40,930 nucleotides of DNA, taken from NCBI GenBank assembly GCA_021324415.1, contig JAJPJF010000293.1, forward strand, positions 1 through 40,930, written 5' to 3'. Positions within the stretch are counted from its first letter, which is position 1; each line of letters opens with the position of its first letter. Both the position numbers and the translations under genes were made by a program. This DNA is from Nostocales cyanobacterium Centralia_MAG_434. GTDB lineage: Bacteria > Cyanobacteriota > Cyanobacteriia > Cyanobacteriales > Nostocaceae. The notes beneath the pieces are model-generated. The model saw nothing but the letters and a program-made list of their open reading frames with translations, did not search any database and was not told the DNA's origin. This document shows, piece by piece, positions 1 to 40,930 of the stretch.

Positions 1-863
1 CGTACCAAGCCTTTAACATTTAAGTCTTCATAGGCTACCAAGTCGTGAGATTGGATGACGGAGTATGCTAATCTCTTGCAATACTCTTTTCGCTGCCTAC
101 TTACTCTTAAATGCTTCCGGGCATACCTGTTTCTAGCCTTATGGTAATTATTCGATTGCTTTTGCTTGGCTTTCTTTTTAGCAGCGCTGAACTTCTTGGA
201 CTTTTTGCGATTAGTGCGCTTTAGTTGACGTTCTGCTTTGCGGTAGAACTTGGGTGATTCCTCAACATTGCCAATATTATCAGCGATGAAGTACTTCAAC
301 CCTAAATCCAACCCCACGACTTGACCTGTTGGCTGTGTCTGGACTGTCGCGTCAATCTCAATTGCAAATTGGGCGTAGTACCCATCAGCTCGACGCACTA
401 ATCGCACTCGCTTAATTTGCTTGATGTCGTAGTAGTTGAGGTCGTAGGTTCCTTTGAGTTTCAGCGTGCCAATCCCTTTGTTGTCAGAGAAAGTAATTGC
501 TTTGCGGTTGGCTGATAATTTGTAACCCGTCGTTTTGTATTCAACAGACCGACAATTATGCTTAAACTTCACGAATCCTTTCTTGCCTGGTTTATTCTTT
601 TTGCAATTGTCGTAGAACCGCGCTATTGCAGCCCATGCCCGTTCTGCTGCTGATTGTCTTGCCATTGAATTGAGTTCCGAAGCAAATGGGAATTCTTTAG
701 CTAATACCGCGCAATATTTATTAAGGTCATATCTCCCTACTTTTTCATTATCCATCCAATAGCGTAAACACTTGTTTTGAATGAATTGACTAGTACGAAT
801 CGCTTCGTCTATTGCACGATATTGTGCGTCTTTCCCTTTGCATTTGAACTCGTAAATTATCAT
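1..863 (-). CDS. tnpB: TnpB-like RNA-guided nuclease of an IS200/IS605 (IS1341-type) element, 3' end outside window
   Basis: Reading the minus strand from an ATG at 863-861 gives 287 uninterrupted codons that run off the left edge. The protein begins MIIYEFKCKGKDAQY, the usual TnpB N terminus. It has a basic middle (FRKAERQLKRTNRKKSKKF-like stretch) and two RuvC motifs: VVGLDLGLKYF with Asp186 (codon at 306-308), and LVAYEDLNVKGL with Glu279 (27-29). The third RuvC acid and any zinc ribbon lie outside the window. Family knowledge: TnpB is an RNA-guided DNA nuclease whose guide RNA is encoded at the 3' end of the element, here off the left side. No tnpA is visible. Nothing visible is broken, but completeness cannot be judged. 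It looks unrelated to the biosynthetic genes. Confidence 0.9.
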   Translation of the reverse strand, partial: MIIYEFKCKGKDAQYRAIDEAIRTSQFIQNKCLRYWMDNEKVGRYDLNKYCAVLAKEFPFASELNSMARQSAAERAWAAIARFYDNCKKNKPGKKGFVKFKHNCRSVEYKTTGYKLSANRKAITFSDNKGIGTLKLKGTYDLNYYDIKQIKRVRLVRRADGYYAQFAIEIDATVQTQPTGQVVGLDLGLKYFIADNIGNVEESPKFYRKAERQLKRTNRKKSKKFSAAKKKAKQKQSNNYHKARNRYARKHLRVSRQRKEYCKRLAYSVIQSHDLVAYEDLNVKGLV

Positions 864-948
864 TGGTTCGACCTAATTACCATGTATTTATAGTAGCACA
901 AATTACATAAATTAGGTGAAGTTAAAGTGAATTTATCTAGTGTCACTC

Positions 949-1043
949 AGCCTTAAAAGGCTTCACGTGGCTTTCATGAGCCAGCACTGCAAGAAGGTTT
1001 CCTTCTGTAGGTGACTGGCGTCCCCTGGTCTAAAGACACAGGG
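949..1043. repeat. Four consecutive hairpins upstream of tnpB (possible IS left end or leader)
   Basis: The 286-bp spacer 864-1149 holds no gene. It contains four perfect or near-perfect hairpins in a row: AGCCTT/AAGGCT (949-962), TGGCT/AGCCA (968-983), AGAAGG/CCTTCT with a TTT loop (992-1006), and CCCTG-GTC/GAC-A-CAGGG with a TAAA loop (1023-1043). Subterminal hairpins are what IS200/IS605-family transposases recognise, so this may be the left end of the tnpB element. A structured leader RNA is an alternative. The exact end of the element cannot be fixed from one copy. Confidence 0.5.
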
Positions 1044-1149
1044 TTTTCATCCTACCCCTTATAAATCGCATGTACACACCTTTAGAACATTTCTCTGATT
1101 CTCTAGGTGAATTATCTCACAAAATGTATAAATATTTTTGTTTAAGTAC

Positions 1150-2247
1150 TTACTTGTTCTCGCGTTTGTAAGACTTAACTCTGTGACGATTACACCACAT
1201 GAAAAAGCCAGTACTTAACAGTGCAGAGGGCACAAGACCAACTAGGACATATAAATATCGCACGCCAAGTCCACCATAGCTACCATTATGCACAGATAGC
1301 AGTGCATTGCTGATTCTTAAGGCTATAGGTGCTTTTAGGGCATTGTCCACCTGCAACACTTTTCCACTATATTGATCAATATAGATTTGACTACGACCAT
1401 AAACATCCATATCCTGAGGTAACTTCTTAGACACCCGAAAAACATCATTAGGCTGATGAGGCAGAACAACAAGGGTGATTTGTCCCTCTGGCAAAGCGGC
1501 GTTTGCTACCTGTAGGATCTCCTCTAACTGCAGAGGCGCTTGAGCTAGTACAGGTGTTGAAACAGGTAGGATTGTTTTAGGGGTTTGAGTTAGCCAATGA
1601 ATCATAGTTTCAAACTGGCTACTGAATACCATAGCTGACCCAGTTGAAGCAATCAGGATCAGAAATGCTGCGGATAAAAAACCTCCCACTTTGTGGAGAT
1701 CGTAAAAGAGTAAGGAAATATGAGCCTTTGTGCGAATCCAAAAGCCAAGGCGTGGCTTTCGCCATCCCGGCCAAACAGTTAACCCACTCACAACCATTAC
1801 CAAAAGCAACAACCCACAAACCCCAACGAACTGCTCACCCACCTGTTGAACCAGCAGAGAGTTGTGAATGCTATAAATGAAGCTCATGAGGGTATGCCCC
1901 CATTGCTGTGCTCCCAAGATAACTCCGCTATAGGGATTAACGAATACATCAATTAACTCATCACTGTTAGAGCTTAACCCCACCTTATAAACGCCTTCAG
2001 GAGTGCGGGGGAGAATGATGGTATTCAGCTTCATTTCAGGAAAGGTAGAGCGAACAGTATTCAACACAACTTCTGGTGAGAGGTGCTTGTGTTGAGCCAC
2101 AACTTGCATCAGTTGAGGATTGAGCAACTGATCAAGCTCCCGATAAAAGACTAAACTACTGCCTGTTAAGCCAATCACTAAAAGCACCAAACCAAGCATT
2201 AATCCAATCAAGCGATGGATAGTCAATACCGGGGTTCGTAATTTCAT
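1150..2247 (-). CDS. PepSY-associated TM domain protein (iron-regulated membrane protein, PiuB-like)
   Basis: The 365-aa protein has the four-helix PepSY_TM layout: TM1 about residues 13-34, just after the HRLIGL motif (His11); a periplasmic PepSY region; TM2 about 140-158, preceded by a conserved IHNSLL (His128); TM3 about 187-208, preceded by YDLHKVGG (His185); and a C-terminal TM after SVHNGSYGG. The intramembrane histidines are typical of this family, which is often encoded beside TonB-dependent siderophore receptors. Some members reduce siderophore-bound or haem iron at the inner membrane. It starts 34 bp after the receptor stop on the same strand, so the two are probably co-transcribed and it likely handles the imported metal complex. 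The exact reaction is inferred from family and context. Confidence 0.88.
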   Translation of the reverse strand: MKLRTPVLTIHRLIGLMLGLVLLVIGLTGSSLVFYRELDQLLNPQLMQVVAQHKHLSPEVVLNTVRSTFPEMKLNTIILPRTPEGVYKVGLSSNSDELIDVFVNPYSGVILGAQQWGHTLMSFIYSIHNSLLVQQVGEQFVGVCGLLLLVMVVSGLTVWPGWRKPRLGFWIRTKAHISLLFYDLHKVGGFLSAAFLILIASTGSAMVFSSQFETMIHWLTQTPKTILPVSTPVLAQAPLQLEEILQVANAALPEGQITLVVLPHQPNDVFRVSKKLPQDMDVYGRSQIYIDQYSGKVLQVDNALKAPIALRISNALLSVHNGSYGGLGVRYLYVLVGLVPSALLSTGFFMWCNRHRVKSYKRENK

Positions 2248-2281
2248 GGTTAAGCTCTACCTTTTGGTAGGTGTCAAAGAA

Positions 2282-4960
2282 TCAAAACTGAATAGACAAT
2301 GTCCCCAACACTGTCAATGGCGCTCCAGGGAGTAAGCCATCTCCCCCAACCTCATAATACTTAACACCAAGCAGATTCTTAATATTTAAGGCAACTCTAT
2401 AATTATCTTGTCGATAAAAAATGGCAGCATCAGTCCTTACATAATTGGGAAGTCTAAAAGTATTAGGCAGCGTTGCTTCCCGTTCTCCTACATAGTATAA
2501 CCCTAGACCAAATCCTAACCCTTGTAAATTGCCCTTTTGAATTTCATAGGTTGTCCATAAACTGGCACTGTGTTGCGGTGCATTGTCCAATCGGTTCCCA
2601 ATGGGAATCGTGTTGTCTTTGGTCACAAAAGCATCAGTGTAAGCGTAGGTGGCGATAATCTTCCATCCGGGTAATATGAGACCTGCAATGTCTAGCTCAA
2701 TACCACGGCTTCTTTGTTCGCCTGTCTGAATGCTAAATCTGCGATCGCTAGGGTCTGCTGTTAGCACATTCTGGCGGGTTAGCTGGTAAAATGCTAGAGT
2801 TCCCGAAAGCCGATTGTTGAAAAATTCCTGCTTAACCCCAACCTCAAATTGTTCCCCTGTTTCCGGTTTAAATTGTTCATTCGTGCGATTTTTGCCAAAG
2901 AACTGGGGGTTAAAAGAGTTCGACCAACTGAAATACACTGATGTGGTGTCACCAGGTTGATAAACTAGACCTAGACGAGGTGAGAAATGACTGTTCGATT
3001 GCTCATTTATTGTTTGGTTAGTTAGGAGATTGACATAAGATGAATCGTTTAAGTCAAGACGACCGCCACCAAGAAATTTGAGGTTGGGTAAAATATCAAT
3101 TAAATCTTGAAAGTAGATGCCAAGATTGTCAGAGCCATACTTCTCATAAGAATCTTGCTGAAATTCTCCAAATGCTGCATTATAATTTGGGTTAAAAATA
3201 TTAATTGAATCTACTGTTGCTGTGAAAAAATTGTAACTATATTTGTAACGATCTAGCTCTACTCCTATCAAGACATTATGACTTAAGCCTCCCGTCTTAA
3301 ACTTGCCAAAGATTTCATTTTGCAGAGAGTAATTGTCTTGTTCTTCATGGGATTTATCAGCAGAGCGATCAAGGGTTTGGCGGTCATCCTCTAAATCATC
3401 TAAGTATATTGCTCGGATATCCCCACTTGCTAAAGTTGCGTTAAAACCCTGCCGGAAACGCCAGTTATCACTAAATTTATGCTCAAAGTTATAAGTGATT
3501 GAATTCTCATGAACGTCTGCATTATTAAATCCTGGAACTCCCAGAAATCGATTTCTTGGAAGCTTCAAAGACTCAGGCACAAATGGGAATCCAAAATCAG
3601 AGACAAAATAGTCATGTTGATGCTCAAATTCAGTCGTCAATTTGGTTTTGTTATCAATGTTCCAAGTTAGCGCTGGTGCAACAAAGATATTTTCGTTGCT
3701 ATTAAAATCACGGTAACTGCCTCCATTTTCATAAGCAACATTGAGGCGATATAGAAGGGAGCCATCAGACGCCAGTGGTCCGGTAAAATCAATCGTTGGA
3801 CGATAGAAGTCGTAATTGCCAAGGGTCAAGCTTGCAGCATAGCTAGGTTGGTCGAGAGGCTTTTTGGTCACAGTATTGACCACTCCACCCACACCGAAAA
3901 CCCCACCACCATATAAAACTGAGCCAGGACCTTTGAGAAACTCAACTCGTTCGACATTCGCTACATCACGAGGGCTTAGGAAGCCATAATCTCGAAACCC
4001 GTTGCGGAAGTTCTCAGTTCTTTGATTAAACCCGCGAATGTAGAAACCGACTGAAGATAAGCCGCCATACCCAGGTCTTGGCAGAACGCCACTGACATTT
4101 TCTCCTACCTCAGAAAGACGTTCCACCTGTCGATCCTCAATGATTTGACTGGGAATGACCTGAATCGATTGAGGAATGTCACGCAGTGGCACCTCTATCT
4201 TTGTTGCCGTGCTGGCAGTTGGTACGCTGTATCCTCTTTCTCGTACACCCGTTGTCACCACTTCAATGGCTTCATGCGTTTCATCTGATGGTGTGGCTTG
4301 TTGCTGTGTGGTGGATGCAGCAGTTGTTATTCCAAAAATTAAACCATCATTGCTATCAAATAACCTAACATTTGGTACACTCCCTTTACCAGACACTGTC
4401 ACCCGGATACTATTGTCGTCTCGATTAATAACTGCGATCGCCGTTATTCCATTAGCTGGGTTGTCTTGACGGAAGGAATTGCCGCTATTTAAGCGCACTT
4501 GAGCGTTAGGAATATCTGCAACAAAGTTATTGCCCTCTTTTGTGATTTTAGTTTGCAGCTTATCAGACCTTTGAGTTTCTAAAATAATTTCCAAACCACT
4601 CTTGGTTCGGTCCAAACGTACCCCTGTGACTTGAGTGACGTCATTTTGTTGCTCCTGTGCCAATAAGTCTTTCACACTGGTGTGGGGAAGCGGAAAGTTA
4701 CTGATGTTGGGAATCTTGGTAATGGGCACTTGAGTTTTTACTCTTGTAGCTTTTGGGACAGTGCTATTTTTATCCCTCAAAAGTCCAACTTCTGCAGCGC
4801 TTGCTAAAGGTTGTACATCTGTTGTTGCTGTATTTTTTACCCCAGTCAATATTTGTTTTACCTCTGCCCTTACTGGCAGTGTTGTGAGCATACTGATAGC
4901 TCCGATGATGCCCAAAACATAACCACTTTGATTGAGTTTTAACATTTCCTTCCACACCAC
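2282..4960 (-). CDS. TonB-dependent siderophore receptor with N-terminal AMIN domain
   Basis: This 892-aa outer-membrane receptor has a signal peptide at residues 1-32 (cleavage after PVRA), an AMIN domain at about 110-212, a TonB box AIEVVTTG at 231-238, a plug domain at about 256-368 (VPLRDIPQSIQVIP, GFYIRGFNQR, VEFLKGPGSVLYGGG) and a 22-strand-type barrel from about 370 to the terminal Phe of LGTLSIQF. An AMIN domain before the plug is a hallmark of cyanobacterial FhuA/IutA-type ferric siderophore receptors. The start at 4960 gives a slightly long signal peptide; the ATG at 4945 (MLKLNQSG) is also plausible. It heads a two-gene minus-strand unit with the PepSY gene, divergent from the biosynthetic operon. 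The ligand cannot be read from sequence. The neighbouring lipopeptide is one candidate. Confidence 0.95.
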   Translation of the reverse strand: MVWKEMLKLNQSGYVLGIIGAISMLTTLPVRAEVKQILTGVKNTATTDVQPLASAAEVGLLRDKNSTVPKATRVKTQVPITKIPNISNFPLPHTSVKDLLAQEQQNDVTQVTGVRLDRTKSGLEIILETQRSDKLQTKITKEGNNFVADIPNAQVRLNSGNSFRQDNPANGITAIAVINRDDNSIRVTVSGKGSVPNVRLFDSNDGLIFGITTAASTTQQQATPSDETHEAIEVVTTGVRERGYSVPTASTATKIEVPLRDIPQSIQVIPSQIIEDRQVERLSEVGENVSGVLPRPGYGGLSSVGFYIRGFNQRTENFRNGFRDYGFLSPRDVANVERVEFLKGPGSVLYGGGVFGVGGVVNTVTKKPLDQPSYAASLTLGNYDFYRPTIDFTGPLASDGSLLYRLNVAYENGGSYRDFNSNENIFVAPALTWNIDNKTKLTTEFEHQHDYFVSDFGFPFVPESLKLPRNRFLGVPGFNNADVHENSITYNFEHKFSDNWRFRQGFNATLASGDIRAIYLDDLEDDRQTLDRSADKSHEEQDNYSLQNEIFGKFKTGGLSHNVLIGVELDRYKYSYNFFTATVDSINIFNPNYNAAFGEFQQDSYEKYGSDNLGIYFQDLIDILPNLKFLGGGRLDLNDSSYVNLLTNQTINEQSNSHFSPRLGLVYQPGDTTSVYFSWSNSFNPQFFGKNRTNEQFKPETGEQFEVGVKQEFFNNRLSGTLAFYQLTRQNVLTADPSDRRFSIQTGEQRSRGIELDIAGLILPGWKIIATYAYTDAFVTKDNTIPIGNRLDNAPQHSASLWTTYEIQKGNLQGLGFGLGLYYVGEREATLPNTFRLPNYVRTDAAIFYRQDNYRVALNIKNLLGVKYYEVGGDGLLPGAPLTVLGTLSIQF

Positions 4961-5078
4961 AACCGAAGAACACGGAATAATCCCTATTAATTACTAACTT
5001 TTAAAACCACACCCCTTACTCTGGCGCAATGGATGCGAAAGGTGATCTAAATATTGGCTTTTAAAAAAGCCTGCCCTA

Positions 5079-5358
5079 TTTTGACAGATGTATTATCTTG
5101 TTTGACAAATTTCTTTCAGAATTTCAGATTTAGGATAATTCTGTCAAACGACAGGTCGTCAAACTTGTCTATATTAGATTTGTGTCAATTTTAAAACTAA
5201 ATCTCTCTAACAAAGTTTAAATTTTGTTATAAAATTTATTACTTATTACGAAAATCGAAGCTGAAAAGCTCATTCTTTCATAGGGTATGCTTTGCTCACC
5301 AAAGCCTCTTGAAGAAGAGGCATATAAGATTTTTAAAATTTGACAGTTTGTCAAATTT
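5079..5358. promoter_or_regulatory. Cluster of TTTGACA/TGTCAAA motifs upstream of the receptor gene (possible operators or -35 elements)
   Basis: Between the receptor start (4960) and 5360 the heptamer TTTGACA or its complement recurs. TTTTGACA is at 5079-5086, TTTGACA at 5101-5107, TGTCAAA at 5142-5148, the variants CGTCAAA at 5157-5163 and TGTCAAT at 5183-5189, then a perfect inverted repeat AAATTTGACA-gtt-TGTCAAATTT at 5336-5358. A second small palindrome, ACGAC-AG-GTCGT, overlaps 5148-5159. The repeated and palindromic arrangement suggests binding sites for a dimeric regulator. Some copies may simply be sigma-70 -35 boxes. No regulator gene lies in the window, and I could not recognise a clear Fur box. 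Confidence 0.4.
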
Positions 5359-5552
5359 CTTTTGATTTATGTAACTAAATAGAAAAGCTTTGAAAGAGAA
5401 ATCTCATATAAAAGATGTAAATTGCTCTTCATGCTCTAAAAGCCTTACTATGTTGGAATTATAAAATGTGTATCTTAAGAGTTGCGAGACAATAATTAAA
5501 TTGAGCAGACTCTTTAAAGAACTCATATATAAAAGACCTTTACCGAAAAAAC

Positions 5553-5747
5553 GGGTGTAGGTGGTAGGGTGTGGGGTGTAGGGGTAAAAAGAAATTCTTC
5601 AAGAAAATGAACACCCTACTCTACACCCAAGCGGGTTTAAAGCCCCTAAATTTATTTATGGAGAAAACAAAAAATTTATTCATAAATGAAATCCCCGCAA
5701 TGAATTGAGAGGGATACCCTACACCCTACACCCCATACCCCACACTC
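5553..5747. repeat. Inverted heptanucleotide-type repeat (CCCTACA/TGTAGGG arms)
   Basis: The left arm at 5553-5585 is G-rich, made of degenerate GGTGTAG/TGTGGGG units. The right arm at 5713-5747 is the C-rich complement, with ACCCTACACCCTACACCCC followed by CATACCCCACAC. A third partial C-rich copy (ACCCTACTCTACACCC) lies at 5613-5629. The arms could pair into a long imperfect stem. Short tandemly repeated heptamers of this sort are common in spacers of heterocystous cyanobacteria. No gene is visible here. Confidence 0.6.
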
Positions 5748-5831
5748 TTCTTAATTGGTCATTCAAAATTCTTTATTGTATTATACCGAGAAATTTGATA
5801 TTTCTTCATCAATTGATTCTTAGCAAAATGC

Positions 5832-5860
5832 TTGACAAATAGAAAACATTTTTGTAGTGT
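5832..5860 (+). promoter_or_regulatory. Candidate sigma-70-like promoter for the biosynthetic operon
   Basis: TTGACA at 5832-5837 is followed after 17 bp by TAGTGT (5855-5860), a weak -10 match. It lies about 300 bp upstream of the first NRPS start in an otherwise AT-rich spacer. The assignment is tentative: the -10 is poor, and other AT-rich hexamers downstream (TATACT near 5875) could serve instead. Confidence 0.25.
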
Positions 5861-5970
5861 AAAAAGTAAAATATATACTTAATAAGTAATATAAAATTCT
5901 GTCTAACTCTAAAATCTTTTCTTTCCTATTATCTGTCTTCCGTTCTCTGTTCCCCTTTAAAAAAGAAAGG

Positions 5971-6080
5971 TAAGAATTCAAGTCTAGGAGTCAGAAGCCA
6001 GAATTTATAAAGGTTGAACACCTTGTTACCCTCCAATTTTTTTTAATCCTGACTTCCTTTTTCTGACTTCTGAATTCTTA
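5971..6080. repeat. Inverted repeat with CAGAAGT-type units just upstream of the first NRPS gene
   Basis: TAAGAATTCA at 5971-5980 is exactly complementary to TGAATTCTTA at 6071-6080. Inside these, AGGAGTCAGAAGCC (5986-5999) pairs imperfectly with the GACTTC/CTGACTTC units at 6050-6071. The fold-back ends about 58 bp before the NRPS start, so it would lie in the 5' leader of the operon if transcription begins upstream. It may be a dispersed repeat, or a leader hairpin affecting expression. Confidence 0.5.
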
Positions 6081-6137
6081 GCTAGAAAGTTTGGCATCGA
6101 TCATCTTTGACCCCATAGAAAGTGAGTAATTGTATAA

Positions 6138-9100
6138 ATGGGCAAACACTTTTCCAAACAAATAATGGAATTTTCTACGTTGATAGAAATTCTCCGTTGG
6201 AGAGCGCTCCAACAGCCCGAACAGAAAGCTTATACTTTTCTTCAAGATGGAGAAGTAGAAGAGTCTCATTTGACCTATGGGAATCTTGATTGTCAAGCTA
6301 GAGCGATCGCAGCCTTACTTCAAAGCCAGGGACTCAGTGGAGAGCGTGCTTTGCTACTCTATCCACCAGGGTTAGAATACATTACCGCCTTTTTTGGATG
6401 TCTGTACGCTCAAGTTGTTGCTGTACCTGCTTATCCACCTCGATTGAACCGCTCCATAGCACGTCTTCAAGCCATTGTTGCGGATGCCCAAGCAACTGTG
6501 ATACTCACAACCACAACGCTCTTGACCCAGATAGAACGTCAATGGCCTCTAGCACCAAACCTCAAAACTATCAAATGGCTGACCACTGACAGTCCTCCTA
6601 GTGGTCTAGAAGACAGTTGGCAAGAAATTGCAGTCAATAGCAATACCTTGGCTTTTCTACAATACACATCAGGTTCTACATCAGTACCAAAGGGCGTCAT
6701 GGTTAGCCATGGCAACATAATACATAACGAAACCATCATCCAAAAAGCCATGGCGCACACCGAGAAGACTATCTTCGTGGGTTGGCTTCCTCTATTTCAT
6801 GATATGGGTCTCATTGGGAATCTGCTTCAGCCCTTGTACTTGGGTATTCCATGCATTCTCATGTCTCCAGTGGCTTTTCTGCAACGTCCCCTACGCTGGC
6901 TACAAGCAATTTCTCGTTACCAAGCAACCACCAGTGGTGGCCCAAACTTTGCTTATGATCTATGCGTAAGCAAGATTACAGAACAACAGAAGGCGGAACT
7001 CGACCTCAGGAGTTGGCAGGTGGCTTTCAACGGCTCTGAACCTATCCGTGCCCAGACTATTGAGCGATTTACTCGCACTTTCGCTGATTGTGGTTTTCGT
7101 CGTGAAGCTTTCTACCCCTGTTACGGTATGGCGGAAACAACTTTAATTGTTTCTGGTGGTTTTAAAGCAGCCCCACCAGTCTTTTTGTCTGTTGAACAAG
7201 CCGCATTGGCGCAAAATCGGGTAGTTGCTTCTTCAGAGCAGGTAGGTGTTCAGACATTGGTGGGTTGTGGCCAACCCCTGCAAGATCTACAGATTGTCAT
7301 TACCCATCCCGAGACTGCAACCCGTTGTGCCCCTGATGAGGTAGGTGAAATTTGGGTCACTGGACCCAGCGTATCTATTGGCTACTGGAACAAAATTGAG
7401 CAAACAAAGCAAACTTTTCAAGCATATCTAACAGACAGTGGAGAAGGACCATTTCTGCGCACTGGAGATTTGGGTTTTTTGTGGAAGGGCGAACTGTTCA
7501 TCACTGGTCGCCTGAAAGACCTGATCGTGATTCGGGGTCGCAACCATTATCCACAGGATATTGAAAAAACAGTGGAGCAAAGCCACTCAGCATTGCAACT
7601 TGGTGGTGTGGCGGCATTTTCAATTGAGAGTGATTTGGAGGAGAGATTAGTAGTTGCAGTAGAAGTGAAACGCAATTATCTCCGAAATTTGAATGTGGAT
7701 GAGGTCATCAGCTCTATTCGTCATGCTGTATTAGAAGAACACGAGTTACAAGTTTACGGGGTGTTGCTACTTAAAACTGGAAGCATTCCAAAAACTTCTA
7801 GTGGTAAAATCCAACGCTATGCCTGCCGAAATGGCTTCTTGAGTGAGAGTCTAGAGATTGTAGGCAGCAGTATCCTGGAAGACTCGTATACTCCAGAAGG
7901 CGAAGTGATATTAAGCACTGAAGCTTTAAGAGCATTGACACCCTGTGAGGGTCGCCTAAAGTTAGCATCTTATCTTCAAAAGCAGGTGGCTCAAGTGCTC
8001 AAAGTCGCCCCATCCCAGATAGACTCCCAGCAACCCCTCAGTGGTTTGGGTCTTGACTCTTTGATAGCTATTGAACTTCAAAACCAGATTGAAACTAACC
8101 TGGGTGTAGTCTTACCAATGGTGAGATTCCTACAGAGTTCTAGTATTGACCAACTTGCTGGTGAATTGCTTGACAAGCTTTTGACATCTGCCTTTGCCCA
8201 AGAAACGACTCTCGCTCCAGCTTTGACAGCAAAGACAGAAACTGCCCTCTCCTATGGTCAACAAGCTTTGTACTTTCTACACCAGTTGGCACCGGAAAGC
8301 CCAGCCTACAATATTGTTGGTGTAGCCCGTCTTCAAGGGGAGTTAGACATTCCAGCATTGGCTCGTGCATTTCAAAGCTTGGTAGAACGCCATCCCATGT
8401 TACGCACCACCTTCACAAACCTTTCAGGGCAACCCATTCAGCGAATTCACGAACATCGGGAAGTTTGTTTCCAGCACGAAGATGTTTCCACCTGGAGTGA
8501 GGCTAGCTTGAACGATCGCCTTGTTGCAGAAGCCCATCGTCCCTTCAATTTAGAGCAAGGTTCCCTACTACGGGTCAACTTATTCACGCGATACGCTCAG
8601 CGTCAAGTCTCCGGCTTATCGCCACAGGAACACACTCTACTGCTGGTTATGCATCACCTAATCGCCGACTTCTGGTCTGGTGCAGTGCTGATGCATGAAC
8701 TAGGAATACTTTACCAGACACACAAGGCTGGAACAAAGGCAACCCTGAGTCCGCTAGCAGTGCGCTATACCGACTATGTGCGCACTTCAGTGGCAATGCT
8801 GGCAAGTCCTACGGGTAAAAAGCTATCGGCTTACTGGCAGAAGCAACTAGCTGGGGAATTGCCAGTGTTGAATTTGCCCACTGACCGCCCTCGACCACCC
8901 ATTCAAACCTATAGAGGAGCCTCGCAGTCCTTAAAGCTGAGCGCAGATTTGACTCAAAGACTCAAGACCCTCAGTCTTGCTAATAGAGCCACTCTTTACA
9001 TGACCTTGCTAGCAGCCTTTCAAGTCCTACTCTATCGCTACACAGGTCAAGAGGATCTCCTGGTAGGTTCCCCAACCATCGGCAGAAATCAAGCTGATCT

Positions 9101-12100
9101 AGCTTGGCTGGTGGGATATTTCGTTAACCCAGTAGTTTTGCGAGCCAATCTTGCCGGAAACCCAACATTTAAAGCATTTCTTGACCAGGTGCGTGCTTGT
9201 GTGCTGGACGCCTTAGCTCACCAAGATTATCCCTTTGCACTTTTGGTCGAACAACTACAGCCGATCCGAGACCCCAGTCGATCCCCACTCTTTCAAGTGA
9301 TGTTTGTCTTGCAGAAAGCCCATCTCCTTGAAGAAGGCGTAACAGCTTTTGCCCTTGGAGAACCAGGAGTCAAAATAAAACTAGGGGAGTTAGAGCTGGA
9401 GTCTTTAAGCTTATCCAAGGGAATTGCACAGTTCGATCTTACTTTGATGATAGCTGAGGTCGATGGTGCTCTTTGTGCCTCTTGGCAATACAACACAGAT
9501 TTGTTTGATCCTACGACGATTGCGCGGATGGCAAATCATTTTCAGACTTTGCTTGAAGGTATAGTTGCTGACCCAGAGACGTTAATCTCAGATTTACCAC
9601 TCCTGACACACTTTGAACAGCAACAATTACAACAGTGGAGTGCCACTGCTGTTAATTATTATAGTGATACTTGTCTTCATCAACTATTTGAAACTCAAGT
9701 AGAGCAGACACCAGATGCAGTGGCAGTGGTGTTTGTAGACGAACAAATTACCTATCAAGAACTGAACCAACGAGCTAATCAGCTAGCCCACCATTTACAA
9801 TCTCTAGGAGTTAAGCCAGAGGCGTTGGTTGGCATTTATTTGGAGCGCTCGCTTTGCACGGTTGTGAGTCTGTTGGCGGTTCTCAAGGCAGGCGGGGCTT
9901 ATGTCCCTCTAGATCCCACCTATCCTGATGAGCGTCTAGCTTTTATGCTAGAAGATGCTCAGGTTTCGGTATTATTAACTCAACAAGAGTTGGTTGGAAG
10001 GTTACCTAAACACAAAGCACATATAGTCTGCTGGAAAAACGACAGTGAACTCCATCACCAGAGTGTGGATAACCCAGTTAGTAAAGTAACAGCCGACAAT
10101 CTGGCTTACGTGATCTACACTTCTGGCTCGACTGGTAAACCCAAGGGAGTTATGAACACCCATAGAGGGATCTGCAACCGTTTATTTTGGATGCAAGATA
10201 CCTACCAACTGACACTGCGAGATCGGGTGTTGCAGAAAACCCCCTTTAGCTTTGACGTCTCGATTTGGGAATTCTTCTGGCCACTGATGACGGGTGCGAC
10301 TCTAGTAGTAGCGCGACCAAGAGGTCATCAAGATAGCGCTTACTTAGTCAGGTTGATACAACAGCAGCAAATAACCACACTCCATTTTGTCCCCTCAATG
10401 CTGCAAGTGTTTCTAGAGGAACCGGGTGTAGAAACCTGTCACAGTCTTAGGCAAGTTATGTGTAGTGGAGAAGCGCTATCATTCCAACTGCAAGAACGCT
10501 TTTTTGCCCGTCTAAATGCAGACCTACATAATTTGTACGGACCAACCGAAGCTGCTATTGATGTCACATTCTGGGCTTGTAAGCGTCATAGCCACAAACA
10601 CATTGTCCCCATTGGTAGCCCCATCGCCAACACGCAGATTTATCTGCTAGACACTCACCAAAATCTAGTCCCCATTGGTGTGCCAGGGGAACTGCATATT
10701 GGCGGTGTTGGTCTGGCGCGGGGTTATCTCAATCAAGCTGAGCTAACATCTCTAAAATTCATTCCCAATCCCTTCCAAAGAAGCAGAGGAGCAGAGGAGC
10801 ATGGGAGCATAGGGGAGGCAGAAAATCAATTTTCTAGTTCTGAGCGTCTGTACAAAACTGGGGATTTAGCACGTTATCTACCCGATGGAAACATTGAATT
10901 TTTGGGACGAATAGACCACCAAGTCAAGCTTCGAGGCTTCCGCATTGAGCTTGCTGAGATTGAAGTGGTGCTGAGTCAACATCCGGCTGTGCAGGAGGTT
11001 GTGGTCTTAGTACGAGACTCCAACAAAAGTCAAAAGTTCCAGGACTTCACGCCGATTGCCGACGTGGAAAACCCATCCAATATTACTGGATTGCGTCGCT
11101 TACTCAAGGGAGAAATAGCAGCAGAATCTGGAAAGGAGCAATTGGTTGCCTATTGCGTCACTCGTGGTCAACCTGCGCCTACTGTGACCGAGTTGCGTCG
11201 CTTTTTGGTGAATAAACTCCCTGATTATATGATTCCAGCAGCTTTTGTCATGCTGGATGCACTGCCCTTGACACCTAATGGCAAAATAGATCGGCGATCG
11301 CTCCCAAATCCAGGTCAAACCAGACCCGATTTAGAAAAAGCTTTTGTCGCTCCTCGAACTCAGGTAGAGGAGATATTAGCACAGGTGTGGGCAGAGGTGC
11401 TGAACATTCAACAGGTGGGTATTCACGACAACTTCTTTGAATTGGGTGGAGATTCTATCCGTAGCATCCAAGTGCTTGCCAAAGCCCAGGCAAGAAATTT
11501 AAGTTTCTCGCTTGAGCAGCTTTTCCAGCATCAGACCATTGACACACTGGCACAAGCAGTGACATTGACTGAGTCTAGTTTCTCAAATGTAAAAACAGAG
11601 GCATTTAGCTTACTCTCTGACCAAGATCGCCAAAAACTACCTCAAGGTGTCGAAGATGCTTATCCTTTGGCAAGAGTCCAGGCTGGGGTAATTTTTCACA
11701 CCCAGTCCATGCCTGACTCACCCATGTACCACGACATTTTCCTTTACAATCTACAGGTTCACTTAGACACTGAAATCTTTCAAGCCTGCGTCCAGCAAGT
11801 TGTGGATCGCCACCCCATTTTGCGGACTTCATTTGATCTCACTCACTTTAGCGAACCCCTACAATTAGTTCATCAAACTGTAGTTGCTCCTTTTCAAGTC
11901 GAGGATCTGCGCGGTTTATCACCAGATGCACAACAAAAAGCGCTTGCCACTTGGATAGAAGCTGAAAAAAGACGCAATTTTGATTGGTCTTGCCCGCCAT
12001 TCATTCGCTTTTTTATTCATCGTCTGACAGAACAGTCCTTCTATCTTACCTTTAGCTGCCACACTTCTATCCTTGACGGCTGGAGTAAAGCCTGTTTGCT

Positions 12101-15100
12101 GACAGAGTTGTTACATCGTTATCATACTCTTCTCAATGGCGAAGTCATTGCAATTGAGCCAACGCCGACTATTGCATACCGAGATTTCATTGCCTTAGAG
12201 CGTTTAACGCTCAAATCAAAGGAATGCCGAGACTATTGGACTCAAAAATTAGCAGGTTGTGTCACTACAAAATTGTCCCATTACCAGACTCACCTTACTA
12301 CAGACACCCCTCAAATTGGATTTTTGGATGTCCAAATCTCTCGAGAAATTTCTGATGGACTTAAAAAACTGGCACGGAGAGCAGAAGTTCCCCTGAAAAG
12401 CGTTTTGCTGACTGCACACCTGAAAGTGATGAGTTTGCTCAGTGGAGAGATCGATGTTCTTACAGGGCTGGAGTCTAACGGTCGATTGGAAGAAGCCGAT
12501 GGTGAGAAAACTTTGGGAATTCATTTGAACACAGTTCCTTTTCGCTTGAAGTTAAAAGTTGGAACTTGGATCGAGTTAGTGCAGCAGGTTTTTGAAGCAG
12601 AGCGAGAGTTATTGCCATTTAGACGCTATCCCTACGCTGATTTGCATCAGCTGGTTGGTCGTCAGGCTCTACAACCTTTGGTTGATACTGTTTTTAACTA
12701 CACACACTTTCATGTTTATCAGCATCTTCAAGCTTTAAAAGACGTGGAAGTTTTAGGAGCTAGAGGTTTTGGTGAAACTCATTTCACTTTAAGATCTGAG
12801 TTTAATCTCAACCATGCTTCAGATTGTCTACAACTCGATTTAGAATGCAACCTAACCCAGATAGGTAATGCACAGCTAGAGACGATTGGCAGTTATTTCA
12901 CCGAGACATTAACAGCAATGTCCACACAGCCGTTGAAACATCACGAGTCTCAATGTCTTTTGCCAGAACGAGAACGGCTGACTTTACTGGAGGAGTGGAA
13001 CAATACTGCTGCCAAATACCCACAAAATTGCTGTGTTCATCAACAAATTGAGGCGATCGCAGCACAAACTCCAGATGCGATCGCCGTGGTTTTTGATCAA
13101 CATCGGCTCACCTACCAAGAATTGAACACTCGCGCCAATGCACTTGCTCACTACCTACAACGACTAGGAGTGCGTCCCAACGTTCGAGTAGCTTTGTGTG
13201 TAGAGCGTTCATTAGAGATGATTGTGGGAATACTAGGTATCTTAAAATCAGGTGGAGCCTATGTACCCTTAGATCCTACTTATCCCCAAGAGCGTCTTAC
13301 GTTTTTGCTAAAGGATGCACACGTGCCAGTCCTACTCACTCAAGCACGGCTTATCGAGAAACTCCCTCAGCATCAAACTGCTATCCTATGTCTAGACTCC
13401 GATTGGGATATTGTGGTAACAGAGAGCACAGAAAACCCTATCATCACCAGTACTCTAGAAAATTTAGCTTACCTCATCTACACCTCAGGCTCCACAGGTC
13501 AACCAAAAGGAGTGCTCATCACCCATCAAAACTTAGCCCACTCAACCAATGCGCGGATCGCTTACTACCCTGAACCCTTTACCAGTTTTTTGTTAGTTTC
13601 CTCATTCGCCTTCGATAGTTCCATAGGATGCATTTTCTGGACACTTTGTCAAGGAAAAACCCTAGTGTTGCCTAGAGAGGGTTTACAGAAAGATATTTGG
13701 CAGTTAACTCATCTCATTAACCACCATCAGGTCTCACACTGGTTGAGTATTCCTTCCCTGTATAGCGCTCTGTTGACACATATTGAATCCACTCAGTTGC
13801 TTTCTCTGCGCACCGTCATTGTTGCGGGAGAGTCCTGTACAACAGAGTTAGTAGAACGTCATTATCAGCAACTGCCACACACTTCTTTATTTAATGAATA
13901 CGGACCAACAGAAGGAACAGTATGGTGCAGTGTCTACAATTGCCAAAATCATGACTTGAAAAATCCTGTACCTATTGGTCGCCCAATTGCTAACACTCAG
14001 ATTTATTTGCTGGATTCTTACCTACAACCTGTACCAGTTGGAGTTCCTGGCGAAATTCATATTGGAGGAAAAGGTTTGGCTATAGGGTATCATAACCGTT
14101 CTGAACTCACTGCTGAAAAATTTATTCCCAATCCCTTCCACGTAGGCAGGGGAGCAGGGGAACAGGAGCGTTTGTACAAAACAGGAGATTTAGGACGTTA
14201 CCGACCGGATGGAAACATTGAGTTTTTGGGACGAATTGACTATCAGGTCAAACTGAGAGGATACCGTATTGAACTGACAGCAATTGAGGCAGTACTGCTA
14301 CAACACTCAGAGGTTCTGCAAGCTGTTGTCTCAGTTTGGGAGGAGTTGCTTAACAAACGCCTAGTTGGGTACGTAGTGCTAGAACCAGAATCTGCAACCA
14401 CAACCAATGAATTGCAAAGATTTTTAAGGCAGAACTTGCCAGAATACATGATCCCCACTGTCTGGGTCAAGCTAGATGCTTTGCCCTTGAATGCCAACGG
14501 TAAGGTAGACCGCCAAAACTTACCTGCACCTCAGCAAGTGCTTAACAGCACACAGCCAGAGTTAGAAGCCGATCCACGTACACCAGTTGAAAAGACACTT
14601 GCCACCCTCTGGACTCAAGCTCTCAGACTTGAGCGGGTAGGCATTTACGACAACTTTTTTGAGTTGGGTGGGGATTCAATTCAAAGTATTCAAATTATAG
14701 CGAAAGCAAATCAGGCAGGTCTTTCGCTCAGTACCAATCAGCTCTTTGAGCATCCAACTATTGCAGAGTTAGCAACGGTTGTTGGTCAAATTCAGCCTCG
14801 TCAACTGCAACAGGAGCCAGTAGAAGGTCCGGTAGCCTTAACCCCGATCCAACATTGGTTCTTCGAGCAAAATTTCCCGGAACCTCATTATTGGAATCAA
14901 GCAGTTCTACTTGAGGTACAACCAGATTGTGATCCCTGGTTGCTAGAGGCAGCTTTTCAACAATTGCTCATCCACCACGATGCACTACGCTTAAGATTTG
15001 CACAAACACAGGGGCACTGGCAACAAACCAATCACGGTCCTGAAGAGAAAGTGTGCTTCGCGCAATTCGATCTGTCAGATATCCCTATCTTAGAACAGGA

Positions 15101-16259
15101 GCCTGTCATGGAAAGAATTGCCACAGAATTACAGAGTAGTCTCAACTTAACCGTAGGACCACTGCTGAAAGTGGCTTACTTCTGTTGCGGTTTTGACAAA
15201 CCAAGTCGCATGTTACTGGTGTTACATCATTTGGTGGTGGATGGAGTTTCCTTCCGCATACTTCTAGAAGATTTGCAGACAGCTTATCAACAGCTTAGCA
15301 ATGAAGAGACAATCAGTTTGCCTCCTAAAACAACATCCTTTCAGCAGTGGTCTAAGCTCCTTCAGGAGTATGCTCAGTCACCACAACTTCAGCAAGAATT
15401 AGCTTACTGGGTGGTAGAATCCCAGCTAATTGAAGCAGAGGAGAAGGGAGACACATCTTATACTCTACCAGTAGACTACCCAGAAGGATCTAATATTGAA
15501 GGCTCGAACCGCACTGTCTCAGTATCACTCACACCAGAAGAAACTCGTGCTCTGCTTCAAGAGGTTCCAGCAACCTATCACACGGAAATTAATGAAGTGT
15601 TGCTAACAGCTTTAGTTCAAACCACTTCTCAGTGGACAGGAACACCTCATCTCCTGATTGATCTAGAAGGTCATGGACGCGAAGACATTTTTGCAGGGGT
15701 AGATTTGTCCCGCACCGTAGGCTGGTTTACCTCCGTTTTTCCTGTGCAGTTGAACATAGACAAAGCTCAAACTCCAGTTGAAGCATTAATATCCGTCAAA
15801 GAACAACTCCGCCGCATCCCAAAGCGGGGTATAGGTTACGGCTTGCTGCGCTATTGCTCTGAGGATCAAGAAATCCTTGAGAGACTGCGGACTCAACCCC
15901 AGGCTGAATTGATTTTCAATTACTTGGGACAATTTGACCAGGTTCTTCATCAGTCTTCCTTATTGAGATTAACCAACGAATCTCATGGACAAATAAAAAG
16001 TTCCGACGGTACCCGCTCATACTTACTACGGGTGAGTGGAAAAGTCCTTGCAGGTCAATTCCAAATGATTTGGGCATATAGTGAAAATCTTCATCGTCAA
16101 GCCACTGTAGAAATGCTGGCTCAACGTTTTCTCACAGAGTTACGCTTACTCATTGCTCACAGTCAATCTACTGACTCTATAACCTTCACACCCTCAGATT
16201 TCCCAGAGGCTGAGTTAAGCCAAGAAGACCTCAGTAATATCCTTGGAAATTATACATAA
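6138..16259 (+). CDS. FAAL-initiated NRPS: FAAL-ACP-C-A(Ser)-PCP-C-A(X)-PCP-E
   Basis: This 3373-aa synthetase starts lipopeptide assembly. The FAAL (about 10-590; YTSGSTSVPKG at 176-186) activates a fatty acid as acyl-AMP for the ACP (Ser641). C1 has HHLIADF (His839-His840). A1 (about 1180-1700) has pocket D-V-W-H-M-S-L-I-D, a serine-type code. PCP1 uses Ser1773. C2 carries HTSILDG (1975-1981), so the catalytic second His is Thr1976. A2 has pocket D-S-G-L-I-A-E-V-W, which I cannot assign. PCP2 uses Ser2847. A terminal epimerase (about 2885-3340) has HHLVVDG (3030-3036), EGHGRE and NYLGQFD, so residue 2 should become D. There is no thioesterase, so the chain passes on. The ATG at 6165 (MEFSTLIEIL) is an equally good start by FAAL homology; neither has a strong ribosome site. 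A1 and A2 carry repeat-derived insertions. Confidence 0.96.
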   Translation: MGKHFSKQIMEFSTLIEILRWRALQQPEQKAYTFLQDGEVEESHLTYGNLDCQARAIAALLQSQGLSGERALLLYPPGLEYITAFFGCLYAQVVAVPAYPPRLNRSIARLQAIVADAQATVILTTTTLLTQIERQWPLAPNLKTIKWLTTDSPPSGLEDSWQEIAVNSNTLAFLQYTSGSTSVPKGVMVSHGNIIHNETIIQKAMAHTEKTIFVGWLPLFHDMGLIGNLLQPLYLGIPCILMSPVAFLQRPLRWLQAISRYQATTSGGPNFAYDLCVSKITEQQKAELDLRSWQVAFNGSEPIRAQTIERFTRTFADCGFRREAFYPCYGMAETTLIVSGGFKAAPPVFLSVEQAALAQNRVVASSEQVGVQTLVGCGQPLQDLQIVITHPETATRCAPDEVGEIWVTGPSVSIGYWNKIEQTKQTFQAYLTDSGEGPFLRTGDLGFLWKGELFITGRLKDLIVIRGRNHYPQDIEKTVEQSHSALQLGGVAAFSIESDLEERLVVAVEVKRNYLRNLNVDEVISSIRHAVLEEHELQVYGVLLLKTGSIPKTSSGKIQRYACRNGFLSESLEIVGSSILEDSYTPEGEVILSTEALRALTPCEGRLKLASYLQKQVAQVLKVAPSQIDSQQPLSGLGLDSLIAIELQNQIETNLGVVLPMVRFLQSSSIDQLAGELLDKLLTSAFAQETTLAPALTAKTETALSYGQQALYFLHQLAPESPAYNIVGVARLQGELDIPALARAFQSLVERHPMLRTTFTNLSGQPIQRIHEHREVCFQHEDVSTWSEASLNDRLVAEAHRPFNLEQGSLLRVNLFTRYAQRQVSGLSPQEHTLLLVMHHLIADFWSGAVLMHELGILYQTHKAGTKATLSPLAVRYTDYVRTSVAMLASPTGKKLSAYWQKQLAGELPVLNLPTDRPRPPIQTYRGASQSLKLSADLTQRLKTLSLANRATLYMTLLAAFQVLLYRYTGQEDLLVGSPTIGRNQADLAWLVGYFVNPVVLRANLAGNPTFKAFLDQVRACVLDALAHQDYPFALLVEQLQPIRDPSRSPLFQVMFVLQKAHLLEEGVTAFALGEPGVKIKLGELELESLSLSKGIAQFDLTLMIAEVDGALCASWQYNTDLFDPTTIARMANHFQTLLEGIVADPETLISDLPLLTHFEQQQLQQWSATAVNYYSDTCLHQLFETQVEQTPDAVAVVFVDEQITYQELNQRANQLAHHLQSLGVKPEALVGIYLERSLCTVVSLLAVLKAGGAYVPLDPTYPDERLAFMLEDAQVSVLLTQQELVGRLPKHKAHIVCWKNDSELHHQSVDNPVSKVTADNLAYVIYTSGSTGKPKGVMNTHRGICNRLFWMQDTYQLTLRDRVLQKTPFSFDVSIWEFFWPLMTGATLVVARPRGHQDSAYLVRLIQQQQITTLHFVPSMLQVFLEEPGVETCHSLRQVMCSGEALSFQLQERFFARLNADLHNLYGPTEAAIDVTFWACKRHSHKHIVPIGSPIANTQIYLLDTHQNLVPIGVPGELHIGGVGLARGYLNQAELTSLKFIPNPFQRSRGAEEHGSIGEAENQFSSSERLYKTGDLARYLPDGNIEFLGRIDHQVKLRGFRIELAEIEVVLSQHPAVQEVVVLVRDSNKSQKFQDFTPIADVENPSNITGLRRLLKGEIAAESGKEQLVAYCVTRGQPAPTVTELRRFLVNKLPDYMIPAAFVMLDALPLTPNGKIDRRSLPNPGQTRPDLEKAFVAPRTQVEEILAQVWAEVLNIQQVGIHDNFFELGGDSIRSIQVLAKAQARNLSFSLEQLFQHQTIDTLAQAVTLTESSFSNVKTEAFSLLSDQDRQKLPQGVEDAYPLARVQAGVIFHTQSMPDSPMYHDIFLYNLQVHLDTEIFQACVQQVVDRHPILRTSFDLTHFSEPLQLVHQTVVAPFQVEDLRGLSPDAQQKALATWIEAEKRRNFDWSCPPFIRFFIHRLTEQSFYLTFSCHTSILDGWSKACLLTELLHRYHTLLNGEVIAIEPTPTIAYRDFIALERLTLKSKECRDYWTQKLAGCVTTKLSHYQTHLTTDTPQIGFLDVQISREISDGLKKLARRAEVPLKSVLLTAHLKVMSLLSGEIDVLTGLESNGRLEEADGEKTLGIHLNTVPFRLKLKVGTWIELVQQVFEAERELLPFRRYPYADLHQLVGRQALQPLVDTVFNYTHFHVYQHLQALKDVEVLGARGFGETHFTLRSEFNLNHASDCLQLDLECNLTQIGNAQLETIGSYFTETLTAMSTQPLKHHESQCLLPERERLTLLEEWNNTAAKYPQNCCVHQQIEAIAAQTPDAIAVVFDQHRLTYQELNTRANALAHYLQRLGVRPNVRVALCVERSLEMIVGILGILKSGGAYVPLDPTYPQERLTFLLKDAHVPVLLTQARLIEKLPQHQTAILCLDSDWDIVVTESTENPIITSTLENLAYLIYTSGSTGQPKGVLITHQNLAHSTNARIAYYPEPFTSFLLVSSFAFDSSIGCIFWTLCQGKTLVLPREGLQKDIWQLTHLINHHQVSHWLSIPSLYSALLTHIESTQLLSLRTVIVAGESCTTELVERHYQQLPHTSLFNEYGPTEGTVWCSVYNCQNHDLKNPVPIGRPIANTQIYLLDSYLQPVPVGVPGEIHIGGKGLAIGYHNRSELTAEKFIPNPFHVGRGAGEQERLYKTGDLGRYRPDGNIEFLGRIDYQVKLRGYRIELTAIEAVLLQHSEVLQAVVSVWEELLNKRLVGYVVLEPESATTTNELQRFLRQNLPEYMIPTVWVKLDALPLNANGKVDRQNLPAPQQVLNSTQPELEADPRTPVEKTLATLWTQALRLERVGIYDNFFELGGDSIQSIQIIAKANQAGLSLSTNQLFEHPTIAELATVVGQIQPRQLQQEPVEGPVALTPIQHWFFEQNFPEPHYWNQAVLLEVQPDCDPWLLEAAFQQLLIHHDALRLRFAQTQGHWQQTNHGPEEKVCFAQFDLSDIPILEQEPVMERIATELQSSLNLTVGPLLKVAYFCCGFDKPSRMLLVLHHLVVDGVSFRILLEDLQTAYQQLSNEETISLPPKTTSFQQWSKLLQEYAQSPQLQQELAYWVVESQLIEAEEKGDTSYTLPVDYPEGSNIEGSNRTVSVSLTPEETRALLQEVPATYHTEINEVLLTALVQTTSQWTGTPHLLIDLEGHGREDIFAGVDLSRTVGWFTSVFPVQLNIDKAQTPVEALISVKEQLRRIPKRGIGYGLLRYCSEDQEILERLRTQPQAELIFNYLGQFDQVLHQSSLLRLTNESHGQIKSSDGTRSYLLRVSGKVLAGQFQMIWAYSENLHRQATVEMLAQRFLTELRLLIAHSQSTDSITFTPSDFPEAELSQEDLSNILGNYT
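10780..10822 (+). repeat. In-frame GGAGCAGAGGAGCA repeat inside A1 coding sequence
   Basis: Purine-rich AGCAGAGG/AGCATGGG units encode an extra RSRGAEEHGSIGEAENQ segment between the conserved IPNPF and LYKTGDLARY motifs. The corresponding place in the third adenylation domain of the pathway (26521-26560) has only a short SQEPGTH linker. The number of units keeps the frame open. Confidence 0.7.
14142..14167 (+). repeat. In-frame GGCAGGGGAGCAGGGG repeat inside A2 coding sequence
   Basis: A short copy of the same purine-rich repeat encodes VGRGAGEQE between IPNPF and RLYKTGD of the second adenylation domain. It occupies the same linker as the insertions in A1 and A4. Confidence 0.65.
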
Positions 16260-16326
16260 GTAGGTTGTTGAGAATAAACGATTATTTCTTAGGGTCGGGC
16301 ATACGGCATAGATAAGATAGAGTGCT

Positions 16327-16389
16327 TCCCATGCCCCATACCCCATGCCCCATGCCCCATGCCCCATGCCCCATGCCCCATACCCTATA
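16327..16389. repeat. Nine tandem heptamers, CCCCATG/CCCCATA (STRR-type)
   Basis: Nine consecutive 7-bp units run from 16327 to 16389: TCCCATG, CCCCATA, five CCCCATG, CCCCATA and CCCTATA. They fill the 133-bp gap between the NRPS and the C-PCP gene, ending 4 bp before the likely start at 16393. They create spurious in-frame ATGs reading PMPHAPC. Heptamers of the CCCCRRT type are known short tandem repeats of heterocystous cyanobacteria. Confidence 0.9.
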
Positions 16390-16392
16390 CTT

Positions 16393-18126
16393 ATGCAAGC
16401 TAAAAATATTCAGGACATTTACACACTTTCTCCTACGCAACAGGGCATACTCTTTCACATTTTGTCTGCTCCTAATTCCGGCATCTATCTTGAACAGACG
16501 CTATGTACATTGCACGGAAATCTCAATGTCTCTATCTTTGAGCAGTCTTGGCAGCAAGTGGTAGACCGACATCCCAGCCTGCGAACGGGTTTCATTTGGG
16601 AAAACCTTGATAAACCTGTACAAGTGGTGCATCGACAGGTCAAACTCCTAATCCAGCATTATGACTGGCGTGGGCGATCAATTCCTGAACAGGAAGCACA
16701 ATTACAAGCTTACCTAGAAGCAGACCAAAGACATGGCTTTGAGCTTTCTGAACCTCCCTTGATGCGGTTGGCTTTAATCAGAATCAGTGAGGACACGTAT
16801 CAATTTATCTGGAGTGCTTATCATCTTGTGTTGGATGCGTGGTGTCTTAATATACTTCTTCAGGAATTCTTTTCTATCTATAAGGCACTTAGTCAAGGTC
16901 AAAGTGTTGATTTAAAGCCCAGTCGTCCCTACCGAGACTATATTGCTTGGCTAAAGCAGCAGAATATCTCGGAAGCTGAAATATTCTGGCGGCAAGTTCT
17001 TCAGGGCTTTAGGTTGCCAACTCCTGTGCCGATGGATGGGAGTAGTGATAGTTTGCCAAGTCTTGAGGCAAGTTATGGTCAAGAGCATATTCTTGTATCT
17101 TTAGCAACCACAGTAGCACTCAAGTCTCTGGCAAAACAGCACCATTTGACAGTAAACACATTGTTATTGGCAGCTTGGGCTTTACTCTTGAGTGACTACA
17201 GTGGTCAAGAAGATGTGCTTTTTGGAACAGTGGTGTCGGGTCGCCCTGCTACTCTACATGGTGTTGAGTCTATGGTAGGGCTTTTTATTAATACATTACC
17301 AATGCGGGTGCAGATTTCTTCTACTGCGTTGGTCTTACCTTGGCTGAAGGAGCTACAATCTCAGCAAACAAAGCTCCGCCAGTATGAGCACACTCCTTTG
17401 GCACAAGTTCAAAGTTGGAGTGATGTGCCTAGAGGGTTGCCTTTATTTGAAAGTATTTTCGTGTTTCAAAATTCTGTAGTTGATACCTCTGATTTATCAA
17501 CCGGTTTCAAGATTGATCGCGTTTGCTCCTTTGCCAATTCTAACTATCCCATTGCTTTTGTCGTAGTACCTGGTTCACAGTTAAAGCTTGAAGTCCGTTA
17601 CGATTTGCGTCGCTTTCAGCCTGTTACTGTCATCAGAATCCTAAGGCATATGGAAGCAATCATCAATAGTCTAGTTGCAGAGCCTGATGTTCAATTGGGT
17701 TCTTTGATGGACGTGGTCGATAAACTTGAAAGAAAAGCCCACGCTCAAGAGTTCGTTGGTGAGCTTAGTGATGCACAAACTCATTTAGTAAAAAACTTTG
17801 TCCCCCCCCACACTTCCACTGAGAAAGTCATAGCCAATATTTGGGCTAAAGTCCTCCAGTTAGAAAAGGTAGGTATTCATGATAACTTCTTTGACATTGG
17901 TGGCAATTCACTCTTGACAATTCCAATTTGTAGCAAAATCCGAGAAACCTTAAACGTCAATATCTCGGTGATTGACTTATTGACATATCCAACCGTTAGT
18001 GAGTTTGCAAAGTATTTAGCTCAGAATCAGGAGACTGAACAAGCTGTGTTTTCTGACAACAGTCGTGCCAGTAGAAAAAAAGAGGCGATAAAAACGCAAA
18101 AGCAAAGGAGGAGTAGAAATGCTTAG
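16393..18126 (+). CDS. Stand-alone condensation-PCP didomain without adenylation domain
   Basis: From the ATG at 16393 the protein is 577 aa (MQAKNIQDIYTLSPTQQGILFH). The longer frame from 16345 only adds translated heptamer repeats, so I reject it. Residues about 8-435 form a condensation domain of the type that follows epimerases, with YHLVLDA at 143-149: catalytic His144 and Asp148 are kept, while the first His and the Gly are replaced. After a linker, a PCP (about 475-550) carries DIGGNSLL with Ser506 as the phosphopantetheine site. No adenylation domain exists in between. The module may be charged in trans, may be skipped, or may merely pass the D-configured chain from the upstream epimerase to the PKS. 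The C-terminal tail is basic. The stop overlaps the PKS start by 8 bp. Confidence 0.92.
   Translation: MQAKNIQDIYTLSPTQQGILFHILSAPNSGIYLEQTLCTLHGNLNVSIFEQSWQQVVDRHPSLRTGFIWENLDKPVQVVHRQVKLLIQHYDWRGRSIPEQEAQLQAYLEADQRHGFELSEPPLMRLALIRISEDTYQFIWSAYHLVLDAWCLNILLQEFFSIYKALSQGQSVDLKPSRPYRDYIAWLKQQNISEAEIFWRQVLQGFRLPTPVPMDGSSDSLPSLEASYGQEHILVSLATTVALKSLAKQHHLTVNTLLLAAWALLLSDYSGQEDVLFGTVVSGRPATLHGVESMVGLFINTLPMRVQISSTALVLPWLKELQSQQTKLRQYEHTPLAQVQSWSDVPRGLPLFESIFVFQNSVVDTSDLSTGFKIDRVCSFANSNYPIAFVVVPGSQLKLEVRYDLRRFQPVTVIRILRHMEAIINSLVAEPDVQLGSLMDVVDKLERKAHAQEFVGELSDAQTHLVKNFVPPHTSTEKVIANIWAKVLQLEKVGIHDNFFDIGGNSLLTIPICSKIRETLNVNISVIDLLTYPTVSEFAKYLAQNQETEQAVFSDNSRASRKKEAIKTQKQRRSRNA
18104..18111 (+). 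promoter_or_regulatory. Strong Shine-Dalgarno site for the PKS gene
   Basis: AAAGGAGG lies 7 nt before the PKS ATG (18119) and inside the end of the C-PCP gene. The start and stop codons overlap (ATGCTTAG). This is the clearest ribosome site in the operon and supports translational coupling of the two proteins. Confidence 0.75.
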
Positions 18127-21100
18127 GCAACAAACAGATGATTCTCTGGAATCTATCGCCATTATTGGCATGGCTGGTCGGTTTCCAGGAGCCAAAACTA
18201 TTGAGCAGTTTTGGCAGAATTTGTGTGCTGGTCGGGAATCTATTTCGTTTTTCACTGATGAAGAATTGATTGCTTCCGGCGTAGATCCGAGTTTGCTCAA
18301 TGACCCCAACTACGTCAAGGCAAGCCCTGTGCTAGAAGACATTGAGATGTTTGATGCTTCATTCTTTGGCTTTACCCCCAGAGAAGCCGAAGTCATGGAC
18401 CCCCAACACCGTCTCTTTTTAGAATGTGCTTGGGAAGCCCTTGAGAATGCTGGCTACAACTCTAACACTTACGAAGGTCTGATTGGTGTTTACTCTGGTG
18501 CTGCGCTAAATACCTACTTGCTGAAAAATCTCATTTCTCATCCGGAAATCTTGAATTTGGTCAGTTCTGCTCAGATTTTGATTGGTAACGATCAAAATTT
18601 TGTACCCACACGAGTGTCCTACAAACTGAATTTGAAAGGACCGAGTGTCAATGTTGGGACTGCCTGTTCTACATCTTTGGTGGCAGTTCAAATGGGGTGT
18701 CAAAGTTTGCTAAATTATCAGTGTGATATGGTGCTGGCTGGTGGTGTAACAATCGCCTCTCGAAAAGAAGGCTATTTGTATCAAGAGGGAGGGATTGCTT
18801 CACCTGACGGTCACTGTCGAGCATTTGATGCTAAAGCCCAAGGAACTGTTGGTGGTAACGGTGTGGGCATTGTTGTCTTGAAAAGGTTAGCGGATGCCTT
18901 GGCAGATGGAGACTGTATTTATGCGGTGATTAGAAGTGCTGAAATAAACAATGATGGTTCCCTCAAAGCAGGATACACCGCACCCAGTACTGAGGGTCAA
19001 GCTAAAGTGATTGCTGAAGCTTTGGCGATCGCCTCTGTTGCACCTGAGACCATAACCTACATCGAAACCCATGGAACTGGTACAAATCTTGGCGATCCCA
19101 TAGAAATTGCAGCGCTGACAAAAGTGTTTCGTGCCAGTACGAACAAAAAGGGTTTCTGTGCGATCGGTTCCGTCAAAACCAACATTGGTCATTTAGGCAC
19201 AGCCGCAGGTGTAGCAGGTCTGATCAAGACCGTGTTGGCACTGAAACATCAAATGATTCCACCCAGCTTACACTTTGAACAACCTAACCCAAAGATAGAT
19301 TTTGCCAATAGCCCATTCTACGTCAATACCAAGCTACGTGAATGGCAAACCAATGGCACACCCCGCCGAGCAGGAGTCAGTTCCTTTGGGATTGGAGGAA
19401 CGAATGCACATATCATTTTGGAAGAGGCTCCTGTTTTGGGGGAGCACCAGTGGAGCAGGGGAGGAGAGGAGCAGGGGGGATTTCAATTATTGGTGATTTC
19501 TGCCAAAACGGACTCGGCACTGGAAATTGCCACGACGAATTTAGCTGAGTATTTTGAACAGCATCCTAAAACGAACTTAGCTGATGCTGCGTATACCTTG
19601 CAGGTGGGACGTTGGGCTTTCAATCATCGACGGATGCTAGTTTGCCAAGACTTAAATGATGCCATAACAGCATTGAAATCTCTCAATCGTCAACGAGTTT
19701 TCACTCACTATCTCGAACCTAAGCAGCAATCCATTGCCTTTATGTTTCCTGGACAAGGGGCACAGTATGTGAACATGAGTAGGGAACTTTACCAGATTGA
19801 GCCGACATTTCGCGATCTCGTTGATCTTTGCTGTGAACATCTCAAGCCACACCTAGGTCTGGATTTGCGCCATGTGCTTTACTCGCAAGAAGAACACGAG
19901 CAATTAAAACAGACTTACATCAGCCAAAGTGCCCTATTTGTCACTGAGTACGCCCTTGCCAAGTTGTGGATGGCGTGGGGTGTGTCTCCTCAGGTGATGA
20001 TTGGTCATAGCATAGGTGAGTATGTTGCAGCGTGTCTAGCTGGCGTCTTCTCCTTAGAAGATGCCTTGGTGCTAGTGGCAACTAGAGGACGGCTCATGCA
20101 GCAGTTGCCACATGGAAGTATGCTGAGTGTACCGCTACCGGAGAAGGAAATTCTCCCATTGCTAGATGAGAAACTTTCCTTAGCAGCGAACAATGCCCCC
20201 TCTTTATGTGTGGTTTCGGGAACTACTGACGCAATCAATGACTTACAAAACTGTCTATGGGCACAGGGTGTGGAGTGTCGCTTTCTACACACTTCTCATG
20301 CTTTTCATTCTAAAATGATGAATCCCATCTTGGCAGAATTCACTCGTGCTGTCAAAAAAGCCAACCGTAAGCCCCCAGAAATCCCCTTTATATCTAACTT
20401 GACTGGAACTTGGATCACGCCAGAGCAAGCCACATCTGCAAGTTATTGGGCTGAGCATTTGCGTTCCTCAGTACGCTTTAGTGAGGGAATCACCGAGTTG
20501 CTAAAAGATACAGAGCGAATTTTCCTAGAAGTTGGTCCTGGACGAACCTTAAGCACCTTCACTATGCGGCATCAGATCCAAGAGCAGATGGTACTCTCTT
20601 CAATTCGCCATCCGCAAGATCAACAGTCTGATGTGGCTTTCCTATTGAACACCTTGGGGCGACTCTGGCTAGCAGGAGTACAAGTCGATTGGTCAGGATT
20701 TTACACCAACAGGCGGCGTTATCGTATCCCCTTGCCCACCTACCCTTTTGAACGTCAGCGTTACTGGATTTCTCCAGAAAAACAGATCAACTACCGTCCA
20801 ACATCAGAACAGCTTTGGATCTCTCTACTAGCGGCTGGTCAACACCAAGCCCATACGGGAATTTTAGAACTTGACGAACAACATTATCTGGAAAATAAAC
20901 AGTGCTTAGATCGTTTATGCATGACCTACATAAACCAAGCCTTTAGGCGTTTGGGTGCTTTTGACAATGTTGTCAAAAAATATTCTTTGGAAGAGTTATT
21001 TGAGGAATGCCATATTCTTCCTCGTTATCGGCAACTGTTCAATCGCTTTTTAGATGTATTAATAGAGCAAGGTCACTTACAACAAGAACACGGACAGTTT

Positions 21101-23866
21101 ACCAACTTAGAACCATTTTCCCCGATCTTTGTGAATGCTCTTTTAGCAGAAGCGAGGGAGAAATGGAAACACACACCCCAAATTCTGGAGATTGTTCAAG
21201 AATTTGGTGACAATCTAGCAGATGTGCTAATTGGAGAAAAAGAACCGTTGGGGTTGTACCTTGCTGCGGTTGACAAGACAATAGAGCGTGCAGAATCAGA
21301 ACTACCCTGGAATACTTACTTTAAAGGAATCATCCGCGCCAGCCTGGAGATGGTAGTGAAGTTATTACCACCACACATCAACTTGAGAATTCTGGAAATC
21401 GGCGGTGGACAAGGTATTGCCACAGCAGAATTGCTGCCTGTGTTGCCGTTACAACAAACAAGCTACATCTTTACTGATGTCGGGGGTTTGTTCCTGGATC
21501 AAGCCAAAAAGAAGTTTAGCGCCTATCCGTTTGTTGAATATGGTTTTCTCGATATTGAACAACCTCCTCAAGAACAGGGATACTCTAGCCACCGCTTTGA
21601 CATCGTGGTGGCAGTCAATGTGTTACATGTAACCAGCAATCTCGGAAAAACTCTTGAGCATGTGCGTTCTTTATTAGCGCCTGGTGGTTTCTTGCTGTTG
21701 TGGGAAATCACTGAACCTCAATTAAGATTTGACATCACGGATGGTTTGCTGATGCATCCGTTAGAAGATCAAGAACGTAGCCAAGGTAATCCGTTTTTAT
21801 CTCAAGAGCAATGGTATGAAAAGCTATACACCCATGGGTTTGTGAAGGTGGAAGCTTTCTCGGCATTTCAAGCATTTGGGCAGAATGTTTTTGTGGCTCA
21901 AGCTTCTGAGTCAGTCAGCAATGAGGTAGCTGCTGCATTCACTGCGACCTCTGAGCTAAAAAATACGCCTAAAAAGCTAAACATTGCTAATTGGTTCTAC
22001 ATCCCATCGTGGCAACGCTCAATGCTACCACAGCTTTTGAAAACAGGGCTTTCAGGTGTTGAAGGGGGTTGCTGGTTAGTGTTTGTAGATGAGTGCGGCT
22101 TGGGTGAAAAGATGGTGCAGCAATTGGCAGTTTCTGGTCAAGATGCGATCGCTGTCCGAGTAGGAGAGCAATTTAACCACCAGAGCGATCGCTTGTATAC
22201 AATGAATCCTCAACAACGTCAGGATTATGACACCCTGCTGACAGAACTTAGCACATTAGGCAAAAAACCAAGAACCATTGTTCATTTATGGAGTGTCACA
22301 ACTGTTGATCGCCCAGAATTATCAGAAGTATTGGGCTTTTATAGTCTGCTGTTTCTCGCGCAGGCTTTGGGAGAACAAGATTTGACAGATTCGGTTGAAA
22401 TTGGGATTGTCTCCAACAACATGCAGGCAGTGACAGGTTCAGAGGTGCTGTGTCCAGAAAAGGCTTTAGTTCTGGGAGCGTGTAAGGTTATACCGCTAGA
22501 GTACTCAAATATCACCTGTCGAAGCATCGATATTGATGTTGTGTTTCCATTCAAACAAACTTGGCAAGAAGAAAAACTTATAAACCAATTGCTAGCAGAA
22601 CTCACTACCAAAACTTCTTTTGATCAGATCATTGCCTACCGTGGCTTTCATCGCTGGGTACAAGATTTTCAACCAGTCCAATTAGATGGAGATGTTGCCA
22701 GGAATCCTCGGTTGAGGGACAAGGGAGTTTACCTGATCACAGGCGGCTTAGGTGGTGTTGGTCTAGCACTGGCAGAATATTTGGCACAGACTGTACAAGC
22801 AAAACTTATACTGATTGGGCGATCGCCAATTCCCAATCATTCTGAGTGGGAACAATGGCTATTGACTCACGAGCCACAAGATGCTGTCAGTTCTATAATT
22901 CAGAAATTGCAAACCATTGAAGCCTTGAGTGCGCAGGTTATGGTCATCAACGCCGACATCACCAACCTAGAACAAATGTCGGCAGCAATTCAAAAAGCCA
23001 ATCACCAATTTGGTGAGATTCATGGGGTGATTCATGCAGCTGCAGTGCCAGGGGGAGGTATGATTCAACGCACCACACAAGCAGCAATAGCAAGCGCCAT
23101 AGCACCGAAAGTTAAGGGAACACGAGTACTTGATCTTTTATTTAGGGATACTAAACTAGATTTCTTTATTCTTTGCTCATCCCTAAGTTCATTCACAGGT
23201 GGATTGGGGATCGTAGACTATACTGCTGAAAATGCTTTTGTTGATGCATTTGCTCACTACAGAACCTCTCAAAATAGCAGTTCCACCATATCCATTAACT
23301 GGGATAGATGGAAAGGATTAGGGATGGCAGTTGCCGTTGAAGCACGACACCAAGTGATCACAGGGGAAGAATTGGTGGCAGGAATGACTGTGTCAGAAGG
23401 TGTGGAGGCGTTTAGACGTATTTTATCGAGTAGCACAGTGCCCCAAGTCATTGTCTCAACTCAAGACTTTCCTGTTCACCCCAAAGATTCTGTCAAGTCA
23501 TTGAAACAAGACTTAACACAGGTGAGCTTATCTAAACCAACTTATCGGCGTCCTCAGGTAGGAAATACTTATACTGCTCCCACTAACGAAATCGAAATCA
23601 CACTTGTTGATATTTGGCAACAAATTCTAGGTGTTGAACCAATAGGTATCCACGACAATTTCTTTGAATTGGGAGGAGATTCTTTATTTGCTGCCCAGCT
23701 TGTGTCTCGGCTGTGCAAAACCTTTGAGATAGAACTATCCTATAAGAACTTCTTTGATGCTTCCACCGTTGCTGAGTTGGCTAAGGTGATGATCCAAAAG
23801 TTGACTGAGCAAACAGATCACCAAGCACTGGCTCAAGCATTAGCAGAAATAGAACAAGAATTTTGA
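18119..23866 (+). CDS. Type I polyketide synthase: KS-AT-cMT-KR-ACP
   Basis: This 1915-aa single-module PKS extends the peptidyl chain by one ketide. The KS (about 12-430) has active Cys183 in GTACSTS, plus ETHGTGT and NIGHLGTAAG. The AT (about 545-850) has Ser631 in GHSIGEY and the HAFHS motif (727-731), which in known ATs indicates malonyl-CoA. The methyltransferase (about 930-1280) has SAM motif LEIGGGQG (1092-1099) and fits an alpha-carbon methyltransferase. The KR (about 1535-1790) has GGLGGVG at 1542 and an S/Y/N triad region in SSLSSFTGG and DYTAENAF. The usual LDD motif of B-type KRs is missing. The ACP uses Ser1855. There is no DH or ER, so the unit should be alpha-methyl-beta-hydroxy, giving a statine-like residue if condensed on an aminoacyl chain. 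A repeat-derived linker sits between KS and AT. Confidence 0.96.
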   Translation: MLRQQTDDSLESIAIIGMAGRFPGAKTIEQFWQNLCAGRESISFFTDEELIASGVDPSLLNDPNYVKASPVLEDIEMFDASFFGFTPREAEVMDPQHRLFLECAWEALENAGYNSNTYEGLIGVYSGAALNTYLLKNLISHPEILNLVSSAQILIGNDQNFVPTRVSYKLNLKGPSVNVGTACSTSLVAVQMGCQSLLNYQCDMVLAGGVTIASRKEGYLYQEGGIASPDGHCRAFDAKAQGTVGGNGVGIVVLKRLADALADGDCIYAVIRSAEINNDGSLKAGYTAPSTEGQAKVIAEALAIASVAPETITYIETHGTGTNLGDPIEIAALTKVFRASTNKKGFCAIGSVKTNIGHLGTAAGVAGLIKTVLALKHQMIPPSLHFEQPNPKIDFANSPFYVNTKLREWQTNGTPRRAGVSSFGIGGTNAHIILEEAPVLGEHQWSRGGEEQGGFQLLVISAKTDSALEIATTNLAEYFEQHPKTNLADAAYTLQVGRWAFNHRRMLVCQDLNDAITALKSLNRQRVFTHYLEPKQQSIAFMFPGQGAQYVNMSRELYQIEPTFRDLVDLCCEHLKPHLGLDLRHVLYSQEEHEQLKQTYISQSALFVTEYALAKLWMAWGVSPQVMIGHSIGEYVAACLAGVFSLEDALVLVATRGRLMQQLPHGSMLSVPLPEKEILPLLDEKLSLAANNAPSLCVVSGTTDAINDLQNCLWAQGVECRFLHTSHAFHSKMMNPILAEFTRAVKKANRKPPEIPFISNLTGTWITPEQATSASYWAEHLRSSVRFSEGITELLKDTERIFLEVGPGRTLSTFTMRHQIQEQMVLSSIRHPQDQQSDVAFLLNTLGRLWLAGVQVDWSGFYTNRRRYRIPLPTYPFERQRYWISPEKQINYRPTSEQLWISLLAAGQHQAHTGILELDEQHYLENKQCLDRLCMTYINQAFRRLGAFDNVVKKYSLEELFEECHILPRYRQLFNRFLDVLIEQGHLQQEHGQFTNLEPFSPIFVNALLAEAREKWKHTPQILEIVQEFGDNLADVLIGEKEPLGLYLAAVDKTIERAESELPWNTYFKGIIRASLEMVVKLLPPHINLRILEIGGGQGIATAELLPVLPLQQTSYIFTDVGGLFLDQAKKKFSAYPFVEYGFLDIEQPPQEQGYSSHRFDIVVAVNVLHVTSNLGKTLEHVRSLLAPGGFLLLWEITEPQLRFDITDGLLMHPLEDQERSQGNPFLSQEQWYEKLYTHGFVKVEAFSAFQAFGQNVFVAQASESVSNEVAAAFTATSELKNTPKKLNIANWFYIPSWQRSMLPQLLKTGLSGVEGGCWLVFVDECGLGEKMVQQLAVSGQDAIAVRVGEQFNHQSDRLYTMNPQQRQDYDTLLTELSTLGKKPRTIVHLWSVTTVDRPELSEVLGFYSLLFLAQALGEQDLTDSVEIGIVSNNMQAVTGSEVLCPEKALVLGACKVIPLEYSNITCRSIDIDVVFPFKQTWQEEKLINQLLAELTTKTSFDQIIAYRGFHRWVQDFQPVQLDGDVARNPRLRDKGVYLITGGLGGVGLALAEYLAQTVQAKLILIGRSPIPNHSEWEQWLLTHEPQDAVSSIIQKLQTIEALSAQVMVINADITNLEQMSAAIQKANHQFGEIHGVIHAAAVPGGGMIQRTTQAAIASAIAPKVKGTRVLDLLFRDTKLDFFILCSSLSSFTGGLGIVDYTAENAFVDAFAHYRTSQNSSSTISINWDRWKGLGMAVAVEARHQVITGEELVAGMTVSEGVEAFRRILSSSTVPQVIVSTQDFPVHPKDSVKSLKQDLTQVSLSKPTYRRPQVGNTYTAPTNEIEITLVDIWQQILGVEPIGIHDNFFELGGDSLFAAQLVSRLCKTFEIELSYKNFFDASTVAELAKVMIQKLTEQTDHQALAQALAEIEQEF
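19438..19480 (+). repeat. In-frame GGAGCAGGGGAGG repeat in the KS-AT linker
   Basis: The G-rich sequence encodes LGEHQWSRGGEEQGG between the end of the KS (IILEEAP) and the post-KS linker (FQLLVISAKT). It resembles the purine-rich repeat found in three adenylation domains of the same pathway and keeps the frame. Confidence 0.65.
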
Positions 23867-23896
23867 TAATAGTTAAACCCATCAAGTGAAATTCAA

Positions 23897-26800
23897 ATGA
23901 GTGACCTTTCTCAACGACTTGCTGGGCTTTCCCCAGAGAAACTCAAGCTTCTCGCACAACGGCTAAACAAGAAAAAAGGGGAAGCTCTCTTACAACAACA
24001 AATAAGTCCCCACAGTAGAGAATCTAATTCTTTTCCCCTATCCTTTGCCCAACAACGCCTGTGGTTCCTTGACCAGTTGCAACCCGGCAACATAGCCTAT
24101 AACATCTCCCAAGCCATGCATTTAAAAGGTTGGTTGCATGTGGCTGCCTTAGAGCAAAGCTTTCAGGAAATCGTGAGGCGTCATGAAGTTTTAAGGACGA
24201 CTTTTGCGATGGTAGATGGGGAACTTGTGCAGGTGATCTCCCCCTCCCCTAATTTCACTTTACCAGTGGTAGATTTGACCGAGTTGTCAACAACTGTTCA
24301 AAAAGTTAAAGTTCAGGAATTAGCGACTCATGAGGCTCAGTACCCCTTTGACCTAGCACATGGTCCCTTGCTACGAGTCACATTGCTCAAGCTGGGTGAG
24401 ACAGAACATGTGTTGGTGTTTGTCATGCATCACATTGTTGCCGATGCCAAGTCCTGTGGAATCCTCATTCAGGAACTAGCAGTACTCTACAAAGGCTTTT
24501 CTACAGGTAAGCCTCCTGTTCTACCAGAGTTATCCATCCAATATGCAGATTTTGCTCACTGGCAGAGGCAATGGTTGCAAGGGTCAGTGCTTGCAGAACA
24601 ACTGGCTTACTGGAAACAACAGTTGGCTGAAACACCGCCTGTCTTGACTCTACCTACAGATAGGTCCAGCCCTAGTGTTCAAAATTTAGCAGGCGATTGT
24701 ATTTCCTTTCATCTGTCACCCAGCCTGAGTGCAATGCTAAAAAAACTCAGCCAGAGTGAGGGGGTGACTCTGTTTATCACTCTACTAGCAGCATTCCAAA
24801 CATTACTTTACCGCTACAGCACCCAAGATGACTTCTGTGTTGGTACAGCGATCAATAACCGTAAAACTAGCGAACTCAACTCACTAATTGGCTGTTTTGT
24901 CAATACCTTAGTTCTACGCGCAAATTTATCTGGCAATCCTAGTTTTCGAGAACTGTTGAGTCGAGTCCGTGAAGTGGCACTGGCGGCTTATGCACACCAA
25001 GACTTACCCTTTGAGAAGCTGGTAGAAGAACTGCAACCAGAACGAAATTTCAGCCAGAACCCATTATTTCGGGTGATGTTTGTCTTTTGGAATGCACCAA
25101 TGCCAGATCTGAAGCTTGGAAACCTGAGCTTGAGTCACCTAGACATTGATCGCACGACCTCACGATTTGACTTGACTTTGGCTATGGCAGAGACACAACA
25201 GGGTTTAGTGGCATCATTTGAATACAATACAGGCATATTCGACGCTGCCACTATTAGCCGCATGGTGGGGCATTTTCAAACTTTACTGTCAGGTGTTGTC
25301 GCTCATCCAGACCAGCAACTTACAGACTTACCCATCTTAACCGCAGCCGAGCAGCATCAGCTTCTGGTGGAGTGGAATCATACTGAGACAAGCTACCCCA
25401 AATTACAGTGCATCCATCAACTATTTGAAATTCAAGTTGAGCAAACACCTGATGCTGTGGCAGTGGTCTTTGTCGATGAGCAGCTCACTTACCGAGAGCT
25501 AAATTATCAAGCCAATCAACTAGCGCACCATTTGCAGACACTGGGTGTGAAACCAGAAGTGCTCATAGGTATATGCCTAGAACGCTCAGTGGAGATGGTG
25601 ATTGGACTGCTAGGTATTCTCAAAGCAGGCGGGGCTTATGTACCTCTCGACCCAACATATCCCAAGGAACGATTAGCCTTGATGTTGCAGGATACTCAAG
25701 TGCCAGTGTTGTTAACACAGCAACATTTGGTTCAGATGTTGCCTCCTCATCAAGCACAAGTCATCTGTTTAGACACAGATTGGAAAGCCAATACTGATGT
25801 CGCTAATTTACAATGCCCATCCAACCCAGTTAGCAAAGCCACAATCCAAAATCTTGCCTATGTCATTTACACCTCTGGCTCTACAGGTAAACCCAAGGGA
25901 GTCATGAACACCCACATGGGACTGTGCAATCGTTTGCTCTGGATGCAGGATGTCTATCACTTAACACAAACAGATCGTGTTTTACAAAAGACTCCCTTCA
26001 GCTTCGATGTTTCAATCTGGGAGTTTTTCTGGCCATTGCTGCATGGTGCTTGTTTAGTAGTTGCCCAACCAGGAGGTCATCAAGACAGCGCTTATCTAGT
26101 CAAGCTGATTGGTAGCCAGCAAATCACCACAATCCATTTTGTTCCCTCCATGCTGCAAGTTTTCCTTGAAGAACCAGGACTGGAAGTTTGTACTTGTCTC
26201 AAGCATGTGATTTGCAGTGGTGAGGCGTTACCCTGGAAACTCCAAAAACATTTCTTTACTCGTCTAAATGCCCAACTCTATAATCTTTACGGTCCCACGG
26301 AAGCTGCCATTGATGTGACTTATTGGAGGTGCGATCGCCATTCAGATTTACCCATTGTTCCGATTGGTTCCCCCATTGCCAACACAAAAAGCTATTTACT
26401 GGACTCTTTTGGGCGATCTGTTCCCATAGGTGTGCCAGGAGAATTACATATAGGTGGTGCAGGGCTAGCACGTGGCTACCTCAACCTCCCCGAATTAACG
26501 GCTGTTAAATTCATCCCCAATCCCTTCAGTCAAGAACCTGGAACCCACCTTTACAAAACTGGGGATTTAGCACGTTATCTACCCGATGGAAACATTGAAT
26601 TTCTGGGACGAATTGACCACCAGGTCAAGATTCGTGGCTTCCGGATCGAACTTGGGGAGATTGAGGCGGTGCTAGTGCAACACCAGGCTGTGCGGGAGAC
26701 TGTGGTGCTAGCGCGGGAGATTCAACCAGGTAACAAGCAGTTGGTGGCTTATGTCGTCCCTAACAGCGAGCAGACACCTAGCATCAATCAACTGCAGAGG

Positions 26801-29800
26801 TTTTTACAGGAGCAGTTACCAGAATATATGCTGCCTGCTGCCTTTGTGATACTGGAGGCACTGCCATTGTTGCCGAATGGCAAGGTAAATCGCCAGATGT
26901 TGCCCGCACCTGTTGCCCAACTTGAGCCTAGTGACACCTTTGTTGCTCCTTGCACTCCCATTGAGCAGGTATTAGCTGGAATCTGGGCAGAGGTGCTTGG
27001 CTTGAAAACAGTCAGTATTCATAGCAACTTCTTTGATTTAGGCGGACACTCCCTTCTGGCAACTCGTGTTATCTCTCAAGTCCGGAAAATATTTAAGGTA
27101 GATCTGCCTTTACGCCGCTTATTTGAGGAACCAACAGTTAGTAGATTGGCAAAAGACATCGAAAGAGCCAATCATACAGGATTGGGATTGAAACTTCCAC
27201 CCATCAAGCGCATTTCCAGGGACACAGAGTTGCCTTTATCCTTTGCACAAGCTAGGCTATGGTTCCTCGCCCAGTTAGAACCAAATAGCCCCTTTTATAA
27301 TATCCCCAGTGCTTTTCGGTTACAAGGAAGGCTAAATTTGGCTGCGCTAGAGCAAAGCCTCAGCGAAATTCTCCGCCGCCACGAAGTTTTGCGAACCACC
27401 TTTTCGACAGTAGAAGGAAGACCTGTTCCAATCATCTTACCAGCAACAAGGCTAAGCTTACCCATCATAGACTTGTGCAAGGTGCCTGAGTCTCAGCAAC
27501 AGACTGTAGTTAGACAACTGATGATGACAGAGGCAAAACAACCTTTTGATCTGAGTACTGGTCCTTTGCTGCGGGTAAAATTGTTGTGGATCAGTGAACA
27601 GGAGTATGTCGCCTTATTCACAATGCACCATGTTGTTGCTGATGGTTGGTCTATTGGTGTGCTTGTGCGTGAGATGACAGCACTTTATCAAGCTTTCTGT
27701 AACGGGCAACCCTCACCTCTAAGTGAATTCCCGATTCAGTACGTAGACTTTGCAGCTTGGCAACGGCAATCTGCAATCAAAGAGGTATTTAAAGCTCAGC
27801 TTGCTTACTGGCGACAACATTTGGCAGGTGTGTCAACACTGCTACAGTTACCCACTGATCACCAGCGTCCCACTGTTGCTACTTTTCGAGGAGACACTTA
27901 TTCTTTCAAGCTCTCACAAGAACTATCTTTTGGTCTCAAAACCTTAAGCTTCCAGAAAGAAAGTACCCTGTTTATGCTCCTATTAGCAGCGTTTAAGACA
28001 TTGCTGTACCGCTATACGGGAAACACAGATATAGTGGTCGGAACGCCTATTGCCAATCGTCACCAAACTGAGATAGAAGGGTTAATTGGCTTTTTTGTCA
28101 ATACATTGGTGTTACGCACTGATCTATCTGACAATCCCTGTTTTGACGAATTGCTGGAGCGAGTTCGTGAGGTGGCACTACAAGCCTATACTCACCAAGA
28201 TTTACCCTTTGAGCAGTTGGTGGAGGAAATACAGCCGCAGCGTTCCACCAGCTACACGCCTCTGTTCCAGGTGATGTTTGTGCTGCAAAATGCACCTATG
28301 CCGCCGATAGAGTTGTCCGGTTTAACTGTAAGTTCCCTAGCAAGTAACATCGGCAGCGCAAAGTTTGATTTAACCCTATCCATGCAAGAGACGACAGAGG
28401 AACTTCTTGGGACTGTGGAGTACAATAGCGATTTGTTTGACAAAGGCACTATCTGCCGGATGGTGGGTCATTTGCAAGAGTTGCTCACAGCAATTGTCGC
28501 CAATCCAAAACAACACCTTAACGAGTTACCGTTGTTGACTGAGGCAGAACAGCACCAGTTATTGGTTGCATGGAATGACACCGAAGCAGAGTATCCTAGC
28601 AACCAGTGTATCCATCAGTTGATTGAAGCGCAGGTAGAGCGATCTCCCGACGCCGTGGCAGTACTTTTTGTAGACGAGCGCAGCGAGGCTTCTCACAGAG
28701 TAGACCAATATTTAACCTATCAAGAACTGAACGTCAAAGCAAATCAGTTAGCGCACCACCTACAGACTTTGGGCGTCGGACCAGAGGTGTTAGTAGGCAT
28801 CTACTTAGAGCGATCTGTGGAGATGATCGTGGGATTGGTAGGTATCCTCAAAGCAGGAGGGGCTTATGTGCCTTTAGATCCAACCTATCCCCAAGAACGC
28901 CTGGACTTTATACTGCAAGACACTCAATTGTCTATGCTCTTAACTCAAGAGCGATTAACGGAGAAGTTGCCCCAGCATCAAGCACAGGTGGTATGCTTGG
29001 ATACTAATTGCTCAGGAATTGCCCTACAGAGCAAAGAAAACCCCCCCAACCTGCCAAAACCTCACAACCTAGCTTACGTTATCTACACTTCTGGTTCCAC
29101 AGGACAGCCGAAAGGTGTACAAATTACACATCAAAACTTAGTTCACTCTACTTACTCTCGTATCCTTTACTACTCTAAACCTGCCACCCGCTTTTTACTA
29201 GTTTCACCCTTTGTGTTCGATAGTTCCGTTGCTGGCATTTTTTGGACTTTATGTCAAGGAGGTGCGCTGATGCTTCCCCGAGAAAAACTTCAGCTAGAAC
29301 TATTCCAGTTTATAGAAATGATACCTCGGCATCAGATTTCCCATATCTTGTGTCTTCCGTCTTTCTACAAACTGATTTTGGAACATGCCGCACCACAGCA
29401 GCTTGATTCTCTGAATACCGTTATTGTTGCAGGAGAGTCTTGTTCAGCAGAGTTAGTCAAACTTCATCATCAGTTGCTACCCCATACCCCCCTATTCAAC
29501 GAATACGGACCAACGGAAGGAACTGTATGGAGCAGTGTCTACAATTGTCACAATCATAATGGTCAAACCACTGTCCCTATCGGTTGCCCAATTGCCAATA
29601 CACAAATCCATATACTGGATTCCTGTGAGCAATTGGCTCCTATTGGTGTGCCAGGGGAACTGCACATAGGGGGTGCAGGACTAGCACGTGGCTATCTTAA
29701 CCATCCTGAACTAACGGCTGCTAAATTCATCCCCAATCCCTTTCAAAGAGGCAGGGGAGCAGGGGAGCAGGGGAGCCAGCGCCGTGCGGGAGTTCCCCCC

Positions 29801-31714
29801 GTTGAGGCGACTGGCGTGAGCAGGGGGGAGACTGAAAATCAATCCTCTAATGAGCGTCTGTACAAAACTGGAGATTTAGGACGTTATCTACCGGATGGAA
29901 ACATTGAGTTTCTGGGACGAATTGACCATCAGGTGAAGATTCGCGGTTTCCGCATCGAACCTGGGGAGATTGAGGCGGTGCTAGCCCAACACCCAGAGGT
30001 GGTTCAAGGTGTGGTTATAGCTAGGGACAACAATGGCGACCAAAGCCTAGTGGGTTATGTGATTCCACAGTCTGAAAAAGCTCCTACAAGCAGTGAACTG
30101 CGCCGCTTTCTCAAAGAGAAGTTACCCGATTACATGATACCATCAGTATTCGTGGTACTAAAAGCTCTACCTTTGACGCCCAACGGCAAGGTAAACCGTC
30201 AAGCCCTACCAGCACCAGACCTGAACCTAACTAAGCGCGAAAATGTCTATGTAGAACCACGCACGCTAGTTGAAGAGTTGTTAGTAAGAATTTGGTCTCA
30301 AGTGCTTGGGATTGAGCAAGTTGGTGTTTACGATAACTTCTTTGACTTGGGTGGACATTCTTTGCTGATCACTCAGCTTGTTGTCAAGGTGCGAGAAACT
30401 TTTCAAGTTGAGTTACCCTTGCGTAGTTTATTTGAGATGCCTACAGTTGCACAATTGGCTCAGAGTATTGCGATCGCTCAAAAAACAGGAGCTTTATCCA
30501 CGACTGTTGGCGCAAAAACACCCCTGAATTTCAAGGCTGAAACTGTCCTTGACCCTACAATTAGCCCAAATACACCCTATCACCATATCACCAAGCCAGC
30601 TTGTGTTTTCTTAACTGGAGCCACAGGTTTTGTCGGAGCTTTTTTGCTGCATGAACTCCTGCGGCAAACTCACGCAGATATCTATTGTTTGGTTCGTGCG
30701 CCCAATCTCAAAGAAGGTAAGAAGAGAATTCAAACCAGCCTTGAATCTTATTTATTGTGGGATGAATCTTTCAGTTGCAGAATTATCCCAGTTGTCGGAG
30801 ATCAAACTCAGCCGCTTTTAGGGCTTTCCCAGGAAGAGTTCCAAGCCATGGCTGAGTTAGTTGACGTCGTCTATCACAATGGTGCATGGGTGCATCATAC
30901 TTCTCCCTACCCTGTACTTAAGGCAGCTAATGTTTTGGGAACCCAAGAAGTTTTGAGATTCGCAAGTCAAGTTAAAGTCAAATCTGTGCATTTCATTTCC
31001 ACCAAAAGTGTTTTTTCCGCAGTTGGTGATTCTGGAGTCCGGATTGTTCGAGAAGATGACAGTTTAGATGATGACCAATTGCCATTAGGAGGTTATTCTC
31101 AAAGCAAATGGGTTGCCGAAAAGTTAGTCACTATTGCCCGTGACCGAGGTCTCCCTGTGTGTATCTACAGAATAGGACGTGTTTCTGGGCACAGTCAAAC
31201 TGGTGTTTTTAATAGAAATGACTTCTTGTACAAACTCATTATAGGCTGTATCCAACTTGGAAGTGTGCCGGAAATAGAGATGATCGAGGACATAGCTCCT
31301 GTAGACTATATCAGCAGAGCGATCGTCTATTTGTCTAAGCAAAAGCAATCCTTAAACAAAGCATTTCATTTTGTTAATCAACAGCCTTTCAACTCCAGTT
31401 TACTGATCAACTTGCTCAACGCGTTTGGTTACCCATTGCAACAAATTTCTTATGAGCAATGGCGAAGATGTTTGCTTACAGTTGCGGAACACTCACCAGA
31501 ACATACCTTGTATCCACTGGTGTCGTTTTTCCCTCCCAGAAGTTCTGAACAAGAAATGTCTCAAGGAACACTAGAATTTGACTGTCAAAATACACTTAAT
31601 GGACTTGCAGGCACCTCTATAGTCTGTCCTCCTGTAGATGAGCAATTGCTTTCCACTTACTTGTCATATTTAACTCATCACGGTTTTCTTTTGCCTGTGC
31701 AGTCGAACGATTAA
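23897..31714 (+). CDS. NRPS with reductive release: C-A(Ser)-PCP-C-A(X)-PCP-TD
   Basis: This 2605-aa terminal synthetase starts 30 bp after the PKS. C3 (about 45-480) has HHIVADA at 178-184. A3 (about 505-1000) has pocket D-V-W-H-I-S-L-I-D, a known serine code. PCP3 uses Ser1052. C4 (about 1110-1545) has the canonical HHVVADG (1244-1250). A4 (about 1570-2090) has pocket D-S-A-L-I-A-E-V-W, almost the same as A2 of the first NRPS and not assigned. PCP4 uses Ser2155. The C terminus (about 2230-2605) is an NAD(P)H-dependent thioester reductase, with GATGFVG starting at Gly2241 and the YxxxK pair Tyr2400/Lys2404. Such domains release the chain as an aldehyde, sometimes as an alcohol. There is no thioesterase. 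A4 contains two insertions, one near 28675-28712 and one at 29747-29832. Confidence 0.96.
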   Translation: MSDLSQRLAGLSPEKLKLLAQRLNKKKGEALLQQQISPHSRESNSFPLSFAQQRLWFLDQLQPGNIAYNISQAMHLKGWLHVAALEQSFQEIVRRHEVLRTTFAMVDGELVQVISPSPNFTLPVVDLTELSTTVQKVKVQELATHEAQYPFDLAHGPLLRVTLLKLGETEHVLVFVMHHIVADAKSCGILIQELAVLYKGFSTGKPPVLPELSIQYADFAHWQRQWLQGSVLAEQLAYWKQQLAETPPVLTLPTDRSSPSVQNLAGDCISFHLSPSLSAMLKKLSQSEGVTLFITLLAAFQTLLYRYSTQDDFCVGTAINNRKTSELNSLIGCFVNTLVLRANLSGNPSFRELLSRVREVALAAYAHQDLPFEKLVEELQPERNFSQNPLFRVMFVFWNAPMPDLKLGNLSLSHLDIDRTTSRFDLTLAMAETQQGLVASFEYNTGIFDAATISRMVGHFQTLLSGVVAHPDQQLTDLPILTAAEQHQLLVEWNHTETSYPKLQCIHQLFEIQVEQTPDAVAVVFVDEQLTYRELNYQANQLAHHLQTLGVKPEVLIGICLERSVEMVIGLLGILKAGGAYVPLDPTYPKERLALMLQDTQVPVLLTQQHLVQMLPPHQAQVICLDTDWKANTDVANLQCPSNPVSKATIQNLAYVIYTSGSTGKPKGVMNTHMGLCNRLLWMQDVYHLTQTDRVLQKTPFSFDVSIWEFFWPLLHGACLVVAQPGGHQDSAYLVKLIGSQQITTIHFVPSMLQVFLEEPGLEVCTCLKHVICSGEALPWKLQKHFFTRLNAQLYNLYGPTEAAIDVTYWRCDRHSDLPIVPIGSPIANTKSYLLDSFGRSVPIGVPGELHIGGAGLARGYLNLPELTAVKFIPNPFSQEPGTHLYKTGDLARYLPDGNIEFLGRIDHQVKIRGFRIELGEIEAVLVQHQAVRETVVLAREIQPGNKQLVAYVVPNSEQTPSINQLQRFLQEQLPEYMLPAAFVILEALPLLPNGKVNRQMLPAPVAQLEPSDTFVAPCTPIEQVLAGIWAEVLGLKTVSIHSNFFDLGGHSLLATRVISQVRKIFKVDLPLRRLFEEPTVSRLAKDIERANHTGLGLKLPPIKRISRDTELPLSFAQARLWFLAQLEPNSPFYNIPSAFRLQGRLNLAALEQSLSEILRRHEVLRTTFSTVEGRPVPIILPATRLSLPIIDLCKVPESQQQTVVRQLMMTEAKQPFDLSTGPLLRVKLLWISEQEYVALFTMHHVVADGWSIGVLVREMTALYQAFCNGQPSPLSEFPIQYVDFAAWQRQSAIKEVFKAQLAYWRQHLAGVSTLLQLPTDHQRPTVATFRGDTYSFKLSQELSFGLKTLSFQKESTLFMLLLAAFKTLLYRYTGNTDIVVGTPIANRHQTEIEGLIGFFVNTLVLRTDLSDNPCFDELLERVREVALQAYTHQDLPFEQLVEEIQPQRSTSYTPLFQVMFVLQNAPMPPIELSGLTVSSLASNIGSAKFDLTLSMQETTEELLGTVEYNSDLFDKGTICRMVGHLQELLTAIVANPKQHLNELPLLTEAEQHQLLVAWNDTEAEYPSNQCIHQLIEAQVERSPDAVAVLFVDERSEASHRVDQYLTYQELNVKANQLAHHLQTLGVGPEVLVGIYLERSVEMIVGLVGILKAGGAYVPLDPTYPQERLDFILQDTQLSMLLTQERLTEKLPQHQAQVVCLDTNCSGIALQSKENPPNLPKPHNLAYVIYTSGSTGQPKGVQITHQNLVHSTYSRILYYSKPATRFLLVSPFVFDSSVAGIFWTLCQGGALMLPREKLQLELFQFIEMIPRHQISHILCLPSFYKLILEHAAPQQLDSLNTVIVAGESCSAELVKLHHQLLPHTPLFNEYGPTEGTVWSSVYNCHNHNGQTTVPIGCPIANTQIHILDSCEQLAPIGVPGELHIGGAGLARGYLNHPELTAAKFIPNPFQRGRGAGEQGSQRRAGVPPVEATGVSRGETENQSSNERLYKTGDLGRYLPDGNIEFLGRIDHQVKIRGFRIEPGEIEAVLAQHPEVVQGVVIARDNNGDQSLVGYVIPQSEKAPTSSELRRFLKEKLPDYMIPSVFVVLKALPLTPNGKVNRQALPAPDLNLTKRENVYVEPRTLVEELLVRIWSQVLGIEQVGVYDNFFDLGGHSLLITQLVVKVRETFQVELPLRSLFEMPTVAQLAQSIAIAQKTGALSTTVGAKTPLNFKAETVLDPTISPNTPYHHITKPACVFLTGATGFVGAFLLHELLRQTHADIYCLVRAPNLKEGKKRIQTSLESYLLWDESFSCRIIPVVGDQTQPLLGLSQEEFQAMAELVDVVYHNGAWVHHTSPYPVLKAANVLGTQEVLRFASQVKVKSVHFISTKSVFSAVGDSGVRIVREDDSLDDDQLPLGGYSQSKWVAEKLVTIARDRGLPVCIYRIGRVSGHSQTGVFNRNDFLYKLIIGCIQLGSVPEIEMIEDIAPVDYISRAIVYLSKQKQSLNKAFHFVNQQPFNSSLLINLLNAFGYPLQQISYEQWRRCLLTVAEHSPEHTLYPLVSFFPPRSSEQEMSQGTLEFDCQNTLNGLAGTSIVCPPVDEQLLSTYLSYLTHHGFLLPVQSND
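29747..29832 (+). repeat. In-frame compound repeat insertion in A4
   Basis: Three GCAGGGGA units are followed by a second, palindrome-like block (GCCAGCGCCGTGCGGGAG ... GGCGACTGGCG) and one more AGCAGGGG. They encode RGAGEQGSQRRAGVPPVEA and about ten further residues, where a minimal A domain has only a few. The insertion lies between IPNPF and LYKTGD, the same point as in A1 and A2, and leaves the frame open. Confidence 0.75.
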
Positions 31715-31759
31715 CTCTTAAGTATAAAAACATAACTTTCGATATCAAAAGGTACTATC

Positions 31760-32962
31760 ATGCTCTTAGGTAAAGCAACAGCAGAAGGAACACGACGTTA
31801 CAGAGAAAGACACAGAAAGAACTGTGTACGGGATCACTTTCGAGAAGTTGGCAATCTGATTACCAGTTCTATTGGACTTGGAACCTACCTTGGTGAACTT
31901 AATGAGCCAACTAACGTCCTTGTGACAGAAGCAGTGATTGAATCAGTCCGACGTGGCGTGAACTTGATTGACTCGTCAATCAACTATCGTCACCAGCATA
32001 GTGAACGGAGTGTAGGAAAAGGCATCCAACGTCTTGTGGAATTGGGAGAGGTGTCAAGGGATGAACTGATCATCTGTACAAAAGGAGGCTTCCTCCCACA
32101 TCTCAATCAAAACCAAGCAGACTGGTTTTATCAACAGTACATCGAGCCTGGCAACTCCGGAATAAACATGAGGGACTTAGTTGCAAAGGAGCACTGCATA
32201 CATCCAGAATTTCTTTGGAATCAGATCAATAGTAGCCTTACAAACCTAGGACTACAGACAATTGATGTGTACTACATCCACAACCCTGAAATTCAACTCT
32301 TTGAGGTTGCACCAGAAGTATTTTACAATCGGTTGCAAGCAGCCTTCAAAGTTATGGAAGATGTAGCAGATGCTGGGAAAATTTCTGCTTATGGTTTGGC
32401 AACTTGGAATGGCTTGCGTGTCCCTCCGGACTCAAAAGACCATTTAGATCTAGCACGAGCAAAGTCCCTTGCTCAGGAAGTAGCTGGTAACAAGAAGGAT
32501 CGATTTCAGTTTATCCAGTTTCCCTTAAACATGGCGATGCCAGAAGCACTCGTCGCACCAACTCAAAAGCTTGGAGAAGAACAAGTCCCAGTTTTGGAAG
32601 CTGCTTATCGTTTAGGGATTACCCCCATAGCTAGTAATTCTCTGTGTCAAGCACAAGTGGTAGGCAAAATCCCAGAGTATATTGTCTCTGCTTTTGGTGA
32701 TGACCTTCAGACCGACTGTCAACGCGCACTCCAGTATACTAGAAGTGCCCCAGGGCTGCTCACTGCCCTTGTAGGGATGAAAACCCCAGAACATATAGAA
32801 GAGAACTTAGCACTTACTTTTATCCCTCCTTTGAAGAGAGAGCATTTTGAACAACTTACCTATTCAATTGTTGATGTGTTGAAAATTATGCATAGAGGCA
32901 GTGATAGTTGGACTTTTGAGATAGCCAACCTATCCTATCCGTCAACCTCACTATCTGCCTAA
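31760..32962 (+). CDS. Aldo/keto reductase, probable tailoring enzyme
   Basis: The 400-aa protein has a complete AKR catalytic tetrad: Asp71 (LIDSS), Tyr76 (INYR), Lys108 (CTKGG) and His174 (YYIHNPE). The start is supported by AAAAGG about 10 nt upstream of the ATG. It begins 46 bp after the NRPS with the reductase domain, on the same strand, so it is probably part of the operon. Inference: it could reduce the peptide aldehyde released by that domain to an alcohol, or reduce a ketone elsewhere in the product. The protein is longer than a typical 320-aa AKR because of an extended N terminus and an insert after the Lys108 strand. A general metabolic role cannot be ruled out. Confidence 0.88.
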   Translation: MLLGKATAEGTRRYRERHRKNCVRDHFREVGNLITSSIGLGTYLGELNEPTNVLVTEAVIESVRRGVNLIDSSINYRHQHSERSVGKGIQRLVELGEVSRDELIICTKGGFLPHLNQNQADWFYQQYIEPGNSGINMRDLVAKEHCIHPEFLWNQINSSLTNLGLQTIDVYYIHNPEIQLFEVAPEVFYNRLQAAFKVMEDVADAGKISAYGLATWNGLRVPPDSKDHLDLARAKSLAQEVAGNKKDRFQFIQFPLNMAMPEALVAPTQKLGEEQVPVLEAAYRLGITPIASNSLCQAQVVGKIPEYIVSAFGDDLQTDCQRALQYTRSAPGLLTALVGMKTPEHIEENLALTFIPPLKREHFEQLTYSIVDVLKIMHRGSDSWTFEIANLSYPSTSLSA

Positions 32963-33005
32963 AGCAGAGCTCAAGTGTGCAACGCTAAGATAACAGCACA
33001 AAAAT

Positions 33006-34265
33006 ATGCGTATAAAAATTGTAGCATTGGCATCACCGGGTGGAATCCGAGCTTACATGGCTCTCGGTCTTGGGTTGCAACGGGCTGGTCATTCAGTACA
33101 ACTGGCTACCTTTCCTTTTTTGCAAGAGTTCGTTAGCAGCTATGGATTGGACTTTGCGGCTATAGACTGTCAGAACTTTCAAAAGACTTGTCCAATGCCT
33201 TTCGGCAACAACCCATTCCGTTTCATCCACAATTTTGGCAACTGGCTGCGACCACTCAATGAGAGTCTTTTACCTGTACTCTGGCAAGTTTGTCAAGATA
33301 CTGACGTCATTATTTTTAACCCAAATACATTCGCCTGCTACGATATCGCTGAAAAACTAGGTATCCCTTGCTACGCAGCCTGTGAACAGCCCCATCATCT
33401 AACTGATGTTTTTCCTTATTTTCATTTTCCCCAGATAAGTGTGCCAACTTTTAGGCATCAAATAGGCATTTACAATCGATTGACCTACTCCTTGTTCGAT
33501 AAACTCATCTGGCTATCTATTCAACAACCGTTCAACCAGTGGCGACAAGAAACCTTGACTTTGCCTTCTCTTCCTCCATGGTCAGGTGTTTTAACTCGAA
33601 TGCAGCAACAAAAAATACCATGTTTATACACCTGTAGTCCTTCTTTTCTCCCTAAACCTTCCAATTGGCCAAACTGGGTATATGTCACTGGTTACTGGTT
33701 TCTGGAACGCTCATCCACCTGGCAACCACCTACCAAGTTGGTAGAATTTCTGGCTGCTGGACCACCGCCAATTTATCTTGAAACCTGGCATGAGAAACTA
33801 GGAGTAGAGGCAGTCCGGAAAGTTCTATCTCAGACGGGACAACGAGCTATTGTGCGCACTGTAGCAGGGGGTCTTCGTGATGCCAAATTTTCAGAGGATG
33901 AGGTATTCACTATCAAATCAGTGCCTCACGATTGGCTATTTCCCCAAATGGCTGCAGTTGTGCATCACGGTGGTCATGGCACAACTTTGAATGGTATTCG
34001 TGCTGGTGTTCCCACAGTTGCAATACCTTACAATGGCGACCAATTTTTGTGGTCTCGTAGAGTAGCGGAATTGGGCTTAGGTCCACCACCGATTGTGCAA
34101 GAACAGCCATCAGTAAAGAGACTAGCCGCTGCTATTAGAATTGCTATCAGTGATACAACAATGCGATCGCGTACTGTAGCAATAGGCAAGCAGATTCAGG
34201 CAGAGGACGGAGTGGCGAGGGCAGTTGAAGCTTTTCATAGGCATTTGCCACCTAATTTACAGTAA
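33006..34265 (+). CDS. Family 1 (UDP-sugar type) glycosyltransferase
   Basis: The 419-aa GT-B fold protein has an N-terminal acceptor half (MRIKIVALASPGGIRAYMAL) and a C-terminal donor half. The donor signature is VPHDWLFPQMAAVVHHGG, continuing HGTTLNGIRAGVPTV, with the HHGGHGTT core from His320, as in macrolide, glycopeptide and sterol glucosyltransferases. No signal peptide is visible, so it acts in the cytoplasm. It lies 44 bp after the AKR and 44 bp before the exporter, in line with decoration of the product before export. Serine side chains, the ketide hydroxyl or a terminal alcohol would be possible acceptors. The sugar cannot be predicted. No sugar-nucleotide biosynthesis genes are nearby, so a common sugar is likely. 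Confidence 0.9.
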   Translation: MRIKIVALASPGGIRAYMALGLGLQRAGHSVQLATFPFLQEFVSSYGLDFAAIDCQNFQKTCPMPFGNNPFRFIHNFGNWLRPLNESLLPVLWQVCQDTDVIIFNPNTFACYDIAEKLGIPCYAACEQPHHLTDVFPYFHFPQISVPTFRHQIGIYNRLTYSLFDKLIWLSIQQPFNQWRQETLTLPSLPPWSGVLTRMQQQKIPCLYTCSPSFLPKPSNWPNWVYVTGYWFLERSSTWQPPTKLVEFLAAGPPPIYLETWHEKLGVEAVRKVLSQTGQRAIVRTVAGGLRDAKFSEDEVFTIKSVPHDWLFPQMAAVVHHGGHGTTLNGIRAGVPTVAIPYNGDQFLWSRRVAELGLGPPPIVQEQPSVKRLAAAIRIAISDTTMRSRTVAIGKQIQAEDGVARAVEAFHRHLPPNLQ

Positions 34266-34308
34266 CACAATGTTGTCGCCAAATCTAGCCATTAGTGTTG
34301 TATAGTCA

Positions 34309-35589
34309 ATGCAAGCATTTATCCTCATTTGGTTTGGTCAATTTGTCTCGTTGATCGGCTCTGGTCTCACCAGATTTGCGCTTGGTGTATGGGTATATCA
34401 AAATAGTGGGAAAGTTACCCAGTTCGCCTTGATTTCGTTGTTTGGCATGCTGCCGGGTATTTTAATATCACCATTGGCAGGTACGCTGGTGGATCGCTGG
34501 GATCGACGCTGGGCTATGCTTCTTGCCGACGCTGGGGCAGGACTGAGTACACTTTTGATTGCGCTGTTGCTGTTTGCCAATCAACTTCAAGTTTGGCAGA
34601 TTTACCTTGCTGTCGCGGTTAGTTCGACCTTCAGCGCTTTCCAATGGCCGGCCTATAGTGCTACAACTACGCTGCTTGTTCCCAAGCAACACCTTGGTCG
34701 CGCCAGTGGTATGGTTCAAATGGCAGATGCCGTGTCAAGGTTGATTTCACCAATACTCGCTGGGTCGCTAGTTGTAACTATTCGGCTTCAGGGTGTGATT
34801 CTCATTGACTGTGTGACTTTCTTGTTTGCGATCGCCACACTCATGCTTGTCCAATTCCCCAGACCCAGAATTACTGTAGAGGATAATGTAGGGAAAGGGT
34901 CGTTATTGCATGAAGTCATCTATGGTTGGAAATACATCACTGCGCGACCTGGGCTATTAGGATTGTTAACATTTTTTGCTATTAGCAATTGCTTTATAGG
35001 AGTTGTCACCGTGCTAGTTACACCTCTGGTACTCTCCTTTGCTTCGGCTACTGTACTTGGCATTGTGTTATCCATTGGTGGGAGCGGTATGCTGGTTGGT
35101 GGTATGGTGGTGACTGCTTGGGGTGGGACAAAGAACCGTATGAATGGCATACTCGGTTTTACACTTTTAGGTGGGCTGTGCATGGTGGTTGCTGGATTGA
35201 TGCCCTCTGTCCCAGTCTTTTTTGTTGTTACTTTTATTTACTTCTTTGGGGTGCCAATTATCAATAGCTGCGATCAGGCAATCTGGCAGAGCAAAGTCGC
35301 GCCTGCTGTACAGGGACGGGTCTTTGCTTTGCGTCGCATGCTTGCTTGGGCATCTCTACCACTTGCTTATCTGATTGCAGGACCGCTAGCCGATCAAGTC
35401 TTTGAGCCATCGCTTGCCGTAGGAGGAGTACTGGCTGGAAGTGTCGGACAAATCATCGGTGTAGGGCGAGGGCACGGCATTGCTTTATTGTTGATTGTCA
35501 TGGGAATGCTCAATATGTTGGTTTCAATTGGAGGTTATTTGTATCAACCTATACGACTGTTAGAGAAGCAACTGCCAGACGCCTACTAA
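34309..35589 (+). CDS. Major facilitator superfamily exporter
   Basis: The 426-aa hydrophobic protein has about 12 predicted membrane segments and the MFS loop signature TLVDRWDRRWAMLLAD between TM2 and TM3. It resembles the macrolide-efflux/EntS-like group (MFS_3). An in-frame TAG at 34303-34305 fixes the start at the ATG at 34309. It is the last plus-strand gene of the biosynthetic run and most likely exports the (glyco)lipopeptide across the inner membrane. EntS-type members export siderophores, which fits the metallophore idea but does not prove it. Its stop overlaps the convergent acylase gene by 4 bp (CTAA shared). Confidence 0.9.
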   Translation: MQAFILIWFGQFVSLIGSGLTRFALGVWVYQNSGKVTQFALISLFGMLPGILISPLAGTLVDRWDRRWAMLLADAGAGLSTLLIALLLFANQLQVWQIYLAVAVSSTFSAFQWPAYSATTTLLVPKQHLGRASGMVQMADAVSRLISPILAGSLVVTIRLQGVILIDCVTFLFAIATLMLVQFPRPRITVEDNVGKGSLLHEVIYGWKYITARPGLLGLLTFFAISNCFIGVVTVLVTPLVLSFASATVLGIVLSIGGSGMLVGGMVVTAWGGTKNRMNGILGFTLLGGLCMVVAGLMPSVPVFFVVTFIYFFGVPIINSCDQAIWQSKVAPAVQGRVFALRRMLAWASLPLAYLIAGPLADQVFEPSLAVGGVLAGSVGQIIGVGRGHGIALLLIVMGMLNMLVSIGGYLYQPIRLLEKQLPDAY

Positions 35590-37724
35590 AATATTTTGCG
35601 TTCCTCTAAATGAGCTTGGATTTCCTTTTGGGTTCGCCAAACTTGCCGTAACTGCTTGTGAGCAAACAACTCCAACTGATCTCCAACATGGCGTGAACCG
35701 GGTTGAGTGGCATTCCCGTAGCTAGTCAGTGCCATAGCACGTACCGGATGAGAAAACTCAATCACCGCAATATAGGAATCACCAGCAACAGATTTAAAGT
35801 ACTGATTGTTCACTGGTGCATAATCGACAACGCGAAAAACACCAAGGCTGTCCGGACCACCATTGGCAGGGAGATTCACATGACCATACTGTAGTCGGAA
35901 GACGTCACCCCATGCTATATCTAGCTTTCCATAAGCCTTTTCTACCTTGGCTGCAGCTACGGAAAGCGCCTGAGCCGCACTCAAAGGATCTGCTAAGCCG
36001 TTGGGTGTGGTGCGTGGAAATTTTTCGTTCCAAGGAGTTTTAAATACAGTCTTGAGATCTATCTGTTCAACCCAGAAATCGAAGAGTACAGCCCCGTGGC
36101 TATTTCTATCTGCTGATACATCCCAAGCTTGCAGCACATCAGCAGCTTTTCGTGCTGATTGATCCCCATACTTTCGTGCTGCGCTAATCAGGTCATCTAA
36201 GAGACGATCTGCCAGTTCGGAGCGTGTCGAGTGTTTGTACTTAACCATTTCTGTAAAAGATATGCGTTGATCTTCACTGAGCATTCTTGCAGAGCGCTGG
36301 GAGCGAAAACTCATTGGTCCACGGGGAGCCATATAGGGTGGGTAATCATCTGGGGAGAGCACACGTGGAAATGTTGTTGTCCAGGGTGGGTCATTAGTGT
36401 TCTGTAACCAACCACTAGGTGGGTCAATGACGCGGGGCAGATCCTTGTATGGATGGATTTTCGTCCATAATGTGGTTGATGTGTTGCCAGGGATTATGCC
36501 TTGCCAGTATTGAAAATCACCCTTTTGCCGAACTGGAACTTGACCATTGAACAGATGCATGATGTGCCCTTCTCGATCTGCGTACATCACGGTAAACATT
36601 GGGATCTGTAATCGTTGGAGTGCACTTTGAAATTGTCTGAGGTTTTTTGAGCGCGCCATATCCCACCACTGTTGGAGTACACCAGGTCGGTCAAGCCCCA
36701 CCACTCGCAGCGCCACGGCTTTGCCATCTTTGTGAGTGATGATAGGTCCGTGGACAGAACTTTTTACTATCAGTGATTGGTTGCGCAGTGTGCCGTTAGG
36801 TTGCTTAACTTTCAGAGAGAGGGTTTTTGTCTCAAAGGGTAATACCCTACCATCGAATAGATAACCATTGTCAACGAGTTTGAGTTCGTAAGCATCCCAG
36901 CCATCAAAGGTATTCACTGTATGAGTCCAACCTAAATGATCGTTGAATGCGATCGCTAAAACAGGAACCCCAACAAGTGCTGCGCCGTAAGCATCAATAC
37001 CTGGAGCAACAATCTGGGCTTCGTACCACAGGTACGGATCTGACCACGGTAGATGTGGATTTGCCAAGAGCATAGCATTTCCACTCTCAGAATGTGATGG
37101 AGCGATCGCCCAACCATTAGACCCTGCTTTTGGGTGCTGGTTACTGACGGAAGCAAGTTGATCTGGATTGACGACAAAAGTGAAATTGAGTACCCTCTGG
37201 AGGTGAGCCAACACATCTTCTGCCTTTACTGGCAACACGACTTCAACATCATCGGCTATGAGATCCTGATGTTCTTGAGCATAAGCATTCATTCCTGCAG
37301 CAAAAGCGTCAATATACTTGCGGAAAGTTGAACTTTGTGCTGTATACCAAGAACGTGCTCGTTCTGGAACTCCCATAGTCAGTACCCAGCGATCTGATTC
37401 TAGGTATGCTTCTCCCCAATACTGGGCAGCACGTCCCCGTGCTTGACCATAAAGACGTAGGAGCAGGTTACCGTGACTTTGCATCTGCGCCCAACCGAAA
37501 GCTTTAAATGCACTTTGTGCATCCTTGCCGTAGATATGGGGAACACCATAAGTGTCCCAGAATATTTCGGTCAATTTTGGTGTGTGGCTTAAGCTTTGAT
37601 TTGCCATCGCCAAAACCAAAATAAAAGCGAGTATCAACGGTAAGGTTTGCAACGATTGTCTTTTGTAGATTCTAAAGATAGAACGCTTGTTACGAGGGAG
37701 CACATGCACATTGCTAGTAAACAT
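35586..37724 (-). CDS. Secreted Ntn-hydrolase acylase (penicillin acylase/PvdQ/AHL acylase family)
   Basis: The 712-aa precursor has an N-terminal basic stretch and hydrophobic signal at about residues 24-46, so it is exported. The self-cleavage and nucleophile motif is KAG/SNGWAI with Ser202. Processing would give an alpha chain of about 155 aa and a beta chain of 511 aa, close to the usual sizes. Other family marks are NPHLPWSDPYLWYEAQI, WTHTVNTFDGWDAYEL and the Asn-rich C-terminal part. Members hydrolyse amides of fatty or aromatic acyl groups: PvdQ removes the acyl chain of the pyoverdine precursor, and Anabaena AiiC cleaves acyl-homoserine lactones. Beside a FAAL-started lipopeptide operon, removal of the N-terminal fatty acid after export is the most attractive role. 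Signal quenching is the alternative. It converges on the exporter gene with a 4-bp overlap. Confidence 0.92.
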   Translation of the reverse strand: MFTSNVHVLPRNKRSIFRIYKRQSLQTLPLILAFILVLAMANQSLSHTPKLTEIFWDTYGVPHIYGKDAQSAFKAFGWAQMQSHGNLLLRLYGQARGRAAQYWGEAYLESDRWVLTMGVPERARSWYTAQSSTFRKYIDAFAAGMNAYAQEHQDLIADDVEVVLPVKAEDVLAHLQRVLNFTFVVNPDQLASVSNQHPKAGSNGWAIAPSHSESGNAMLLANPHLPWSDPYLWYEAQIVAPGIDAYGAALVGVPVLAIAFNDHLGWTHTVNTFDGWDAYELKLVDNGYLFDGRVLPFETKTLSLKVKQPNGTLRNQSLIVKSSVHGPIITHKDGKAVALRVVGLDRPGVLQQWWDMARSKNLRQFQSALQRLQIPMFTVMYADREGHIMHLFNGQVPVRQKGDFQYWQGIIPGNTSTTLWTKIHPYKDLPRVIDPPSGWLQNTNDPPWTTTFPRVLSPDDYPPYMAPRGPMSFRSQRSARMLSEDQRISFTEMVKYKHSTRSELADRLLDDLISAARKYGDQSARKAADVLQAWDVSADRNSHGAVLFDFWVEQIDLKTVFKTPWNEKFPRTTPNGLADPLSAAQALSVAAAKVEKAYGKLDIAWGDVFRLQYGHVNLPANGGPDSLGVFRVVDYAPVNNQYFKSVAGDSYIAVIEFSHPVRAMALTSYGNATQPGSRHVGDQLELFAHKQLRQVWRTQKEIQAHLEERKIF

Positions 37725-37743
37725 TGGAGTTGTATCAACAATA

Positions 37744-37790
37744 TTTTGACAGGCTGTCTTTTGACAACCATTGTTGCATTACCTTAAGTT
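37744..37790 (+). promoter_or_regulatory. Divergent promoter region with two TTTTGACA boxes
   Basis: The 95-bp gap between the acylase (minus) and the repeat protein (plus) holds TTTTGACAG at 37744-37752 and TTTTGACA at 37759-37766, with a GACA-ggc-TGTC palindrome between them. The second TTGACA (37761-37766), an 18-bp spacer and TAAGTT (37785-37790) would make a plausible promoter for the plus-strand gene at 37820. The same octamer occurs upstream of the receptor gene (5079-5086). Confidence 0.4.
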
Positions 37791-37819
37791 TCATCATAGT
37801 AGCTGATTAAAAACCTTTT

Positions 37820-38143
37820 ATGATTGACTCTAAAGCATCCCGAAAAAAGCTCAAATTGCTAGCGATTGGTATTGCACCCCATGATGGTTTATTTTCAATT
37901 GGCATCTCGCCTCATGGATTAATTTCAATTGGTGCGATTCCCCATGGATTAATCTCGATTGGACTAGTACCTATGGGTGTCATTTCTGTTGGGTTTGTCT
38001 CAATGGGACTTTTAAGCACGGGAATGATAACGATGGGATTGGTGAGTCTGGGTCGAGTGAATATGAGCCTAATCCAACTCAATGCAGCAGATATACATCA
38101 CCAACAACCTGAATCGGACATGAATTCCCATCACCATATGTAA
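37820..38143 (+). CDS. Small decapeptide-repeat protein with one His or Met per repeat and His-rich tail
   Basis: I do not recognise a named family. The 107-aa protein has a short basic N terminus and then seven tandem repeats of about ten residues, roughly S-[IVLT]-G-x-[IV]-[PSTN]-[HM]-G-[LV]-[IVL], from residue 16 to 85. The seventh position is His21, His32, His42, Met52, Met62, Met72 and Met82 in turn, spaced 10 residues apart (11 once). The tail has His93-His94 and His104-106. Hydrophobic/glycine periodicity suggests a solenoid or stacked-turn fold, possibly membrane-associated. A ladder of His then Met side chains suggests binding of soft metals. It lies between the acylase and tonB genes, 209 bp before tonB. 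No strong ribosome site is seen. The repeats make it unlikely to be a chance frame. Confidence 0.7.
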   Translation: MIDSKASRKKLKLLAIGIAPHDGLFSIGISPHGLISIGAIPHGLISIGLVPMGVISVGFVSMGLLSTGMITMGLVSLGRVNMSLIQLNAADIHHQQPESDMNSHHHM

Positions 38144-38352
38144 GGGAAAAATGCTATGCCCACCTTTGAGGGTCGTTTAAAACTCAAGCAGCTAAAGCTA
38201 TGGCGTATAATATATTCTGCAACAAGCCAATGTAAACGCTAGAAATGCTGTTTATGAAAAAACATGATGTTACAACATTAATTCACTGAGAAGCACCTTT
38301 TGCCTTTTGGCCCTCAAAGAAAAGTGAACAAACGTAGAGGAGAATAGAACTG

Positions 38353-39732
38353 ATGAACTTTTCCAGCAATGTGCTAGATCGACGAGCAACAGAACAGAAG
38401 GTTCTGCGATCACATTTCCTCTTTAGTTCTATTAGTTCACTAGTCTTGCATATTCTGGTACTCACCCTCATAAGTCTTTGGTTAAGAACACCTAAGTTTG
38501 TAGAACAGCCAATTGACGTGATAGTTGTTGATCCACCTAGCTTGAAAGCAGCGAAGCCAAAACCAAAAGGCAAAATTGCGCCAATAGTGAATGCTCGCAA
38601 GTCTGATACTCATCAATCGCTGAAAACAATTGCGTTACCTGGAGCCAGTAGTGTCTCTAAAAAAGGTCAAATGACCAATACCAACTCTGCGCCATCATCT
38701 CAATCAATAACTTCACAACTAGCGATCGCCCAACCTCTGCCAGTGGTTGTTGCTAAAAAACTGTCTCAGCCAACAGAAGAAGCTACCAAACAGAAACCAA
38801 TAGCTAAAAAGCAACCTCAATTGGTTGCAACACCGAAACTGCTATCTACACCCATTGCCCCTTTATCACCTCAATCAGTTAAGACTCCCAACTTAGCACA
38901 GACTCTACCCTCGTCAGCTTCCACTTCGCTACCAGCATCATTAAATACATCAAGCCCAAGGAATGTTGCGACCTTACCACCTAAACTCGTTGAAGCTCCT
39001 AAACCTTTGGCATCACCTATTGCAACTTTAACACCCAAACAAGCTCAGGCTCAGACTCCAAAGCGAGTTAGTGTGCCAACACCTAGCCTAAGTGCCACTT
39101 CAAAACCAACATCAACTTCCCATTTCTCTATTCCCATCCCGCCGTCTCAACCACAAGACATTGCTGGAAGTATTACCCACCAATCAGATACTCCTGATGA
39201 AGGAGGGAACCGCCAGAAAGTTGCTATGAGTTCAACAAATAGGGAAAGCCGTGATTCTGGAGGAGATACTGGCAATGGAAACCTAGGACAAAGTAACGGA
39301 TTTGGCAACACCTTGGGGACAAGTTCCGGAAGTGGCTCAAAGGTATCTACAGGTATTGGAAATGGAAACGGTTCTTCAATAGGGTTAGGCTCTAATGGTG
39401 TAATTTGCCGTCGTTGTCCTGCACCAGAATATCCACTTGGAGCAGAAAATTTAGAAGGTAGAGCAGTGGTTGTCATTAATATTGAAAAGGATGGCAACGT
39501 GAGCAATGTAGAAATTGTTAAATCCACTGGCTACGACAATCTTGACCAAACCGTCCTAGAGACAATTAAGAAGAAGTGGAAATTTGCATCCTCGCAAAAG
39601 GAACAGCGTGTTAGGGCAGCAGTTAACTTTGCACTAGCGGGATCGGACTTCTATCATCAAGCTCGTACACGAGAACATCAAGCTCGTGAACTTAAGCATC
39701 AAGGAATACGGGAACGTTTATTCAATCCGTAA
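38353..39732 (+). CDS. tonB: TonB-type energy transducer
   Basis: The 459-aa protein is anchored by one N-terminal helix (about 22-44, SISSLVLHILVLTLISLWL) with a His in the helix (His33), as in TonB. It then has a long Pro/Lys/Ser/Thr-rich periplasmic spacer (about 60-350) with a Gly/Asn/Ser-rich stretch, and a C-terminal TonB domain at about 365-440. That domain shows APEYPLGAENLEGRAVVV, a glycine-containing strand DGNVSNVEIV, KSTGYDNLDQ and KKKWKF. It couples the inner-membrane proton gradient to outer-membrane receptors. AGAGGAGA at 38336-38343, 9 nt before the ATG, is a good ribosome site. No exbB or exbD is in the window. It probably serves the receptor encoded at 2282-4960, though TonB proteins are often shared. 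Confidence 0.92.
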   Translation: MNFSSNVLDRRATEQKVLRSHFLFSSISSLVLHILVLTLISLWLRTPKFVEQPIDVIVVDPPSLKAAKPKPKGKIAPIVNARKSDTHQSLKTIALPGASSVSKKGQMTNTNSAPSSQSITSQLAIAQPLPVVVAKKLSQPTEEATKQKPIAKKQPQLVATPKLLSTPIAPLSPQSVKTPNLAQTLPSSASTSLPASLNTSSPRNVATLPPKLVEAPKPLASPIATLTPKQAQAQTPKRVSVPTPSLSATSKPTSTSHFSIPIPPSQPQDIAGSITHQSDTPDEGGNRQKVAMSSTNRESRDSGGDTGNGNLGQSNGFGNTLGTSSGSGSKVSTGIGNGNGSSIGLGSNGVICRRCPAPEYPLGAENLEGRAVVVINIEKDGNVSNVEIVKSTGYDNLDQTVLETIKKKWKFASSQKEQRVRAAVNFALAGSDFYHQARTREHQARELKHQGIRERLFNP

Positions 39733-39922
39733 GTGTTAATAATCTCCACAAAAGATCTCAGCAATTAGGTTTTGAGCTTATTTCTTCTCCCCACAAGATG
39801 CGCAACGCCATAAGTAAATAAAAGTAAATAAGTGATAAATAAGACCTCAAAAAGGAAAGAATACGGAGAAGAGAGAAAAAGGCAGTAATGGAAGTAACAA
39901 AAGTTGTCAGTAGAGGTGAAGA
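39733..39922. other. Spacer after tonB without recognisable gene
   Basis: The stretch is AT-rich, with AAATAAAAGTAAATAAGTGA-like repeats near 39815-39840. Frames on both strands are short and lack family features. I see no clear terminator hairpin. Confidence 0.5.
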
Positions 39923-40140
39923 ATGAGGAGTGGTTCTGTGTTGGAAACAGAGTTGGGAGAAAAGTCTGTAATACCAAGTTGGTTGGGAGAAGTAGCATTA
40001 TTGGGGAGGTACTGGCCGCGAAAGCGGAGTATTGAACGATTTAATAGACAAAGTACTGGTAGCCAGAGGAAGAATGGGGCGTTATGAGGTGTGTGACTAT
40101 GTGCTGCTACTAAGTGAATACGCAATAAGTGGACACAAGA
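39923..40140 (+). pseudogene. Transposase N-terminal fragment, frameshifted and cut by a fold-back element
   Basis: From the ATG at 39923 the frame reads MRSGSVLETELGEKSV and then IPSWLGEVALLGRYW. Near 40010-40030 the plausible continuation moves to another frame: GVLNDLIDKVLVARGRMGRYEVCDYVLLLSEYAISGHKS, split here as GVLNDLIDKVLVARGR and MGRYEVCDYVLLLSEYA. This resembles the N-terminal part of a cyanobacterial DDE transposase (IS1380/IS4-like), though I am not certain of the family. The similarity stops where the inverted repeat starts at 40141. With a frameshift and no catalytic part, it is a remnant. Confidence 0.55.
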
Positions 40141-40588
40141 GTTGTCGGATTGCACATAAGATGAAATTTTTCCAACGAAAGAAATGTGGGTTCGCGCATA
40201 AAGTGATATTTTGACAACGAATTTATAGGGGTTCCAGACGCAGGATTTCGCGCATAAATTGAAAAGACTGCAGGGAAAGACTTTGAGCCCCGTTGTGATT
40301 TCGCGCATAAATTGAAATTTTCCCACCTTGATTGAACGAATAATCAGGGTTTGTGAGCGGTACTTTAGCCTGCGATCGCAGCCTGTTGAGTTAATAAACA
40401 CGTACCATACACGGTTTGATGACAAAATTTCATTTTATGCGCGAATTAGCCCGACTTAAACCGCCAATTTCATTTTATGCGCGCTCTTTCGTGGCCTAGA
40501 ACCCTTATAAATTCGTTCCCAAAATATCACTTTATGCGCGAACCCACATTTCGTCGCGAATATTTCATCTTATGCGCAAACCGACAAC
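40141..40588. mobile_element. 448-bp fold-back element with about 90-bp inverted repeats and eight 17-bp motifs
   Basis: The left arm at 40141-40233 matches the reverse complement of 40499-40588 over about 90 bp with few changes, both starting GTTGTCGG. Within the element a 17-bp motif, CGCGCATAAANTGAAAT, occurs four times on plus (40151, 40193, 40249, 40302) and four times on minus (ending 40443, 40483, 40540, 40578), mirror-symmetric at spacings of 38-57 bp. The centre (40319-40426) is unique sequence with one HIP1 site. There is no transposase. The layout suggests a non-autonomous mobile element whose motif is a recombinase or transposase binding site. Flanks are fragments of two different genes and show no obvious target duplication. 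Confidence 0.7.
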
Positions 40589-40602
40589 CAAAACTGCACA
40601 AG

Positions 40603-40826
40603 AGCTATTATGAGCCACAAATAATTCACTTTAGTGGGCATGGGTCAGGAGAAGAAGGGCTGGTATTTGCGGATGGAACAGGACAAGTAAAATTGGTAGA
40701 AGGGGGAGCGCTAGTAGGATTATTTGGTTTATTTGCAGAGCATGTAAAGTGTGTGGTGTTAAATGCGTGCTATTCGGAGGTGCAAGCAAGAGCGATCGCA
40801 AAAGAAATAGATTATGTAATAGGCAG
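40603..40826 (+). pseudogene. CHAT (caspase-like peptidase) domain fragment
   Basis: The frame encodes YYEPQIIHFSGHGSGEEGL and, further on, CVVLNACYSEVQA followed by IAKEIDYVIG. This is the central piece of a CHAT-domain protease with the His (SGHG) and Cys (NACYS) catalytic positions. The N-terminal part is replaced by the fold-back element. After IDYVIG, the expected family continuation is lost and the frame ends at 40872 in unrelated sequence. I read it as a remnant of about 75 codons. The nearby start codon at 40477 lies inside the element and is not a credible start. Confidence 0.7.
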
Positions 40827-40930
40827 GGTAAACGTATCTAAATTATTGAGGAGCGTCTCCTCATACCCATGAAAAAATTTCATCAGGTTAACATCCGAGA
40901 AAAACTTAGATCCAGCTACTGGTTTATACC
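40827..40930. other. Right edge: unrelated sequence with a perfect small hairpin
   Basis: After the CHAT similarity ends, GAGGAG-CGT-CTCCTC (40848-40862) forms a 6-bp perfect stem. No gene is visible up to the edge. It could be the end of an insertion that broke the CHAT gene, but the other boundary is outside the window. Confidence 0.35.

Follow-up and report, generated by a model that had tools for sequence, protein, structure and literature searches.

In the biosynthesis of pyoverdine in Pseudomonas, an acylated precursor is formed and is matured by the exported acylase PvdQ. Lipopeptides are also deacylated after assembly in the glidonin system of Schlegelella, in which the role of the acylase GdnD was shown by gene deletion and enzyme assay, and in the telomycin system. 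The gdnD gene is located 1 Mb from the glidonin cluster and the gene for the acylase Tem25 inside the telomycin cluster, and neither is termed a metallophore system in the available part of the source (PMC10587159). Cyanochelin B of Leptolyngbya NIES-3755 keeps its lipid in the product, as stated in the available part of PMC12628792. No acylase for a cyanobacterial siderophore was found in the literature titles and abstract openings listed; the 2021 cyanochelin paper may mention such a gene.

The locus analyzed here is a stretch of 40,930 nucleotides from Nostocales cyanobacterium Centralia_MAG_434 (hereafter the window). It resembles the pyoverdine system in the proposed logic of an acylated siderophore precursor and an exported Ntn-hydrolase with an N-terminal Ser, but its fatty acid would be supplied by a fatty acyl-AMP ligase (FAAL) and ACP, and it has a reductive release domain, an aldo/keto reductase (AKR) and a glycosyltransferase. 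The proposed deacylation of a lipopeptide after assembly is also shared with glidonin and telomycin, whereas the gene for GdnD lies apart from its cluster and a starter C domain attaches the glidonin lipid, according to the part of PMC10587159 available. The cyanochelin B cluster has in common with the window the FAAL start, NRPS/PKS genes, release by a reductase domain, a TonB receptor and an MFS protein, and is adjoined by Fec genes. In contrast to the window, its FAAL feeds a PKS module (KS) and its chelators are beta-hydroxy-Asp; neither an Asp code in the four A domains nor TauD in the ORFs of the window was found that would correspond to the beta-hydroxy-Asp modules of the cyanochelin family. 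No match to the acylase was detected on 95 of the 98 kb of the cyanochelin B plasmid, a single contrast case covering the plasmid only.

Gene content of the window and its relatives

The FAAL-started NRPS/PKS line occupies positions 6138-31714 and is followed by the genes for the AKR, glycosyltransferase, MFS exporter and acylase, as assigned with Pfam and NCBIfam (Table 1). As the preliminary description had stated, the pathway opens with a FAAL and an ACP: ORF1 starts with AMP-binding and PP-binding domains, and the first domain is assigned as a FAAL because it is fused to the ACP and its FAAL region shows a 58% match to that of the published cyanochelin B cluster. The last, C-like domain of ORF1 is labeled as a putative epimerase from its position. 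All of the motifs TACSTS, GHSIG, HAFH and YTAEN were present in ORF3, HAFH being of the malonyl type, and YSQSK was present in ORF4.

Table 1. Features of the window with their coordinates, strand and basis of assignment
Feature	Coordinates	Strand	Basis
PepSY_TM protein	1150..2247	-	Pfam; 81% counterpart in G388:C263
TonB-dependent receptor (TBDR), plug + AMIN domain	2282..4960	-	Pfam; divergent from FAAL gene
ORF1: FAAL-ACP-C-A(Ser)-PCP-C-A(X)-PCP-E(C-like)	6138..16259	+	Pfam
ORF2: C-PCP without A domain	16345..18126	+	Pfam
ORF3: KS-AT-MT-KR-ACP	18119..23866	+	Pfam and motifs
ORF4: C-A(Ser)-PCP-C-A(X)-PCP-reductase release domain (NAD_binding_4)	23897..31714	+	Pfam
AKR, immediately 3' of release domain	31760..32962	+	Pfam
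GT1-type glycosyltransferase	33006..34265	+	Pfam/NCBIfam
MFS exporter	34309..35589	+	Pfam/NCBIfam
Exported-type Ntn-hydrolase (acylase), putative Ser202 nucleophile	35586..37724	-	PF01804 464 bits; PDB alignment
TonB-like protein (TonB_C)	38353..39732	+	Pfam

The A-domain codes were, in order, DVWHMSLID and DSGLIAEVW in ORF1, and DVWHISLID and DSALIAEVW in ORF4. The extraction of the codes was controlled on cyanochelin B, for which the seven A domains, read by us in gene order as Cys, Phe, Gly, Asp, Ser, Asp and Gly, agreed with its structure. We take DVWHMSLID and DVWHISLID to specify Ser, and the code of residue X, DS(G/A)LIAEVW, presumably resembles that of His. In four loci (L041, L047, L050 and L153) a TauD hydroxylase and a C domain of weak match precede an A domain with DSALIAEVW, which would fit beta-hydroxy-His there; our guess for residue X is His. 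Among the AKR loci fetched, a reductase domain lay directly upstream in 12 of 30, including the window's own, and the GT1-type glycosyltransferase was found in none of the 72 other acylase neighborhoods (approximately 9 kb each side).

The NRPS/PKS genes accompanied by those for the TBDR, PepSY_TM, TonB-like and MFS proteins correspond to the transport gene set of cyanobacterial metallophore clusters. The TBDR, PepSY_TM and TonB-like genes lie beyond the region that had been described before, and they change the interpretation of the locus. The window contained no Fec importer, and no chelator enzyme of the beta-hydroxylase, catechol or hydroxamate families appeared in the Pfam tables of the scanned ORFs; the metallophore reading is based on the receptor genes and on kinship with related clusters. 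In the orthologous locus (L083 in G388), the order acylase-MFS-glycosyltransferase-AKR-reductase was kept with 81-90% identity, the glycosyltransferase being 87% identical. Contig C263 of the same genome carried beside the FAAL a TBDR 83% identical to that of the window, and, at the end where the FAAL is located, a TonB-like homologue (69%) was adjacent to PepSY and TBDR genes. In G303, G295 and G378, the TBDR next to the sister FAAL was 53-54% identical to that of the window. The sister clusters G303:C62 and G378:C17 had the same start, FAAL-C-Ser-C-X, and an MFS gene 72-73% identical, with no acylase gene nearby.

These acylase-free sisters are consistent with another explanation, in which the window acylase acts mainly on a different lipopeptide of the same cell and came to its position by later arrangement; GdnD likewise acts on glidonin from 1 Mb away, as the available part of PMC10587159 describes. 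A candidate is the 43 kb contig C275 of the same genome, on which NRPS domains adjoin two TauD hydroxylase genes and no acylase of the window's kind is present, so that the acylase substrate could be the product of this line. One TauD query gave no match in this genome at 1e-15, and another matched C275 and, weakly, C484. C275 showed no FAAL match, although the contig is short and the line may start elsewhere, and the conserved gene order in the ortholog also argues against this explanation, which we regard as quite unlikely.

Properties of the acylase

The acylase scored 464 bits against the PF01804/S45 profile (cut-off 21.3) and thus belongs to the penicillin-amidase family of Ntn-hydrolases. 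Comparison with PDB entries aligned Ser202 with the first beta-chain residue of solved acylases, and this position was Ser in every one of the 106 relatives aligned, 94 closer and 12 more distant, out of 109 found. A hydrophobic stretch of 12 residues preceded the mature start in all 93 closer relatives long enough to be judged, and the N-terminus of the window acylase is probably of the export type. The ORF is arranged tail to tail with that of the MFS exporter, overlapping by 4 bases. While these features agreed with the preliminary description of an Ntn-hydrolase with Ser202 next to the exporter, its designation as PvdQ-like had to be revised. The closest solved relatives were the glutaryl-7-ACA (class I cephalosporin) acylases with 667.8 bits over approximately 665 residues, compared with 216.3 bits for PvdQ, which is approximately 27% identical. 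Membership in the PvdQ family was rejected, as the NCBIfam PvdQ equivalog gave 261.7 bits against a cut-off of 950. The residue of glutaryl acylase that binds glutarate is, as we assume, Arg57beta; the corresponding position was Ala in the window acylase and in 75 of 94 relatives, and the acyl pocket therefore probably differs from that of glutaryl-7-ACA acylase. The acylase tree was constructed by a quick method from 106 rows, 96 of which were different, as the named and G-numbered genomes overlap and give identical pairs.

Linkage of the acylase to FAALs and metallophore genes

In a draw of 388 genomes from the order, 140 matched the acylase at 1e-100, and 57 acylase-bearing genomes were hand-picked, non-randomly, from the higher-scoring matches. 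With FAAL limits of 1e-100 and 1e-150, a fused FAAL, meaning merely a FAAL match in an ORF of at least 1000 aa, was located within 80 kb of the acylase on the same contig in 42 of the 57 genomes. Any FAAL was found in 43, when approximately 4.1 were expected by chance without correction for relatedness between genomes. The FAALs near the acylase were 42 fused and 2 stand-alone, compared to 36 and 62 for the remaining FAALs (Fisher p 5e-12, kinship ignored). In 20 acylase-negative genomes, FAALs were present in 9, and 3 of their 15 FAALs were in ORFs >1000 aa. The FAAL-NRPS/acylase pairing, which the preliminary description had anticipated, is conserved far above chance. Taking each acylase copy separately, linkage was found for 42 of the 66 used, with 37 of 48 in single-copy genomes and 5 of 18 in two-copy genomes. 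The second acylases of G102, G017, G119, G014 and G316 had no FAAL within 80 kb on their contigs. A linked fused FAAL was absent from 15 of the 57 genomes, several of which were fragmented; the acylase and a fused FAAL were far apart on one long contig in G240, and stand-alone FAALs only were found in G067 and G085. Independence of the acylase from NRPS genes, named earlier as a finding that would speak against the pairing, is thus not the rule in view of the linkage in 42 genomes, and is seen for individual copies, for example the second one in G102.

The domain following the acylase-linked FAALs was C in 16 cases and KS in one, the stretch ending before the next domain in 6 others. As a FAAL feeding a C domain would give an acyl amide, a cuttable bond, the acylase-linked FAALs are of the type acylating an amine (16 of 17 resolved cases).

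The surroundings of the acylase genes were inspected in 80 hand-picked stretches, high ranks first, with approximately 9 kb on each side and some ended by contig ends; 8 of the acylases were below 57% identity. NRPS, FAAL, reductase-domain or iron-uptake genes occurred in 65 of the 72 neighborhoods with an acylase of at least 57% identity, a count that includes some weak Fec matches of the same strength as in the controls, and in 62 once C, A, KS and iron matches below 40% identity were removed. PepSY genes were present in 13 of the 72. The 8 more distant acylases had no iron markers and one weak KS match, and 13 arbitrary control loci showed nothing except two weak matches to FecE-type ATPases (29-34%). 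General detoxification or AHL quorum quenching is performed by PF01804 enzymes of other branches, and such a role of the window acylase, with no tie to the pathway, would leave the FAAL linkage unexplained; markers were moreover absent from the 7 loci inspected for another S45 branch in these genomes, making this role very unlikely.

The gene order in Nostoc NIES-3756 was acylase-FecCDEB-ferric reductase-MFS-TBDR-NRPS-TauD, with the NRPS starting as FAAL-ACP-C-A, and that in Leptolyngbya boryana was NRPS-TauD-NRPSs-TEII-acylase-TBDR. The TonB receptors, Fec importers and TauD genes indicate an acylase context of the metallophore type. As this context had been missed in the preliminary description, the comparison with pyoverdine proposed there became stronger, although not the assignment to the PvdQ family.

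The acylase at times adjoins import genes rather than biosynthetic ones, heading the Fec import run in Nostoc NIES-3756, and it might therefore serve uptake or recycling by removing the acyl group, in the periplasm or externally, from a lipopeptide metallophore that has been loaded or used, the secreted product being acylated. In a range of 500 bases around the acylase, 5 loci had FecE on its strand and upstream of it; FecC opposite to it was found in 4, PepSY in 3 and TBDR in 1. However, TEII in that range preceded the acylase on its strand in 7 loci and was convergent with it in 4, and the corresponding numbers for MFS were 6 and 8. The acylase of Leptolyngbya boryana also follows biosynthetic genes and that of the window abuts the exporter, and we consider the uptake role rather unlikely.

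Proposed acylation and deacylation in a probable metallophore pathway

The gene content, the catalytic residues and the linkage of the acylase to amide-forming FAALs and metallophore genes were observed in the window and the genomes compared; from these we infer the cut by the acylase, its place and timing, and the product. It is probable, with considerable reservation, that the window encodes a metallophore pathway in which the secreted acylase cuts the fatty acyl amide and the deacylated head is the working molecule. The FAAL would activate a fatty acid, and the first C domain would couple it through an amide bond to the amine of the Ser that starts the peptide. Chain extension would continue with the second residue, then a polyketide unit bearing a methyl group and a beta-hydroxyl, another Ser and the last residue, and the chain would leave by reductive release. 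After tailoring by the AKR and glycosyltransferase and export by the MFS protein, the secreted acylase would split the bond between lipid and Ser in the periplasm. The lipid tail may act as a membrane tether, a mask or self-protection during assembly. The preliminary description had envisaged the lipid as a possible carrier or mask, with a free-amine glycopeptide as the mature product. An acyl-installing enzyme, an amide-forming first C domain and an acylase of the exported type are encoded together, as in a pyoverdine-like logic, and the best reading of the sequences is that this logic would operate here through a different acylase branch.

We tentatively extend this reading, at somewhat less than even confidence, to a lineage-wide cyanobacterial system of metallophores that are acylated and then deacylated, in which FAAL-ACP-C starters would install a disposable lipid and a dedicated clade of secreted acylases, with the glutaryl-acylase branch rather than PvdQ as its origin, would remove it. 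If this is true, many clusters now regarded as lipopeptide clusters would yield lipid-free metallophores, the predicted N-termini would be wrong for a large proportion of cyanobacterial FAAL-NRPS products, and product searches should target deacylated masses under metal starvation, for which the acylase-free sister clusters are ready controls. The system would then be an independent instance of the pyoverdine strategy, and with a second, separately built instance the purpose of the temporary lipid, as a tether, mask or self-protection, would become comparable between the two systems.

Linkage between the acylase and FAAL-NRPS genes

Across the order, 140 of the 388 genomes surveyed encoded the acylase (E 1e-100 or better). 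FAAL genes were searched in 57 of the higher-scoring acylase genomes, and their positions were compared with those of the acylase. A fused FAAL, defined by an ORF at least 1000 aa long, was located within 80 kb of the acylase on the same contig in 42 of the 57 genomes; when any FAAL was counted, the number was 43, with approximately 4 expected under random placement. The FAALs near the acylase were 42 fused and 2 stand-alone forms, as compared with 36 fused and 62 stand-alone forms among the other FAALs (Fisher p 5e-12). The pairing of a FAAL-started NRPS/PKS line with this acylase, pointed out in the preliminary description, was thus found to be conserved. In a set of 20 genomes from the same family that lack the acylase, nine possessed a FAAL of any kind, and 3 of their 15 FAALs were in ORFs over 1000 aa. 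No linked fused FAAL was detected in 15 of the 57 genomes, several of which are fragmented; the acylase and a fused FAAL were distant from each other on one long contig in genome G240, and stand-alone FAALs were the sole kind found in G067 and G085. Per acylase copy, 42 of 66 were linked. The nine two-copy genomes had 5 of 18 copies linked, indicating that second acylase copies are mostly unlinked.

The scan of 80 stretches around acylases covered 72 at 57% identity or more and 8 more distant ones. NRPS/FAAL/reductase or iron-uptake markers occurred in 65 of the 72, or in 62 after exclusion of C, A, KS and iron hits with less than 40% identity. Individual features were NRPS/KS domains (38 of 72), Fec genes (32), reductase domains (24), TBDR (24), MFS (21), FAAL (19), TEII (17), PepSY (13) and TauD (10). 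The seven markerless stretches were L118, four with a linked FAAL at a greater distance (L044, L154, L158 and L161), and L142 and L143, whose acylases fell into the group of more distant ones in the phylogeny (support 87). The 8 more distant stretches contained no iron markers and one weak KS match, seven control loci of the other S45 branch contained no markers, and 13 arbitrary control loci gave two weak matches to FecE-type ATPases. Annotated plasmid records of Nostoc NIES-3756, Leptolyngbya boryana and Gloeothece PCC 7424 agreed with a metallophore-type context, and that of Gloeocapsopsis dulcis showed a looser arrangement. In four reductase-ended clusters (L041, L047, L050 and L153), DSALIAEVW A domains lay downstream of a TauD hydroxylase, as if a beta-hydroxylated residue other than Asp were incorporated.

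The window and its closest relatives

The contig comprises 40,930 bases, the same extent as the window.

Features of the window
Feature	Position	Strand	Content or placement
OrfB/TnpB-type IS605 protein	3-863		contig start
TonB-dependent receptor and PepSY_TM genes		-	ahead of the co-directional run
ORF1	6138-16259	+	FAAL-ACP-C-A-PCP-C-A-PCP-E; co-directional run
ORF1 second C domain	11535-12857	+	CHTSILDG, Thr replacing the second His of HHxxxDG
ORF2	16345-18126	+	C-PCP pair without A domain
ORF3	18119-23866	+	KS-AT-MT-KR-ACP; co-directional run
ORF4	23897-31714	+	C-A-PCP-C-A-PCP-reductase; co-directional run
AKR	31760-32962		tail of the run, after ORF4
Glycosyltransferase, MFS			tail of the run, after ORF4
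Acylase	35586-37724	-	4-base overlap with the MFS gene
107-aa protein	37820-38143		GLTT repeats, His-rich tail; separates the acylase from the TonB-like gene
TonB-like gene			beyond the acylase
Motif copies	40141-40588		20-30 base motif (TTCGCGCATAAA..), several copies, direct and inverted

All motifs sought in the KS, AT, KR, carrier and reductase domains were found. The first A domains of ORF1 and ORF4 carry a code that we take to specify Ser, as it resembles the one in the cyanochelin B Ser module, and the second A domains carry DSGLIAEVW (ORF1) and DSALIAEVW (ORF4). In the second C domain of ORF1, the replaced His is presumably catalytic; the six relatives with 65% or more identity have Thr, Asn or Asp at this position, and the domain, located between the Ser and X modules, is a non-standard but conserved C domain. 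In 12 of 30 loci (L053-L082, the window counted), the AKR gene comes immediately after an NRPS reductase domain, and this tandem may form a release-and-reduce unit. A search of the fetched loci for the GLTT-repeat protein gave matches confined to copies of the window contig. The motif copies include a 57-base inverted pair (93% complementarity) and look like mobile-element ends; an adjoining ORF gave a weak CHAT match below the cut-off.

In G388, an uncultured cyanobacterium, the MFS, GT, AKR and reductase of stretch L083 were 81-90% identical to those of the window and the acylase 84%; another contig of this genome carries TBDR, PepSY and FAAL genes with 81-83% identity. As the TonB-like gene adjoins PepSY in G388, that of the window probably belongs to the same system. 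The sister clusters G303:C62 and G378:C17 are compact relatives (FAAL-C-Ser-C-X-C-X-reductase-MFS with TBDR), in which scanning found no PKS, AKR, GT or acylase; both genomes encode the acylase elsewhere. Of all the results, these acylase-free clusters speak most strongly against the acylase being strictly required in cis. In the window's own genome, contig C275 carries TauD and NRPS domains and is a possible second client of the acylase.

Acylase family and catalytic positions

The acylase matched PF01804 with 464 bits. It had been described as PvdQ-like, but its best solved relatives were glutaryl-7-ACA acylases (667.8 bits, versus only 216.3 bits for PvdQ), and it scored below the cut-off of the PvdQ equivalog. 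Ser1 (nucleophile) and His23 (both in beta-chain numbering) and two Asn, which we assume to be catalytic, were the same in all 94 relatives. The Arg presumed to bind glutarate in glutaryl acylases is replaced by Ala in the window acylase and 75 of the 94. A second S45 enzyme in the same genome belongs to another branch, with about 24% identity over 416 residues. Scytonema hyalinum WJT4-NPBG1 encodes two different acylases of the clade approximately 16 kb apart on one contig (L084, L087).

Proposed lipid attachment and removal

The amide question was addressed by reading the domain after FAAL in the fetched stretches holding both acylase and FAAL. It was C in 16, KS in 1 and out of view in 6; the genome of the sole KS case (L088) has another fused FAAL approximately 18 kb from the acylase. 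Unlike the 16 acylase-linked cases with C, the FAAL of cyanochelin B, a single case, is followed by KS. A search covering 95 of 98 kb of the cyanochelin B plasmid gave no acylase match, and the product retains its hydrocarbon chain, according to PMC12628792.

PvdQ provides a precedent for deacylation after assembly by such acylases. GdnD and Tem25 are described likewise in PMC10587159, and the acylate-then-deacylate principle is already known. Cyanobacterial metallophores are termed understudied in PMC12971057, whose main text does not contain the word "acylase". The literature searched contained no report of a recurrent cyanobacterial version with another acylase branch.

Genes within 500 bases of the acylase were Fec, PepSY or TBDR in 15 cases, which makes use of the enzyme on the import side still a fair rival; TEII or MFS genes were found at this distance in 25 cases. 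The most likely course is that a lipid is put on, the chain assembled, and the product reductively released, tailored and exported, after which the acylase would take the lipid off. The first steps are those expected from established FAAL and C-domain chemistry, and we infer lipid removal as the last step from the linkage and the enzyme class.
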